Assembly: GCF_026262505.1 (NCBI RefSeq)
Contig: NC_067206.1
Span: 24,567,896 to 24,631,895, forward strand
From: Trichomonas vaginalis G3
Taxonomy: Eukaryota; Parabasalia; Trichomonadida; Trichomonadidae
Length of the DNA stretch: 64,000 bases
Direction: 5' to 3'
Numbering within the stretch: the first letter of the stretch is position 1; each line of letters begins with the position of its first letter. Under the pieces are notes generated by a model. It saw only the letters and a list, made by a program, of their open reading frames with translations. It was not told where the DNA came from and ran no database searches. Of the stretch, positions 1 through 64,000 are shown piece after piece. A program made the translations under genes and the position numbers.

Positions 1-1
1 G

Positions 2-822
2 TTAATCAAATTTAACACTTCCTTTATTTAAATCAACTATTATTTTTCCATGTTCACCTAATTGCTGATATTGTGTGTAAAGTTCATTAATGCTCATTGG
101 TAAATTCACTTGATAAAGCATAACGTTCAACTGTTGACGACTAAACCCACTGAAAATGAAAAGTGTTGATAGATTTTGATTTAATGTTTGTGCTTAATGC
201 TTTGAAATATTGAACAGCCATAAAGAATGAACACTGAATGTGTCGACATTGAGTTAATAACTGATTAAAATATGATTTCTCATTTTTATTAGTTTTGATT
301 TCACCGCATCATCTAGAAAAATGAGTGAATGCAAAAATTCTCTATCAAAATTTGAAATAGAAAGTGTTTCAAATAATTCATCCCGTTGTTTATCAATAAT
401 TTTATCCTCTAATCCTTGCTTCTTGATTGTATTATATAATTCTTTATACATTAAAAGTTTTTAAATAATCTTCTGCTTCTTCTTGTGATAAATAAATAAT
501 TGGAATTTTGATTAAATGCTTTAAAGATTCAAATGTATCATCTGAAGGTGAACCGAACGGTTGATATAAATTAACACATGTGAATAGGTAAGTGTTAGCA
601 ATAAATAATTTGTTTTAATATCGTTAATTTTTACCTTTATTCTGTTTACCAATTGCTGCAGTGATTTGAATTTAAGTAACATTCAGAATATGGAATTTTC
701 ATTAATTTTTCCTTAGATAGAGCATTTCTATTATCACTCAATGCTTCATTAATCATATCATCTACGTATGTATTATATACTCCTGCTAATTCTTCATAAG
801 GGGTGGATGAATTTAAATCCAT
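2..822 (-). pseudogene. Decayed gene of unknown function (older element)
   Basis: Reading the minus strand from ATG at 822, an open stretch begins MDLNSSTPYEELAGVYNTY and is lost by frameshift after about 58 codons. Open pieces in other frames follow: 451-254 begins MYKELYNTIKKQGLED, and the last 50 or so codons end in VDLNKGSVKFD and a stop at 4-2. Together they suggest one ancestral protein of roughly 270 residues broken by several single-base changes. I do not recognise the family. It lies just downstream of the capsid-like remnant in the same orientation, so it may have been a virion or accessory protein of the older element. Confidence 0.45.
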
Positions 823-849
823 TTAATCAAAAATAAATTTATAATTTAA

Positions 850-2487
850 ACATTTCTATTCATCAATATTTCATCATATGAACTTCTATACTGTGGTGGT
901 GTACCTATTGGATGATATTTTCAAACCTTCATCCGGTGTCCATGTCCAAATATGTAGTCCTAGTAAACCAAACCTGAGGAGGATTTGTCACCTTTGAACA
1001 GTAAGTGTCATTTTCACCCTGAATGATTGGATAAGCTTTCACTTGTACTGTAACTTGTGAGTTGAAAGTTTCTAATCCATCAAAGAATATACCCGCTTCC
1101 ATCACGTTGAACTGGAATAGTGCATAAGAATGAAGTTTGGTCTTTCCACGTTCTAGCTAATGGCGTGCCATATCATCATTCAGTGGTCTAGTTAATGAGT
1201 CCTCGTATTCTTCTGTGCATTCATTCACTCCATCTAAATCAGAAGCTTGAAGCATACGTGTAAAGAATATGTCGCCCACTGTGGTCATCGCTTGATCGGG
1301 GAAGTTTCTGGAATCTATAGTGACCTGAAGACCTCGAAGCATTGGATTTTCTAAAACCGTTCTTTGCATTGCATTCTTCGGAAATGTTAACACAACATCT
1401 GTAACATTATGAAGAGCGTATGAGAAATCTGAAGCTAATACCTTCAGGAGTGATGCAACCTCCATTTAGTGAACGAACGTCAATATGTTGAGCTGGAATC
1501 ATGAATGGATCTTCCTTACTGAATAAACGTGGTATTGCTTTAACTGATTCTTCAATTAAACCGTATCCTGGTGTAATGCATTTATCCTCTAAAACTTCCA
1601 TCTTTGTGCATGAAATAATAACATCATCAACTGTTGCGTCAGCAGATGTAGCGGCTAAGCTTGTAATAATTTGGCAGGAAGTCCGATTTGTTGGAATTTG
1701 CGATCAATATTTATAAACATGATTCATAATCTTTTCATAATTTTCATCAGTTATCTTTTCATAAACGTAATTTTTGTAAATCAGCAACTCTTAACGGGTC
1801 AACCTGACAAAATACTAAATATCCTGAAAACATAATATTTAAGAATGATATCACCAAATGATTTAGGATAATCATCGAACGCCTGAAATTCTAACAAATC
1901 ATTTACCGGAAAATCATATCAAAAGTGATATCACTTCTTCATTTGCGTTCTTGAAAACTTCTGAGGGTCAATATATTTACCACATACTGAGTTATCATAT
2001 TTTGAACATTATTATATAACGAATGAACAAACTTTTTAACTTTCCTTTCTGATTTTGGTTTATATGTTGCAAATGCGAAAGATTCACGGGCGCAATCCAT
2101 CTGAAGATAACCGGCATCCCCTCTTTCGGTTTCTACTTCTAATTGTTTAAAGCTTTGATTTGATGATTTGTAACCAACGAATAAACGCATGCATTTAAAA
2201 GCGGCATCACATGTGAAAGCTTTATTTGAAACTAGATTGCTTTAACTTTGCGTTTAAATATGTGTGTCACCTAATTGATTCACATCATGAGCCCGGATTT
2301 GTAATTCTTAAATGAGTTTGTTTATCATCAAAATATGGAGCAATCATCAATCATAGCATGAACTTTCAAGTTCTCTATAATATCTTCTACCGTCATTCTT
2401 TGCGAATATTTCATTTATCTTTTCGAATGAATGAAATACATTTCCATTAATCGGTTTAGTGTTTGGCACCAAATAGTTAGTCGTCAT
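850..2487 (-). pseudogene. Decayed capsid-like gene of the older element
   Basis: A start codon at 2487 opens with MTTNYLVPNTKPINGNVFHS. Open fragments continue down the minus strand in shifting frames: 2190-1939 (MRLFVGYKSSNQ...), 1601-1407 (...IPAQHIDVRSLNGG...), 1465-1157, and a last piece around 1130-900 with VWFT-like residues. The reconstructed span of about 540 codons and this kind of content resemble Maverick/Polinton major capsid proteins. It does not align by eye with the probable capsid protein of copies A and B, which suggests another lineage. The capsid identity is inference. Confidence 0.4.
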
Positions 2488-2555
2488 TTATTATAAATAA
2501 AAAATCAAAATTAAAAGATGAAAATGAATTTTTAATTTTAATGAAATAATCAACT

Positions 2556-2768
2556 ATGGCTGCAGGTATATTTAAGAAACTGTGGGATAAAGTAAAAAGA
2601 GGAGCGCATAAAGTTTGGGAAACAATGAAGAAGGAGCAAATTGGATATTTAAGAATAAAGAAGCAATTAGTGACGTTGCTGAATCAATACACCAAAAGCT
2701 GCCCCAATAAGAGAAATTTAAATAAAGGAGAAAAAGTTTATCAAAGACTTCAACCGATACTAAGATAA
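2556..2768 (+). pseudogene. Broken copy of a small amphipathic protein gene
   Basis: The first residues (MAAGIFKKLWDKVKRG) closely resemble the start of the convergent gene at 3023-2787 (MAAGFFKKLWDGIKKA). After about residue 28 the likely original frame is the other one (a piece with ISDVAESIHQKLP is readable there), so a frameshift is probable. The two related genes point toward each other with 18 bp between them, which suggests an inverted duplication followed by decay of this copy. Confidence 0.4.
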
Positions 2769-2786
2769 AAATAATTTATTTTTCCA

Positions 2787-3023
2787 CTATCTACCTCCTA
2801 TTTTATTAAGTATTCCTTCAGCAATTCCACCAACTGCGTTACCTGCTTGTGCTCCCATCGCTGGATTACCTGCTTTAGTACCTAATACTCCACCTATGAT
2901 AGTTCTTGCCGTTTTCGCTACTGGTGCCAAAAAGTTTGCAACGGGTTTAATAATCTTTTTATAAACCCAACCCGCAGCTTTCTTAATTCCATCCCATAAT
3001 TTTTTAAAGAATCCTGCAGCCAT
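2787..3023 (-). CDS. Small amphipathic/glycine-rich virion-like protein (older element)
   Basis: This is an intact 78-residue protein. Residues 1-30 form a cationic amphipathic segment (FFKKLWDGIKKAAGWVYKK) and residues 35-78 are Gly/Ala-rich and hydrophobic. Layout and size resemble the 26457-26215 and 23089-22688 proteins of copy A, which start MGFFGRIGNFF and MGLFGALAGVA. Small proteins of this kind in tailless dsDNA viruses often sit inside the capsid or disturb membranes; that role is inferred by analogy. It is one of only two intact genes in the older element's left part. Confidence 0.55.
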   Translation of the reverse strand: MAAGFFKKLWDGIKKAAGWVYKKIIKPVANFLAPVAKTARTIIGGVLGTKAGNPAMGAQAGNAVGGIAEGILNKIGGR

Positions 3024-3089
3024 TTCTGATTTAATATTAATTAAAAAATATATTTCATCACTTATATTCTAATTTTTATTTAATGATAA

Positions 3090-3458
3090 ATGAGACCAAT
3101 TTTAAAAATAAATGAAACAGAGGAGGAAGAAATAAATGAAAGTGAAGATGTTCAAAATAAAATAAACATTGTTAAACCCATTACTGAAATAAAAATTTTT
3201 TCATCTGTTGAAGAATTTAATGACTATTATGCTAATAATAAAAAATTATTTGAAGAATTGACAACATGTAAATTGAATAAAATGTTTAAAGTTGATGGAT
3301 TCAAAATTTCAAAAATAAAGGGGGTGGTTAGTTTGAAATCTATTCCTCAATCAAGAATCACCTCATTAATGAAAATAGATGATTTAACAAAAAGAATAGA
3401 AGAGATTGAAGAAAGAATGAATCAAATAATTGATTTCATAAATTCAAATAATCATTAG
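3090..3458 (+). CDS. Small acidic/coiled-coil protein, Maverick-associated type
   Basis: The intact ORF encodes 122 residues. The N-terminus is very acidic (residues 5-22, ETEEEEINESED), a mixed middle follows (residues 30-85), and the last 35 residues form a heptad-like helix (RIEEIEERMNQIIDFI). I recall similar short proteins recurring near trichomonad Mavericks, but no function is known to me. It ends 80 bp before the insertion point of copy A, so it belongs to the older element. Its intactness contrasts with the decayed capsid-like gene. Confidence 0.55.
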   Translation: MRPILKINETEEEEINESEDVQNKINIVKPITEIKIFSSVEEFNDYYANNKKLFEELTTCKLNKMFKVDGFKISKIKGVVSLKSIPQSRITSLMKIDDLTKRIEEIEERMNQIIDFINSNNH

Positions 3459-3532
3459 TTTCTTAAAGTTCTATGTTGAACTCATCAAATTCTTTTTAAA
3501 GTTTATTTTTTAAAAAAAATTTTATTTTTTAT

Positions 3533-3538
3533 TTCATT
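3533..3538 (+). repeat. Target-site duplication, left (TTCATT)
   Basis: TTCATT directly precedes the A-run that starts the left terminal repeat, and the same six bases follow the T-run at 28192-28197. Homopolymer ends leave a one-base uncertainty: TTTCATT also matches. Confidence 0.7.
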
Positions 3539-3792
3539 AAAAAAAAGGTAGTGGGGCTTCCTGGCACTTCGTGCCCTCTAGCCCCGAAGATGTTTAGTAT
3601 AAATGAAGTTTTTTTGGGTATTGGGGGCTTTCCAGGGGCTGCGCCCCTTCTAGCCCATAAAAATTTTTGAGAGTCGTCGCTGTTGACTTTTTTTGTAGAG
3701 CACTCAAAATAGTATAACGTTGTCCGGACAAGTAAGGGTCTATCGTCGCTACAGGAAAAGTTACGGGCGTTCCAAGGAAGTATACTTTGAGA
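3539..3792 (+). repeat. Left terminal inverted repeat, copy A
   Basis: It starts with an A-run then GGTAGTGGGGCTTCC and ends at ...TATACTTTGAGA, matching in reverse 27928-28191 with few differences. It holds G+C-rich hairpins that stand out in this A+T-rich DNA: GGCAC-TTC-GTGCC near 3564 and GGGGC-TGC-GCCCC near 3635. Its inner edge runs at a short shared sequence (ACTTTGAGAG) into a duplicated piece of the methyltransferase gene. Confidence 0.85.
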
Positions 3793-3966
3793 GACTCTTT
3801 AGAAACTTTAGACGTTTTACATAACCATCCATGCTTTTACTTTACATCCGATAAAAGTGGTTTGGAAACTGTTATGAGATGGTTAGAGGACATACATGAC
3901 TATGAGTTTAGATATGACAAGATAGAATATGAGAGAGGTCCTATAAACCGGAGAAAGTGTCATATA
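3783..3966 (+). repeat. Inverted duplicate of the methyltransferase 3' end
   Basis: These bases match, in inverted orientation, about 27018-27200 inside the adenine methyltransferase gene, and give an ORF fragment (3787-4002) repeating that protein's last 60 or so residues. The junction to the terminal repeat lies in a shared ACTTTGAGAG, pointing to microhomology-mediated joining. Copy B keeps part of the same fragment at 43634-43686, so the event is older than the split of the two copies. The fragment now forms the upstream region of the 731-aa gene. Confidence 0.75.
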
Positions 3967-4003
3967 AACATCTGTCAAAAGCCGCTTTTTAACTTCACTT
4001 AAA

Positions 4004-6199
4004 ATGCCACGTAAGCTACGTAAGAATATACGTAAGAGGAAGAGAGCATTGAAACATCCAATAGTAAGACTGACACCACAACAACAGTTGCAACAACAAA
4101 TGCTGAATGACCCCACTATGTTGCAACAAATGTCAAGCAATCCTATGCTTTTAAACCGAGTCATTGGTGCACAGAGTGGAGGTTTAAGAGCGGCACTTTT
4201 AGCGAAAATGGCAGGCTATGGTGGAACTGCAGACGGAACAGCCTATAACCCTCAAAGTCAAATGAATTTGAGTTCACTCAAAAATCAAATAACAGATGTC
4301 AAAAAGTCAAACATAGACATACAGAAACAAATAAGTGAAAACGAAAAGAAACTAGAATACGACAGACACACAAAGAAACTCAATGAGTTAAACGTAGAGA
4401 AAAAGAAGAAAGAAGAACAACTGAAAGAACTAAGTACAGAGCAATATGCGAAAAAAGTGTCAGAAAAAGCAGCAGAAGTAGCAAAAATGGAACAAGATGT
4501 TTTAAATTTGAAAAACCATACTACTCAATATAAAGTACTGAAAGATGAAGAGATAAAACAAAAAGCCCTGAAGACATATATGGATAGCGATGAGTATAAA
4601 AAAGAAGTTGAAGCAAATGTAAAGGCAGAAAAACTTTTACAGTTGCAAAACCAAACCGTACAGTATGAAAACTTAGCACAAGAAAGTAAAAATAACGACG
4701 CAGCCATGCAAAAGGCAATGAAAAGCGCAGAATATATAAAAGCTAACAATGACTGGTTAGATGCCCAAGCCAACGCTAAAGCAGCCCAACTTATAGGGTC
4801 AATAAGGACAAAAATACAAGCGGATGAAGACAGTTCAAATGAAGCTTTAACGAATGCTGACTTTAAGAACGCCTTCGAAGCTCTTCATAGTAAGGTGAAA
4901 CTAGTGAACGACTTCTCATCTGGAAAGAAACTGAAGTCTGAAGGTTTCGACAAAGAGTTAAGAGAAGTAGCACAAAATATGACGAAAATAACAGATGCAG
5001 CAACGAGACAGGCAGTTCAAAGTGCCTATGACGCCGTTAGAGCAACTGTTGTGGAAAGTCAAGAAAAAGAGTTACAACAGACCAAAACAGACCTAGTAAA
5101 TGCTTTCTTAAAAACGAAAAGTCAGGTAGGACATTACGCTGCAGATGGAACATATGTGCCAGCTGGTGGAACTTATATACCAGCTGGTGGAACTTATATA
5201 CCAGCTGTTGGAATTTATATACCACCAAACCCTCCAAGAGAAGCACCTGCACCAGGACTACCTAAAACATTTACATCGTCACATGGACACAGACACAGGC
5301 GTGCACCAAAACCAACACAACAACCAACAGTTCAAAACCCTGCACAACAACCACCTCCACAACCAGCACAACAACCAACAGTTCAAAACCCTGCACAACA
5401 ACCACCTCCACAACCAGCACAACAACCACCTCCACAACCAGCACAACAACCACAAACAGAGCAAGGACATAAAAGAAGTAGAGAACAAGGAAACCAAGAA
5501 TTCTTAAAAATGCTTAAGGAAGAGTATGGTTACCGAGATACTATTGACTTTAGTGACAGATATAAAGAAGCTATTAGAAAGTTCAAGGAAGGAAATACTG
5601 ACCCGAACCTATTTAGCTTTATGACTCAGCACCAAATCAGATATAATCTCAAACCTGGAAAATACAAGCTCACTAAGGGATATGATTTAATAGCATATCA
5701 TCCAAATGACATGGATGAATTTACTCCGAGATATTTGATGTCAGAGCTAAATGACAATTCAACTCTCTTCATAAAACGCGTAAAAAATAGAGACGGAACG
5801 AAAGAAGAAAGGCTTATGAATGCGAATGACTTAAATAGGGAATTTGCTAAAAACGGTCTCGGAATATATGAAATGTCAGCAGATGAGGTACAAGAAACTC
5901 CACAGGAAGAAGTTCAGATACAACCAGACATGGAAGAAATAGTTCAGCAACAACAGCTAGAAGAGCCTGAAGGAAACGAACAAGTCCCTCCTTTGGAAAC
6001 TAACTTCACAGAACTAGATGAAGATTTGGAACAGCCGAAAAATCTTGACCCTCAACAAGAGTATGAGGTGAATATGGAATCTTTCCAAGAGTCTAAGAAA
6101 AATTCAGCTGACATAGTAGAAGAATATCGAAAAATGTTTGCCGACATACAAAAGACTCCAAATCAGATGAAAATATTCAGCATAGAATGGAAGTACTGA
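4004..6199 (+). CDS. Large coiled-coil, Q/P-rich Maverick protein, function unknown
   Basis: This intact 731-residue protein is the first gene of the element. Residues 1-20 are strongly basic (MPRKLRKNIRKRKRALKH). A Q-rich stretch follows, then a long Lys/Glu-rich coiled coil (about 95-375), three or four tandem GGTYIPA-type repeats (about 380-405), a QQPPPQPA low-complexity block (about 435-485) and a C-terminal domain ending in acidic/Gln-rich sequence. I know no enzyme motif in it. The repeat blocks differ in number in copy B, as expected for slippage-prone DNA. A DNA-binding or virion scaffold role is possible but only inferred. Its stop overlaps the next start by 13 bp. Confidence 0.8.
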   Translation: MPRKLRKNIRKRKRALKHPIVRLTPQQQLQQQMLNDPTMLQQMSSNPMLLNRVIGAQSGGLRAALLAKMAGYGGTADGTAYNPQSQMNLSSLKNQITDVKKSNIDIQKQISENEKKLEYDRHTKKLNELNVEKKKKEEQLKELSTEQYAKKVSEKAAEVAKMEQDVLNLKNHTTQYKVLKDEEIKQKALKTYMDSDEYKKEVEANVKAEKLLQLQNQTVQYENLAQESKNNDAAMQKAMKSAEYIKANNDWLDAQANAKAAQLIGSIRTKIQADEDSSNEALTNADFKNAFEALHSKVKLVNDFSSGKKLKSEGFDKELREVAQNMTKITDAATRQAVQSAYDAVRATVVESQEKELQQTKTDLVNAFLKTKSQVGHYAADGTYVPAGGTYIPAGGTYIPAVGIYIPPNPPREAPAPGLPKTFTSSHGHRHRRAPKPTQQPTVQNPAQQPPPQPAQQPTVQNPAQQPPPQPAQQPPPQPAQQPQTEQGHKRSREQGNQEFLKMLKEEYGYRDTIDFSDRYKEAIRKFKEGNTDPNLFSFMTQHQIRYNLKPGKYKLTKGYDLIAYHPNDMDEFTPRYLMSELNDNSTLFIKRVKNRDGTKEERLMNANDLNREFAKNGLGIYEMSADEVQETPQEEVQIQPDMEEIVQQQQLEEPEGNEQVPPLETNFTELDEDLEQPKNLDPQQEYEVNMESFQESKKNSADIVEEYRKMFADIQKTPNQMKIFSIEWKY

Positions 6200-7386
6200 A
6201 AGAAAATGTACGCAAATACAACAATCCTTTTTACTACTTACGACCATATAACGTTCAATCTTTGGCTGAACTCGGTGAAAATAAAAGGTTAAATTTCAAC
6301 AAAACATATAGAAATGAAACATTGTTTAAAGTTCATTCAGAACCTAACCAAGATGGAAACAAACCTACTTTTGTTTCTGCAGACTATGGAACTACAATGA
6401 GATGGGGTCATAAAGCTAATCCGGATAGGTGGTTCATAAACTTACAACCACAATTCCAAGAAGTTGTAGACGCAATGGAAGTCAATGGTGAACCAGATAT
6501 AGCTGGTATTTTCAGCGCGGCTTTAATGCCATTGAAAGATATGAAACATGCAGATATTTTGGACCAGTATGAAATGAACATGGCTGATGGAAATATAACA
6601 CCTGACGTTCTAAAACATTTATCTCAAAGAACTACACAGAACCATAAAGATGGTATATTTGGTGAAGAGTTTAGAAAGAAAGTTAGGGAGAGAGAAGGAA
6701 GAGAACCTATTGTACATGACCTTGCAAACGAAAGTTTGCAAAATGTCATAAAAACTTACTTTGTAGACAATGAACTGAGAAGGGATGAATATTTAAGAAA
6801 ACTCAAATGGACAGTACCAAATGAAATGTTAGTATTGAAAAACACGTTCCTTGACAAAATAAAACCAACTACAGAAATAAATGACGCAAGACTGAAATAT
6901 TGGGTAAAAGCTTTCCCATTCACAAAAGATATAATTGGTTACATGGAAAGAAAACCAGAATGGCTACAAAAACATATATTTGGAAACGAGCATATTCCAT
7001 ATGGACAAGCTCTGTTTGAAGAGCTTGAACCGGAAACTCAGGAAAGAGTCATGCAAACAATAAGCGACGACTCAAATACAAACTATGACAAAATCTTTCT
7101 AGGATATTGGTTACCTGAGATGGGCGACCAGAGCCCAAAGGCAAAAAGGACATGGGAAATTTACAACATACTAGGTGAACATGAGGCAAAGATGCAACAA
7201 CTTGAAGCAGAGGGCAAGTTACCAAAAGCGACACCAAAGAAGAAGAGAAGAGTAGAACAAAGTGAAAGTAGTGAAGAAGTAACTTCATCTAGTGAAAGTA
7301 GTGGCAATGAAGGAAAAAGAAGAGTTAAAAACTCAGTCAGGAAGAAAGTAAAGCTTGGTCCACGTGGGTTCTATTATGACACATAA
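6187..7386 (+). CDS. Basic-tailed Maverick protein, function unknown
   Basis: The intact 399-residue protein has a soluble, mixed-charge body (residues 1-340), then a tail with PKKKRRVE, a Ser/Glu-rich run (SESSEEVTSSSESSG) and a second basic cluster (RRVKNSVRKKVKLG). PKKKRRV looks like a classical nuclear localisation signal. Copy B lacks about 30 residues here, including that motif. The start at 6187 overlaps the stop of the previous gene; the frame stays open upstream to about 6112, so a once-continuous gene or frameshifting cannot be excluded. The function is not recognised; its place just before the capsid gene suggests a virion or assembly role. Confidence 0.75.
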   Translation: MEVLKENVRKYNNPFYYLRPYNVQSLAELGENKRLNFNKTYRNETLFKVHSEPNQDGNKPTFVSADYGTTMRWGHKANPDRWFINLQPQFQEVVDAMEVNGEPDIAGIFSAALMPLKDMKHADILDQYEMNMADGNITPDVLKHLSQRTTQNHKDGIFGEEFRKKVREREGREPIVHDLANESLQNVIKTYFVDNELRRDEYLRKLKWTVPNEMLVLKNTFLDKIKPTTEINDARLKYWVKAFPFTKDIIGYMERKPEWLQKHIFGNEHIPYGQALFEELEPETQERVMQTISDDSNTNYDKIFLGYWLPEMGDQSPKAKRTWEIYNILGEHEAKMQQLEAEGKLPKATPKKKRRVEQSESSEEVTSSSESSGNEGKRRVKNSVRKKVKLGPRGFYYDT

Positions 7387-7418
7387 ATTCAACTATTCTA
7401 TATTTTTACCCATATGAA

Positions 7419-9024
7419 ATGTACGCCGCTCAGAATATAACGCCAACAGTTTTGGATGCCATGAACGGAAATGTTTCCGAATGGTATAACGAATGCGACA
7501 ATGCCATTAGAAGGTCAGAAATAGTTCCTGGAACTTACGAATATAACAACTGCTGTTTCTTATGGAAACGTAGGTGAGTTTGGAGAAGGTTCTTCAACAA
7601 CAGTAGATATTGCTTGCGACAGGTTTCATATTATTTCTATTGACAACTCTTTCTTATACGTGGAACAAGACATTGAAATAAAACCTTCTGCCAAGTTGTC
7701 TGACAAGAAAGGTTGCAATGGAATTTTCTATGTCGGATACCAATATGCTCCAGAAGTTTTCATGGGATATAAGATATATTCTAACTCTGACTTAGTTCAA
7801 ACAGTAACATGGGCAAACTATGAATGGTTCGCTTTGAGAAACTCAGTACAACCACAAGCTAGAGAACAAACAGACCAGTATGCAACTATTGAGAAAATAA
7901 GAAGACTTGACCCTAACGTTCCAGGAGTTTATGTTAACCTTTCTGGTTCAGATGGAACTGCAGTAACCAAAGTAAAACTGAAACTTAGAGTTCCTTTGTT
8001 ATCTTTCCTCATCTTCAGGTTTTTAAGATACTTACCAAACTGGGCAGGAAAAATTTCTATCGAACTTACTCCAAGCAAAAATAACTTAGTCATTGCACCA
8101 ACGCAAGACCCATTCAGCATTACTGTAGCTGGAACTGGTGGAGCCAAGTTCTGTGACTTTTGCAAAGACAAAGTTGACTTAGACTTTGGTTTCTCAAACC
8201 TCAACACTGAAGTAAACTATTATTTCAATGCTGCTGGAACTGCTTGGGACCCAGTTAAGTTCACATGCGAAAAATTTGAATGCAAGAGAATAGAAAGCAG
8301 ACTTGCAGTCTATATGTTGGACCCAGATATTTCAAATGCTTTAGCTGCCAAATATATTGCAGTTCCACTTATGTTCCCTATACACCAAATATCTGTCAAA
8401 GACTTTGCAGGTGAAGTTGGAAACCAAAGTGCTGACCCAGGTGCAAGAACAGATATTGCCTTAACAACTGCAATGAAACATGCAGATACTATGTTTGTAC
8501 TGTTCAGACGAACTATAAATGACTATTCTTGTTTCTACAACCCTGGTATTAAATATCATATAAACATAGATGGCAAATACTATCCAAGAGAAGAATATTC
8601 TACAGTTGAGGATATGAGGTCATACAACTTGACATTAGATGCTATGAACTTTAACAACAACTTCACAACAACCATTAACCCTGAAATGCAAAGTTCTATT
8701 ATGCCATATGTGAAAGTATGGACTCATACAGGAGGTCAAAAAACTCAATATACAAATGGAGACCGTTCAAACTTTTGGCTTGGCATTCCATTTGCTGACT
8801 CAGAAGACTTTATGGGTGGTATTTCAACTGTTGGTACAGTTCAAATACAATATACTGGTGACAGAGACGGTCCAGATGAATTGAAAGCAAAGAAGTTTAC
8901 AAAACCAATAGCACTTTTCACGGAAGATGCTCTTTTGAAGATTCGTTCGATGAAACCTGCTGGGGCTCCTCAGATTGGTATAACGACAGCTTCCATCGAG
9001 CAGATTTTGGCAGCAGGTCAGTAA
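7419..9024 (+). pseudogene. Probable major capsid protein gene, frameshifted (copy A)
   Basis: The gene starts at ATG 7419 and matches the intact 534-aa gene of copy B (47746-49350), but has one extra A near 7540 that shifts the frame, leaving an open stretch from about 7660 on. Size, few Cys, beta-rich character and position before a penton-like gene fit the double jelly-roll major capsid protein of Polintons. I infer the fold from context and did not demonstrate it. The rest of the reading frame is intact and nearly identical to copy B, so the break is recent. Confidence 0.7.
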
Positions 9025-9337
9025 GTTGTTCTTGAACTGACTTCTCTCCGTCAAATATTGACAGTACGCCAGTTTTGACATAATATTGTATTATAAACTT
9101 TCCTTTAGAAATATCGGTCAGTTTTGTTGTTATATTTTTGTCAACGTCGAGAACTTTCACCATTTCAGTTATACCAACTTTCTTTGCTTTATGAAAATAT
9201 TTTGGTTCAGCAAATATTGCTATTCTATAACATTTTCCATTGTTTGTATAAAGAACTATTCTGTCAATGTATTTGTATTGTTTGTGTGTGTAAACTTTGT
9301 TTTGCTTCAATTCGAAGAGATACTCAAATACGTCCAT
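8918..9337 (-). CDS. Small protein antisense to the capsid gene end
   Basis: The 139-residue protein starts MDVFEYLFELKQNKVYTH and is kept intact in copy B (49244-49663) with mostly conservative changes, which argues for a real gene. Its last 36 codons are antisense to the end of the capsid gene, an unusual overlap. The start lies 18 bp from the divergent gene at 9356, so they share a tiny promoter region. The function is not recognised. The plus-strand ORF that runs over this gene from 9086 is treated as an upstream artefact. Confidence 0.65.
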   Translation of the reverse strand: MDVFEYLFELKQNKVYTHKQYKYIDRIVLYTNNGKCYRIAIFAEPKYFHKAKKVGITEMVKVLDVDKNITTKLTDISKGKFIIQYYVKTGVLSIFDGEKSVQEQLTDLLPKSARWKLSLYQSEEPQQVSSNESSKEHLP

Positions 9338-9355
9338 CTTTTTATTCTAAGTAAA
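9338..9355. promoter_or_regulatory. 18-bp divergent promoter spacer
   Basis: The spacer CTTTTTATTCTAAGTAAA separates two divergent start codons. A very similar core (TTTTTATTCTAGATAAAA) lies between the divergent genes at 25344 and 25363. Trichomonad genes are known for very short 5' leaders with an initiator element; this spacer must contain both starts or place them inside coding sequence. Confidence 0.45.
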
Positions 9356-9937
9356 ATGTCATTTCCGAAAAATAGAAGCGTAAGTGTTTCAAAAGGTTTA
9401 ATGGCAGTGGCAGATGTGAAGTTAAATTCACCAACTCAAACAAACAGTCAAAGTGTTGTTGTCAATGTCAAAGACAGAGATGTTGAAGTGGGGAAACCAT
9501 ACGAAGACGAAGATGGTATAACAATTGTTCCTGTAAAAGAACAACCAACATATCCTGAAGTTAGCAGAGACTTAAGTTCTGTTGCAGATATTCGAAATGA
9601 CTACCAACAACTTAAAGACAAACTTAAAACTCAGGAGAAGATTTGTCAAGCTTTAGGTATAATGTTAAACTTGGTCGAACACAACCCTGTAAAAGTGAAC
9701 TCATATGTCATTGCACCTCATGAAGTTTTGAAAGAACTATTGAAACTTTTGACAGAGGCAGACGATATAAACATCAAAGAAATAGAACCCGACATTGCTT
9801 GCTGTGGTGTTTCATATAATGTCATTGACAAGATATACGTTATGAAAGGAGGTGAAACGTTGAACTTAAAATATAGTTTCCCAGACGTTATAAAAATATT
9901 TGACGACCACAACATTTCATTAAAATTTAGTTGCTAA
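9356..9937 (+). CDS. 193-aa Maverick protein, function unknown
   Basis: I chose the ATG at 9356 (MSFPKNRSVSVSKG) over the upstream in-frame ATG at 9086, because the upstream part is antisense to the conserved 9337-8918 gene. Residues 1-60 are Ser/Val-rich and likely extended; residues 80-110 form a short coiled coil (YQQLKDKLKTQEKICQ); the C-terminal half looks compact, with a CC pair (IACCGVSY). The gene sits between two capsid-type genes, so a virion role is plausible. The copy B version loses its last few residues to a one-base insertion. Confidence 0.65.
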   Translation: MSFPKNRSVSVSKGLMAVADVKLNSPTQTNSQSVVVNVKDRDVEVGKPYEDEDGITIVPVKEQPTYPEVSRDLSSVADIRNDYQQLKDKLKTQEKICQALGIMLNLVEHNPVKVNSYVIAPHEVLKELLKLLTEADDINIKEIEPDIACCGVSYNVIDKIYVMKGGETLNLKYSFPDVIKIFDDHNISLKFSC

Positions 9938-9941
9938 GTAA

Positions 9942-10748
9942 ATGGCAGAAGACATAGTGGTTTATACTATTACGACTAAAAACCCTGAGTCATATAATTC
10001 TATAACAACAAACTTACAAAGTCCTCAAGGACGATATTGTAAACTGACCTTAAACACGATGACGACTAAAGCCTGTTTTGCTCTTTTGACACCAGAAGAC
10101 TTTGTTGTTGTGAATGGTAAAAAATACTCCTTTGAAGATACTTACTCAGATATACCACCAACAGGTTTTGTTGACTTATTTAATACTTTAAGGACGGATG
10201 TAACATGTGCTGCAACTAGAGCAGGTTTCATTATGTTTGGATGTCCGACTGAGTTTACTATAAACGATATGAGCTATAATACAAAACTTATATCTGGTTT
10301 TTACTACCAACAGTTTCCTATAACAGGAAAAGGTGTCATACAAGGTTTGTCTGTTCCATTGACTTTAAGTACACCTATTTTATATATTGTTTCAAACTTA
10401 GGTTCAAAGTGCTATTCGAATGTCGACAGAAACTACTATGACCAAAAGATACTCATGCGTATAAACAACACTTTCTCTGCTGGTTTGCCTATTGTTCATT
10501 CGAATGCAGAGTTTTCAGCTTTAGTGAACTCAAACACTTTGGCAAACATAAACTTAACCTTAGTTGACGCAAACTTTGTTCCTGTAAAACTTTTATGTCC
10601 TATGTATTTGTCAATGACGGCAGAAAGTTTCGAATTGGAAGATGCAACTGGTGAAAGTATTGTACTACAAGAACAACTTCAACAACAAATAGCTCAAGAA
10701 CAACAAATGCAACAAATGGAACAAATGCAACAACAAAGTCAAGAATAA
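9942..10748 (+). CDS. Probable minor capsid (penton-like) protein
   Basis: The intact 268-residue protein is beta-rich with few charged helices up to residue 235. The segment PVKLLCPMYLSMTAESFE near its end resembles the closing strands of single jelly-roll penton proteins of Polintons. A Gln/Met-rich tail follows (QEQLQQQIAQEQQMQQ). It is placed just after the probable major capsid gene, as in other Mavericks. The fold is inferred. Only 4 bp separate it from the previous stop. Copy B carries two compensating frameshifts in this gene. Confidence 0.6.
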   Translation: MAEDIVVYTITTKNPESYNSITTNLQSPQGRYCKLTLNTMTTKACFALLTPEDFVVVNGKKYSFEDTYSDIPPTGFVDLFNTLRTDVTCAATRAGFIMFGCPTEFTINDMSYNTKLISGFYYQQFPITGKGVIQGLSVPLTLSTPILYIVSNLGSKCYSNVDRNYYDQKILMRINNTFSAGLPIVHSNAEFSALVNSNTLANINLTLVDANFVPVKLLCPMYLSMTAESFELEDATGESIVLQEQLQQQIAQEQQMQQMEQMQQQSQE

Positions 10749-10766
10749 AAAAAATATTTTTTTTAT
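10747..10766 (+). promoter_or_regulatory. A-run/TATT/T-run box before helicase gene
   Basis: A7-8 TATT T7 lies directly after one stop and about 12 nt before the next ATG. The same box occurs before the genes starting at 12047, 17223 (minus), 18099 (minus) and 21876 (minus) and at the matching places in copy B. It may be a core promoter element, a 3'-end signal of the upstream gene, or both. Confidence 0.4.
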
Positions 10767-10776
10767 TTTTATAAAA

Positions 10777-12010
10777 ATGTACAGAATAGATGTTTCAGAT
10801 TTTTATGACTTCCAAGCCTTCAGAAATATGTGTCCATTTAGAGACTATAACAAAGCAGTCAAGAATTTGAAACGTTTAGTCATTTATGTCGACTCTGCCC
10901 CAGAATGTTATGTTATGAAAGAATGGGATGTAGTCTTTAACAAACCAAGAGCAACAATAGTTTCAGAACAAGAATGTAGACAGAAACTTAAGAAAATAAA
11001 AGTCGTACAAGTTGGCATGAAGATGTTAGATGCTTGGGATATCTTATTGTCAAAACTTGAAGATTTTTCAGTTCGTGGTATAAAGTTCTATACACCATCT
11101 CCAAACTTCTATTCTATCTTCACTGGATATAAATACGAACAAGTAGAATGGAAAGAAAATGTTATAGAAGCTTGGTTAGACCATGTCAAAGAAATTATAT
11201 GCAATGGAAACGAAAGAGTCTATGAGTATATCTTATGTTGGTTTGCAAACATCTTACAACATCCAAGTGCTAAAAATGAAACTGCTCTCATTATAATTGG
11301 AAAACAAGGAACTGGTAAAACACATTCTTTACAGATATCTTATGCAAACTGTTAGAAGGTTATTCGAACCCTAATATGACAAACTTAGAAAACATCTGCG
11401 GTAAATTTAACTCTTCAATAGAGAATATGAAACTTATAGTATGTAACGAACTTCAAAGTATAGATACAACAAAGTTTTGAACTCAGATGCTTTGAAGAGT
11501 CTTATAACAGACAAAGTTGGAGTTGTTGAAAGAAAGTATAAAGACCAAAGAGTTTGTGAAAATGTTGCAAATTTCATTATGGTTTCAAACAATGCTGTTC
11601 CGATGAAGTTAGAAAGTTCTGACAGAAGATATGTAGTTGTCAGAACGTCAGATTCTCATATGCAAGATACAGAATATTTTGACGCTTTGTCAGAAACTTT
11701 GACATCTGACTTTTACAACCACTTGTTCTCATATTTCATGACATTAGATATTTCTAAGTTCAATCCAAGACAAATTCCACATACCGAAGAGAGACAAACA
11801 TTGTTAGAAGCAAACAAGAGTGTATATGAACTGTTCATAGATGAAACTGACTTTGAGTGTTTAGATGAAAGGTCATTGTACGATTCGTATAAACAATATT
11901 GTCAAGAATATGGTTATATGACAGCGTCTAAACGAACATTCTTGGCAAATGTCAAAAGTCTTTTAGACGTACAGAATGGTGTATATACAAAGAAAAATTT
12001 TTCTGAGTAA
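10777..12010 (+). pseudogene. Superfamily 3 helicase gene, frameshifted (copy A)
   Basis: The protein spans about 410 codons. A Walker A motif (GKQGTGK) ends the first open part (10777-11355). The later part (11477-12010) has an NELQS-like Walker B region just before it and FIMVSNN, typical of motif C, followed by an arginine-rich SDRRYVV segment. This pattern matches virus D5/NrS-1-type replicative helicases (SF3 AAA+). Compared with copy B there are single-base losses near 11322 and 11474, so this copy cannot make the full protein. It would unwind DNA for the element's polymerase. Confidence 0.8.
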
Positions 12011-12015
12011 ATTTT

Positions 12016-12033
12016 AAAAAAAATATTTTTTTA
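12016..12033 (+). promoter_or_regulatory. A-run/TATT/T-run box before the 12047 gene
   Basis: The same A8TATTT... box as at 10747, 14 nt before the next start codon. It is followed by TCCGATAGAAAAG, which is identical before the copy B gene at 52974. Confidence 0.4.
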
Positions 12034-12046
12034 TCCGATAGAAAAG

Positions 12047-12466
12047 ATGACGAAATTCATCTCAGTAAACAAGTACATGTCAGGACTTAAAGAAGAACTA
12101 GACCCATTCACATATTTGAATGTTTACTTCTACCATTTTGAAAAGTCTTCATTCAGCAAAGTTTGGAACATCGAACCAGTTAAGTTTGCTATTGTGACTA
12201 AAAATGGTGCGAAATTTGAAGACTTAGACATAGAAGGTTTGTTAACAGTCAAAGAAAGTTTTGACAGAAGGTTTTCAAACCTTAAAGAAGGCAAAGCATA
12301 CAAACTTGTTATACCTTATGAACCAAAGAAAGCAGACGACTATGAATATTATGAGTCTAAGATAGTTGAAGTTCAAGGTAAATTGGGTAAAAAGATTTTA
12401 GAGTCTAAGCCGGTGTTTGCTCCTAAAGAGGAAGAGAACATTGACATTGACCCAGAAATGATCTAA
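12047..12466 (+). CDS. 139-aa Maverick protein, function unknown
   Basis: The intact ORF starts MTKFISVNKYMSGLKEE. The body alternates hydrophobic strands with charged turns, and the C-terminus is acidic (EEENIDIDPEM). Its size and place next to the helicase would fit a small single-stranded-DNA-binding protein, but I see no diagnostic motif, so this is only a guess. It converges with the next gene, with 16 bp between stops. In copy B it is frameshifted. Confidence 0.6.
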   Translation: MTKFISVNKYMSGLKEELDPFTYLNVYFYHFEKSSFSKVWNIEPVKFAIVTKNGAKFEDLDIEGLLTVKESFDRRFSNLKEGKAYKLVIPYEPKKADDYEYYESKIVEVQGKLGKKILESKPVFAPKEEENIDIDPEMI

Positions 12467-12482
12467 AAATAAAATTTTATTT

Positions 12483-12929
12483 TTACATGTCAAATTTCTT
12501 CTTCTCTGGCTCTGGTTCTTTCTTCTCTTCTTCTACTTTCTTTTCTTTCTTTTCTCTCTTCTTCTTTTCTGGTGGAGTTATGTCAAACTTCTCAGAACCA
12601 TATTTTTGTAAAAGTGCTTTGTCATTTAATAGCTCTTCTATTCTGTTTTCTATTTCATTTTCAAGAACAGCGCATGTGTCTTCTTTGCATTCTAAGAAGT
12701 TTTGTTGGACTTCATCTCTCCAAGAGGCGTCATCTCTGTCAACAAGTCTGTCATTGACAAATTTTAAGACTGCTCTGCTTAATGTTTTATGGTTCTTGTC
12801 ATATTCCCAGAAACAGAACTTTAGAACAAATTCCCCTTTCTTGTTTACACTATGTAAGATTTTATGGTCTACAGATGTTTTGCTGTCGAAAAGTTTATCT
12901 CGAATATAGATAGCGAAATCACTAGACAT
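12483..12929 (-). CDS. 148-aa protein with charged Lys/Glu tail
   Basis: Residues 1-105 are globular (MSSDFAIYIRDKLFDSK start) and residues 108-148 are almost all Lys, Glu and Pro (KKKREKKEKKVEEEKKEPEPEKKK). The start faces the ATPase gene across a 36-bp divergent spacer. It is conserved in copy B (53858-53407), where frameshifts break it. The function is not recognised. Confidence 0.6.
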   Translation of the reverse strand: MSSDFAIYIRDKLFDSKTSVDHKILHSVNKKGEFVLKFCFWEYDKNHKTLSRAVLKFVNDRLVDRDDASWRDEVQQNFLECKEDTCAVLENEIENRIEELLNDKALLQKYGSEKFDITPPEKKKREKKEKKVEEEKKEPEPEKKKFDM

Positions 12930-12965
12930 TTTCTAAAAGATAAAAATTTTAATTTTTCTAAAAAT
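12930..12965. promoter_or_regulatory. 36-bp divergent promoter spacer with repeated TTCTAAAA
   Basis: TTCTAAAA occurs twice, followed by an A+T dyad (AAAAATTTTAATTTTT) between the divergent starts at 12929 and 12966. It is nearly unchanged in copy B (53859-53894). Confidence 0.45.
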
Positions 12966-13841
12966 ATGTTAGAAAAAAAGTTTGCTGACATTGACAAGAA
13001 ATTTGAGAATGTTTTAAATAAGAACAAGAGGAAGTTGGAAAATGCTCAGATAAAGCCTATACATGACAAGTTCTTATTTGCTCAGAATGGTATAACAGGT
13101 CTAATTGCACCACCTGGGTCGGGTAAGACTTTCACTTATCTTAAAATGGCTGCACAACAACAAGAACTAGATGAGAAGAACCCATTCTATGAGTTAGTAG
13201 TCATTTGTAGTACTTCGGGTCAATTTGACCAAACCGTCAATTCGTTCAAAGATATTATAAAGAAGTCTAAGTTAGTATGTATAAAAGACTCTGAGTTGTT
13301 AGATTGGATAAAGAAGTACCAAAGAAGAGTTTTGAAGTACAATGCTATAAATGAGTATGTCAATTCGAAGTTTAAAGACCCAAATGAGGAAATGCAGAGA
13401 ATATTAGAGAAGAAACACTTCAGAAACAAACAGAAAGAGATAGAATACATTTCGAAGAAATTGCAATCTTACGATTGGAAGACTTACCCTCACAGATGTC
13501 TTCTTATCTTAGATGACTTTGCTTCTCATCCTTTGTTAAAGAACAGAGAACAAGACATGTGTCGAATTCTTAAGAAGCTCAGACACTTTAACATTTCAGT
13601 TGTCATTTGTGTACAGACAGCCAAGAGTTTAAGTAAGGATGTAAAGAGAATACTTACTGATATTATACTTTTCCCCGGATTGTCCGAAGACGATTTCATG
13701 GAACTTATGAAAGAGTCCATGGCAGGTAAGTTTGACAGACATGAACTATGGGAGAAGTACAAAGTCATACAAGACCCTCATACTTCTTTCAGAATTCATA
13801 TCTACGCAAACAAAGTTCAAATTGTAAAAAGTCAAGCTTGA
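12966..13841 (+). CDS. Genome-packaging ATPase (FtsK/HerA, A32-like)
   Basis: I chose ATG 12966 (MLEKKFADIDKKFENV) because the longer ORF from 12864 is antisense to the 12929 gene. The 291-residue protein has Walker A (APPGSGKT, about residue 47), Walker B (CLLILDDFA, about residue 182), a following HFNISVVICVQTAKSLSK segment that fits the sensor region, and an IILFPGLSEDD element. This order is typical of the Polinton/poxvirus A32 packaging ATPases, which drive DNA into the capsid. It is intact here and broken at Walker A in copy B. Confidence 0.85.
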   Translation: MLEKKFADIDKKFENVLNKNKRKLENAQIKPIHDKFLFAQNGITGLIAPPGSGKTFTYLKMAAQQQELDEKNPFYELVVICSTSGQFDQTVNSFKDIIKKSKLVCIKDSELLDWIKKYQRRVLKYNAINEYVNSKFKDPNEEMQRILEKKHFRNKQKEIEYISKKLQSYDWKTYPHRCLLILDDFASHPLLKNREQDMCRILKKLRHFNISVVICVQTAKSLSKDVKRILTDIILFPGLSEDDFMELMKESMAGKFDRHELWEKYKVIQDPHTSFRIHIYANKVQIVKSQA

Positions 13842-13859
13842 AAAATGTAAGTGTTTAGT

Positions 13860-13938
13860 CTTAGTAAGTCTGTTGTGGTTCTGCAGCTTTCGGTTCTTCT
13901 GGCTTTGGAAGGCATTCAGGAAGAGGAACGTCAGTCAT
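13860..13938 (-). pseudogene. Remnant of the proline-rich gene seen in copy B
   Basis: ATG at 13938 opens about 25 codons starting MTDVPLPECLPKPEEPKAAE, which resembles the start of the copy B gene at 57378 (MSDVPPTEPISQPEEPKAPA), then stops. It faces a plus-strand remnant at 13994 across two 22-bp repeats, exactly the arrangement of the intact divergent pair in copy B. Confidence 0.5.
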
Positions 13939-13993
13939 CCGTTTGTGTCCTGTCGGAAGGAAGAGTTCTTCCTGTCGGAAGGAAGGACTCGGA
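13939..13993. repeat. 22-bp repeat pair between divergent gene remnants
   Basis: TGTCGGAAGGAAG occurs at 13951 and 13973, exactly 22 bp apart. The sequence differs from the 22-bp arrays at 18481-18790 and 57381-57772, but the period and the position between the same two divergent genes are the same. Confidence 0.6.
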
Positions 13994-14110
13994 ATGCCAG
14001 AAGGATTTGACAAGACAATTTACCTTATAGAGCTACCTGAGCCATCTGACTTTCACAAAAGACCAAAAATAAACGCTTTACATGTATTTTTCAGCAACTT
14101 CGTCAAATAA
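13994..14110 (+). pseudogene. Truncated remnant of the gene at copy B 57773
   Basis: A 38-residue ORF starts MPEGFDKTIYLIELPEPSDF. The TIYLIEL and LPEPSDF parts match in DNA the copy B gene at 57773 (AIYLIEI..., with ACCTGAGCCATCTGA shared). It runs into the end of the 14689-14078 gene, so most of the original gene was lost by deletion. Confidence 0.5.
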
Positions 14111-14689
14111 TTTTATAGCTTTATCTATCTCATCTACTTCAAACGTTTCTTTACCTTTCGTGGGAGCACCATACATTTTCTCAAACTTTTCAAGTAGTTC
14201 TGTTTCAGCAGCTCTCATATCATTTACAAACACAACCTTGACTCTATTGACTGTAGAGTCATATCTTTGAGTTATATTATATGTTCTTCCTATCTTATAT
14301 CTCTTTGTATTGAAGTCCTTCGGTTTCTGAACGATGTAAAGTAAGCCTTCACTGCAACGTTCCGTATCGAATGAACCATATGTTATGAAATTATATCCAA
14401 CAACTGGGTCTAACCATAACAAAACTATTGGTATAAGACTTTTGTCAATGAGATATGCTGTAGTTCCACAGAATCTTACCGATATCATAAACTCAGGATT
14501 TCTTGTCAAAATTTTCTGAGTTGAAGCAATTCCAACCCAATGCCATGTTTTCTTTCCAGATGGTGTTAGAATGTCTGACAAAGAATATTTGTTGTATTTC
14601 TTTGAGTATCTTACGTTTAAATCACCTATTCTAACCATTTTGGTGTCATTGTCTATCTTTTTAACTGTTTCAAACTCAATGTTTGTCAT
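14078..14689 (-). CDS. KilA-N-like / T5orf172 (GIY-YIG-type) DNA-binding protein
   Basis: The 203-residue protein has an N-terminal part resembling KilA-N (KYSLSDILTPSGKKTWHWVG and IPIVLLWLDPVVGYNF, residues 30-105) and a C-terminal part of T5orf172 type (GLLYIVQ...YKIGRT...RY, residues 115-200), a domain distantly related to GIY-YIG nucleases. Such fusions are common in large DNA viruses and phages and usually bind DNA. It is present only in copy A, in the variable zone. Its leader (TATGTAAGAACAGGAA) is shared with the KilA-N gene at 18099. Confidence 0.7.
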   Translation of the reverse strand: MTNIEFETVKKIDNDTKMVRIGDLNVRYSKKYNKYSLSDILTPSGKKTWHWVGIASTQKILTRNPEFMISVRFCGTTAYLIDKSLIPIVLLWLDPVVGYNFITYGSFDTERCSEGLLYIVQKPKDFNTKRYKIGRTYNITQRYDSTVNRVKVVFVNDMRAAETELLEKFEKMYGAPTKGKETFEVDEIDKAIKLFDEVAEKYM

Positions 14690-14762
14690 TTCCTGTTCTT
14701 ACATACAAAATAAAAAAATAAAAAAAAATAAAACTAACTTTTTTTTTCTATCTTGTATAAAA

Positions 14763-16112
14763 GATATGATTTCAGGGATTTTTTTACGAAGAGTAAAAGT
14801 TCACTTCGTCAAAAAAATACAGTTATATCATGAAATTTGGTCATTTTTTCACGATTTTCATGTGTTTTAGGCGAGTAAGATTTTTTACTTACTCGCATTT
14901 TTTCACGATTTTCATGAGTTTTTTTTACGATTTTCGAATGGAATCTCTTTCCTCGATTTTTCGAGGGAAGCAAGCATATGAGGAAATTCATGATTTTTGG
15001 TCATTTTTTCACGATTTCAGGGATTTTTTTTACGAAGTGTAAAAGTTCTCTTCGTCAAAAAAATACAGTTATATCATGAAATTTGGTCATTTTTTCACGA
15101 TTTCAGGGATTTTTTTTACGAAGTGTAAAAGTTCTCTTCGTCAAAAAAATACAGTTATATCATGAAATTTGGTCATTTTTTCACGATTTCAGGGATTTTT
15201 TTTACGAAGTGTAAAAGTTCTCTTCGTCAAAAAAATACAGTTATATCATGAAATTTGGTCATTTTTTCACGATTTCAGGGATTTTTTTTACGAAGTGTAA
15301 AAGTTCTCTTCGTCAAAAAAATACAGTTATATCATGAAATTTGGTCATTTTTTCACGATTTCAGGGATTTTTTTTACGAAGTGTAAAAGTTCTCTTCGTC
15401 AAAAAAATACAGTTATATCATGAAATTTGGTCATTTTTTCACGATTTTCATGTGTTTTAGGCGAGTAAGATTTTTTACTTACTCGCATTTTTTCACGATT
15501 TTCATGAGTTTTTTTTACGATTTTCGAATGGAATCTCTTTCCTCGATTTTTCGAGGGAAGCAAGCATATGAGGAAATTCATGATTTTTGGTCATTTTTTC
15601 ACGATTTCAGGGATTTTTTTTACGAAGTGTAAAAGTTCTCTTCGTCAAAAAAATACAGTTATATCATGAAATTTGGTCATTTTTTCACGATTTTCATAGA
15701 GTTTTTTTACGAAGTGTAAAAGTTCTCTTCGTCAAAAAAATACAGTTATATCATGAAATTTGGTCATTTTTTCACGATTTTCATAGAGTTTTTTTACGAA
15801 GTGTAAAAGTTCTCTTCGTCAAAAAAATACAGTTATATCATGAAATTTGGTCATTTTTTCACGATTTCAGGGATTTTTTTTACGAAGTGTAAAAGTTCTC
15901 TTCGTCAAAAAAATACAGTTATATCATGAAATTTGGTCATTTTTTCACGATTTTCATAGAGTTTTTTTACGAAGTGTAAAAGTTCTCTTCGTCAAAAAAA
16001 TACAGTTATATCATGAAATTTGGTCATTTTTTCACGATTTCAGGGATTTTTTTTACGAAGTGTAAAAGTTTTCTTCGTCAAAAAAATACAGTTATATCAT
16101 GAAATTTGGTCA
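14763..16112. repeat. Tandem array of about 88-bp units
   Basis: About 12 copies of a unit built from TTTTTCACGATTTCAGGG, a T-run, ACGAAGTGTAAAAGTTCTCTTCGT (a dyad, ACGAAG...CTTCGT) and ACAGTTATATCATGAAATTTGG. A segment of about 250 bp (14812-15060) with GCGAGTAAG...CTTACTCGC and CGAGGGAAGCAAGCATATG recurs almost unchanged at 15402-15650. No gene is present; the short ORFs are products of the repeat. It ends against the iterated module at 16120. Confidence 0.85.
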
Positions 16113-16300
16113 TTTTTTTCAGCAAAAATATATTTTAGGTGTCACCAGGTCACTCGGTCACTCGGTCACTCGGTTAAATGAACTTCTCTGAAAAAGTGTG
16201 ACAACATGACATTTTGACAACAACACAGGAAATAGACTTCTTCGTAAATGTTTTGTCAAAACCTCATCGTCAATGAGCGTAAATCAGACAAAAATATATT
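16113..16300 (+). repeat. Iterated module 1: A+T core plus GGTCACTC repeats
   Basis: AAAAATATATTTTAGGTGTCACC is followed by three GGTCACTC units and, further on, TGTGACAACATGACATTTTGAC. It is the inverted partner of 17284-17380 and 18140-18335, so the 302-aa gene lies between inverted copies. Confidence 0.75.
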
Positions 16301-16314
16301 TCTACCATAAAGTT

Positions 16315-17223
16315 TCACAAGCGTTTTACATGGTAAACATTGTGAATTCGTGAAATCCTAAACAGTTTTGTAGCTTCTATTTCTTCTGTCAGTATGTCAA
16401 AAGTTTTCACAATGCCGAATGTTTCTTTATATTTCTTCTTGACGTCAGATAGAAGGAAATCGTCAGCAGTTGGATAGTTTTTGTTTAGAAATGTCAACAT
16501 GTCCATTTTATCTTCTGCTGGTTTCTCTACTTCTTTCTTTAAGTCAGCATAGTCGTTTCGCATACGTTCTATCTCTTTGACGGAGTAGTTATATTTCCTC
16601 ATTGCTGCTTTACATTTAGAACATTGTGGGTTCATTTTTGCATTGTACATTGAAACCTTACCTGCTAAAACAACTAAGGCGTAAATGGTTTTCTTTAACT
16701 CAAAGGCTGCTGGTTTTATCTGTTCATTCCATACCTTACCTCTTCTATCTTTATCTCTTATCTGCCATACACATTTTGCAACTAACGAAACAAAGTTGTC
16801 GTAGGTCTTAAATTCTTCAGATTTATATATGTCAATGAAATATACCATATCGCAGTCTTTGTCCATGACTTTGTGGTTGCAATGAAATCCAAGAAACTCA
16901 TAGTTAACCTTACGTATGAACTTCTTAATTTCAACTGAGTCAGTTGCTTTGACTTCTATTTCATCGAATTCAGGAATAGTGAGCTTTTGTTGTTGTATTT
17001 CAGGAAGTTTAGGTAGATGTTCCACCAGGTCCTGCATTTCATAAAGATATTGTTCATTTGTTTCATCTTTTGCAGTGCAATCTAAATCTCCTTGGAGAAG
17101 TTCTTGCTTTATCTTCTGGATTTCTGTTTCGAAAGTATATGAAGAAGGAATGAAGCTTTTCATTTCTACTAACATTGAAGTTGGGTTCATGACTAACGAG
17201 TTTGGTGCTGTTGTTGCTAACAT
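16315..17223 (-). CDS. 302-aa Cys-containing Maverick protein, function unknown
   Basis: The intact 302-residue protein starts MLATTAPNSLVMNPTS. A Cys/His cluster (FHCNHKVMDKDC, about residue 115) and a CSKCK pair (about residue 203) could bind a metal. Residues 208-235 look like a short coiled coil. It is conserved in copy B, where it is frameshifted. In both copies it is flanked by inverted iterated repeats of different sequence, an architecture that suggests the protein and its repeats belong together, for example as a repeat-binding replication factor. That link is inference. The leader TTGTAAGAAC resembles those of the KilA-N genes. Confidence 0.7.
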   Translation of the reverse strand: MLATTAPNSLVMNPTSMLVEMKSFIPSSYTFETEIQKIKQELLQGDLDCTAKDETNEQYLYEMQDLVEHLPKLPEIQQQKLTIPEFDEIEVKATDSVEIKKFIRKVNYEFLGFHCNHKVMDKDCDMVYFIDIYKSEEFKTYDNFVSLVAKCVWQIRDKDRRGKVWNEQIKPAAFELKKTIYALVVLAGKVSMYNAKMNPQCSKCKAAMRKYNYSVKEIERMRNDYADLKKEVEKPAEDKMDMLTFLNKNYPTADDFLLSDVKKKYKETFGIVKTFDILTEEIEATKLFRISRIHNVYHVKRL

Positions 17224-17240
17224 GTTCTTACAATAAAAAT

Positions 17241-17257
17241 AAAAAATATTTTTTTTT
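17241..17257 (-). promoter_or_regulatory. A-run/TATT/T-run box upstream of 302-aa gene
   Basis: On the minus strand, A-run, TATT, T-run, then TATTTTTATTGTAAGAAC to the ATG at 17223. The same arrangement precedes the copy B gene (56040-56060). Confidence 0.4.
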
Positions 17258-17283
17258 AAAAAACTAAAATATATTTTTTATTT

Positions 17284-17385
17284 CCTGTGTTGTTGTCAAA
17301 ATGTCATGTTGTCACCATTTTCAAAAAGATGTTAGTTGACCGAGTGACCGAGTGACCTGGTGACACCTAAAATATATTTTTGGTC
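17284..17385 (-). repeat. Iterated module 2 (direct partner of module 3)
   Basis: CCTGTGTTGTTGTCAAAATG, then ACCGAGTG repeats, CCTGGTGACACC and the TAAAATATATTTTTG core. It is nearly identical to 18210-18335 but has one ACCGAGTG unit fewer, and is inverted relative to module 1. The KilA-N gene sits between modules 2 and 3. Confidence 0.75.
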
Positions 17386-17436
17386 ATGGGCTATGCCCCG
17401 CCGCTTTGCGTCTTTTTGCCGAAAAAAATAGTTCAT

Positions 17437-18099
17437 TTACTCACAATATTTTTGTACAAAACGACCCCAAACTTTTAACTTCTTTTCTGCAGCTTCTAAT
17501 GAAATTTTAGCGAGTTCATATTCTCTAAATTCTCTCTTTAAATCTTCTTGTTCCCATTGGTCTAGTTCGTATGGAGAGTCTCTATAACCATAACATATCT
17601 CACGTTCATGTTCTATTTGTTTTTCGCACATTTTTCTAACTTCTTGTTCGAACAAAGGTTTAGCATTCTCTACTGTATCTTCAAGTTCTTCTTCATCTAA
17701 TTTCTCATGAACTTTCTTGTCTATGGAGTCCAGAATTTTTCCAACTGCTATACAATATTTTGGAGAAGCCCACATTGCTATATAGTTTAGAAGTCTTGGG
17801 TCTACATACGTTCCTCTAACCTGTCTGATTTCATCAGGAATTCCTGCATGAATTTTGTATAAAAACCAACCGCCGGAATTCCGGCGGTTGCTATATTCTT
17901 CACAAAATGCCTTATAATACTCTTCCCAGGACTTATTTTCCAACAACTTTCTAAAGTCTTTCCTAAACTGCTGACACATCTTTGTTGCATTTATATAACC
18001 ATCCTTGTCTCTACGTAAGACTTCAATACCGTTGTAAGTGCCTTTTGTGAATGTTTCGCCATTAGATTTGTTCGTGAACGTTTTTGCTTCGACTGACAT
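17437..18099 (-). CDS. KilA-N domain protein
   Basis: I prefer the ATG at 18099 (MSVEAKTFTNKSNG) over 18117, because the leader TATGTAAGAACAGAAATG then aligns with that of the 14689 gene. The KilA-N domain covers residues 20-130: DKDGYINATKMCQQF, KSWEEY and GTYVDPRLLNYIAMWASPKY are its hallmark parts. The last 90 residues are charged and helical. KilA-N proteins of large DNA viruses bind DNA. The gene is absent from the seen part of copy B and lies between two near-identical direct repeats, so it looks like a cassette. It contains a 24-bp perfect G+C-rich palindrome (17867-17890). Confidence 0.85.
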   Translation of the reverse strand: MSVEAKTFTNKSNGETFTKGTYNGIEVLRRDKDGYINATKMCQQFRKDFRKLLENKSWEEYYKAFCEEYSNRRNSGGWFLYKIHAGIPDEIRQVRGTYVDPRLLNYIAMWASPKYCIAVGKILDSIDKKVHEKLDEEELEDTVENAKPLFEQEVRKMCEKQIEHEREICYGYRDSPYELDQWEQEDLKREFREYELAKISLEAAEKKLKVWGRFVQKYCE

Positions 18100-18120
18100 T
18101 TCTGTTCTTACATACAAAAT

Positions 18121-18136
18121 AAAAAAATATTTTTTT
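18121..18136 (-). promoter_or_regulatory. A-run/TATT/T-run box upstream of KilA-N gene
   Basis: The box lies about 22 nt from the preferred start codon, separated by TATTTTGTATGTAAGAACAG. This supports the start at 18099. Confidence 0.4.
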
Positions 18137-18139
18137 AAA

Positions 18140-18425
18140 AAAAACTAAAATATATTTTTGTCTGATTTACGCTCATTACGATGAAATCATGACAAAACAT
18201 ATACGAAGAAGTTTATTTCCTGTGTTGTTGTCAAAATGTCATGTTGTCACCATTTTCAAAAAGATGTTAGTTGACCGAGTGACCGAGTGACCGAGTGACC
18301 TGGTGACACCTAAAAACCATCTAACCTAAAATATATTTTTGCCGAATTCAGCAACAAAATTCAAGAATTTTGGTTGAAAGAATACGATGGAGCCAAAAGT
18401 GGCTCGACCTCTTCACCTAAAATAT
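18140..18425 (-). repeat. Iterated module 3 with three A+T cores
   Basis: TAAAATATATTTTT occurs near 18148, 18325 and 18416, with ACCGAGTG units and CCTGGTGACACC between the first two. The 18150-18335 part is the inverted counterpart of module 1 (16120-16300). A small dyad GAGCCAAAAGTGGCTC lies at about 18392. Confidence 0.75.
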
Positions 18426-18476
18426 ATTTTTTCTATCTTAAGGAAATTCATGAGTTTTGGTTGAAAGAATACAAAT

Positions 18477-18790
18477 ATTGTTCTGAAGCAGTGCAAGTCT
18501 TGTTCTGAAACAGTACAAATATTGTCTTGAAACAGTGCAAATATTGTTCTGAAGCAGTGCAAATATTGTTCTGAAACAGTACAAATATTGTTCTGAAACA
18601 GTGCAAATATTGTTCTGAAACAGAAAATTTTTCTCACAAATTGAGAGCTTTTACGGGAAATTTGTTCTGAAAAAGTACAAGTCTTGTTCTGAAAAAGTAC
18701 AAGTATTGTTCTGAAAAAGTACAAGTATTGTTCTGAAGCAGTGCAAGTATTGTTCTGAAACAGTGCAAGTATTGTTCTGAAGCAGTGCAA
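18477..18790. repeat. 22-bp tandem array (13 units) with central dyad
   Basis: TTCTGA recurs at 18481, 18503, 18547, 18569, 18591, 18613, then 18665, 18687, 18709, 18731, 18753 and 18775, exactly 22 bp apart within each block (one variant unit sits at 18525). The unit is about ATTGTTCTGAAACAGTGCAA. The interruption at 18625-18660 holds an imperfect dyad (CTCACAAATTGAGAG). The last unit runs into an ATG (18790) whose next bases resemble the start of the copy B gene at 57773, so the array probably once had that gene beside it. Confidence 0.85.
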
Positions 18791-18810
18791 TGGACAACAT
18801 CGAGCCACAT

Positions 18811-19671
18811 TCAATACTTTTTCAGCACTTTTCCGTAGTTGTATATGAAAGACAATTCGAGATAAAAGTCATAGTACAATGGTATAATATGCTGCACACC
18901 GTTTGTTGTGAACCAAACTTGAAAGTCAGAGAAACTGTTACTAGGTGGTTCGTAGAATTTAGAAGCAAAGTCATAAAAGTCCTTACCGATACAAAGAAAA
19001 CTGTTGTTGCTTGAACTGAAACTTGCATGACATATAACATTTTGAGGGTCAAACACGTTTCTATAAACTGTCAAATCTGCTGGTGGAAGTATAAATTTAA
19101 ATGGACCATCTGGTGGTAATGGTTCGTTCTGGTTTAGTAACCGAAGAAATTGTGCCCAAGAACGTTTGTCTACTCCCCAATATAAAAAATCTGTATCTCT
19201 TGGAGGGTTAATTTCAATCTTTTGAAATGAAACGGTGGAGTTCATCTTGTCATATTCTAGTTTCAGATAGTATGTTCCATTTAGTAAAGAGTCGTATTTT
19301 TCTTGAAATTCCCAGTAGTATTTGTTCATTTGAGTTTGAAAGTCATTTAGAGTTTTCTCAAGACTTTCGTCTGAACGAATTGTAAAGATTTTCATTTCGT
19401 CAAATTTTTCTATTAGACCATCAGAACCTTTATACTGCCCATGAAAATATACTGCGAACATAAAAGCGTTAGTTCTATTTGAAAACAAAACTCTTCTAAA
19501 TCCTATTGCCTTTGCATCTGAAGGACTTTGAAGCCAACGAATTGGATAGTCAAACCTGTAAGCTCCGGATGAAATTTCTTCATCTGAAATATTCCTACCA
19601 GCATTTGTAAAGATATAGTCTAACGGTTTTGTATCTGCTACTTTTGTTCTTTGTTTTTCAACCTGAAGCAT
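18811..19671 (-). CDS. 286-aa Maverick protein, paralogue of the 25363 protein
   Basis: The intact protein starts MLQVEKQRTKVADTKPLDY and is clearly related over its full length to the plus-strand protein at 25363 (shared AIGFRR, FYEPPS, SDFQVWFTT and FYLELSFIYNY). Its function is not recognised. The shared C-terminal motif is the best kept part. It lies between the 22-bp array and the polymerase gene in copy A and is absent at that place in copy B, so it is part of the variable cargo, perhaps derived by duplication from the backbone gene at 25363. Confidence 0.7.
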   Translation of the reverse strand: MLQVEKQRTKVADTKPLDYIFTNAGRNISDEEISSGAYRFDYPIRWLQSPSDAKAIGFRRVLFSNRTNAFMFAVYFHGQYKGSDGLIEKFDEMKIFTIRSDESLEKTLNDFQTQMNKYYWEFQEKYDSLLNGTYYLKLEYDKMNSTVSFQKIEINPPRDTDFLYWGVDKRSWAQFLRLLNQNEPLPPDGPFKFILPPADLTVYRNVFDPQNVICHASFSSSNNSFLCIGKDFYDFASKFYEPPSNSFSDFQVWFTTNGVQHIIPLYYDFYLELSFIYNYGKVLKKY

Positions 19672-19725
19672 TTAATATATGTAAAAATATACTGTTTTAA
19701 AAACGTTTTTACTTCATGCAATGTT

Positions 19726-21876
19726 TTACTTCATGCAATGTTTTATTTCTGTGCCGTCTTCAAGTATGCCCCAGTACTTACGCTTGGAGAGGACATGAAC
19801 TTCGGAAAATACCTTATCTAGCTTAAAACAGCCCATCTTTTCACCGACCATTCCCATTTCAATGAGTTTGTTGTATCCTTCTTCGTTCGTCATGAGTGCG
19901 TCAATGTTCTCATAGTAAACCTTCACTTTGGATTTGACTTCGGAGAAGAATTTGTTGTAGTTGTCAAGGACTGCCTTTGCGAACTGAGGGTAAGACCAAT
20001 GTTCGACAATAGGTTTTAATGTGGTTACTAAGCCACTTTGACCTTGAGTAAATTCGTACTTCAAAACAAAAGGAGAAAACCTTTCAACAAAGTTGTCGAC
20101 CTTCTCATAGTGTTTACTCTTCATCGCTTGAGGTTTCTTAATGGAATATCCCCATGTCGAATTCATAAGCAATTTGAGTGTCATTGCAAGTTTGGGGTTT
20201 GAAGCTTTCCTAATATCATACAGTTGTTGTATGACTTTTCCAACTGTATAGTTCCTTCCCGGGAACTCACCATCTTCGTTTGGAATTCCAGTCGGAATAT
20301 ATTGGACAAACCTCATGTATGCAGCGTTAAGGTCGACATAGTATATTTTTTCATCTGAGTCGAACTTGTCGCAACCTATTGGTCCAGTTTGTGGAAATTC
20401 AAGTGAGTCTCTTATCTTCTGAGAAACTTCTCCTGTTATCTCATAAACATCGTCGAAGCAACCTGTTTCATATAAAACCTTCTGACCTAACTCAGATGCT
20501 CTCCAATACAATTTGACGTCAATTGGATGTCTCAATGGAAGTTTGTTTATAGCATCTTGAAGTTCTTGCAACCTCATTGGAAGTTCTTCTGGTTCAGGTT
20601 GGTATCCGAACAATCCAACTCCTTTTGGAACTGTGTACTTCTTTTGTGCTAGAACTTTGTCTGGAACAACTTTTGGTCTTGCTAACAATGAAAAGTTTGT
20701 TTCGTCTTTGGTACAAAAGTTTCTGTCAGCTTGTCATCTGGAATTGGTTCCAACAAACCTTTCTCGAAAAGAATGTTAACAGCTCTGACAATGTTGCACT
20801 TGCCTTTTCCGAACAATGGGTTTGTAAGACTTTCGTTCAACATGAAGTGGTTGTGGACAAGTACAATCTTCAACCATGGTAAGTCTTTGTCAACAACATA
20901 GTCGTCATGTGAAGAACCTTTAGCTGTAGGTATGTTGACTCGGATATTCACATTTGCCAACGGTGCAATTTTTGCCAATTGACCTCTGAGAATGTACCTT
21001 GTCTTCACACATGACTCAAGATACTTCATCTTCTCATCTGTAACAAGACCAGAGTTCCTGAGACATGTAAGAATACAAGGTTCGTTGACAATTTTTCAAT
21101 TGAATTGTAAATTCCATACCTTGTCAAGTCAATGTCAGACTTATTTCTGAAGGGGAAGTATCCAGCATGTTGTCTGACTGCTTGAGGGTTAGGTTGGTAC
21201 CATTCGAACTTGACACTTGCAATTCCTTCAATTGCATTCAAAATGTCTGAGTCGGAGTCAACCATTTGTTCTCTCTTTGTAGTCTTGAAAGCGTCAAGAA
21301 GTTGTGCGGCTGTTGTGACATTGCCATGTGCATAGTAAATGTGACCATCCAAATCTGTTATGGTCAATCTGAGATTGTGTCCTTTCTTATTTCCGTCTTG
21401 AATTGCAGCAAGTACACCCATGAAGCCTTCTTTGTTCTTTCCTTCGTCAAAGTTTACTGTAAAGGTTCGACCAGATGTAATTTGACTTCTAACTTCACGG
21501 TACTTTTCATATGCATATCTTGTTCTTTCCATGGGAGCATGTGTGTCTTCACCTTTTCTTTTTTCCTTCTCAAAGGATGCAATTGTTCGTCATGTTTCCA
21601 GTAGAATCTGGCAAAGCCGTCGTGTCCTTCAACTTGAGGTTCACTAACATCGAAAGGCATGTCCATAAGACGTTCTTCTTCTAACCTCTCTAGTCTGTTT
21701 GGATAATTTGCACGTGCTGTTTCCAAATCCATTTCGTAGCGAAGACCAGACAATTTGTCATAGACTTTTATGAGTCTTCCCTTCCTATATTTAAAATTCT
21801 TCGAAACTCTCCAACCATATCTTTGTAACTCTGCTTTTATTCTAGCAGATTTTCTATCCATTCTATATGGGGGCAT
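19726..21876 (-). pseudogene. Family B DNA polymerase gene, frameshifted (copy A)
   Basis: The gene would encode about 716 residues. Motif A is YYVDLNAAYM, motif B is KLLMNSTWGY, motif C is YYENIDALMT and the final KRKYWG element is present. Upstream, EPCILTCLRNSGL...HNHFML matches the N-terminal region of Polinton/viral protein-primed polymerases. Compared with copy B, single-base losses lie near 21560, 21095 and 20709. I see no exonuclease motifs between HNHFML and motif A, where the domain would be expected. The product would replicate the element, probably by protein priming. Confidence 0.85.
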
Positions 21877-21889
21877 TTTTATAAAAATA

Positions 21890-21907
21890 AAAAAATATTT
21901 TTTTTCC
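21890..21907 (-). promoter_or_regulatory. A-run/TATT/T-run box upstream of polymerase gene
   Basis: On the minus strand: A8TATTT..., then TATTTTTATAAAA and the polymerase ATG, nearly the same as the leader of the helicase gene at 10777. It is also present in copy B at about 62401-62416. Confidence 0.4.
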
Positions 21908-21908
21908 T

Positions 21909-22493
21909 TTACTTAACATAACCGCCTGCTGCCATAAGTCTTTGACGCCAACCCATACCAGCTAATGAAGGTTGACTTGGTTTAGTTTGGAAACTAAACT
22001 TTGGTTTTGGTTTATCTTCAGTTTTTGGTTTTTCTTCTTCTATTGGTTTTTCGTCACTTTTCGGTTCCTTTGACTTTACTTCACTTGCAGGAACAGTTGT
22101 GTCGTCAACATCTTCATAAATATCATATGCCATTTGTTTTTGTTTTCCTTTCAACTTTTTGTGTTTGTTGTAAAGTTTAGAATATTTCGACTCTAAGTCA
22201 ATGAGATGTTCTATAATGAACTGTTGGTCAGTGAAGTAAACTTTTCCATCTGTTGTCTCGAAAGCTCCTTCAGACTTCAATATTTTATTTGTGAGAGTCT
22301 GTTTCTTTTTTGAGATACTAGCCGTTCCATTTTTATGAAAAGTGACTTTGTAGTTAGGATTTGTATTTCCAGACCTGGCACTTTCTATTATTGAATTTTT
22401 CTCTTCATCTGTAAGTTCTTTGACAGGTTTTGACAATGGTTCTGAACTTTTTGTTTGTGGTGTCAAATCTACCGTTTCAACTTCTTCGGTCAT
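21909..22493 (-). CDS. 194-aa charged protein, function unknown
   Basis: The intact protein has an acidic/Ser-rich N-terminus (MTEEVETVDLTPQTKSSEPL), a middle with NGTASISKKKQTLTNKILKS, a coiled-coil-like YSKLYNKHKKLKGKQKQ (about 110-125), an acidic Pro/Lys/Glu stretch and a basic/Gly end (GMGWRQRLMAAGGYVK). It is nearly identical in copy B, so it is under constraint or the copies are young. No family is recognised. Its leader (AAAATTTTTTACTGAGATGA) is the same as that of the next gene. Confidence 0.65.
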   Translation of the reverse strand: MTEEVETVDLTPQTKSSEPLSKPVKELTDEEKNSIIESARSGNTNPNYKVTFHKNGTASISKKKQTLTNKILKSEGAFETTDGKVYFTDQQFIIEHLIDLESKYSKLYNKHKKLKGKQKQMAYDIYEDVDDTTVPASEVKSKEPKSDEKPIEEEKPKTEDKPKPKFSFQTKPSQPSLAGMGWRQRLMAAGGYVK

Positions 22494-22512
22494 TTCATCT
22501 CAGTAAAAAATT

Positions 22513-22668
22513 TTAGTTTGGTTTGTTTTCAACTGGTTGTTTAGGTTTTTTAAGTCGGTCTAAAACTTCCTGAGGTATAGGAAGAACTTGACAAACACGT
22601 GGTGGTGTAACTGCTGGAAGCCGACAAATCCATCTTGAACCCATTTGTCTCAATGCTGTATTGTTCAT
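22513..22668 (-). CDS. 51-aa basic/proline-rich small protein
   Basis: This short gene is supported by its leader: the bases before its ATG (AAATTTTTTACTGAGATGA) are identical to those before the 22493 gene. The product starts MNNTALRQMGSRWICR and is rich in Pro, Arg and Lys. Spacing to both neighbours is under 25 bp. In copy B one base is missing (near 63130), which shifts the frame. The function is unknown. Confidence 0.6.
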   Translation of the reverse strand: MNNTALRQMGSRWICRLPAVTPPRVCQVLPIPQEVLDRLKKPKQPVENKPN

Positions 22669-22687
22669 TTCATCTCAGTAAAAAATT

Positions 22688-23089
22688 TTACATTCCCCAC
22701 GTTTGAGGCGGTTGAGGTTGGTTATTGTTTACCCACTGTTGTGCATGGTTATATCCTCTGTTAAAGAATCTTTCACCTTGGTCCATATAGTGCCCTGCTT
22801 GGTTATAGTAGTCATTTGCTTTGTTATAGTAGTTTCCTGCTTGTCTTCCTACATTGTCCATCCATCCTTGAACTTTTCCTCTTGTTTCAGGATTTGGAAT
22901 AAGATTTGCTGCATCTCGTGCTACATCCCAACCTTTCTGTACAGTTTGTATAATAGGTTGTGCTTTCTCTTTCAGTATACCTAATGTACTCAAAATCTTC
23001 CTTCCAATTCCAAATGCACCTCTGGCTATTGTTCCCACTGCGGGCAAAAATCTAGATGCGACTCCTGCTAATGCGCCAAATAAACCCAT
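22688..23089 (-). CDS. Amphipathic-headed small virion-like protein
   Basis: The intact protein has 133 residues. Residues 1-45 are hydrophobic/Gly-rich with basic residues (MGLFGALAGVASRFLPAVG..., GRKILSTLGI), and residues 85-130 carry Asn/Tyr/Gln-rich repeats (YYNKANDYYNQAGHYMDQ). MGLFG/MGFFG starts recur in three small proteins of this window. In other viruses such Gly/Phe-rich heads can be membrane-active or lie inside the capsid; this is analogy only. It lies 16 bp from the divergent integrase gene. Confidence 0.6.
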   Translation of the reverse strand: MGLFGALAGVASRFLPAVGTIARGAFGIGRKILSTLGILKEKAQPIIQTVQKGWDVARDAANLIPNPETRGKVQGWMDNVGRQAGNYYNKANDYYNQAGHYMDQGERFFNRGYNHAQQWVNNNQPQPPQTWGM

Positions 23090-23105
23090 TTCTTATGGGT
23101 TAAAA
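23090..23105. promoter_or_regulatory. 16-bp divergent promoter spacer
   Basis: TTCTTATGGGTTAAAA separates the start codons of the 23089 and 23106 genes. With the flanking codons it forms CCCAT-TTCTT-ATGGG, a short dyad kept in copy B. Confidence 0.4.
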
Positions 23106-24064
23106 ATGACGAATTCAAACAAGGACCCCCATGTTTCTAAGGCAACAAAGAAAGCACTCATGGTAAAAATCTTTAGTTCAACACCAAATGCTTGGTTTAT
23201 GGATATCTTGGAAAACATTCCGAGGTATAGAGAAGATGGACCACCATACTGGCTAATATTTGTTGGTCAAAACACAAGATACTGTGAAGCCATACCATTA
23301 TGGTCCAAAAATATTTTAGATGTGAAAACTGCTTTGACAATATTCGTTGACAAATACCATCCAACAAAACTGACATCTGACTATGAAAGTTCTTTCAAAT
23401 CAGATGATGTAAAAAACTATCTGCGTTCAAAAAATGTAAACCAATATTTCATTGTCGACCAAAACCATTCTGCTCTTGGTGTCATTGACGGTTGTATAAA
23501 AATGTTAAGAGACTTAAACCAACCACAAGGTGGTGAAGCAAATGAAATGTCATATGACGACAAGTATAGACACTTCTCCATGGCAAAGATGAGACAAGTT
23601 TTAAATATTTACAATAGCCGTAAACAAAAAGGTTTGGGAAACCACTCCCCTGAAGAAATGAAAAACAACCCTGACTTAGAGAAAGACTATATATTTAACA
23701 ATTTAGTCAAAAGAGACAAACAAGAAAGAATGCCGGGCTTCAAACTTCAGAAAGGTGACAAAGTAAAAATAGAAATACCTAAACGCGACCCATATGAAAA
23801 TACTATTGACTATGACAACAATGGAACCCGACAGGTACTCACATTCGTGTTCGTAAAAATAGAAGAAAGTATACAAGAGAATATTATGAAGTTTTAGGCA
23901 AACATGGCAAAATGTACACACTGCAAGCAGAAGATAAAACTACTATTGTCAGACCTCGTTTCAAACTTGTTAAGGTTCAAGGTGGTATACTTTCAAAGAC
24001 AGTTCCTAACAAATATAAGACAACTCCTGACGAATATGCTAAAGAAGTTGAAAATGACGACTAA
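23106..24064 (+). pseudogene. Retroviral-type integrase, frameshifted near the C-terminus
   Basis: The rve core begins almost at once: WFMDILE gives the first Asp (about residue 32), LTSDYES the second, and HSALGVIDGC stands where the Glu of DD35E is expected. The spacing from the second Asp is 35 residues, but the third acid is Asp, also in copy B. No N-terminal HHCC zinc finger is visible. The C-terminal part has KLQKGDKVKIEIP. A base change near 23820 shifts the frame, and the likely original frame continues to a stop at 24064 with an SH3-like end (MYTLQAEDK). The role is insertion of the element. Confidence 0.8.
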
Positions 24065-25344
24065 GCATTTCTATACCATGCGTAAACTGTCATGTAAGGT
24101 GGCATGTAGTCTTTACTTTGTCCCGTTGTTTGCGTATATCCTGAAACCAAATGTGTATGGCTTCCTCCTCCCTGAGTGTCATCCCAGTAACAATTTATAG
24201 CAAACTGAACGTCGTCTTTAACATCATATCCTTTACCTTTTGTCATTCCTGTCCAATCCCAATATCTATGCTTATGCCAACCTTCTAGAGATGTAGTTAA
24301 ATCTACGTAGTGACTGTGTGCAGGTAAATTTTCACCTGAAATCGTTTTACTTCCACCTGTTTCCTTTGAAGAGTTTGCACAATACAAAAACCTGTCGACT
24401 ATTTGAGTCCAAGTTCCAAAACCAAGTACTACTTCTGGTCTGGTAGAGTTCATTGAAACATATAATGAGCCAACCGGGTAAATAAGATTCGGCAAAATTT
24501 GTTTAAGCACCTTGAGTTCCTGTCTTAGATGCATAATACTATTGTCATTAGATATCAAAGTATCTACAAGACTTGTTGCCGGTGGTATTGTTGGACCTTT
24601 ACTTGGCAAGGTTGTGTTTAGTGTAATATCATCTGCTGTAAAAGTTGTAAAACTTGTATGTGTATGAGTCTTATTTGCTTTCTTCTCTAACTCATCGTTA
24701 ACATATGTTTTATCCGCTTTGTCATCTAACTTTTCTTGAAGTTCATCTACGTCATAGATGTTATGTGTATGATGTTTTTGTGGGTATGTTCTTTCTGTCC
24801 ATGCGAAAATATAGTCTTTTGTTGCATCTACATATCCAGCTATCCATGTCGAGTCTGCTTTTGTATTCCTTAACTCTGTAACACCTTTCTCAAGCTCTTT
24901 CAACTGTTGTCCATCTTCCATTAAACCTCTGGTATGACTTGAAACCGTTTGTGCCAACATATCTACAGTTTCTTTGTCAGCTTTCTTTTCAACATCCTCT
25001 TTTGTTGCATATGTTGCATCTGCTCTGTCATGTTCTTCTTGAACTTTTTCAATGACATACTCTTTGTCAGCTTTGTTGTCAACATCTGCTTTCAAAAGAA
25101 GTTCATTTATAGGCTTCTCGTTTAAAGTTCCTTTTGTTGGATTTATACAGACAGTATGGTTCTTATTGTCTTGAAACAGAAACTCATCTGTCATTGGGTT
25201 CATTGTCAGTTTTAAGTTTCCTTCTTTCAATGACTCAGATATCTTAGAATAGTTTGAAAAGTTTGTTGTGTTCTTATTTAGAGCTTGTATAATGAGTTGT
25301 CGGTTGTGTTGTATTTCTCTCATAGACGCTGTTTCTTTCGACAT
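24061..25344 (-). CDS. Phage-tail-fibre-like protein
   Basis: The intact protein has 427 residues. Residues 85-250 carry repeated KADKxYV-type heptads (NKADKEYVIEKV, DKADKTYVNDEL), a trimeric coiled-coil pattern. The C-terminal 140 residues look like bacteriophage fibre/collar tips: IYPVGSLYVSMNSTRPEVV, FGTWTQIVDRFLYC, ETGGSKTISGENLPAHSHY, GGGSHTH and a final PPYMTVYAWYRNA. In phages this tip binds the host surface. In a Maverick it suggests that particles may have a receptor-binding spike. It converges with the integrase gene, overlapping by 4 bp. Confidence 0.8.
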   Translation of the reverse strand: MSKETASMREIQHNRQLIIQALNKNTTNFSNYSKISESLKEGNLKLTMNPMTDEFLFQDNKNHTVCINPTKGTLNEKPINELLLKADVDNKADKEYVIEKVQEEHDRADATYATKEDVEKKADKETVDMLAQTVSSHTRGLMEDGQQLKELEKGVTELRNTKADSTWIAGYVDATKDYIFAWTERTYPQKHHTHNIYDVDELQEKLDDKADKTYVNDELEKKANKTHTHTSFTTFTADDITLNTTLPSKGPTIPPATSLVDTLISNDNSIMHLRQELKVLKQILPNLIYPVGSLYVSMNSTRPEVVLGFGTWTQIVDRFLYCANSSKETGGSKTISGENLPAHSHYVDLTTSLEGWHKHRYWDWTGMTKGKGYDVKDDVQFAINCYWDDTQGGGSHTHLVSGYTQTTGQSKDYMPPYMTVYAWYRNA

Positions 25345-25362
25345 TTTTATTCTAGATAAAAT
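25345..25362. promoter_or_regulatory. 18-bp divergent promoter spacer
   Basis: TTTTATTCTAGATAAAAT between the start codons of the fibre gene and the 25363 gene. Its core matches the spacer at 9338-9355. Confidence 0.4.
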
Positions 25363-26490
25363 ATGCTTTCAATAGAAAAAGAAAATTCAAGAGTTGCTAC
25401 AACTAAACCATTAGATGAACTTTTTACTAATGTCGGTCAAAAGTTTGAGACAGAGACCGTAAAGCATGAAGGCTATCGTTTTGACTACCCATTGAGATGG
25501 CTAAGAGACCCATCTGTCACAAAAGCTATTGGCTTTCGTAGAATGAAGTTCATTTCAGAAGCCATACATGGTTTCCCATTTACGGTCGGTTTTGAAGTTC
25601 GATACTATAACAAAGAAAAACGTACGTATGAGAAATTTGAACAGGGAAAACTTTTACAAGTGAATTTGCTTGTAAACTTAGAAACAACTCTTCAAGCTTT
25701 TCAAGAAAAAATAAACGATATCTATCTCGAATATGCAAACCAGTTTAACATTGACGAAGGAGAATACCATCTCGATATTGTTTATGACAGGAAAAATGCA
25801 ACTGTTAAAATCGATAGAATAGAAGACCTTGGAGAAAACGTTTATATTTCTACAAAATATAACAACTTGGCATGGTATAGATTTTTGAGGATGTTAAATC
25901 AGCCTGCAGAATATCCAGTACACCCGAACTTTTATGAAGTCGAAAACCCTAATGGAACATATGAAAATGTTTTCGACCAAGATGCTATTATCGTTCATGC
26001 TTCATTTTCTGGCGCCCAAAACTCTTTTTTATGCTTGGCAAATGACTTTTACGAAAAACCTACAAAGTTATATGAACCACCGAGTGGAAGTATTTCAGAC
26101 TTTCAAGTATGGTTTACTACAGATGGAAGAAAGAGAATAATTCCATTATACCATGCGTTTTACTTAGAACTTAGTTTCATATACAACTACTATCGAACGG
26201 TAAAATATAATTTTTTAATACGGTTGAGGTGTTGGATTTGGTTGCCAACTAGACTGTGGTGCAGGTTCAGGCTATTGTATAACAGGAGCTTGTTCTTCTG
26301 GTTCAGGGTCTTTAGGTATAATACCAACGAACTGACCTACTCTTTTACCAATATTTTTGACTCCGTTCCAAATTCCTCTTCCGACAGATTTTATTCCATT
26401 CCATATACCTCTTCCAACATTTCGAAAGAAGTTTCCTATTCTTCCAAAGAAACCCATTTTACTATATGTAAAAATCTAATGTCCGCCTAG
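25363..26490 (+). CDS. 375-aa protein, paralogue of the 18811 protein, with lost stop
   Basis: Residues 1-282 align with the 286-aa protein at 19671-18811 (start MLSIEKENSRVATTKPLDEL; shared AIGFRR, FYEPP, SDFQVWFTT and FYLELSFIYNY). The paralogue stops a few residues after FIYNY, but here the frame runs on for about 90 codons, antisense to the 26457 gene. I infer that the original stop was near 26210 and was lost by a small change. No function is recognised; its place beside the fibre gene suggests a virion role. Confidence 0.65.
   Translation: MLSIEKENSRVATTKPLDELFTNVGQKFETETVKHEGYRFDYPLRWLRDPSVTKAIGFRRMKFISEAIHGFPFTVGFEVRYYNKEKRTYEKFEQGKLLQVNLLVNLETTLQAFQEKINDIYLEYANQFNIDEGEYHLDIVYDRKNATVKIDRIEDLGENVYISTKYNNLAWYRFLRMLNQPAEYPVHPNFYEVENPNGTYENVFDQDAIIVHASFSGAQNSFLCLANDFYEKPTKLYEPPSGSISDFQVWFTTDGRKRIIPLYHAFYLELSFIYNYYRTVKYNFLIRLRCWIWLPTRLWCRFRLLYNRSLFFWFRVFRYNTNELTYSFTNIFDSVPNSSSDRFYSIPYTSSNISKEVSYSSKETHFTICKNLMSA
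26215..26457 (-). pseudogene. Small amphipathic protein gene with premature stop
   Basis: The product starts MGFFGRIGNFFRNVGRG, with two repeats of GRGIWNGIKS/GRGIWNGVKN, giving a cationic, Trp-containing amphipathic helix pattern, then an acidic/Pro segment. A TAG follows VIQ (at 26272), but the same frame continues with a Pro/Gln-rich tail to a stop at 26217-26215, so the TAG is probably a nonsense change of a Gln codon. The truncated product may still work. It belongs to the MGxFG set seen at 23089 and, more distantly, at 3023. Confidence 0.55.
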
Positions 26491-26837
26491 TCTTTTGCGT
26501 TTCCTGTTTGAGTTCCATAGCATCTTTAACTGGAGCTCATACATCTGTTTCTCCTCTGGTAGAAAACATATTCTGGGTCAACTCCTGTGTTCGCGTCATC
26601 TGCATAAAGTTGTTTATATCCCACTTCAGGGTTTGTATAAAACTCTTTCCATCTCATATTTGCATACCATGGTGGCAAACCTAACGCAGCGTCATTTGAC
26701 ATGGCAGTTTGCATTTGTACATCTGTTGGCACTTGACCATAGTTTGCCATTGCAGTTTGTATTCTAACTTCATTTGGAATATTCTCTGGGTTTGGTTGTC
26801 CAGGTTGCTGTGCATTCGCTAAGTTCTGTGCGTCCAT
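26476..26837 (-). pseudogene. About 120-aa protein gene with a late frameshift
   Basis: The open frame from 26837 (MDAQNLANAQQPGQPNPENI) includes two QTAM repeats and a Tyr/Trp-rich part (WYANMRWKEFYTNPEVGY). After about residue 90 the ORF ends in an unlikely tail; the other frame gives a plausible end (QMYELQLKMLWNSNRKRKRLGGH part) to a stop at 26478-26476. The total length of 362 bp is not a multiple of three, so one base was gained or lost near 26565. The function is unknown. Confidence 0.5.
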
Positions 26838-26860
26838 TTAATATTAGATAAAAATATCTC

Positions 26861-26992
26861 TTACGAGTACATATACTGAACATTTGCAGGCATTGGTTCA
26901 TCTTCATATTCTCTGTACTTTTCTGCCACGTCAAATAAGTAAATGACACAATGGAAAAAACCTAAAACAAGTAGTCCTATTTCAAACCACAT
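26861..26992 (-). CDS. 43-aa single-pass membrane protein
   Basis: This ORF is too short for most gene lists. Residues 4-20 are a clear hydrophobic segment (EIGLLVLGFFHCVIYLF), followed by an acidic/Tyr tail. It overlaps the end of the methyltransferase gene by 16 bp and follows it in the same orientation with tight spacing to the next gene. A virus-like membrane peptide is possible. No homologue can be checked here because copy B leaves the window. Confidence 0.45.
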   Translation of the reverse strand: MWFEIGLLVLGFFHCVIYLFDVAEKYREYEDEPMPANVQYMYS

Positions 26993-27795
26993 TTACTTAC
27001 CAATAAAATTTCTTTGTTATGACACTTTCTCCGGTTTATAGGACCTCTCTCATATTCTATCTTGTCATATCTAAACTCATAGTCATGTATGTCCTCTAAC
27101 CATCTCATAACGGTTTCCAAACCACTTTTATCGGATGTAAAGTAAAAGCATGGATGGTTATGTAAAACGTCTAAAGTTTCTAAAGAGTCTCTCAAAGTCC
27201 AGTCTACTTGGTATTGAAAATCCCATGTGTTATAGAACGGCGGGTCTACTATAAAGAAAACATTTTCCTTGTCTTTATATTTTTCATACAACTCTGTCCA
27301 ATGACATCTCACAAACTCTATACCCTCAATATATTTTTCTATGTTCTTTTTGAAAACCTTTGTATAGTTAAGATATAAAACTTTTGACATAAGTGTTTCA
27401 ATGTCATGAACTCTTATAGAACCACTATATAATAGTCTAGCAGATATACTATCCCAGTCTATATATTCTGCTTTTTTCAAAACCTCTCTCACAATATTTT
27501 TCTTATCTAATGGTATACTTTCCATCTTACCTATAGGTATCTTTTCTTTTAACTCTTTCAATATTTTGTTTGTGTCTGGAATATGTTTGAGACGGTTCAT
27601 ATAGTTGTCGAAGTCATTGCATATAATCTTTGAGTCAGGGAATACGGTATGGCACAAATGGGATATATAGAACCTTCCACCGAACAAATCTACAAATGTT
27701 AGACCATTCGGTAGTTTCTTAAGTTCTCTCAATAGAATATCTTTACATCTACTCTTATTTCCAAAGAAGGGTAACGGTGGTTTTGTAAAATTCAT
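26977..27795 (-). CDS. D12-class N6-adenine DNA methyltransferase
   Basis: I chose the ATG at 27795 (MNFTKPPLPFFGNKSRC); the upstream extension to 27852 has a different, A+T-run composition. PFFGNKSRC and FVDLFGG form the SAM-binding region and VDPPFY the catalytic DPPY-type motif in Dam/D12 order (272 residues, near the usual 270). It would put a methyl group on adenine in DNA. N6-methyladenine is, to my knowledge, reported as a major DNA mark in trichomonads with Maverick-linked methyltransferases. The 3' third is duplicated in inverse at the left end of the element. Confidence 0.85.
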   Translation of the reverse strand: MNFTKPPLPFFGNKSRCKDILLRELKKLPNGLTFVDLFGGRFYISHLCHTVFPDSKIICNDFDNYMNRLKHIPDTNKILKELKEKIPIGKMESIPLDKKNIVREVLKKAEYIDWDSISARLLYSGSIRVHDIETLMSKVLYLNYTKVFKKNIEKYIEGIEFVRCHWTELYEKYKDKENVFFIVDPPFYNTWDFQYQVDWTLRDSLETLDVLHNHPCFYFTSDKSGLETVMRWLEDIHDYEFRYDKIEYERGPINRRKCHNKEILLVSKCGLK

Positions 27796-27927
27796 TTTAT
27801 ATATAATAAAAATGTTTTTTTCCTGAAAAGTGACAGAAAAGTGACAAAACATGAAAACTACTCGGTCAAAGTCTTGTCAGTTTTGTAAAATAACCGTCCT
27901 ATCTTGTTTTAAAATGGAGAAAAGGCT
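27796..27927. other. Short noncoding leader between methyltransferase and terminal repeat
   Basis: A+T-rich with an AAAAGTGACAGAAAAGTGACAAAAC direct repeat near 27827-27850. I see no gene in it. Confidence 0.5.
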
Positions 27928-28191
27928 TCTCAAAGTATACTTCCTTGGAACGCCCGTAACTTTTCTGTAGCGACGATAGACCCTTACTTGTCCGGACATA
28001 GTTATACTATTTTGAGTGCTCTACAAAAAAAGTCAACAGCGACGACTCTCAAAAAATTTTATGGGCTAGAAGGGGCGCAGCCCCTGGAAAGCCCCCTATA
28101 CCCAAAAAAACCTCATTTTATACTAAACATCTTCGGGGCTAGAGGGCACGAAGTGCCTGGAAGCCCCACTACCTTTTTTTTTTTTTTTTTT
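27928..28191 (-). repeat. Right terminal inverted repeat, copy A
   Basis: It is the reverse complement of 3539-3792, starting TCTCAAAGTATACTTCC and ending in CCCCACTACC plus a T-run. Both G+C hairpins are present here too (GGGGC-GCA-GCCCC near 28075, GGCAC-GAA-GTGCC near 28148). Confidence 0.85.
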
Positions 28192-28197
28192 TTCATT
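28192..28197 (+). repeat. Target-site duplication, right (TTCATT)
   Basis: This is the mate of the TTCATT at 3533-3538. The T-run before it is longer than the left A-run (about 20 versus 8), as expected if homopolymer slippage occurs at the ends. Confidence 0.7.
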
Positions 28198-28212
28198 ATG
28201 GTAGTGAATCTT

Positions 28213-28803
28213 TCATTCATGAAAATAATTATTTCTAATTTCTTTTACTCTCTCATACATACTAGATTTAAAGAATTCAGAACTTTTACCATAATCTCCT
28301 AAATGTTTTCTTATCCCTAACGTGTGCCAGTTATTATATGAAACTGAATAAACTTTATCTTTATCTTTACACCTTTCATCACTTCCAATATATTTATATC
28401 TCAGTTTTGATTTAGCATTTTCATATTCATTAGCGTTTAATAATTCACAGTCTTCCTTTTTAAATTGATGTTTAAGATATTCAGGATTTAATACTCTACG
28501 TTTATATGCTCCTAACTTAGTTCTAAAGGTTTTTCTACAAAATTTAGGAATTCCATCCTCTTTAATGTCATCAATGATTTCCATTTCATTATTTTCAATT
28601 TCTTCTTCTCGTTTATGAGGTCTTTGATTATGACTCCATTGATTCCATGAAATTAAATATTCTTTATCATTATATTTATACCTCATTAGCTTATTTTGGC
28701 TTTCATATTCATTTAATAATTCACAATCTTCATTTTTAAATTGAAGTTTAACCCATTCAGGATTTAAACAATGTTTAATTAATCGCGGAATATCTGACAT
28801 CAT
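28213..28803 (-). CDS. Two-repeat protein of the older element (DNA-binding type suspected)
   Basis: The intact 196-residue protein consists of two related modules of roughly 60 residues: residues 10-65 (CLNPEWVKLQFKNEDCELL...RYKY...WNQW) and 103-175 (VLNPEYLKHQFKKEDCELL...RYKY...YNNW). An acidic linker separates them. Such ECELL/RYKY modules occur, as I recall, next to phage and virus endonucleases and may bind DNA; this is not proven. It lies 15 bp outside the right end of copy A and is read as part of the interrupted older element. Confidence 0.6.
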   Translation of the reverse strand: MMSDIPRLIKHCLNPEWVKLQFKNEDCELLNEYESQNKLMRYKYNDKEYLISWNQWSHNQRPHKREEEIENNEMEIIDDIKEDGIPKFCRKTFRTKLGAYKRRVLNPEYLKHQFKKEDCELLNANEYENAKSKLRYKYIGSDERCKDKDKVYSVSYNNWHTLGIRKHLGDYGKSSEFFKSSMYERVKEIRNNYFHE

Positions 28804-29304
28804 CTATATATAGCTTCTTTTATAAAAGATAAAAAAATAAATTATTTTAAAATTAATGTTAATTTTTTAATGCGTTTAGTATATAATATTTATTACTAAT
28901 TTATTTAATAATGTCGCGCTTTCTTACGAATTCATGACTTAAAAAACGTAAGAAAAAATTTTATATCATCTCTATATAGAAGATGTGAAAATATACCTTC
29001 ATCTATATATAGACGTAACAAAAAAAGTCACACAACCCTTCCTATCCTACTACTAACAAATATATATATATATATGTGTGTTGAATTTATTGTGTTCCGA
29101 ATTTCAGTACAGAGAATATCGACATTCAAGTTAAGAAATCCTGTTTAAACAGAAATAAAGATGATAAAAAATTTTTAGTGTCAAAAAGTTTACAAATGTA
29201 TACAGAAAGTACTTAAACGGAGTTTTTTTTGTCGACCTTATATAAATTATAACTTAATTTTTTTTACTTTGTTATTACATCAAATAAAATAAATAATATT
29301 TTTT
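28804..29304. other. Intergenic DNA, possible right end of the older element
   Basis: It contains a hairpin TTTCTTACG...CGTAAGAAA (about 28918-28953), a pair of ATCTATATATAG-like segments (28965-29010) and a TATATATATA run (29055-29075). The ATCTATATAG pair might belong to a terminal repeat, but no partner was seen in the window. No gene is visible. Confidence 0.4.
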
Positions 29305-32082
29305 TTAAAGATCTTCGAGGTTATCAGAACCATTTGCTTGGTATTGCTTAATGACATCCTTTGCAATATTTTCCAATCTCATTATCATCTGTTTTCTGGA
29401 CTGCGAGTCCTTTGTCGGTGATTTATCACTCAAAGATTTCGCAGAAATTTTAGAAGGAGATTCTTTCGTTGTGTTGTTTGTTGCCATCAATTTGAGGGCC
29501 GTCAGAGCGTAGTCTGATACAGAAGCTTTGATTGTAGACTTGAGAGTTAGTTTGAGAACTCTTATATTCTCTTCAAACTCGTTGTTTATTCTTTCTAACT
29601 CTCTTTCACTTTCTTCTTCGAGAACTTTGAGTTCCTGGCATTGTTTCTCTTCTAACTTCTTAACTCTTTGGTTGTGCTTCCTGTCAATCTCGTATTCGTT
29701 CTGCTTAAGAAGCTTTTTCTTCATTTTCATCATTTCATTTACTTTAATTTGGGCTTGATCGTATTCACCTTGTTGTGTTAGCTTAGCGGCCATCTGCTTA
29801 AGGGATTCTACCTCTGGAAATACCTTGTTCTTGAGTTGTTCCTTCTCAATTATGTATTTCTTTTCGAGATTCGTTAATTCTTTGATATGGACGGTGTTCA
29901 TCTTGGTATTGAAGCTCATCTCAACGGATTTGTAATGTTCTACCAAGGATTGGTCCTTCTTATCGATGAATTCGTGCTTCTTCGATTCATAATTTGTCAA
30001 AACTTGGTCAATAACGTCTTGGAATGCTTGATCGATGCATGTGACTATTTCAGCACGTTGGTCGATATCGTTTCCTTGAATCATTTGGTCAATTTCTTTG
30101 ACTCGTTGGATATTTACCTCCAAAGCTGCTTTTCTTCTCATTTCGCTAAGTATTTTACCATTCTGGGCAACAAGAGATGGTAATTCTTGAGAATATTCAA
30201 GAGCTTTTTTGAAATCATATACTCTAACTGATTCTATGACCTTAATTCTAAGAATTTCGATCAAATCAGAGGTTGTTCCAACAACACTTTCCTCGACATG
30301 CCTTCTGATTGCATCCTTTACTGCTGGATTCGACTCATCGGATTTTGAAATCTTGGATTTAGAAGATCTAGCAACAGAACGACATTCTTCTGTAGCTGTT
30401 GCTCTTGAGAAACTCGATCTGCTATCATCTGTCCTTCTGTTTGTCTTTCCAGTCAGCTTTTTACTATCATCTTCTAATTCTGTCTCAAGAAGCCTCATAT
30501 CCTTTAAATGGTTATGCATTAATTCATTTAAGTAATCAAGGAAATCCGAAAAATGATTTATTTGCTCTTCTTGTTCTTCCTCTTCTTGGTTGTCACTTTT
30601 TTCTTCATCGTTTTCTTTTTCCTCGTTTCCCTGTGGCTGGTATTTAGTGAAGAAAACCTTTGAAGCTGCGGACAGAGTGTTGATAAGTTCTCTGGTAGTG
30701 TAGGAGATTGCTTGGCGAAGCTTTAGAGAGTTCTCGGAGATCTCTGCGGCAACTTTTTGATTATCTATCTCTTGATCTCCAGATTCTTGGGCTACTTTCT
30801 CGCGAATTACATCAGGAAGATTCTTCTCGTTATCAAGGCATGATACAAGGTCATCGAATTTCTTGTCTAATGTGTCTAATAAATCTTGTTCGAGATCTGT
30901 AGCGGTGGCAGTATCATTTGCCTTGATAGATGTAGTATAGAAGTCGATATATTGCTCGTAAGTTGGGAAATCTGCCTTTGTCTGTTGAATATCTCTGAAT
31001 AATTTCATAAGATTTTCAGATGCTTGGTAAACTTGTTCGTTCTCCGATGCCTGAGATGTAAGAAGCATCAGATCCTTTAATTCAGTGTAAATTACCATGA
31101 AAAAGCTATTATTTGTATTTGTTTGGAATTCGAAGACTAATCTCTTAGCATTTGCTTCTTTCTTCTCTTCGCTATCTTCCTCATCCTCTTCGTCCTCTTC
31201 TACATTTTCTGTAGGCTGTATTTGGCCAATAAAATTGTCAAATGATTCAATTTGGACTTTTATCAATTCCAGGAGCTGGTTGAACATGTCTTCACGTTTG
31301 CCATGATATTTCTCGATCATCTCTTCATTATCAGTCTTATTTCCCGTATAAACGTGTTGTAAAGGATAATAAGCCGAAAGTAAGTCATAAGACTTCCGTA
31401 ATTGGCAGGATTGGTCGAAAAAGTAGACCGTAAATTTGGAGACTATTTCGTCAAGTATTTTCGATTGTTCTTCTTCCATTGGCTGAGAATAAGTTTCCGT
31501 ACAGAAATTGAAGACGCTAATGAGAGATTTAATTACAGACTTGTTCATTTTCTCTGCAAAATTGTATTTAGCTTCTTTAAGTTTTCTGACTAAAGATTTC
31601 TGTCGGATTTTCTCGGCGCTATTAATATATTTATCGGCTAGATCAAGATAAGAGTATATGAGGTCTTGGCATGTGTTAAGCAATATTTCGATTGATTCAC
31701 TGTCTTCTTGTTGAAATGCAAACGATTTGCATGCCTTTTTAAGATAATTGAAAGCTCTACTCTGTATATTGGTGGCTGTTAGTTGGAATGAATCCATTCT
31801 ACCTTCGAATAAGCTTTGGCATGATTCGATTTCATCAGTATCATTTTGTCTTGCAGCAGATCGAAGATAATTCCAATTTGTTTGTAATAAACCAATGGTT
31901 GCCATTTTAATGTCGTTACTAAGTTTGACTATGGAGGCCGTATTATCGCTATCATAATTATTTTTGACAGATTCTTTCAATTTTCCTATTAAATCGTCAA
32001 TAGCTGCAATTTGGTCATCAATACTAACCTTTGGTTGAAATTCCTGTATGGAACGACGCTTAGAAGAAGTAGATGATGACAT
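29305..32082 (-). CDS. 925-aa coiled-coil protein, function unknown
   Basis: This is an intact, largely helical host protein. Acidic low-complexity runs occur near residue 295 (EEDEEDEEDSEEKKE) and near 495 (EKENDEEKSDNQEEEEQEEQ). A Ser/Arg-rich part follows at about 545-570. Strong coiled coil covers roughly residues 690-860 (KKLEEKQCQELKVLEEESER). There is no catalytic motif that I recognise. Cytoskeletal or flagellar coiled-coil proteins are numerous in trichomonads, so that is the likeliest class, by composition only. Confidence 0.75.
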   Translation of the reverse strand: MSSSTSSKRRSIQEFQPKVSIDDQIAAIDDLIGKLKESVKNNYDSDNTASIVKLSNDIKMATIGLLQTNWNYLRSAARQNDTDEIESCQSLFEGRMDSFQLTATNIQSRAFNYLKKACKSFAFQQEDSESIEILLNTCQDLIYSYLDLADKYINSAEKIRQKSLVRKLKEAKYNFAEKMNKSVIKSLISVFNFCTETYSQPMEEEQSKILDEIVSKFTVYFFDQSCQLRKSYDLLSAYYPLQHVYTGNKTDNEEMIEKYHGKREDMFNQLLELIKVQIESFDNFIGQIQPTENVEEDEEDEEDSEEKKEANAKRLVFEFQTNTNNSFFMVIYTELKDLMLLTSQASENEQVYQASENLMKLFRDIQQTKADFPTYEQYIDFYTTSIKANDTATATDLEQDLLDTLDKKFDDLVSCLDNEKNLPDVIREKVAQESGDQEIDNQKVAAEISENSLKLRQAISYTTRELINTLSAASKVFFTKYQPQGNEEKENDEEKSDNQEEEEQEEQINHFSDFLDYLNELMHNHLKDMRLLETELEDDSKKLTGKTNRRTDDSRSSFSRATATEECRSVARSSKSKISKSDESNPAVKDAIRRHVEESVVGTTSDLIEILRIKVIESVRVYDFKKALEYSQELPSLVAQNGKILSEMRRKAALEVNIQRVKEIDQMIQGNDIDQRAEIVTCIDQAFQDVIDQVLTNYESKKHEFIDKKDQSLVEHYKSVEMSFNTKMNTVHIKELTNLEKKYIIEKEQLKNKVFPEVESLKQMAAKLTQQGEYDQAQIKVNEMMKMKKKLLKQNEYEIDRKHNQRVKKLEEKQCQELKVLEEESERELERINNEFEENIRVLKLTLKSTIKASVSDYALTALKLMATNNTTKESPSKISAKSLSDKSPTKDSQSRKQMIMRLENIAKDVIKQYQANGSDNLEDL

Positions 32083-32843
32083 TGTAATTTATTGAAGGGA
32101 AAAAACCGTTCTTTGCATTGTAATGAAAACTGAAATTGCTTTTCTCATTAAAATTATTTTAGATACAATATTACCTTTATTTTATTCTTTGCAATCATCA
32201 AAATTTGTCAAAAATGAATTGTTTCAGCTATTGAAGATTATTTTCTTGGTTATTCATAATTAGGAAATAAAATCAAATCATATTTTGATAATTGGAGATT
32301 AAAAATTGATATGCCTCGGATAGAATGGTTACAAATATTCATGAATCCAATAAGCATTATCTTTTTTTTTCATAATAGATTTATAATTTCAGTATTCTGT
32401 TTCCAATAACATGGAAAATAAAATTGTTCAATAAAATTATCTTGATTTGAATGCGTAGTATTTCATTATAGAACAATGATATACATTGAGATTTTGTTTA
32501 AGAGTTCAAATTCATATTCTCTCTGTTTCATGTTTGAAAATCATGTGTTTACATTCGTTACTTATCAAACAAGTTGTCGTGAATGTTTTGAATATATGTC
32601 ACAACTTTTGATATAGGTAAATAAATATATATATGCCTTTAAATTCAAAAGATATGGCTAATTACTCAATAAATCACCTATCTTCATATTCAGATCCGAT
32701 TTTCCCACATGATTCGGAATCTACTCATTTAAAAAATGCATTTTATGCTATAAGAACAAAATTTGGAAAATATAACTTTACAAAATTTGAAAAAAATATT
32801 ACTTTACATGTCAAAATGAATATACGTTTTTTTTTAAGAAAAA
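32083..32843. other. Intergenic region with the first copy of a duplicated block
   Basis: The stretch 32441-32614 recurs, diverged, at 33546-33754 (shared TTTCATTATAGAACAATG, TTTTGTTTAAGAGTTCAAATTCAT and CATGTGTTTACAT). An ORF at 32633-32884 (MPLNSKDMANYSINHLSS...) follows the block and might be the remnant of a lost gene; its composition is not convincing, and its end overlaps the centrin start. Confidence 0.5.
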
Positions 32844-33332
32844 ATGGCTGTTGCTGGAATTTCAAGAAAGTCCCAGAGGGCTGATTTAACTGAAGAGCAA
32901 AAACTTGAACTACATGAAGCCTTCGATATGTTCGATACTGATGGCTCTGGCAAAATCCAGGCAAATGAGCTTCGTGTTGCATTAAGAGCACTTGGCTTTG
33001 AACCATCAAAGGATGAACTTAGAAGAATGATTACAGATGTGGATAAGAAAGGAAATGGCTATCTAGATTTCCCACAATTTATGGAAGCAATTGTTAAAAA
33101 GATTAGTGAACCAGATCATGATGAAGAGATTGAAAAATCATTTAAATTATTCGATCAGAACAAGGACGATTTCTTAGATATTGACGATCTTAAATATGTT
33201 GCAGATTTAATCGGTGAATCAATGAGCCAAGAAGAGCTTAATGAAATGATCAAGGAAGCTGATCAGGATAAAGATGGAAAAGTTACACTTGCTGATTTCA
33301 AGCGTGTTGTTCAACGTGCAACTTTATTTTAA
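32844..33332 (+). CDS. Centrin/caltractin-type EF-hand protein
   Basis: The intact 162-residue protein has the usual centrin length. Four EF hands are visible: D31-E42 ([12 protein letters not shown]), D65-F76 ([12 protein letters not shown]), D104-D115 and D140-D151. The first has the canonical Glu at position 12, the others Phe or Asp, so calcium affinity is probably uneven. The basic head (SRKSQRA) and the RALGFEPS segment are typical of centrins. It should act in the flagellar basal bodies and microtubule-organising centres. Confidence 0.9.
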
Positions 33333-33793
33333 ATATTTATTTGATATTACAACTAATTACAGCATATCCAATGCTAAGAAATACTTTCTTCTTATTTTTT
33401 ACATTGAATAACTACAAAAATAATGAATTATTATGAATATTATTATTTTCTAAGCAGACTTTGATAAAATTAAAATGAGTACGATAATAACCTTTATGAA
33501 GACATGAGATTACTAATGCAAATTTCCTTGAATGTTGTATGTTACCTTGATTTGAATACTTATTATTTCATTATAGAACAATGTCTTATGTTCTAATTTT
33601 GTTTAAGAGTTCAAATTCATAGTCTTTCTATTAGAATACATTTCATAATGGTAAATCTTGAAAGGCACGAACATTGACATTCATGTGTTTACATACATTA
33701 AATGTAAAACAAGTGGTTGTGAAAGACTTGAATATAAGTTACAACTTCTGAAGGAATATTAGTCAATTTTTTTTTGATTAGTCAAAAATTTTA
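33333..33793. other. Intergenic region with the second copy of the duplicated block
   Basis: 33546-33754 repeats the block at 32441-32614, with about 35 extra bases (around 33630-33665). It now lies upstream of the ankyrin gene, ending 40 bp from its start, so both genes may share ancestral promoter sequence. Confidence 0.5.
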
Positions 33794-34456
33794 ATGTTTT
33801 CACTAACACGCGCAAAAGATCCCCTTACTAAAGCATGCGAAGAAGAAAATCTCGAAAGTGTTAAATCTCTTATAGAGAACGGTAACTATAAAGTAGAATC
33901 TTTAGGTTTACCACTCATTCTTGCGTCATATCATGGTCATCTTGAAGTTGTTAATTATCTTATCTATATTGGAGCTGATAAAGAAGCAAAGGATAATAAT
34001 GGATGGACTCCACTCATTTGGGCATCAAGAGAAGGTCATCTTGAAGTTGTTGAATATCTTATCTCTATTGGAGCTGATAAAGAAGCAAAGGATAAAGATG
34101 GATGGACTCCACTCATTTTTGCATCATCTAATGGTCATCTTGAAGTTGTTAAACATCTTATCTCTGTTGGAGCTGATAAAGAAGCAAAGAATAAATATGG
34201 ATCTACTCCACTCATTTATGCATCACAATTTGGTCATCTTGAAGTTGTTAAATATCTTATCTCTGTTGGAGCTGATAAAGAAGCAAAGAATAAAAATGGA
34301 TCTACTCCACTCATTCTTGCGTCATATCATGGTCATCTTGAAGTTGTTAAATATCTTATCTCTATTGGAGCTGATAAAGAAGCAAAAGATAAAGATGGAA
34401 AATCTGCTCTTGATGTCGCAAGTGGTTCTGTGAAAAAATACTTATTATCAATTTGA
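33794..34456 (+). CDS. Ankyrin-repeat protein
   Basis: The 220-residue protein has a short head (MFSLTRAKDPLTKACEEENL) and then five near-identical 33-residue ankyrin repeats (pattern GHLEVVKYLISIGADKEAKDK), ending in a capped half repeat. The DNA is a 99-bp tandem repeat, so copy number probably changes easily. Ankyrin proteins are a greatly expanded family in T. vaginalis and bind proteins; the partner is unknown. Confidence 0.85.
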   Translation: MFSLTRAKDPLTKACEEENLESVKSLIENGNYKVESLGLPLILASYHGHLEVVNYLIYIGADKEAKDNNGWTPLIWASREGHLEVVEYLISIGADKEAKDKDGWTPLIFASSNGHLEVVKHLISVGADKEAKNKYGSTPLIYASQFGHLEVVKYLISVGADKEAKNKNGSTPLILASYHGHLEVVKYLISIGADKEAKDKDGKSALDVASGSVKKYLLSI

Positions 34457-37365
34457 TTTAAGGGATCACTATCCTAGCTGTTAACAATTATTCATTTTTT
34501 AACGCTTACTGAAATACTTTTTCCCTACGATCGAATTGATGTTTTTATGAATAAACGTAAATATTGCTTACATTATTCATATTCTATCTTTTCACTGTTT
34601 CAAAATCTAAAAAAGATCTCTAGATGAAGGCTCAAGGGGTAACTAACGTGCATAATGCTACTCTAGGATTTTTGTTGAATTTTTTGACAATTGGCATGAA
34701 GCGTCATTGAAAATTAACCTTAAAAACCCGAATTGAAAGCCATGTCATAGGGGTGTAAGCGCACACTTAAGGATTTGCTCCAACGATAATGAGTATTCAA
34801 TTTTTAAGGGTCCACTGTAAGGCCAAATAAGGCCTATCGTCGTCCCAAAAATATTGCTCAAGATGGTGTTTTTACTAAGGCCCAAAAATTTTTGGCCAAC
34901 ATTTCAAAACGAAGGATGTTGTAAACAGAAATTCATCAAAAGTGACACTTCAGAAAAGCTAAAATATTGAATTTTTGGAACTTTTGATAGAGCACGTTTT
35001 TAAATATTAATTAAAGTAAATGTATATTTTGTAAAGATTCTTTTTAATAAAAAAATTTTGAAGAAGAACACAAAATCTTCTGAAAAATAATATCACATAA
35101 ACTCATATTATTTTCTAATATATAGCTATTTTATATAAAAATCAAATTCAATGATCTTAAAAGCGAAGGATAAACCTCAAAATTTACGAATATAATGAGT
35201 GGGAATATAATGCTTATCTATCATAAAACCATATGAAATATCAATTTTTGCTTTACGCCTAATTTTTGACGACAATTAGCAAAAAATGTTAAATGTTAAC
35301 ACTCAGTCCATTTGAATATGAAAAATAAAATTGACTTTGATTAAATGTTTTTATTTATCATGCAATTCTTCTTGCGACCAAAGATTTGAATAAAAGTTCA
35401 AAAAATAAGATAGCTTAAAAAATAATATACGGTAGTGTTTACTAATAGATGAATAGTATATAAATTCTATTAAAATGGATTTGATCCAAAAAAATATAAA
35501 ACCAAAAATAATTGTTATAAGTTAAATGAAGAAGTAATTTAAAACGATTTTATTTATGATCAAATTTTATATATTTTTTTGGATCAAATCCATTTTAATA
35601 GAATTTATATACTATTCATCTATTAGTAAACACTACCGTATATTATTTTTTAAGCTATCTTATTTTTTGAACTTTTATTCAAATCTTTGGTCGCAAGAAG
35701 AATTGCATGATAAATAAAAACATTTAATCAAAGTCAATTTTATTTTTCATATTCAAATGGACTGAGTGTTAACATTTAACATTTTTTGCTAATTGTCGTC
35801 AAAAATTAGGCGTAAAGCAAAAATTGATATTTCATATGGTTTTATGATAGATAAGCATTATATTCCCACTCATTATATTCGTAAATTTTGAGGTTTATCC
35901 TTCGCTTTTAAGATCATTGAATTTGATTTTTATATAAAATAGTTATATATTAGAAAATAATATGAGTTTATGTGATATTATTTTTGAGAAGATTTCATTC
36001 TATATGCCTATGAAAAGTACTCTCAAAACTAACTTTTTCCTAATTATAATTAAATCTAGAATATTGTATTATGCTTAGTATTATTTCATTTTTCTCATTC
36101 AATTTAGAATTTACAAATGTCAAAAAATTGAGAGCAGTCACTTTTGATGAATTTCTGTTTATTACAAAATGATTCTTCAAAAAATTATTTTTCGGATTTT
36201 ATTCGGTAAAAAAAACGTTACAGAAAACGCCTATAAAATTTCGAATTTTCCCTAAAAAATTCAGTGCAGGTCGATTTAAGAGATTTTTCAAAAATAATCA
36301 TATCAGTAGATAGGGTATAATATAGAGAAGCTTTATGAATAACTTAAAATCCGGGAAACTCAATATTCAACGAGAAAAATGCTTAACGAATCTCACTTTT
36401 GGTGTAAACATCACAAAAAATTGAGAGAGCTTTCTGGTCGGAAGCCTCTCTTAACAATGTTTGTGTTTACAAATTGAAATGAATGCTTAGAATTTAAATA
36501 TTAAGGATACAGATTATTAAGAGTCGTTAATGTGGAATTGAGAATAAGAATATAAATGGATAAATAAGTTTTTTGAAATTGAAAACAAAAATCGGAATTT
36601 AAGAAAACATTTAGCTCTAGAAAATAATACTAAGTTCAAGTTTTGACATATTAACTTTTCATTAAAACTTTCAAAATTGAGAAATATTGAGACTGCATAC
36701 AAAAGTAAAAATCAAATAATAGTATGCCTTGTAAATTACAAAACAAAAATATTAGAAGAAAAAAGTCAATCAATATTGAAAAAAATTAAAACTTAAAAGG
36801 AAATGTGCAGAATAGAGATCTATTTAATTGTTGTCTAAAAAAATAATCAACTCTTTTTATATGTTTTATAAACCTAATTGATAAAATAAATAGTATTCCA
36901 TATGTAGTTTGCAGTTTCGTCATTAACAGGAATTTTCTCATAAAAATTCAAAAATAAATGAATTCTATAAACATATTGTGAATTTGTTTTGAAAAAATTC
37001 TTTGATAAAATAAACTACTATAATGAATATTGTTTTGTCTTATAAAACTTCAAAAGGGGTCCAAAAGTCCTATTCAAAATTGAACGTTATATCACAACGG
37101 ACAAAAATTCAGGATCTGATATTACCTCAATGTTATATCTCTACTCGATTAAAATGCCGATTAATTTTTCAGTCGATTCTTTTTCTATTTTCAATAGAAT
37201 TCTTACGATAACAAAAGTGAATGAAACCCATGTATAATTTTTGTATGTTAGGTCAATATCACTCTCTATTGCATCCAAGCTCAAAATTCAGTATTATCTC
37301 AAAATTGAGTCCTCAATATTCTCAAAAGTTTTTTTGTAAACCTTACAAAATTATTAATCATTATC
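34457..37365. other. 2.9-kb intergenic region without convincing genes
   Basis: Apart from the long palindrome (annotated separately) it holds scattered A+T-rich sequence. The ORFs at 36517-36702 and 37023-37211 have no gene-like composition. The part 34600-34920 is less A+T-biased (for example GGGGTGTAAGCGCACAC) and could be an old transposon piece; I cannot name it. Confidence 0.5.
34922..36166. repeat. Long palindromic element (about 1.25 kb)
   Basis: Inner arms of about 420 bp, 35077-35502 and 35565-35993, are almost perfect reverse complements around a 60-70 bp spacer. Examples: TACGGTAGTGTTTACTAATA near 35430 against its complement near 35622, and GGATTTGATCC at 35480 against GGATCAAATCC at 35579. 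Outer arms match more weakly: AACAGAAATTCATCAAAAGTGAC (34923) against GTCACTTTTGATGAATTTCTGTT (36137). No ORF is present. It resembles a nonautonomous fold-back/TIR DNA transposon; no clear target duplication was identified. Confidence 0.75.
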
Positions 37366-38187
37366 ATGAATTACGATCCTCTAGTTGACGTTGCTATGTC
37401 ATACATCCAAGATAACACAGTTGCTCTAAGTCCAACATCCATAGAGGAGATTAAGAAAATCTTTCAAGATTTCATCTACAACCCAATGGATTACTTAGTT
37501 TATTGTGAAAGACTCCTCCACTACGTTGATAACGCCCAATCCATTGAAAAACTCAAGGCTATACTTGATGTCGAGGATGACCCAATCCCACCAAGCCCCG
37601 TAATAGAGAAAGGATCTTCCAATTCTAGAAGGAAGACACGAACATGGACGAATTCGGAAGATATAAGGCTTCTCAAAGCCATCCACAAATTGGGATTGGA
37701 GAATTGGAACGAGGTGGCCCAATACGTGGGTAATGGTCGTACCCGCTCACAATGCAGTCAACGTTGGATCCGTGTTCTAGATCCAAGAATATCAAAAGCT
37801 AACTGGACAAAGGAAGAAGTCCAGAAGCTTATAGATTTAGTTTTATTATATGGCGAAAAATCATGGGCCAAAGTTTCGGCCAAAATGGGTAATAGAAGTG
37901 ATGTTCAGTGCAGATATCGTTATCAACAGATTCCGAAGTCTCACTTATTACAGAGTAAGGCAGAGAAATCTTATGAATCTAGTCCTAAAGACGAATCTGT
38001 AGAAGAAGAACATTCGGAACCGGCGTCAATGACTCCAGATCCAATGTTATTCACATCTGCTGCACAGCATGATGTAATTATGTTACCTCAGGAATTGAAA
38101 TTAGACGATCAAATTCCTTTGGTTGCTTCCCATTACGATGTTTTTAAGTCTGAATCTTTGTTTGACTCTTCTTTCTGGCTTCATTGA
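37366..38187 (+). CDS. Two-repeat (R2R3-type) Myb DNA-binding protein
   Basis: The intact protein has 273 residues. Two Myb repeats lie at about 91-140 (TWTNSEDIRLLKAIHKLG..WNEVAQYV..RSQCSQRW) and 144-190 (NWTKEEVQKLIDLVLLYGEKSWAKVSAKM..SDVQCRYRY). The spaced Trp residues and recognition-helix positions are evident. The N-terminal 85 residues are helical; the C-terminus is acidic and Ser/Pro-rich, suiting a regulatory region. Myb factors are a large family in trichomonads and some bind core promoters. Confidence 0.9.
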   Translation: MNYDPLVDVAMSYIQDNTVALSPTSIEEIKKIFQDFIYNPMDYLVYCERLLHYVDNAQSIEKLKAILDVEDDPIPPSPVIEKGSSNSRRKTRTWTNSEDIRLLKAIHKLGLENWNEVAQYVGNGRTRSQCSQRWIRVLDPRISKANWTKEEVQKLIDLVLLYGEKSWAKVSAKMGNRSDVQCRYRYQQIPKSHLLQSKAEKSYESSPKDESVEEEHSEPASMTPDPMLFTSAAQHDVIMLPQELKLDDQIPLVASHYDVFKSESLFDSSFWLH

Positions 38188-38363
38188 ATATAAAATTTTT
38201 GCTATGAATTATTTATATTGAAATTACCAACTTTATTTACGTATTTCAGCCCACTACATAGTCGGGTTTTTCGATTCAGACACACGATTTATAATTATAC
38301 AATTCTTTACACGAAATTGAGCAGAAATTGAAGTGAAAAGGTGACAAATCTCTTTCCAAAAAT

Positions 38364-39554
38364 ATGACGTTTTTCTTTGCATTTCTTTCGCGTTCACTTG
38401 ATATCAATGCTTCAACTTATGCTCAAATCTTCAATAACTCCAAGAATTTGCCCGTTTTTGTTGAAGTTTGGGATCCTTGGTGTCCGCATTGCATGAAATT
38501 CAAAGATGAGTGGAAAACAATAAAGGAAGATCCACAATTTGCTGACAAAGTAATCATTTCCGATATCAATTGTAATTCAAATAAGAATATTTGTAAACAA
38601 TTTCCAGGAAGCGAAACTCCACGCTTTTTCTGGGTAGAAAATCAACAAACATCTCCTGTAAGATACGCTTCTCAAGTTAAAAAATCAGAAATCATTAATT
38701 TTATCAATAAAAATTTATACGAGCAGATTATCATATTAAATCCTGAAGAATACACTGACATTAAGGATAAAATTAACAAAACTACACATGAAGATCGCTC
38801 AAAGCAATATTTCGTTTTCAATATTACAAATAAAGATACTGCTTCATTTAATATGGCTAGGAGCATTGTTTCATCATGTAAACATCTCCCTGTTCATTTT
38901 ATCCTTATTAATGATACATATCATCATTATCCAATTTTATACGCCGATATATTTGGTAACCCGCTTAAATATGAAGGTAAATTTGATCACAGTAGTATTT
39001 CTCAGTTTGTCAAACAAAGATCTTTACAATATCTTTCATTCTTTTCAGAAACAACAAATTATTACACACAGATCAATAAGATTGATTTTGCAGCATTCAT
39101 ATTCCCCAATGATACGTTCTACAACATTTCTGAATTCGCTTCTTTGACTTTAATTGATTATTCAACTGTTCAAACAAATTGTGAGTTTTCTCCACGATTC
39201 TGCCGATATATCTATCAATTCCCTGATAAACAACCAATACTTGCTATCGTCCATCGTCACTCAAACTTATTCTATCTTTACAAATCAACTTTTTCTAAAA
39301 AAGGAATTGAAGAATTTCTGAAATTAGTGAAAGAAGGAAAAGCAAAAGCATATGGACCAGGAAATGGATTGATTGGGAAGGTCCTTGACTTCTATGTTTC
39401 AATGAGAGTCCAAGGCGGAGTTGTTTTTTATATTATCCATATCCCGATATTTTCTTTTGTTTTATTCTTCTTAGTTATCATTTATGCTATAGTAGATACT
39501 ATTAAAGAAAGTATGAAATCAAGATCAAATGATAAAGATAATAAAATTGATTAA
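38364..39554 (+). CDS. Membrane-anchored thioredoxin-fold (PDI-like) protein
   Basis: The intact protein has 396 residues. A hydrophobic N-terminal part (FFFAFLSRSLDINA) may act as a signal peptide. The active site is WDPWCPHC (Cys40 and Cys43) in a thioredoxin context (VFVEVWDPWCPHCMKFKDEW). Later parts look like redox-inactive thioredoxin folds. One strong membrane segment near the end (about 353-378, VVFYIIHIPIFSFVLFFLVIIYAIV) is followed by a 17-residue charged tail. This resembles ER transmembrane thioredoxin-related proteins that assist disulfide formation. Confidence 0.85.
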   Translation: MTFFFAFLSRSLDINASTYAQIFNNSKNLPVFVEVWDPWCPHCMKFKDEWKTIKEDPQFADKVIISDINCNSNKNICKQFPGSETPRFFWVENQQTSPVRYASQVKKSEIINFINKNLYEQIIILNPEEYTDIKDKINKTTHEDRSKQYFVFNITNKDTASFNMARSIVSSCKHLPVHFILINDTYHHYPILYADIFGNPLKYEGKFDHSSISQFVKQRSLQYLSFFSETTNYYTQINKIDFAAFIFPNDTFYNISEFASLTLIDYSTVQTNCEFSPRFCRYIYQFPDKQPILAIVHRHSNLFYLYKSTFSKKGIEEFLKLVKEGKAKAYGPGNGLIGKVLDFYVSMRVQGGVVFYIIHIPIFSFVLFFLVIIYAIVDTIKESMKSRSNDKDNKID

Positions 39555-40095
39555 TTTGCCAAAAATTTCGTTTGATCAACATATACGAACAGAAATCTAT
39601 GTTTTCTAGGATGGATTTGATTTCAGTCCTGCTTATGCCATATGTTATTTTCTCTTGTTCCATGAAATAAATAGAATTTTTGATTTAATACTTTGGTTTT
39701 AAATGCTTAAATGATACTCATACTCGAGGTTATGCTAACGAATGTAGAATTGAGTATCAAAATTAAAGAATTTCAAATAAAAATAATTATTTGCCTCAAA
39801 ACAATTAGAGATATACCCATAAAGCAATAATTCTGCGAAACAAAAGGAAATAATAAACTATTATAGAAAAAAATAATTGTATGAAAAATATATCAGAAAA
39901 TATCAAAATCCGAGTATTAAAGAACAGAGAAGATAAATAAAAAAGTTATGTGTTCACTTAAATGTGCATTTGCAATGTTGTTTATTGATGATTTTTGGAT
40001 GAAAAGTAAAAAAAAAGTAAAATATGTCTTAATAATATATATTTAAGATATTCTATCTATCTCTTTTGGAGTTGTACAAATAAGAAAGTATTAGC
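39555..40095. other. Intergenic, no feature recognised
   Basis: About 540 bp of A+T-rich sequence between convergent genes. I see no gene or notable repeat. Confidence 0.5.
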
Positions 40096-40377
40096 TTACT
40101 CGTGGTGGTGGTGGAGGGATTCTTCCTGGACAACTTCTTCGAGTGTGTTGAGCTTCTTCATAGCGCGGCGGTGTGTGCCGAGGCGCTTCTTGAGGAATTG
40201 GCGAGCAGCACGGCGGCGCTCGATCTTGATAAGATCCATTGTATGGCGTTCGTATGGTTGCCAGCCGACAAGCTCGTGGACGATCTTACGAGCGAAGTTA
40301 ACGCGCTTGCCAGATGAGTGGAGACCGCATTCACGCTTTGGTGCAAGAGCCTTCTGTTGTTGTTGTTCCTCAGACAT
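40096..40377 (-). CDS. RPL36: 60S ribosomal protein eL36
   Basis: The 93-residue protein has the eL36 core: VREL-like KIVHELVGWQPYERHTMDLIK, then the highly basic RRAARQFLKKRLGTHRRAMKKLNTLEEV. The family is usually about 100 residues. The N-terminus is Gln-rich (EEQQQQKALAPK) and the C-terminus has a His run. The gene is distinctly more G+C-rich than its neighbours, as expected for highly expressed trichomonad genes with strong codon preference. It is a part of the large ribosomal subunit. Confidence 0.9.
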   Translation of the reverse strand: MSEEQQQQKALAPKRECGLHSSGKRVNFARKIVHELVGWQPYERHTMDLIKIERRRAARQFLKKRLGTHRRAMKKLNTLEEVVQEESLHHHHE

Positions 40378-40702
40378 TTTCTTAGAAAAGAAGAACCAAA
40401 CCGTAAAAAAAAATTCAAAAATTTTATAAAAAAATCAATTTGACTTGTAGTTTATATTACACAATCGAGATATATGATTTTTTATCAAGAAATTTCTCTG
40501 GATATTGATTTTTCAAAAAACAAAATTTAATTTTCTAATCATATCAAGCCAAGCAATTGCCCAACCAAAATATTTTCTTCCAAGATGATAAAACCCAGCA
40601 TTACATTCTTATTATAGAAGATATATTTTAGAAATATCTTACTTACATAAAAAAAAGTATCCTAATTTTGCAATAATACAATATACAAAAAATGTTTAGT
40701 AA

Positions 40703-41713
40703 TTAATCAGGTTGTCTTACTTTTGGAACTGAAATTTTTCTTACAACAGGGCGTTTTACAATTGGTTGTTGCATTATAGGTGTAGAATTAACTGGTTGAG
40801 TATTTACTACAGGTTGGTATGAAACTTGTTGAACATTCTGAGTCTGGATTTGAATTTTAGGTTGAGAAACAGGAATTTGTTGATGGGTAGGAGTCTGATG
40901 TGTATTTGTGGTCTGTACGATTTTAACTGGTGAAGGTTGAGCAGGAACGAAGCTGTTTTGTTGTGGTTCTGTAAAATGTTGAGTAACAATCGGTTGTTGA
41001 GGAATAACTGGTGGGTTTAATATTGACTCTGTAGTTCTTGATGGTTGCGAAGGCTGTGGTGGTACTTCTGGAGGAGATTCTTGGATTGGAGAATCTTTTT
41101 GTTTCTGTTGAGAAGGTTTTGAAGGATTTCGGCCAAATAGTTCTGTATTATATTTAATAATCGTATTATAGTATGCATCTTGAGCTTCTGACGTCTGAAG
41201 CAAAATCTTCGTTTCTTCAAGAACTCTGTTTGTACTTGACGCCCAATTAGCTGATGCGATGGAATTTGAGTTCTTCATTTTGATTTCGTGTATTACCTTT
41301 TGTAAATATTGTATTTCGTCGTCTAAAATCTTTTCTTCTGATTCTAAAGCGCCAACTGTGTTTTGATATTCAAGATTTTTCTCATTTTTCTCGAGTTGAA
41401 GCTTTAGCTTCTCACGATATACTAAATCATAAGCTTGTTGTGCATCTTGTATTTTTTGTTGATAAATTTGTTTCGTATTTTCAATTTCTTTCATGATATC
41501 TTCATTTGTTTTAGTAATTGACTCGAGTTTCTGCTTTTGAAGTTGGATTTGAGTTTGAATAGATTGAATTTGATTTGAATCTGAAGGATATTCTTGATTT
41601 GCAAGCGTGAGACGCTCATTTTCATCAACAGTATTAATTAATATGTTGATAAGAGCTGTCTGACTATTCAAATCAAGCTGCTTTGTAAAGGGTTTCTCCT
41701 TCTCTGAACTCAT
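40703..41713 (-). CDS. Coiled-coil, Gln/Pro-rich protein, function unknown
   Basis: The intact 336-residue protein has coiled coil at about residues 45-150 (IQTQIQLQKQKLESITKTNEDIMKEI and following), then a Pro/Gln/Thr/Val-rich low-complexity half (for example PPEVPPQPSQPSRTTES) with a basic end (KRPVVRKISVPKVRQ). The layout resembles endocytic or vesicle-coat adaptors with flexible tails, but there is no diagnostic domain. The function is not recognised. Confidence 0.7.
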   Translation of the reverse strand: MSSEKEKPFTKQLDLNSQTALINILINTVDENERLTLANQEYPSDSNQIQSIQTQIQLQKQKLESITKTNEDIMKEIENTKQIYQQKIQDAQQAYDLVYREKLKLQLEKNEKNLEYQNTVGALESEEKILDDEIQYLQKVIHEIKMKNSNSIASANWASSTNRVLEETKILLQTSEAQDAYYNTIIKYNTELFGRNPSKPSQQKQKDSPIQESPPEVPPQPSQPSRTTESILNPPVIPQQPIVTQHFTEPQQNSFVPAQPSPVKIVQTTNTHQTPTHQQIPVSQPKIQIQTQNVQQVSYQPVVNTQPVNSTPIMQQPIVKRPVVRKISVPKVRQPD

Positions 41714-42117
41714 TTGTAATTCAAATTTTTTGGAATTGAATGGAAAGTACTTTAAAAACTCATGTTAAGAGAATTTTAAATGTATATTATGTTTAGTGAT
41801 ATATTTTTAGATATTTCTAACTATTTAACTTTGTTCAAAATCTCCAAATAAATTTCAAAAATGAAATTTTGAAAATTATTTTCTAGATTTTTATGATGGA
41901 TTTTTTATTTTTGAATTTTTTTTGGAATTCATAAAACACATGTGTCGCTTATTTATCATCAGTTACATTAATTCCTTACTGAATTTTAAAGAAAGATCAT
42001 GAATATGTTTATCATTTTGAAATATGTCATCAATTTATAGTGGAATATTAAAGATAACAAAAGCATTACAAAATCATCATAAAAATTTGCCTTACTTCTT
42101 TTATTTTACCAAATTGA
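41714..42117. other. Divergent intergenic region, no feature recognised
   Basis: About 400 bp between the divergent genes at 41713 and 42118. It is A+T-rich and presumably holds both promoters; no clear motif was assigned. Confidence 0.45.
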
Positions 42118-42828
42118 ATGTCAGATCAACCATTTGAGTATATTTTTCGAACTGCATACAATGATATATATCATGAAAATTGTCCAAAAGCTATCAATAT
42201 CCTGAAATATCATGATGATATTCAAGAATTAAAAAATCTTATTATCAAATTAGATCAAAAATCAGTAAATGAATCAGATATTCAAGACGAATTAAAGCAT
42301 AAATTCGATAAAAATATTGATACAGCTGATTGTACAGGTATAAAATCATTACAAACACAGATTTCAGATTTAATCTTATCAAAATTTCAAAATCTAACAA
42401 AAATATGCTCATTAATGATATCTATTTTACATTCTATGGATAAAAATTATGATAAATTTACTGAAATATACAAAAATTCGCAAGAAATCGTAAAAAGTAT
42501 AAATCTTGAATGCCAAAGCGATATTACTATATTCGATACATCTAACAAAATGAATGAGTGGATTGAAAATTCAGTTGATTTAGCCATAGAAGCTAAAAAA
42601 TCAATTGAACGTACATTATATCATGAAAAACCAACATGTCATATATGCCCATATTGCAGAATACATGCTTCAGTTACTTATGCATATCCTTGCCATCATT
42701 CTGGCTTATGTAGTGAATGTTATCAGAAAAAATTGAATGATCCAAAACTTTTTTATACCCATTGTTCTTATTGTAAAAAAGTAGTTACAGAGCTTCGTCC
42801 ATTTAGAGATCCTAAGATCAATTACTAA
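42118..42828 (+). CDS. C-terminal RING/zinc-ribbon-like protein
   Basis: The intact protein has 236 residues. Residues 1-170 are mostly helical without a recognised domain. Residues 175-222 contain spaced Cys/His pairs (CHICPYC, PCHHSGLCSECY, HCSYCKK), a RING-type zinc pattern close to that of E3 ligases with a C-terminal RING. A ubiquitin-ligase role is possible. The pairing of ligands is read by eye. Confidence 0.7.
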   Translation: MSDQPFEYIFRTAYNDIYHENCPKAINILKYHDDIQELKNLIIKLDQKSVNESDIQDELKHKFDKNIDTADCTGIKSLQTQISDLILSKFQNLTKICSLMISILHSMDKNYDKFTEIYKNSQEIVKSINLECQSDITIFDTSNKMNEWIENSVDLAIEAKKSIERTLYHEKPTCHICPYCRIHASVTYAYPCHHSGLCSECYQKKLNDPKLFYTHCSYCKKVVTELRPFRDPKINY

Positions 42829-43563
42829 AAAAATTAACAAGACTGTAATGTGATCTTTTTGAGTTTTTTTTTGTATTTCGAGGTTAAATAAATTAACGTA
42901 TTGCACCAATGTGTTATAACAGGTCGATTTATAATAAAATAATTATTATAATAAATTTGATATTCAGCGACGGCGCTACGCGCCTTTTAGCATTCTGGGC
43001 ATGTAAGTGCCCAGAATGCAAGCTTGAGAAATTTGAAACTTCGTTTCAAATTTCTGCCTTGCTGTTATGTAAAAAGATTTTTTTGGTGTGAAAATTGAAT
43101 GTAAAAATAAAATTTAGTTTTTTTCCTGAGATATGGATTTTTTTAGAAGATATTAGAGATGTCAGTCTCAATTTACAAATTTTTTTTAAATTGAGAGGAA
43201 TTTTAATGATACGATTTTATTTGATATATGGATTTTTTAGAAGATTTTAAAGATGTCAGTCTCAATTTATAAAAAAATTTAAAATTGAGAGGAATTTTAA
43301 CGATACGATTTAATTTGATATATGAATTTTTTAGGAGATTTTAGAGATGTCAGTCTCAATTTTTAAAAAAGCGGTTAATGTGTCGCAAGCTTGAAGTCTA
43401 AAATGGCAAATACTGAACTTATTTAAAATTTGATTTAATAAATAAATCATACTTTATATCAGTATCCTAAAACAATTTTTAAAATAGAGTTTTAAAAATC
43501 CAAAATTTCATGAAAAGTGACAAAAATTGCCAAATTGCCAGTATATGAGATTTTAATGATATC
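42829..43563. repeat. Intergenic repeats: three hairpins and three 93-bp units
   Basis: Three G+C-richer hairpins follow each other at 42966-43060: GGCGC-TAC-GCGCC, GCATTCTGGGCA...TGCCCAGAATGC and AGAAATTTGAAAC-TTC-GTTTCAAATTTCT. Three diverged copies of a unit of about 93 bp (ATATGGATTTTTTAGAAGAT, GATGTCAGTCTCAATTT, AAATTGAGAGGAATTTTAA) start at 43130, 43223 and 43317. No gene is present. The region borders the left end of copy B. Confidence 0.7.
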
Positions 43564-43687
43564 AAAAAAAAAAAAAAAAAAAAAGGTAGTGGGGCTTCCA
43601 GGCACTTCGTGCCCTCTAGCCCCGAAGATGTTTAGAATATGAGAGAGGTCCTATAAACCGGAGAAAGTGTCATATAAACATCTGTCA
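43564..43687 (+). repeat. Shortened left terminal repeat joined to methyltransferase fragment (copy B)
   Basis: 43564-43635 matches the outer 55 or so bases of the copy A terminal repeat after the A-run (to GATGTTTAG). At a shared TAG it jumps to AATATGAGAGAGGTCCTATA, the sequence at 3926-3977 of copy A, which is duplicated methyltransferase 3' sequence. So about 330 bp of the end were lost here. Confidence 0.75.
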
Positions 43688-44445
43688 TTTTACTCAGAAT
43701 TTTCATGAAATTTACACCAAAAATATATTTTAGGGTAGAAGGGTATATCTAACCTCTTTTCTAACCTCTTTTCTACCCTCTTGAATTTTCATGAAATTTA
43801 CACCAAAAATATATTTTAGGGTAGAAGGGTATATCTAACCTCTTTTCTAACCTCTTTTCTACCCTCTTGAATTTTCATGAAATTTACACCAAAAATATAT
43901 TTTAGGGTAGAAGGGTATATCTAACCTCTTTTCTAACCTCTTTTCTACCCTCTTGAATTTTCATGAAATTTACACCAAAAATATACTACTAGGGTCATTT
44001 ACGAAGAAATCTCAACAATGTCTTTACGATGAAGTCTTGACAAAGTCTTTACGAAGAAGTCTCAACAAAGTCTTTACGAAGAAGTCTCAACAAAGTCTTT
44101 ACGAAGAAGTCTTAACAAAGTCTTTACGAAGAAATTCATGAAAATTCAAGAGGGTAGAAAAGAGGTTAGAAAAGAGGTTAGATATACCCTTCTACCCTAA
44201 AATATATTTTTGGGTCATTTACGAAGAAGTCTCAACAAAGTCTTTACGAAGAAGTCTCAACAAAGTCTTTACGAAGAAGTCTTGACAAAACATTTACGAA
44301 GAAATTCATGAAAATTCAAGAGGGTAGAAAAGAGGTTAGAAAAGAGGTTAGATATACCCTTCTACCCTAAATTATATTTTTGGGTCATTTACACTCATTT
44401 ACGAAGAAGTCTCAACAAAGTCTTTACGAAGAAGTCTTTACAAAA
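43688..44445. repeat. Iterated repeat block: 86-bp units and their inverse, plus 25-bp units
   Basis: An 86-bp unit starts at 43697, 43783, 43869 and (partial) 43955: ATTTACACCAAAAATATATT core, GGGTAGAAGGGTATATC, then CTAACCTCTTTT twice and CTACCCTC. Inverse copies lie at 44134-44220 and 44309-44392. Between them are 25-bp units (GAAGAAGTCTCAACAAAGTC, then TTTAC). The block is inserted just inside the methyltransferase fragment and before the first gene; copy A lacks it. Confidence 0.8.
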
Positions 44446-44480
44446 CATCTGTCAAAAGCCGCTTTTTAACTTCACTTAAA

Positions 44481-46619
44481 ATGCCACGTAAGCTACGTAA
44501 GAATATACGTAAGAGGAAGAGAGCATTGAAACATCCAATAGTAAAACTGACACCACAACAACAGTTGCAACAACAAATGCTGAATGACCCCACTATGTTG
44601 CAACAAATGTCAAGCAATCCTATGCTTTTAAACCGAGTTGTTGGTGCACAGAGTGGAGGTTTAAGAGCGGCACTTTTAGCGAAAATGGCAGGCTATGGTG
44701 GAGCTGCAGACGGAACAGCCTATAACCCTCAAAGTCAAATGAATTTGAGTTCACTCAAAAATCAAATAACAGATGTCAAAAGTCAAACATAGACATACAG
44801 AAGCAAATAAGTGAAAACGAAAAGAAACTAGAATATGACAGACACACAAAGAAACTCAATGAGTTAAACGTAGAGAAAAAGAAGAAAGAAGAACAACTGA
44901 AAGAACTAAGTACAGAGGAATATGCGAAAAAAGTGTCAGAAAAAGCAGCAGAAGTAGCAAAAATGGAACAAGATGTTATAAATTTGAAAAACCATACTAC
45001 TCAATATAAAGTACTGAAAGATGAAGAGATAAAACAAAAAGCCATGAAGACATATATGGATAGCGATGAGTATAAAAAAGAAGTTGAAGCAAATGTAAAG
45101 GCAGAAAAACTTTTACAGTTGCAAAACCAAACCGTACAGTATGAAAACTTAGCACAAGAAAGTAAAATAACGACGCAGCCATGCAAAAGGCAATGAAAAG
45201 CGCAGAATATATAAAAGCCAACAATGACTGGTTAGATGCCCAAGCCAACGCTAAAGCAGCCCAACTCATAGGGTCAATAAGGACAAAAATACAAGCGGAT
45301 GAAGATAGTTCAAATGAAGCTTTAACAAATGCTGACTTTAAGAACGCCTTCGAAGCTCTTCATAGTAAGGTGAAACAAGTGAACGACTTCTCATCTGGAA
45401 AGAAACTGAAGTCTGAAGGTTTCGACAAAGAGTTAAGAGAAGTAGCACAAAATATGACGAAAATAACAGATGCAGCAACGAGACAGGCAGTTCAAAGTGC
45501 CTATGACGCCGTTAGAGCAACTGTTGTGAAAAGTCAAGAAAAAGAGTTACAACAGACCAAAACAGACCTAGTAAAATGCTTTCTTAAGAACGAAAAGTCA
45601 GGTAGGACATTACGCTGCAGATGGAACATATGTGCCAGCTGGTGGAACTTATATACCACCAAACCCTCCAAGAGAAGCACCTGCACCAGGACTACCTAAA
45701 ACATTTACATCGTCACATGGACACAGACACAGGCATGCACCAAAACCAACACAACAACCAACACAACAACCAACACAACAACCAGCACAACAACCACCTC
45801 CACAACCAGCACAACAACCAACACAACAACCAGCACAGCAACCAACAGTTCAAAACACTGCACCACAACCACAAACAGAGCAAGGACATAAAAGAAGTAG
45901 AGAACAAGGAAACCAAGAATTCTTAAAATGCTTAAAGAAGAGTGTGGTTTCCCAGATACTGTTGACTTTAGTGACAGATATAAGAAGCTATTGGAAAGTT
46001 CAAGGATGGAAATACTGACCCGAACCTATTTAGCTTTATGGCTCAGCACCAAAACGGATATAATCTCAAACCTGGAAAATACAAGCTCGCTAAGGGATAT
46101 GATTTAATAGCATATCATCCAAATGACATGGATGAATTTACTCCGAGATATTTGATGTCAGAGCTAAATGACAATTCAACTTTCGTCATGAAAAGCGTAA
46201 AAAATAGAGACGGAACGAAAGAACAAAAGCTTATGAATGCGGATGACGTAGATAGGGAAATTGTTAAAAACGGTCTCGGAATATATGAAATGCCAGCAGA
46301 TGAGGTACAAGAAAACTCCACAGGAAGAACTAGTTCAGATACAACCAGACATGGAAGAAATAGTTCAGCAACAACAGCTAGAAGAGCCTGAAGGAAACGA
46401 ACAAGTCACTCCTTTGGAAACTAACTTCACAGAACTAGATGAAGATTTGGAACAGCCGAAAAATCTTGACCCTCAACAAGAGTATGCGGAGAATATGGAA
46501 TCTTTCCAAGAGTCTAAGAAAGATTCGGCTGACATAGTAGAAGAATATCGAAAATGTTTGCCGACATACAAAGACTCCAACATCAGATGAAAATATTCAG
46601 CATAGAATGGAAGAACTGA
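44481..46619 (+). pseudogene. Copy B version of the 731-aa coiled-coil protein, broken
   Basis: It is nearly identical to copy A at 4004-6199 but frameshifted at several places (first near 44780, where one A is missing from the AAAAAGTC run). Only 103 codons are open from the start. The GGTYIPA repeats are fewer and the Q/P block differs in repeat number. The stop overlaps the next ATG as in copy A. Confidence 0.8.
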
Positions 46620-47713
46620 AAAAAAATGTACACAAATACAACAACCCTTTTTACTTACGAGCATTTAACGTTCAATCTTCGGATGAACTCGGTGAAAATA
46701 AAAGGTTAAATTTCAAGAAAACATATAGAAATGAAACATTGTTTTAAAGTTCATTCAGAACCTAACCAAGATGGAAACAAACCTACTTTTGTTTCTGCAG
46801 ACGATGGAACTACAATGAGATGGGGTCATAAAGCTAATTCGGATAGGTGGTTCATAAACTTACAACCACAATTCCAAGAAGTTGTAGACGCATGGAAGTC
46901 AATGGTGAACCAGATATTAGCTGGTATTTTAAGCGCGGCTTTAATGCCATTGAAAGATATGAAACATGCAGATATTTTGGACCAGTATGAAATGAACATG
47001 GCTGATGGAAATATAACACCTGACGTTCTAGAACATTTATCTCAAAGAACTACACAGAACCATAAAGATGGTATATTTGGTGAAGAGTTTAGAAAGAAAG
47101 TTAGGGAGAGAGAAGGAAGAGAACTATTGTACATGACTTGCAAACGAAAGTTTACAAAATGTCATAAAAACTTACTTTGCAGACAATGAACCGAGAAGGG
47201 ATGAATATTTAAGAAAACTCAAATGGACAGTACCAAATGAAATGTTAGTATTGAAAAACATGTTCCTTGACAAAATAAAACCAACTACAGAAATAAACGA
47301 CGCAAGACTGAAAGATTGGGTAAAAGCTTTCCCATTCACAAAAGATATAGTTGGTAACATGGAAAGAAAACCAGAATGGCTACAAAAAACATATATTTGG
47401 AAACGAGCTTATTCCATATGGACAGGCACTGTTTGAAGAGCTTGAACCAGAAACTCAGGAAAGAGTCATGCAAACAATACGCGACGACTCAAATACAGAC
47501 TATGACAAACTCTTTCTAGGATATAGGTTACCTGAGATGGGCGACCAGAGCCAAAAGGCAAAAAGGACATGGGAAATTTGCAACATACTAGATGAACATA
47601 ATGCAAAGATGCAACAACTTCAAGCAGAGGGCAATGAAGGAAAAAGAAGAGTTAAAAACTCAGTCAGGAAGAAAGTAAAGCTTGGTCGGAGTGGGTTCTA
47701 TTATGACATATAA
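46607..47713 (+). pseudogene. Copy B version of the 399-aa protein, broken
   Basis: It starts at ATG 46607 and matches 6187-7386 in pieces, with several frameshifts (for example an extra T at 46744 and changes near 46900, 47130 and 47390). It lacks about 90 bp that encode the PKKKRRVE motif and the Ser/Glu run in copy A. Confidence 0.75.
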
Positions 47714-47745
47714 ATCCAACTATTCTATATTTTTACTCATATGAA

Positions 47746-49350
47746 ATGTACGCCGCTCAGAATATAACGCCAACAGTTTTGGATGCCATGAATGGAAATG
47801 TTTCCGAATGGTATAACGAATGCGACAATGCCATTAGAAGGTCAGAAATAGTTCCTGGAACTTACGAATATACAACTGCTGTTTCTTATGGAAACGTAGG
47901 TGAGTTTGGAGAAGGTTCTTCAACAACAGTAGATATTGCTTGCGACAGGTTTCATATTATTTCTATTGACAACTCATTCTTATACGTGGAACAAGACATT
48001 GAAATAAAACCTTCTGCCAAGTTGTCTGACAAGAAAGGTTGCAATGGAATTTTCTATGTCGGATACCAATATGCTCCAGAAGTTTTTATGGGATATAAGA
48101 TATATTCTAACTCTGACTTAGTTCAAACAGTAACATGGGCAAACTATGAATGGTTCGCTTTGAGAAACTCAGTACAACCACAAGCTAGAGAACAAACAGA
48201 CCAGTACGCAACCATTGAGAAAATAAGAAGACTTGACCCTAACGTTCCAGGAGTTTATGTTAACCTTTCTGGTTCAGATGGAACTGCTGCCACTAAAGTA
48301 AAACTGAAACTTAGAGTTCCTTTGTCATCTTTCCTCATCTTCAGGTTTTTAAGATACTTGCCAAACTGGGCAGGAAAAATTTCTATTGAACTTACTCCAA
48401 GCAAAAATAACTTAGTCATTGCACCAACACAAGACCCATTCAGCATTGCTGTAGCTGGAACTGGTGGAGCCAAGTTCTGTGACTTTTGCAAAGACAAAGT
48501 TGACTTAGACTTTGGTTTCTCAAACTTCAACACTGAAGTAAACTACTATTTCAATGCTGCTGGAACTGCTTGGGACCCAGTTAAGTTCACATGCGAACAG
48601 TTTGAATGCAAGAGAATAGAAAGCAGACTTGCAGTCTATATGTTGGACCCAGATATTTCAAATGCTTTAGCTGCCAAATATATTGCAGTTCCACTTATGT
48701 TCCCTATACACCAAATATCTGTCAAAGACTTTGCAGGTGAAGTTGGAAACCAAAGTGCTGACCCAGGTGCAAGAACAGATATTGCTTTGACAACTGCAAT
48801 GAAACATGCAGATACTATGTTTGTACTGTTCAGACGAACTATAAATGACTATTCTTGCTTCTACAACCCTGGTATTAAATACCATATAAACATAGATGGC
48901 AAATACTATCCAAGAGAAGAATATTCTACAGTTGAGGATATGAGGTCATACAACTTGACATTAGATGCTATGAACTTTAACAACAACTTCACAACAACCA
49001 TAAACCCTGAAATGCAAAGTTCTATTATGCCATATGTGAAAGTATGGACTCATACAGGAGGTCAAAAAACTCAATATACAAATGGAGACCGTTCAAACTT
49101 TTGGCTTGGCATTCCATTTGCTGACTCAGAAGACTTTATGGGTGGTATTTCAACTGTTGGTACTGTACAAATACAATATACTGGTGACAGAGACGGTCCA
49201 GATGAATTGAAAGCAAAGAAGTTTACAAAACCAATAGCACTTTTCACGGAAGATGCTCTTTTGAAGATTCGTTCGATGAAACCTGCTGGGGCTCCTCAGA
49301 TTGGCATAACGACAGCTTCCATCGAGCAGATTTTGGCAGCAGGTCAGTAA
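47746..49350 (+). CDS. Probable major capsid protein (intact copy)
   Basis: The 534-residue protein starts MYAAQNITPTVLDAMNGN. Beta-strand-rich sequence with few repeats and a conserved middle (LMFPIHQISVKDF) and end fits the double jelly-roll capsid protein (about 500-600 residues) of Polintons; neighbours include a penton-like protein and a packaging ATPase. I infer the fold without structural proof. It differs from copy A at only a few residues, and A carries one frameshift. Such strong conservation next to broken genes suggests recent divergence. Confidence 0.7.
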   Translation: MYAAQNITPTVLDAMNGNVSEWYNECDNAIRRSEIVPGTYEYTTAVSYGNVGEFGEGSSTTVDIACDRFHIISIDNSFLYVEQDIEIKPSAKLSDKKGCNGIFYVGYQYAPEVFMGYKIYSNSDLVQTVTWANYEWFALRNSVQPQAREQTDQYATIEKIRRLDPNVPGVYVNLSGSDGTAATKVKLKLRVPLSSFLIFRFLRYLPNWAGKISIELTPSKNNLVIAPTQDPFSIAVAGTGGAKFCDFCKDKVDLDFGFSNFNTEVNYYFNAAGTAWDPVKFTCEQFECKRIESRLAVYMLDPDISNALAAKYIAVPLMFPIHQISVKDFAGEVGNQSADPGARTDIALTTAMKHADTMFVLFRRTINDYSCFYNPGIKYHINIDGKYYPREEYSTVEDMRSYNLTLDAMNFNNNFTTTINPEMQSSIMPYVKVWTHTGGQKTQYTNGDRSNFWLGIPFADSEDFMGGISTVGTVQIQYTGDRDGPDELKAKKFTKPIALFTEDALLKIRSMKPAGAPQIGITTASIEQILAAGQ

Positions 49351-49663
49351 GTTGTTCTTGAACTGACTTCTCTCCGTCAAATATTGACAGTACGCCAGTT
49401 TTGACATAAAATTGTATTATAAACTTACCTTTAGAAATATCGGTCAGTTTTGTTGTTATATTTTTGTCAACGTCAAGAACTTTCACCATCTCGGTTATAC
49501 CAACTCTCTCTGCTTTATGAAAATATTTTGGTTCAGCAAAGACTGCTATTCTATAACATTTTCCATTGTTTGTGTAAAGAACTACTCTGTCAATGAACTT
49601 GTATTGTTTGTGTGTGTAAACTTTGTTCTGCTTCAATTCGAAGAGATACTCAAATACGTCCAT
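49244..49663 (-). CDS. Small protein antisense to capsid gene end (copy B)
   Basis: The 139-residue intact homologue of 9337-8918 has about ten mostly conservative differences (for example Ile to Val, Tyr to Phe). It keeps the overlap with the capsid gene and the 18-bp spacer to 49682. Preservation in both copies supports a real protein. Confidence 0.65.
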   Translation of the reverse strand: MDVFEYLFELKQNKVYTHKQYKFIDRVVLYTNNGKCYRIAVFAEPKYFHKAERVGITEMVKVLDVDKNITTKLTDISKGKFIIQFYVKTGVLSIFDGEKSVQEQLTDLLPKSARWKLSLCQSEEPQQVSSNESSKEHLP

Positions 49664-49681
49664 CTTTTTATTCTAAGTAAA

Positions 49682-50264
49682 ATGTCATTTCCGAAAAATA
49701 GAAGCGTAAGTGTTTCAAAAGGTTTAATGGCGATGGCAGATGTGAAGTTAAATTCACCAACTCAAACAAACAGTCAAAGTGTTATTGTCAATGTCAAAGA
49801 AAGAGATGTTGAAATGGGGAAACCATACGAAGACCAAGATGGTATAACAATAGTTCCTGTAAAAGAACAACCAACATATCCTGAAGTTAGCAGAGACTTA
49901 AGTTCTGTTGCAGATATTCGAAACGACTACCAACAACTTAAAGACAAACTTAAAACTCAGGAGAAGATTTGTCAGGCTTTGGGTATAATGTTAAACTTGG
50001 TTGAGCACAACCCTGTAAAAGTGAACTCATATGTCATCGCACCTCATGAAATTTTGAAAGAACTATTGAAACTTTTGACAGAGGCAGACGATATAAACAT
50101 CAAAGAAATAGAACCCGACATTGCTTGCTGTGGTGTTTCATATAATGTCATTGACAAGATATACGTTATGAAAGGAGGTGAAACGTTGAACTTAAAATAT
50201 AGTTTCCCAGACGTCATAAAAATATTTTGACGACCACAACATTTCATTAAAATTTACTTGCTAA
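49682..50264 (+). pseudogene. Copy B version of the 193-aa protein, end frameshifted
   Basis: It matches 9356-9937 closely until an extra T at about 50228 brings a stop (50230), removing about the last 12 residues. The loss is small, so the product may still function. Confidence 0.6.
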
Positions 50265-50270
50265 GTAAAA

Positions 50271-51059
50271 ATGGCAGAAGACATAGTGGTTTATACTATT
50301 ACGACTAAAAACCCTGAGTCATATAATTCTATAACAACAAACTTACAAAGTCCTCAAGGACGATATTGTAAACTGACCTTAAACACGATGACGACTAAAG
50401 CCTGTTTTGCTCTTTTGACACCAGAAGACTTTGTTGTTGTGAATGGTAAAAAATACTTCTTTGAAGATACTTACTCAGATATACCACCAACAGGTTTTGT
50501 TGACTTATTTAATACTTTAAGGACGGATGTAACATGTGCTGCAACTAGAGCAGTTTCATTATGTTTGGATGTCCGACTGAGTTTAGTATAAACGATATGA
50601 GCTATAATACAAAACTTATATCTGGTTTTTACTACCAACAGTTTCCTATAACAGGAAAAGGTGTCATACAAGGAATGTCTGTTCCATTGACTTTAAGTAC
50701 ACCTATTTTATATATTGTTTCAAACTTAGGTTCAAAGTGCTATTCGAATGTCGACAGAAACTACTATGACCAAAAAGATACTCATGCGTATAAACAACAC
50801 TTTCTCTGCTGGTTTGCCTATTGTTCATTCGAATGCAGAGTTTTCAGCTTTAGTAAACTCAAACACTTTAGCAAACATAAACTTAACCTTAGTCGACGCA
50901 AACTTTGTTCCTGTAAAACTTTTATGTCCTATGTATTTGTCAATGACGGCAGAAAGTTTCGAATTGGAAGATGCAACTGGTGAAAGTATTGTACTACAAG
51001 AACAACTTCAACAACAAATAGCTCAAGAACAACAAATGCAACAAATAGCTCAAGAATAA
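50271..51059 (+). pseudogene. Copy B version of the penton-like protein, broken
   Basis: A missing G near 50555 and an extra A near 50776 shift the frame and later restore it, so the middle third is read wrongly. The Gln/Met tail is a few repeats shorter than in copy A. Confidence 0.6.
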
Positions 51060-51087
51060 AAAAAATATTTTTTTTATTTTTATAAAA

Positions 51088-52320
51088 ATGTACAGAATAG
51101 ACGTTTCAGATTTTTATGACTTCCAAGCGTTCAGAAATATGTGTCATTTAGAGACTATAACAAAGCAGTCGAGAATTTGAAACGTTTAGTCATTTATGTT
51201 GACTCTGCCCCAGAATGTTATGTCATGAAAGAATGGGATGTTGTCTTTAACAAACCAAGAGCAACCATAGTTTCAGAACAAGAATGTAGACAGAAACTTA
51301 AGAAAATAAAAGTTGTACAGGTTGGCATGAAGATGTTAGATGCTTGGGATATCTTATTGTCAAAGTTAGAAGATTTTTCAGTTCGTGGTATAAAGTTCTA
51401 TACACCATCTCCAAACTTCTATTCTATCTTCACTGGATATAAATATGAACAAGTAGAATGGAAAGAAAATATTATAGAAGCTTGGTTAGACCATGTCAAA
51501 GAAATTATATGCAATGGAAACGAAAGAGTCTATGAGTATATCTTATGTTGGTTTGCAAACATCTTACAACATCCAAGTGCTAAAATGAAACTGCTCTCAT
51601 TATAATTGGAAAACAAGGAACAGGTAAGAACACATTCTTTACAGATATCTTATGCAAACTGTTAAGGCTATTCGAATCCGAATATGACAAAACTTAGAAA
51701 ACATCTGTGGCAAGTTTAACTCCTCAATAGAGAATATGAAACTTATAGTATGTAACGAACTTCAAAGTATAGATACAACAAAAGTTTTGAACTCAGATGC
51801 TTTGAAGAGTCTTATAACAGACAAAGTTGGAGTTGTTGAAAGAAAATATAAAGACCAAAGAGTTTGTGAAAATGTTGCAAATTTCATTATGGTTTCAAAC
51901 AATACTGTTCCGATGAAGTTAGAAAGTTCTGACAGAAGATATGTAGTTGTCAGAACGTCAGAAGCTCATATGCAAGATACAGAATATTTTGACGCTTTGT
52001 CAGAAACTTTGACATCTGACTTTTACAACCACTTGTTCTCATATTTCATGACATTAGATATTTCTAAGTTCAATCCAAGACAAATTCCATATACCGAAGA
52101 GAGACAAACATTGTTAGAAGCAAACAAGAGTGTATATGAACTGTTTATAGATGAAAACGACTTTGAGTGTTTAGATGAAAGGTCATTGTACGATGAATAT
52201 AAACAATATTGCCAAGAGTATGGTTATATGACAGCGTCTAAACGAACATTCTTGGCAAATGTCAAAAATCTTTTAGATGTTCAGAACGGCGTATATACAA
52301 AGAAAAATTTTTCTGAGTAA
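51088..52320 (+). pseudogene. Copy B version of the superfamily 3 helicase, broken
   Basis: It matches 10777-12010. Frameshifts lie near 51144 (one C missing), near 51583 and around 51665-51690. The 51736-52320 part with the FIMVSNN motif is intact. The break sites differ from those in copy A. Confidence 0.75.
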
Positions 52321-52351
52321 TTTAAAAAAATATTTTTTTTATTTTATTGAA

Positions 52352-52932
52352 ATGTACGCTGAGTTTGTTGAGAAGACGTTGGGAAACTTGTTTGTTAGAT
52401 GAGAAATATGAAATTCACTGTTGTGAGTCATTGAAGTCAGAAACAAAAAGACAAAAAGAGTTTTAAGCGAATGGGAGCGAAATGACGGATATGCTGATAT
52501 GAAGATGGGTGGAAAACACTATCTTAAACATGTTGTCATTGCAACTCATTTTATACTGAATCCTAACAATTTACCTTTTGTAGACCATATAAACCGATAA
52601 GAAACGACAATAGACTTGAAAACTTACGTTGGGTCACTGGTTCTGAAAACAATAAGAACAAAAGCAAATTTGGAGATATAGTATTCGAATTTGTCGACGA
52701 ACTAGAAGATGAAGCAATTGAAATTACAGACTATGGCAAGCATACGTTTGAGTTTTACTACTACAGCGAAGAACAGGACTCTTTCTACTTTTATACCGGC
52801 GTAAACTATAGGAAATTACAAGTATGTTTTACTAAGGCAGACTATGCTTATGTATACGCTAGAGATACAGATGGAAAATACGTTAGACTATTTCTTAACA
52901 AATTCAAGAAGCTATATGGCATACCATTTTAA
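52352..52932 (+). pseudogene. HNH endonuclease gene inserted in copy B, broken
   Basis: It starts at ATG 52352 after its own A-run/TATT box and ends at 52932, with several frameshifts. Readable pieces include NPNNLPFVDHIN and ENLRWVTGSENN, the His-Asn signature of HNH homing-type nucleases, and a C-terminal part of about 90 residues ending LFLNKFKKLYGIPF. Copy A has no gene here: the same flanks are joined directly. So this is a gain in B or a loss in A. Confidence 0.7.
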
Positions 52933-52973
52933 AACGTTTTTAAAAAAAAATATTTTTTTATCCGATAGAAAAG

Positions 52974-53390
52974 ATGACGAAATATATTTCAGTCAACAAG
53001 TACATGACAGAAGTCAAAGAAGAACTAGACCCATTCATATATTTGAATGTTTACTTCTACCATTTTGAAAAGTCTACTTTGACAAAGTTTGGAACATCGA
53101 ACCTGTTAAGTTTGCTATTGTGACTAAAAATGGTGCGAAATTTGAAGACTTAGACATAGAGGTTTGTTAGCAGTCAAAGAAAATTTTGACAGAAGGTTCT
53201 CAAACCTTAAAGAAGGCAAAGCATACAAACTTGTTATACCTTATGAACCAAAGAAAGCAGACGACTATGAATATTATGAGTCTAAGATAGTTGAAGTTCA
53301 AGGTAAATTGGGTAAAAAGATTTTAGAGTCTAAGCCAGTGTTTGCCCTAAAGAGGAAGAGAACATTGACATTGACCCAGAAATGTTCTAA
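52974..53390 (+). pseudogene. Copy B version of the 139-aa protein, broken
   Basis: It matches 12047-12466, with frameshifts near 53075, 53160 and 53345. The leader TATCCGATAGAAAAG is identical to that of copy A. Confidence 0.65.
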
Positions 53391-53406
53391 AAATAAAATT
53401 TTATTT

Positions 53407-53858
53407 TTACATGTCATATCTCACCTTCTCTGGAACTGGTTCAGGTTCTTTCTTCTCTTCTACTTTCTTCTCTTTCTTTTCTCTTTCTTCTTCTTCTTCT
53501 CTGGTGGAGTTATGTCAACTTCTCAGAACCATATTTTTGTAAAGTTCTTTGTCCTTTAATAGCTCTTCTATTCTGTTTTCTATTTCATCTTCAAGAACAG
53601 CGCATGTGCCTTCTTTGCATTCTAAGAACTTTTGTTGGACTTCATCTTTCCAATCGGCGTCATCTCTGTCAACAAGTCTGTCATTGACAAATTTTAAGAC
53701 TGCTCTTTGTAATGTTTTATGGTTCTTGTCATTTCCCAGAAACAGAACTTTAGAACAAATTCACCTTTCTTGTTTACACTATGTAAGATTTTATGGTCGA
53801 CAGAAGTTTTAGAGTCAAAAAGCTTGTCTCGAATATAGATAGCGAAATCGCTAGACAT
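53407..53858 (-). pseudogene. Copy B version of the 148-aa Lys/Glu-tailed protein, broken
   Basis: The start (MSSDFAIYIRDKLFDSK) is kept; frameshifts occur near 53730, 53540 and in the Lys/Glu tail. It is divergent from the ATPase gene across the same 36-bp spacer. Confidence 0.65.
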
Positions 53859-53894
53859 TTTCAAAAAGATAAAAATTTTAATTTTTCTAAAAAT

Positions 53895-54769
53895 ATGTTA
53901 GAAAAAAAGTTTGCTGACATTGACAAGAAATTTGAGAATGTTTTAAACAAGAACAAGAGGAAGTTAGAAAATGCTCAGATAAAACCCATACATGACAAGT
54001 TCTTATTTGCTCAGAATGGTATAACAGGTTAATCGCACCACCTGGTCGGGTAAGACTTTCACTTATCTTAAAATGGCTGCACAACAACAAGAGACTAGAT
54101 GAGAAGAACCCATTCTATGAGTTAGTTGTCATTTGTAGTACTTCTGGTCAATTCGATCAAACCGTAAATTCGTTCAAAGATATTATAAAGAAGTCTAAGT
54201 TAGTATGTATAAAAGACTCTGAGTTGTTAGATTGGATAAAGAAGTACCAAAGAAGAGTTTTGAAGTATAATGCTATAAATGAGTATATAAATTCGAAGTT
54301 TAAAGACCCAAATGAGGAAATGCAGAGAATATTAGACAAACACCACTTCAGAAACAAACAGAAAGAGATAGAATACATTTCGAAGAAATTGCAATCTTAC
54401 GATTGGAAGACTTACCCTCACAGATGTCTTCTTATCTTAGATGACTTTGCTTCTCATCCTTTGTTAAAGAATAGAGAACAAGACATGTGTCGAATTCTTA
54501 AGAAGCTCAGACACTTTAACATCTCAGTTGTCATTTGTGTACAGACAGCCAAGAGTTTAAGTAAGGATGTAAAGAGAATACTTACTGACATTGTACTTTT
54601 CCCCGGATTGTCCGAAGACGATTTCATGGAACTTATGAAAGAGTCCATGGCAGGTAAGTTTGACAGACATGAACTATGGGAGAAGTACAAAGTCATACAA
54701 GACCCTCATACTTCTTTCAGAATTCATATCTACGCAAACAAAGTTCAAATTGTAAAAAGTCAAGCGTAA
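53895..54769 (+). pseudogene. Copy B version of the packaging ATPase, broken at Walker A
   Basis: It matches 12966-13841. Bases are missing near 54030 and 54045, on either side of the Walker A codons, and one is gained near 54090. The second half (54224-54769) with Walker B (LLILDDFA) is open. Confidence 0.75.
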
Positions 54770-55119
54770 AAATAAAGAGTGCAATTTACTCTGCTTGTTT
54801 GAAGTTGTCAAAATACTCTGTTATTTTTCACTGTTTTCATAGAGTTTTGGCGACTGGGGTTTCTTCCCTACTCGCTGTTCTTCTTTCGGTTTTCCGAGGG
54901 AAGCAAGCATATGAGGAAATTCATGAAATTTCATACGGAATTCAATAAAAATAATGTTTATGTTAGAATGTTAGATCTAACATGTTTTCTAACATGTTTT
55001 CTAACATGGTCTAAAACATACAAAACTCATGAAATTTCATACGGAATTCAGCAAAAATAATGTTTATGTTAGAATGTTAGATCTAACATGTTTTCTAACA
55101 TGTTTTCTAACATAACTAT
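54770..55119. repeat. Iterated module (GTTAGA type) downstream of the 302-aa gene, copy B
   Basis: Two units of about 95 bp contain AAAAATAATGTTTATGTTAG, then ATGTTAGATCTAACATG and TTTTCTAACATG repeats (54950-55118). Upstream lies CGAGGGAAGCAAGCATATGAGG (54886), also present in the copy A array at 14956 and 15546. The dyads are in inverted orientation to those at 56095-56290. Confidence 0.75.
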
Positions 55120-56033
55120 TTACAAGCGTTTTACATGGTATATGTTGCGATGGTTCATGACTCTAAACAATTTCGTGGCTTCAATTTCTTCTTTTAGTAC
55201 ATCGAATGTTTTAACGATACCGAAAGTTTCTTTATACTTCTTCTTGACGTCAGATAGAAGGAAATCGTCAGCTGTTGGATAGTTTTTGTTTAGAAATGTC
55301 AACATGTCCATTTTATCTTCTGCTGGTTTCTCTGCTTCTTTCTTTAAATCTGCATAGTCGTTTCGCATACGTTCTATCTCTTTGACGGAGTAGTTATATT
55401 TCCTCATTGCTGCTTTACATTTAGAACATTGTGGGTTCATTTTTGCGTTATATTCTGAAACCTTACCTGCTAAAACAACTAAGGCGTCAATGGTTTTCTT
55501 CATCTCGAACATAGCGGGTTTATTTGTTCGTTCCATACCTTACCCCTACTATCTTTATCTCTTATTTCCCAAACACATTTTGCAACTAATGAAACAAAGT
55601 TGTCGTAGGTCTTAAATTCTTCGGATTTGTAAAGGTCAGAGATGTTCTTATATACCATGTCGCAATCTTTGTCCATAACCTTATGGTTGCAATGAAAACC
55701 AAGGAATTCATAATTTACCTTTCGTATGAACTTCTTTATTTCTACTGAGTCAGTTGCTTTGACTTCTATTTCGTCAAATTCGGGAATGGTTAGTTTTTGT
55801 TGTTGGATTTCAGGCAATTTGGGTAAATGGTCAATAATGTCCTGCATTTCATAAAGATACTGTTCATTTGTTTCATCTTTCGCACTACAGTCTAAATTAC
55901 TTGTTAAAAGTTCTTGCTTTATCTTCTGGATTTTTGTTTCGAAAGTATATGAAGAAGGAATGAAGCTTTTCATCTCTACTAACATTGAAGTTGGGTTCAT
56001 GACTAACGAGTTTGGTGCTGTTGTTGCTAACAT
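55120..56033 (-). pseudogene. Copy B version of the 302-aa Cys-containing protein, frameshifted
   Basis: Two overlapping open parts (56033-55500 and 55536-55120) match 17223-16315 with more amino-acid differences than most backbone genes. One base is missing near 55520. The CSKCK pair is kept. It is flanked on both sides by GTTAGA-type dyads in inverted orientation. Confidence 0.7.
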
Positions 56034-56089
56034 GTTCTTACAATAAAAATAAAAAATATTTTTTTAAAAAAACCAACTTTATTTTTTAT

Positions 56090-56290
56090 TTCGGGAAAAT
56101 TCATGAAAATTCAAGAGTTTTAGACCATGTTAGAAAACGTGTTAGAAAACATGTTAGAACTAACATTCTAACATAAATTATATTTTTGGTGTAAATTTCA
56201 TGATTTTCGAGAGTTTTAGACCATGTTAGAAAACGTGTTAGAAAACATGTTAGAACTAACATTCTAACATAAATTATATTTTTGGTGTAA
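56090..56290. repeat. Iterated module (GTTAGA type) upstream of the 302-aa gene, copy B
   Basis: Two units of about 97 bp: TTTTAGACCATGTTAGAAAAC, GTGTTAGAAAACATGTTAG, AACTAACATTCTAACATAA and TTATATTTTTGG. The arrangement mirrors modules 1-3 of copy A with a different iterated word. Confidence 0.75.
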
Positions 56291-56305
56291 AAGTGTTATT
56301 TTTTC

Positions 56306-56500
56306 ATGTCCGAAGACTCGAAGGTGCAACACTTCCAAAATACCGACGAACTCAGAAGAGCAGCATGGCAGTATGTTCTTGACAACTTCTTTGAGTTCTC
56401 CAGGTACACCTTGGAAAATGCTGAAGAACTCCGACACAGAGAATTTGGAGAAATTGCACTCCAATACTACATTGACAAACAAAGGGTAAACAAAGGGTAA
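56306..56500 (+). CDS. 64-aa cargo protein of copy B
   Basis: It starts MSEDSKVQHFQNTDELRRA; acidic and helical with aromatic residues, no known domain. The stop lies in a small tandem repeat (AAAGGGTAAAC three times, 56481-56511), so the end may vary. It begins directly after the GTTAGA module. Absent from copy A. Confidence 0.5.
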   Translation: MSEDSKVQHFQNTDELRRAAWQYVLDNFFEFSRYTLENAEELRHREFGEIALQYYIDKQRVNKG

Positions 56501-56552
56501 ACAAAGGGTAAAATAAGACTAAAAACTTAACGTTTAAAAAGTGACATTTTTA

Positions 56553-56753
56553 ATGAGCTCCGAGTCACCGAGAAAACTTGGTCAGATGTTAGCAGCTTAC
56601 TTCCCTGAGGAAGATGGAAGCGTTACATACGTAAGGTTCAAAAACAACGAACCTGGAATTGCGTACCAAATTCGCAATTACATGACCATGGAAGAGTACG
56701 AAAGGTTCCTACAAGAGAAACCAGCTCTAAACAACTCAGAAAAGAAAGAATAA
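56553..56753 (+). CDS. 66-aa cargo protein of copy B
   Basis: I prefer ATG 56553 (MSSESPRKLGQMLAAYF) to 56541, because related cargo genes start with a short Met-Ser head. The product has a possible helix, then a beta-like part (SVTYVRFKNNEPGIAYQI) and a charged tail. The family is not recognised. Absent from copy A. Confidence 0.5.
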   Translation: MSSESPRKLGQMLAAYFPEEDGSVTYVRFKNNEPGIAYQIRNYMTMEEYERFLQEKPALNNSEKKE

Positions 56754-56781
56754 AAAGTTTAACTCGTAATTGTTTATTTTT

Positions 56782-57378
56782 TTACTTGTATGGGCAAGCT
56801 GCAAGAATGAAGTCGACTATCTCAGTCTTTGTCTTGACCAGTTGGACTGCTCTTGCGAGTACGTCTGTTTTGCGGTCTCCAGCTGGTGTCTGACCTTCGT
56901 AATTGCGCATGTTCTTGAGAGCTCCAACTGTAAATGGTTGTAGGATGAAGAGTCTCTCAGACTGCTTGAGGTAGTCGTCACGGTCACGAACCGAATCTGT
57001 GGTACGAGTCGAATTGGTCGACCTTAGGGAAGAGACTGAAAGCCTGTCATCTTCCATAGGGGCTGTGGCATACTCTTTGCGTAAACGGTTCAGACCTTCT
57101 TCGAACTCTTGGTCTCTCTTGGATTGAGATTGGAATTGGAATTGGGGTGGAGGGTTTGACATGAACATCCAAGGGTTAGGGCAGTAAGGCATAGGCTGAG
57201 GAGGGTAGTTCGGGAAGCCTTGAGGAGGTATTTGGTAGTAATTTGGAAATTGGTAGTAATTCGGAGGTACTTGTTGGAACTGAGGTACTTGTTGGAACTG
57301 AGGTTGCTGAGGTGCAGGGGCTGGTGCTTTAGGTTCCTCTGGTTGGGATATGGGCTCGGTTGGTGGTACGTCGGACAT
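56782..57378 (-). CDS. Pro/Gln/Tyr-rich cargo protein of copy B
   Basis: I chose ATG 57378 (MSDVPPTEPISQPEEPKAPA); the longer ORF upstream is only translated 22-bp repeat. The 198-residue protein has a Pro/Gln/Tyr/Asn-rich half (FPNYYQIPPQGFPNYPPQP), a charged link and a C-terminal helical part (ERLFILQPFTVGALKNM). A remnant of its start occurs in copy A at 13938. It faces the 57773 gene across the 22-bp array. The function is unknown. Confidence 0.65.
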   Translation of the reverse strand: MSDVPPTEPISQPEEPKAPAPAPQQPQFQQVPQFQQVPPNYYQFPNYYQIPPQGFPNYPPQPMPYCPNPWMFMSNPPPQFQFQSQSKRDQEFEEGLNRLRKEYATAPMEDDRLSVSSLRSTNSTRTTDSVRDRDDYLKQSERLFILQPFTVGALKNMRNYEGQTPAGDRKTDVLARAVQLVKTKTEIVDFILAACPYK

Positions 57379-57772
57379 TGTCTTGAAACAATAAAAGACT
57401 TGTCTTGAAACAATAAAAGACTTGTCTTGAAACAATAAAAGACTTGTCTTGAAAAAGTAAAAGACTTGTCTTGAAAAAGTAAAAGACTTGTCTTGAAAAA
57501 GTAAAAGACTTGTCTTGAAAAAGTAAAAGACTTGTCTTGAAAAAGTACGGGTATCGTCTGAAATCAAGACCACTGTTCTCAAATTTGAGAACTTTACACC
57601 AAAAAATTTCTTGAAAAATAACGGGTCTTGTCTTGAAAAAGTAAAAGACTTGTCTTGAAAAAGTAAAAGACTTGTCTTGAAAAAGTAAAAGACTTGTCTT
57701 GAAAAAGTAAAAGACTCGTCTTGAAAAAGTAAAAGACTCGTCTTGAAAAAGTAAAAGACTCGTCTTGAAACA
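57379..57772. repeat. 22-bp tandem array (16 units) between divergent genes
   Basis: TCTTGA recurs every 22 bp from 57381 to 57535 (8 units) and, after an interruption, from 57609 to 57763 (8 units). The unit is about GACTTGTCTTGAAAAAGTAA. The interruption carries an 18-bp perfect palindrome GTTCTCAAATTTGAGAAC (about 57573-57590). The array reaches both flanking start codons. Its end units (AAACAATAAAAG) differ from the middle ones. Confidence 0.9.
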
Positions 57773-58138
57773 ATGACCGACATAGACCCAGCAGATGAGG
57801 CAATCTACCTTATAGAGATAAATGAGCTAGTTAGGAACTACCTGAGCCATCTGAAGTCAAACAAGACCATTGCAGGCTGGGTGTCTGGAAGAAGTGCGCT
57901 TAAAATTGAAATTGACACTGGAATTGTCCTGCAAATACCAGAAAACACTCCTTTCGACGACATAAAAGAGATGAAGAAAGAAGTCCTCTTGAAGTTCTTT
58001 GCCAAGCGTCCTTGGATACTACTTCCAAACAGAGAGAACCCAACTGTACGAATTGCCCAAATTCTCAGAGGACTCTTACACTTCTCGGGTCGGGCGTTCT
58101 TCATAAACACAGAAGGCGACATCGTACCTTTACAGTAA
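57773..58138 (+). CDS. 121-aa cargo protein of copy B
   Basis: The intact protein starts MTDIDPADEAIYLIEINEL, with a compact alpha/beta-looking body (WVSGRSALKIEIDTGIVLQI, ILLPNRENPTVRIAQILRGL). No domain is recognised. Short remnants of this gene occur in copy A at 13994 and probably right after the array at 18790. The ATG abuts the last 22-bp unit, so transcription must start in or next to the array. Confidence 0.65.
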   Translation: MTDIDPADEAIYLIEINELVRNYLSHLKSNKTIAGWVSGRSALKIEIDTGIVLQIPENTPFDDIKEMKKEVLLKFFAKRPWILLPNRENPTVRIAQILRGLLHFSGRAFFINTEGDIVPLQ

Positions 58139-58164
58139 ACATCTCATTTTAACTTCACTTTTTT

Positions 58165-58449
58165 ATGTTTTTACTCACACTCGTACTCAACAGGTATGTG
58201 TACACATATGTCAACTGTGAACCTTGTATTGACCGGTCTTCCTGCAAATGCAAGTTCGGTCAATACACAATTTATGGTGGCAAGAAAGACAGTGGGGAAT
58301 GTTATTCTGACATCTGTTGTTGCGCTCGAGAGAGAATTGAAATTCCAGACCCAACTCCAACACCAACACTCAAGTTGCCAAAGACTCATGTGAAGAAGAA
58401 GCCTTCTGGTAAGTTTCTTATAGCCATATACATGGCACGCTTTGAGTAA
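58165..58449 (+). CDS. Cys-rich small cargo protein, possibly secreted
   Basis: The 94-residue protein has a hydrophobic start (MFLLTLVLNRYVYTYV) that could be a weak signal peptide, then a Cys-rich core (CEPC...CKC...CYSDICCC, about residues 19-53), a Thr/Pro linker and a basic end. The pattern suggests disulfides or metal binding. Absent from the seen part of copy A. No family is recognised. Confidence 0.5.
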   Translation: MFLLTLVLNRYVYTYVNCEPCIDRSSCKCKFGQYTIYGGKKDSGECYSDICCCARERIEIPDPTPTPTLKLPKTHVKKKPSGKFLIAIYMARFE

Positions 58450-58473
58450 AAACATTTTTTTCATTTTTTGAAT

Positions 58474-59054
58474 GAAGCAAGTTAAATTCGTCCCACACCA
58501 ATCTCAATGGACCGATGAAGAGTTTCAAGCTATGGTTGAAGCGTTGAGAACGACATAGACGGCGAACTTGAAGGAGCTCAAACCACAATTGCAACCAAAA
58601 TTGCACAAGTCAAGAAGAGATAGCTCCACTTAAAGCTACCAAAGCTACTCTTGACCTCATGGATAGTTACCGTTTAGATGTCAAGAGTGGAATAAGACAA
58701 TTAAAATTAAAACTTCTAAACTACGAAGCTATACTCCAAAAGTTAGCAGAAATGAGAAGACTTTACCAGAGCTACTTACATGTAAGGGACTTACCTTCAA
58801 GCAGTCCGACCAAAGATGAATTTTCTGACATTGTCCCAATTTTGTCCGAAAGTCAGCTCAGATGTTTTGAACTGCTCCCAACATATCCAGAATATGAACG
58901 TTTGCCTGAACTCTTCCGCAATCTCAAAAAACGTTTTTTGGTTCTCATGTTCGAAACTTTTATCGGAAGAGACAACAAACGTTCAGAAGAAGAACAAGAT
59001 ATTATTTTAAACTTGTTGTATGACTTAACCGTCATAACAAGCTTTTTGAAGTAA
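58474..59054 (+). pseudogene. Helical cargo protein gene of copy B, broken
   Basis: ATG 58474 opens MKQVKFVPHQSQWTDEEFQA, and frameshifts near 58545 and 58618 interrupt it. The open part 58659-59054 gives a helical body (RLDVKSGIRQLKLKLLNYEA, ELFRNLKKRFLVLMFETF). The whole would be about 193 residues. The function is unknown. Confidence 0.55.
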
Positions 59055-59086
59055 AACCGTCATTCTCAAACCACTTCATTTTTTCG

Positions 59087-59778
59087 ATGTCCGAACAAGC
59101 ACCGAAGCCGAACACAATGGCAGATGTCCTTTCAATGTTGCCAGACAAGCGCCCAGTTCAAATTCAAATTTTGAATTTGAAAGCTCATCTGACAAACACC
59201 GTTAAGACTCTCCAAAGTAGTCTTATGGAAGAGATGAAACTTAAAGGTGAGTTCCTCATGAACCAAGCTTCCAATGAGAAATGCCTGAATGATTTGACGG
59301 AAACCTTGCGCATTTACGCGAGAGAGAACCGAGACCTTGCCAGACTCATCTACCGTTTCTTCGAAGAGATAGACGCCATCTGGAAGGTACTCGGAAAGGA
59401 CAGAACCTCCAACACCGTAATTCGTGAACACAAATTGAAGAAGGAATTGTCGAGGAAGAAGAGGAAGAAGAGAAACACGAGAAGAAGAGGAAGAAGAAAG
59501 AAGAAGAGGAAGTTTGGGCAACCCTTGTTGCCGATGACACTTACGAAATTTCCCAACCCTACCCATACCAAATCCGCAACAAGGAGACAGGCAAGGTTCT
59601 TACCCCAGTCCTCAACAACTTGGGACACTTGAACCTTAACCTTCGGAATCGCGGTTCAATCTCCATGGGCAAGCTTGTCGCAATTCAATGGGTTCCAAAT
59701 CCAGACAAGAAGACGAAGGTCAGACACATTGACGGTGACAAGCTCAACAACCGTAAGGAGAACCTCGAGTGGTTCTAA
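59087..59778 (+). pseudogene. Helical protein with C-terminal HNH-like domain, frameshifted
   Basis: Residues 1-125 (MSEQAPKPNTMADVLSMLPD start) are helical. A frameshift lies near 59445, in a Lys/Glu-repeat DNA stretch. In the other frame the protein goes on with an acidic run and then a domain with YQIRNKETGK, LGHLNLNLRNRG and VRHIDGDKLNNRKENLEW to the stop at 59776-59778. The HID...N...NLEW pattern is typical of HNH_3/NUMOD-type nucleases. The wrong-frame ORF that runs on to 59632 is Lys/Arg-rich and not real beyond the shift. Confidence 0.6.
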
Positions 59779-59796
59779 GAGTAAAAAAATTTTATT

Positions 59797-60099
59797 TTAG
59801 GGGGAAACCCCGAGTAAATTTAGGTGTTTATTTGGATAAGTATGTAAATTAAGGTAATTTGGACAATTAGTTCCGACCTTGAATTGGACTCTTTCGTCAT
59901 CCCAGTTGCGTAGGAGGTCGTCCCAGAGGAGTTGGTAGAATTGCCAATCCAAGGACGATTTGTCCTCCCAGGCATTGAGGATGTACTGCTCGTAGAGTCT
60001 CATGACCTCTGCCTTGCACCAGACACCCTCTCCCTTGGAACGTAAGGCTTCTTCGAAGTGCTCGAATGCGATTGGCTGCGTGACCATCTGAAATGACAC
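59797..60099 (-). CDS. 100-aa cargo protein of copy B
   Basis: The intact ORF starts MSFQMVTQPIAFEHFEEALR, with Trp-rich helical sequence (NAWEDKSSLDWQFYQLLWDD). It converges with the 59087 gene. No domain is recognised. G+C content is somewhat higher than in backbone genes, suggesting a different origin. Confidence 0.5.
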   Translation of the reverse strand: MSFQMVTQPIAFEHFEEALRSKGEGVWCKAEVMRLYEQYILNAWEDKSSLDWQFYQLLWDDLLRNWDDERVQFKVGTNCPNYLNLHTYPNKHLNLLGVSP

Positions 60100-60117
60100 T
60101 TTTTGTCCGTTTGGTCA

Positions 60118-60225
60118 ATGTTCGTGTCTCGTGCCATAGTCGACGAAAATACAGACAAACAGGTTATATATGAGTTTGAGACCAAGAATGGTGTAACTCG
60201 ACCTGTCCGATTCAAATTCGAATAA
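60118..60225 (+). CDS. 35-aa small ORF, divergent from the previous gene
   Basis: It starts MFVSRAIVDENTDKQVIYEF and ends RPVRFKFE, beta-like with an end similar to the VTYVRFKN part of the 56553 gene. It lies 18 bp from the divergent 60099 start, as for other gene pairs of the element. It is short, so confidence is low. Confidence 0.35.
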   Translation: MFVSRAIVDENTDKQVIYEFETKNGVTRPVRFKFE

Positions 60226-60232
60226 AAATTTT

Positions 60233-62387
60233 TTATTTCATGCAATGTTTAACTATTTCACCATCTTCTTTAACACCCCAGTACTTACGCTTGGAGAGGA
60301 CATGAACTTCGGTGAAAATTTTGTCCAATTTGAATTGACCCATCTTTTCACCGACCATTCCCATTTCAATGAGTTTGTTATAGCCTTCTTCGTTCGTCAT
60401 GAGTGCGTCAATGTTCTCATAGTAAACCTTCACTTTGGATTTGACTTCGGAGAAGAATTTGTTGTAGTTGTCAAGGACTGCCTTTGCGAACTGAGGGTAA
60501 GACCAATGTTCGACAATAGGTTTTAATGTGGTTACTAAGCCACTTTGACCTTGAGTGAATTCGTACTTCAAAACAAAAGGAGAAAACCTTTCAACAAAGT
60601 TGTCGACCTTCTCATAATGTTTACTCTTCATCTCTTGAGGTTTCTTAATGGAATATCCCCATGTCGAATTCATAAGCAATTTGAGTGTCATTGCAAGTTT
60701 GGGGTTTGAAGCTTTCCTAATATCATACAGTTGTTGTATGACTTTTCCAACTGTATAGTTCCTTCCTGGGAACTCACCATCTTCGTTTGGAATTCCAGTT
60801 GGGATATATTGGACGAACCTCATGTACGCAGCGTTAAGGTCGACATAGTATATCTTTTCATCTGAGTCGAACTTGTCGCAACCAATTGGTCCAGTTTGTG
60901 GAAATTCAAGTGAGTCTCTTATCTTCTGAGAAACTTCTCCTGTTATCTCATAAACATCGTCGAAGCAACCTGTTTCATATAAAACCTTCTGACCTAACTC
61001 AGATGCTCTCCAATACAATTTGACGTCAATTGGATGTCTCAATGGAAGTTTGTTTATAGCATCTTGAAGTTCTTGCAACCTCATTGGAAGTTCTTCTGGT
61101 TCAGGTTGGTATCCGAACAATCCAACTCCTTTTGGAACTGTGTACTTCTTTTGTGCTATAAACTTTGTCTGGAACAACTTTTGGTCTTGCTAACAGTGAA
61201 AAGTTTGTTTCGTCTTTTGGTACAAAAGTTTCTGTCAGCTTGTCATCTGGAATTGGTTCCAACAAGCCTTTCTCGAAAAGAATGTTAACAGCTCTGACAA
61301 TGTTGCACTTGCCTTTTCCGAACAATGGGTTTGAAAGACTTTCGTTCAACATGAAGTGGTTGTGGAAAATTACAATCTTCAACCATGGTAAGTCTTTGTC
61401 AACAACAAAGTCGTCATGTGAAGAACCTTTAGCTGTAGGTATGTTGACTCGGATATTGACATTTGCCAACGGTGCAATTTTTGCCAATTGACCTCTGAGA
61501 ATGTACCTTGTCTTCACACATGACTCAAGATACTTCATCTTCTCTTCTGAAACAAGACCAGAGTTCCTGAGACATGTAAGAATACAAGGTTCATTGACAA
61601 TTTTTTCATTTGAATTGTAAATTCCATACCTTGTCAAGTCAATGTCAGACTTATTTATGAAGGGGAAGTATCCAGCATGTTGTCTGACTGCTTGAGGGTT
61701 AGGTTGGTACCATTCAAATTTTACACTTGCAATTCCTTCAATTGCATTCAAAATGTCTGAGTCGGAGTCAAACATTTGTTCTCTCTTTGTAGTCTTGAAA
61801 GCGTCAAGAAGTTGTGCGGCTGTTGTGACATTGCCATGTGCATAGTAAATGTGACCGTCCAAATCTGTTACGGTTAGTCTGAGATTGTATCCTTTCTTAT
61901 TTCCGTCTTGTATGGCAGCAAGTACTCCCATGAAGCCTTCTTTGTTCTTTCCTTCGTCAAAGTTTACTGTAAAGGTTCGACCAGATGTAATTTGACTTCT
62001 AACTTCACGATACTTCTCATATGCATATCTTGTTCTTTCCATGGGAGCATGTTTGTCTTCACCTTTTCCTTTTTTCCTTCTCAAAGGATGCAATTGTTCG
62101 TCGTGTTTCCAGTAGAATCTGGCAAAGCCGTCGTGTCCTTCAACTTGAGGTTCACTAACATCGAAAGGCATGTCCATAAGACGTTCTTCTTCTAACCTCT
62201 CTAATCTGTTTGGATAATTGGCACGTGCTGTTTCCAAATCCATTTCGTAGCGAAGACCAGACAATTTGTCATAGACTTTTATGGGTCTTCCCTTCCTATA
62301 TTTAAACTTCTTCGAAACTCTCCAACCATATCTTTCTAACTCTGCTTTTATTCTAGCAGACCTTCTGTCCATTCTATATGGGGGCAT
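60233..62387 (-). pseudogene. Family B DNA polymerase gene, one frameshift (copy B)
   Basis: The first 428 codons are nearly all open from 62387 to about 61160, then one extra base shifts the frame; the rest (61177-60233) carries the palm motifs (DLNAAYM, KLLMNSTWGY, YENIDALMT, KRKYWG). It is less damaged than the copy A gene. The N-terminal RRSARIKAELERYGWRVSKK part has no known counterpart to me. As in copy A no exonuclease motif set is visible. Confidence 0.85.
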
Positions 62388-62417
62388 TTTTATAAAAATA
62401 AAAAAATATTTTTTTCT

Positions 62418-63002
62418 TTACTTTACATAACCGCCTGCTGCCATAAGTCTTTGACGCCAACCCATACCAGCTAATGAAGGTTGACTTGGTTTAGTTTGGA
62501 AACTAAACTTTGTTTTTGGTTTATCTTCAGTTTTTGGTTTTTCTTCTTCTATCGGTTTTTCGTCACTTTTTGGTTCCTCTGACTTTACTTCACTTGCAGG
62601 AACAGTTGTGTCGTCAACATCTTCATAAATATCATATGCCATTTGTTTTTGTTTTCCTTTCAACTTTTTGTGTTTGTTGTAAAGTTTAGAATATTTCGAC
62701 TCTAAGTCAATGAGATGTTCTATAATGAACTGTTGGTCAGTGAAGTAAACTTTTCCATCTGTTGTCTCGAAAGCTCCTTCAGACTTCAATATTTTATTTG
62801 TGAGAGTCTGTTTCTTTTTTGAGATACTAGCCGTTCCATTTCTATGAAAAGTGACTTTATAGTTAGGGTTTGTATTTCCAGACCTGGCACTTTCTATTAT
62901 TGAATTTTTCTCTTCATCTGTAAGTTCTTTGACAGGTTTTGACAATGGTTCTGAACTTTTTGTTTGTGGTGTCAAATCTACCGTTTCAACTTCTTCGGTC
63001 AT
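62418..63002 (-). CDS. 194-aa charged protein (copy B)
   Basis: Intact and nearly identical to 22493-21909 (four or so differences, such as Lys to Glu and Pro to Thr). Same leader and same neighbours. The function is unknown. Confidence 0.65.
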   Translation of the reverse strand: MTEEVETVDLTPQTKSSEPLSKPVKELTDEEKNSIIESARSGNTNPNYKVTFHRNGTASISKKKQTLTNKILKSEGAFETTDGKVYFTDQQFIIEHLIDLESKYSKLYNKHKKLKGKQKQMAYDIYEDVDDTTVPASEVKSEEPKSDEKPIEEEKPKTEDKPKTKFSFQTKPSQPSLAGMGWRQRLMAAGGYVK

Positions 63003-63021
63003 TTCATCTCAGTAAAAAATT

Positions 63022-63176
63022 TTAGTTTGGTTTGTTTTCAACTGGTTGTTTAGGTTTTTTAAGTCGGTCTAAAACTTCCTGAGGTATAGGAAGAACTTGA
63101 CAAACACGTGGTTGTGTAACTGCTGGAAGCGACAAATCCATCTTGAACCCATTTGTCTCAATGCTGTATTGTTCAT
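63022..63176 (-). pseudogene. Copy B version of the 51-aa protein, frameshifted
   Basis: It is 155 bp instead of 156: one C is missing near 63130, so the reading frame is lost after about 16 residues. Confidence 0.55.
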
Positions 63177-63195
63177 TTCATCTCAGTAAAAAAAT

Positions 63196-63594
63196 TTACA
63201 TTCCCCACGTTTGAGGCGGTTGCGGTTGGTTGTTTACCCACTGTTGTGCATGGTTATATCCTCTGTTAAAGAATCTTTCACCTTGGTCCATATAGTGCCC
63301 TGCTTGGTTATAGTAGTCATTTGCTTTGTTATAGTAGTTTCCTGCTTGTCTTCCTACATTGTCCATCCATCCTTGAACTTTTCCTCTTGTTTCAGGATTT
63401 GGAATAAGATTTGCTGCATCTCGTGCTACATCCCAACCTTTCTGTACAGTTTGTATAATAGGTTGTGCTTTCTCTTTAAGTATACCTAATGTACTCAAAA
63501 TCTTCCTTCCAATTCCAAATGCACCTCTGGCTATTGTTCCCACTGCGGGCAAAAATCTGGATGCAACTCCTGCTAATGCGCCAAATAAACCCAT
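63196..63594 (-). CDS. Amphipathic-headed small virion-like protein (copy B)
   Basis: The intact 132-residue protein is identical to 23089-22688 except for one Asn fewer in the NNNQPQPP region. It keeps the MGLFGALAGVASRFLPAVG head. Confidence 0.6.
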   Translation of the reverse strand: MGLFGALAGVASRFLPAVGTIARGAFGIGRKILSTLGILKEKAQPIIQTVQKGWDVARDAANLIPNPETRGKVQGWMDNVGRQAGNYYNKANDYYNQAGHYMDQGERFFNRGYNHAQQWVNNQPQPPQTWGM

Positions 63595-63613
63595 TTCTTA
63601 TGGGTTAAAAAAT

Positions 63614-64000
63614 GACGAATCCAAACAAGGACCCCTATGTTTCTAAAGCAACAAAGAAAGCACTCATGTAAAAATCTTTAGTTCAACACCAAATGCTTGG
63701 TTTATGGATATCTTGGAAAACATTCCGAGGTATAGAGAAGATGGACCACCATACTGGCTAATATTTGTCGGTCAAAACACAAGATACTGTGAAGCCATAC
63801 CATTACAGTCCAAAAATATTTTAGATGTGAAAACTGCTTTGACAATATTCGTTGACAAATACCATCCAACAAAACTGACATCTGACTGTGAAAGTTCTTT
63901 CAAATCAGACGATATTAAAAACTATCTGCGTTCAAAAAATGTAAACCAATATTTCATTGTCGACCAAAACCATTCTGCTCTTGGTGTCATTGACAGTTGT
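63614..64000 (+). pseudogene. Integrase gene, frameshifted and cut by window end (copy B)
   Basis: It matches 23106 onward. One G is missing near 63668, so only about 19 codons are open at the start. The catalytic segments (WFMDILE, LTSDCES) are readable in the next frame, and the third acidic position is again Asp (GVIDSC at the window end). Confidence 0.7.

What the first reader, a model, noticed from the sequence alone, without database searches (positions are those of the whole stretch)
13939..57772. Three 22-bp-period arrays of unrelated sequence beside the same divergent gene pair
Exact 22-bp spacing is seen at 13951/13973, 18481-18775 and 57381-57763. In copy B the array fills the whole space between the starts of a Pro-rich gene (57378, minus) and a 121-aa gene (57773, plus). 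Remnants of the same two gene starts flank the short pair in copy A, and the large copy A array ends at an ATG followed by bases resembling the same plus-strand gene. Units inside an array are nearly identical, but arrays differ in sequence. Both large arrays have an interruption with a dyad related to TTCTCAAATTTGAGAA. A 22-bp step is about two DNA turns, so a protein lattice on one DNA face is possible. This looks like a fast-evolving regulatory or replication array and its cargo genes.
Basis: partly seen in the sequence, partly recalled or inferred. Interest (0 to 1): 0.75.

Follow-up and report, generated by a model that had tools for sequence, protein, structure and literature searches.

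The report
Phased repeat arrays in Trichomonas Mavericks
The virus-like Maverick elements of the parasite Trichomonas vaginalis carry, between the same two facing-away genes, long runs of a 21- or 22-base unit that keeps its spacing but comes in at least four different sequences; this looks like a landing strip for a protein, though no binding has been shown.

Summary
The window is Trichomonas vaginalis, with two Maverick/Polinton copies. Array B (57378-57772) fills the gap between a Pro-rich gene (minus) and a 121-aa gene (plus). In the same genome, 100 of 100 sampled relatives of the 121-aa gene have such an array, its last unit within 33 bases of the gene start. Units are 22 bp in three types and 21 bp in a fourth; each array has one type and a type-specific centre (1,905 centre matches genome-wide). 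Array B is type I, large array A is type II (17 of 22 bases shared), the short pair is a type IV remnant; 'unrelated' is only partly right. Ten arrays picked blind to the gene end at its start in 6. The 121-aa gene is a mosaic; its basic, fastest-changing block tracks array type, but among 17 discordant loci the array follows that block in only 8, so protein-array matching is not shown. Best reading: a helically phased binding array controlling the divergent pair, possibly read by the 121-aa protein. An iteron/oriP-like maintenance element and an inert minisatellite remain open.

The parts
56782..57378 (-). Pro-rich gene (198 aa), left partner of the divergent pair
   Evidence: ORF; 114 homologues, those with a source name shown are T. 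vaginalis; no Pfam family at E 0.1 and no PHROG at E 1; AF2 model low confidence (pLDDT 48)
57379..57554 (.). Array B, left arm: eight 22-bp units, type I (the eighth diverges at its end)
57555..57628 (.). Array B centre; perfect 18-bp palindrome at 57575-57592
   Evidence: a 26-bp centre pattern occurs 191 times genome-wide (up to 2 mismatches), reversed control 0
57629..57772 (.). Array B, right arm: 22-bp units ending at the start codon of the 121-aa gene
57773..58138 (+). 121-aa gene, right partner; mosaic family; model with five helices and a C-terminal beta hairpin (pLDDT 83.9, pTM 0.79)
18472..18789 (.). Array A, type II, 22-bp units in two arms
18624..18660 (.). Array A centre (TCTCA...TGAGA)
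   Evidence: a 30-bp centre pattern occurs 215 times genome-wide (up to 2 mismatches), reversed control 0
18790..18807 (+). Truncated start of a type II 121-aa gene (MDNIEP), then a junction into the 3' part of the DUF7777 gene 18811-19671 (minus)
   Evidence: same truncation at L133
13938..13996 (.). Two-unit remnant of a type IV array between broken starts of the Pro-rich gene (ATG 13938, minus) and the 121-aa gene (ATG 13994, plus)
   Evidence: period alone not significant

Best explanation
The arrays are cis-acting protein-binding arrays of T. vaginalis Mavericks. Each fills the gap between two divergent genes, with two arms of 21- or 22-bp units (two helical turns) around a centre that in types I and IV holds a perfect palindrome. 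A protein bound once per unit would sit on one face of the DNA, bind cooperatively, and set transcription of both genes, whose start codons lie at the outer edges of the array. The likeliest reader is the 121-aa protein next door (autoregulation), with its basic, fast-changing block (residues 17-40) giving sequence preference, so that array types would behave like specificity groups. Shown: position, period, two-arm plan, four unit types, near-total absence of mixed arrays, mosaicism, block-specific protein change. Inferred: binding, cooperativity, transcription control, and the identity of the binder.
For: Array at the gene start in 100 of 100 loci: last unit anchor 6-33 bases before the start, at one fixed distance in 32 of 32 type I, 7 of 7 type III, 25 of 30 type II and 27 of 31 type IV loci. 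Steps: type I 458 of 503 are 22, type II 400 of 445 are 22, type III 69 of 83 are 21, type IV 93 of 166 are 22. Period is kept while sequence changes. Arm lengths vary (0-36 full units) yet both arms are present in 58 of 59 distinct type I-III arrays measured. Block 2 (residues 17-39) has the highest pN/pS of eight blocks (0.83; the block nearest the array 0.06) and, among columns 19-37, association with array type mostly 0.91-1.0 (lower at 25, 35, 36), against 0.23-0.74 for columns 11-18, which lie nearer to the array. Its net charge is +3 to +5.3 between acidic blocks; two later blocks are also basic, +2 to +3. In 7 of 7 loci picked for a type II start and a type III block 2, the array is type III. 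The last 40 bases before the 121-aa ATG lack the host initiator TCAYW (motif recalled) in 100 of 100 loci.
Confidence: 0.42

Rival explanations
1. Iteron- or oriP-like maintenance element: the units are sites for an initiator or tether acting on an episomal stage (replication start, copy control or segregation), with the centre as opening or dyad element.
For: Iterons are 17-22 bp, 22 bp in R6K and pPS10, seven in R6K, and cooperativity is lost when two iterons are moved apart by half a turn (passages of PMC4980987); EBNA1 sites in the DS element are 21 bp apart (passage of PMC3798644). Two arms around a palindromic centre.
Against: Polintons are thought to replicate by protein priming from their ends (recalled), so no internal origin is needed. 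No initiator-like domain was found in either neighbour by Pfam or PHROGs.
Confidence: 0.2
2. Inert minisatellite: slippage and unequal exchange expand whatever lies in a non-coding gap, and copying of the element spreads it.
For: In type II, units within an arm are more alike than units of different loci (0.950 against 0.868); the difference is small in type I (0.934, 0.927) and absent in type III (0.974, 0.977). L053 has 37 unit matches, those read being nearly identical. Arrays persist beside broken genes.
Against: Does not explain why diverged units keep 21-22 bp, why one type-specific centre is matched in 32 of 32 type I, 27 of 30 type II, 5 of 7 type III and 31 of 31 type IV loci, or why array edges lie at the two start codons.
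Confidence: 0.2
3. Enhancer or promoter array for a host transcription factor.
For: On the 121-aa side the array lacks the host initiator in 100 of 100 loci and a TTTTA box in 94 of 100 (found in 0 of 32 type I, 1 of 30 type II, 5 of 7 type III, 0 of 31 type IV); a TTTTTA-like box precedes many other Maverick genes of the window by eye. Some other activator would be needed.
Against: Four diverged unit types would have to be read by host factors; no host motif was recognised, but only the recalled initiator and the TTTTA box were tested.
Confidence: 0.12
4. The array is coding (repeats read on the minus strand into the Pro-rich gene).
For: In B one minus frame runs open from 57783 through the array into the Pro-rich gene (ORF 56782-57783).
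Against: The type I unit has no stop triplet on that strand, so openness is expected. Over array A two of the three minus frames contain stops, and a 22-bp unit shifts the frame at each step.
Confidence: 0.03

Closest known systems
Iteron arrays of plasmids (R6K, pPS10, RK2, F)
   Same: Tandem direct repeats of 17-22 bp, bound cooperatively in a phase-dependent way by a plasmid-encoded protein (passages of PMC4980987)
   Different: Here in an integrating eukaryotic virus-like element, two arms round a centre, abutting two start codons, four unit types; no Rep-like protein recognised; binding not shown
EBV oriP (family of repeats plus dyad symmetry, EBNA1)
   Same: Tandem sites plus a dyad element; DS sites 21 bp apart (passage of PMC3798644)
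   Different: No EBNA1-like protein recognised; the array lies between divergent genes; maintenance function untested
ParR/parC of plasmid R1 (recalled)
   Same: Two blocks of direct repeats on either side of a promoter region, read by a small neighbouring protein
   Different: R1 repeats are 11 bp (recalled); no ParM-like partner was sought; the 121-aa model has no fold match
Phage immunity operators and stoperators (recalled)
   Same: Many sites, specificity groups, mosaic repressor genes
   Different: Sites here are clustered in tandem in one place; repressor function is unproven and the match to the protein is not strict

Membership tests
Maverick/Polinton element (host of the array) | A32-like packaging ATPase | tested here: met
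   12864-13841: Pox_A32 PF04665, 28.9 bits, cut-off 22.8
Maverick/Polinton element (host of the array) | Retroviral-type (rve) integrase | tested here: inconclusive
   23106-23897: PF00665 E 4.4e-7, 30.5 bits, just under the cut-off 32.6
Maverick/Polinton element (host of the array) | Protein-primed family B polymerase | tested here: inconclusive
Maverick/Polinton element (host of the array) | Terminal inverted repeats | not tested
   Inverted repeats of 60 bp or more were listed only for 43400-64000; element ends were not defined
Iteron-type origin | Tandem direct repeats of about 17-22 bp with fixed spacing | tested here: met
   Spacing counts
Iteron-type origin | Cognate winged-helix Rep initiator encoded nearby | tested here: inconclusive
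   No Pfam, PHROG or PDB sequence match for the 121-aa protein; fold search without a match
Iteron-type origin | Replication depends on the repeats | not testable with these tools
   Needs an experiment
EBV oriP-like element | Repeats plus dyad element bound by one protein that tethers the episome | not testable with these tools
   Repeats and palindromic centre present; binding unknown
Immunity operator system | Strict match between site type and repressor specificity | tested here: not met
   Strong but not strict: 95 of 96 loci typed by pattern match block 2, 99 of 100 with the other four read by eye, in a sample biased by the queries; but only 8 of 17 discordant loci do
Simple minisatellite | No constraint on unit length or position | tested here: not met
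   21-22 bp in four unit types, at the start of the same gene in 100 of 100 loci chosen by that gene

The most novel reading that the evidence does not exclude
T. vaginalis Mavericks have an immunity- or incompatibility-type recognition system: well over a thousand phased arrays (1,905 centre matches) in at least four specificity groups, with 21- and 22-bp alphabets, read by a mosaic 121-aa protein of unrecognised fold whose basic block is reshuffled by recombination, so that resident copies can silence, or be silenced by, copies of the same group.
Probability: 0.17. Interest if true: 0.85.

Novelty: new variant of a known kind. Interest (0 to 1): 0.6.

Why it matters
Mavericks make up about 73 Mb of this parasite's genome (passage of PMC7845603), and how thousands of copies stay silent and compatible is open. 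A phased array with conserved geometry and changing sequence, tied to one gene pair, points to a specific DNA-protein partnership that can be tested with one small purified protein and four short DNAs. It would be an iteron-like array in a eukaryotic integrating virus-like element.

Tried and rejected

Errors and dropped rows: the twelve minus-strand loci among L009-L038 were read in the wrong orientation; corrected, and later counts use the corrected set. L078 was dropped from the gene-DNA tests because its conserved DEA codons differ (99 of 100 kept, 98 with an open frame, 73 distinct). Four of 100 loci were not typed for block 2 by the patterns; by eye they agree with their arrays. In one search the 121-aa test used 39 of 50 proteins and the Pro-rich test 79 of 114 (length limits). 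In one search, 59 distinct type I-III arrays with one matched centre were used; type IV was not measured. A draft of this report gave 7 of 10 blind arrays with the gene start; the recount gives 6.

Literature: full-text searches of the open PMC library (seen as listings); passages seen from PMC7845603, PMC12695648, PMC10120064, PMC4980987, PMC3798644, PMC5366954. What I saw of them does not describe the arrays; no paper was read whole, and subscription papers, including Pritham 2007, were not seen.
Full report
Where it is. The window is G000:C4:24567896-24631895 of a 180.9-Mb, 86-contig genome. Protein homologues with a source name are Trichomonas vaginalis G3, so the window is T. vaginalis.

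The observation. Array B runs from 57378 to 57772, between the starts of a 198-aa Pro-rich gene (minus) and a 121-aa gene (plus). It has eight units, a 74-bp centre with the 18-bp palindrome at 57575-57592, and further units up to the ATG. Array A (18472-18789) has the same plan and ends at ATG 18790 and six codons of a truncated relative of the 121-aa gene. Autocorrelation at 22 bp is 0.83 (B) and 0.78 (A); the best value over periods 5-59 in any of 500 dinucleotide shuffles was 0.41 and 0.40. The short pair at 13951 is not significant alone (0.66; shuffles reach 0.90) but matches what I call type IV, with broken gene starts of that type on both sides.

How general it is. A search of the same genome with the 121-aa protein scored 150 of 1,287 candidates, 62-100% identical; a search with a type IV relative (P0022) scored 150 of 1,821. 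I read the DNA of 100 of these loci: L009-L078 from the first search (L013 is the window's own copy B) and L079-L108 from the second. All 100 have an array whose last unit anchor lies 6-33 bases before the gene start. Four unit types occur: I (32 loci, 22 bp), II (30, 22 bp), III (7, 21 bp) and IV (31, 22 bp). Steps between units are exactly 22 in 458 of 503 (I), 400 of 445 (II) and 93 of 166 (IV, less regular), and exactly 21 in 69 of 83 (III). Each type has its own centre: exactly one was matched in 32 of 32 type I, 27 of 30 type II, 5 of 7 type III and 31 of 31 type IV loci; one type II and two type III loci have several, and in two type II loci none was matched. Genome-wide, with up to two mismatches, centre patterns match 191, 215, 389 and 1,110 times (I-IV; 1,905 in all; some arrays hold several), and the reversed control patterns 0 each. 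Mixing of types inside an array was seen in one of 100 loci: L039 (type II) has two units with type I-like stretches; L073 and L075 also have a type IV-like match in front of the array. The patterns used are strict, so faint mixing could be missed.

A check blind to the gene. Ten type II arrays were fetched by their centre alone. In 6 of 10 the array ends at the type II gene start; three (L131, L134, L135) end elsewhere, and L130 runs past the fetched stretch. Only L132 was intact over the stretch read; L127 has an in-frame stop, the other four are truncated or shifted, and L133 shows the same truncation as array A of the window. So arrays outlive their gene in many copies.

Are the unit types related? 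I and II share 17 of 22 positions (0 of 400 shuffles). II and III (opposite strands) share 15 of 21 (p 0.013), III and IV 14 of 21 (p 0.043); the other three pairs give p 0.08 to 0.63. With six comparisons the middle two are marginal. Period is thus better kept than sequence. Units are more alike within an arm than between loci in type II (0.950 against 0.868), hardly so in type I (0.934, 0.927) and not in type III (0.974, 0.977).

The neighbouring protein. The 121-aa family is known here only from T. vaginalis or unnamed ENA entries, has no Pfam, PHROG or PDB sequence match, and no relative was confirmed in the viral or prokaryote contigs scanned. AlphaFold2 gives a model of pLDDT 83.9 and pTM 0.79 with five helices and a C-terminal hairpin, without a fold match. 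The alignment shows discrete alternative blocks in many combinations. In DNA, 73 distinct alleles have 155 informative sites; 5,994 of 11,935 site pairs fail the four-gamete test, and the Hudson-Kaplan minimum is 37 recombination events in 330 bp, if repeated mutation is neglected. The Pro-rich family is mosaic as well, so this is a property of the element pool.

Does the protein read the array? In favour: block 2 (residues 17-39) has the highest pN/pS of eight blocks (0.83; the block between it and the array 0.06); columns 19-37 track array type mostly at 0.91-1.0 while columns 11-18, nearer to the array, reach only 0.23-0.74; and block 2 is basic (+3 to +5.3) between acidic blocks, though two later blocks are basic too. 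In seven of seven loci picked for a type II start and a type III block 2 the array is type III (L114's block begins like type IV). Against: the loci were picked by protein queries, which biases the association; columns 45 and 48 are as strongly associated; and targeted recombinants include type II arrays with block 2 wholly or partly IV (L116-L118), type III with IV (L119, L120) and type IV with III (L074, L121, L122, L125). Over the 17 discordant loci the array agrees with block 2 in 8 (L039, L109-L115), with the gene start in 7, with neither in 2; four type II loci with hybrid II/III starts are left out of this count. Linkage plus recombination explains this as well as matching does. The binder is therefore open.

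Mechanism. Both start codons lie at the edges of the array, so any promoter of the pair must lie in it or in the genes. On the 121-aa side none of 100 loci has the host initiator motif (recalled as TCAYW) in the last 40 bases; a TTTTA box is present in 0 of 32, 1 of 30, 5 of 7 and 0 of 31 loci of types I-IV, while by eye a TTTTTA-like box precedes many other Maverick genes of the window. Phase-dependent cooperativity is known for plasmid iterons: moving two iterons apart by half a turn abolishes it (PMC4980987). I therefore favour a cooperative binding array that sets transcription of the pair (0.42), over a maintenance element (0.2), an inert minisatellite (0.2) and a host-factor array (0.12). 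No transcript or binding data were available, and published RNA-seq finds nearly all Maverick ORFs silent.

Novelty. Seven full-text searches of the open PMC library and the passages seen do not mention such arrays; subscription papers could not be seen. It works like known phased arrays but no partner protein is shown, so it is filed as a new variant, not as a member of the iteron, oriP or immunity families.

Noticed in passing
54947-55113 and 56117-56291; 16148-16174, about 17335-17370 and 18272-18310: The DUF3839 gene in copy B lies between inverted repeats (91 nt, 89% complementary); in copy A similar GGTCACTC / GAGTGACC stretches flank the DUF3839 and KilA-N genes. They look like exchangeable gene cassettes between ATPase and array.
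   Followed up: no
upstream of many Maverick genes in the window, e.g. 10777, 12047, 21876 (minus), 62387 (minus): A T-rich box like TTTTTA lies shortly before many start codons (by eye); a possible Maverick promoter element that the array genes mostly lack.
   Followed up: partly
12 of the 30 loci L079-L108 (L085, L086, L088, L092, L097-L103, L107), about codon 16-17 of the 121-aa gene; also L117, L118, L127: The same in-frame TAA (YLI*) recurs in type IV copies and in recombinants with type II arrays, so a broken allele is being spread by copying or recombination.
   Followed up: no
24061-25344 (minus): A phage-tail-like protein: Gp10 C-terminal domain (E 2.5e-24) and a phage tail repeat, in a eukaryotic element.
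   Followed up: no
14988-16118: An 86-bp tandem array of about 13 copies in copy A, unlike the 22-bp arrays.
   Followed up: no
L053, L061, L078: Extreme arrays: 37 unit matches (L053), four centres (L061) and six centres (L078) in one array.
   Followed up: partly
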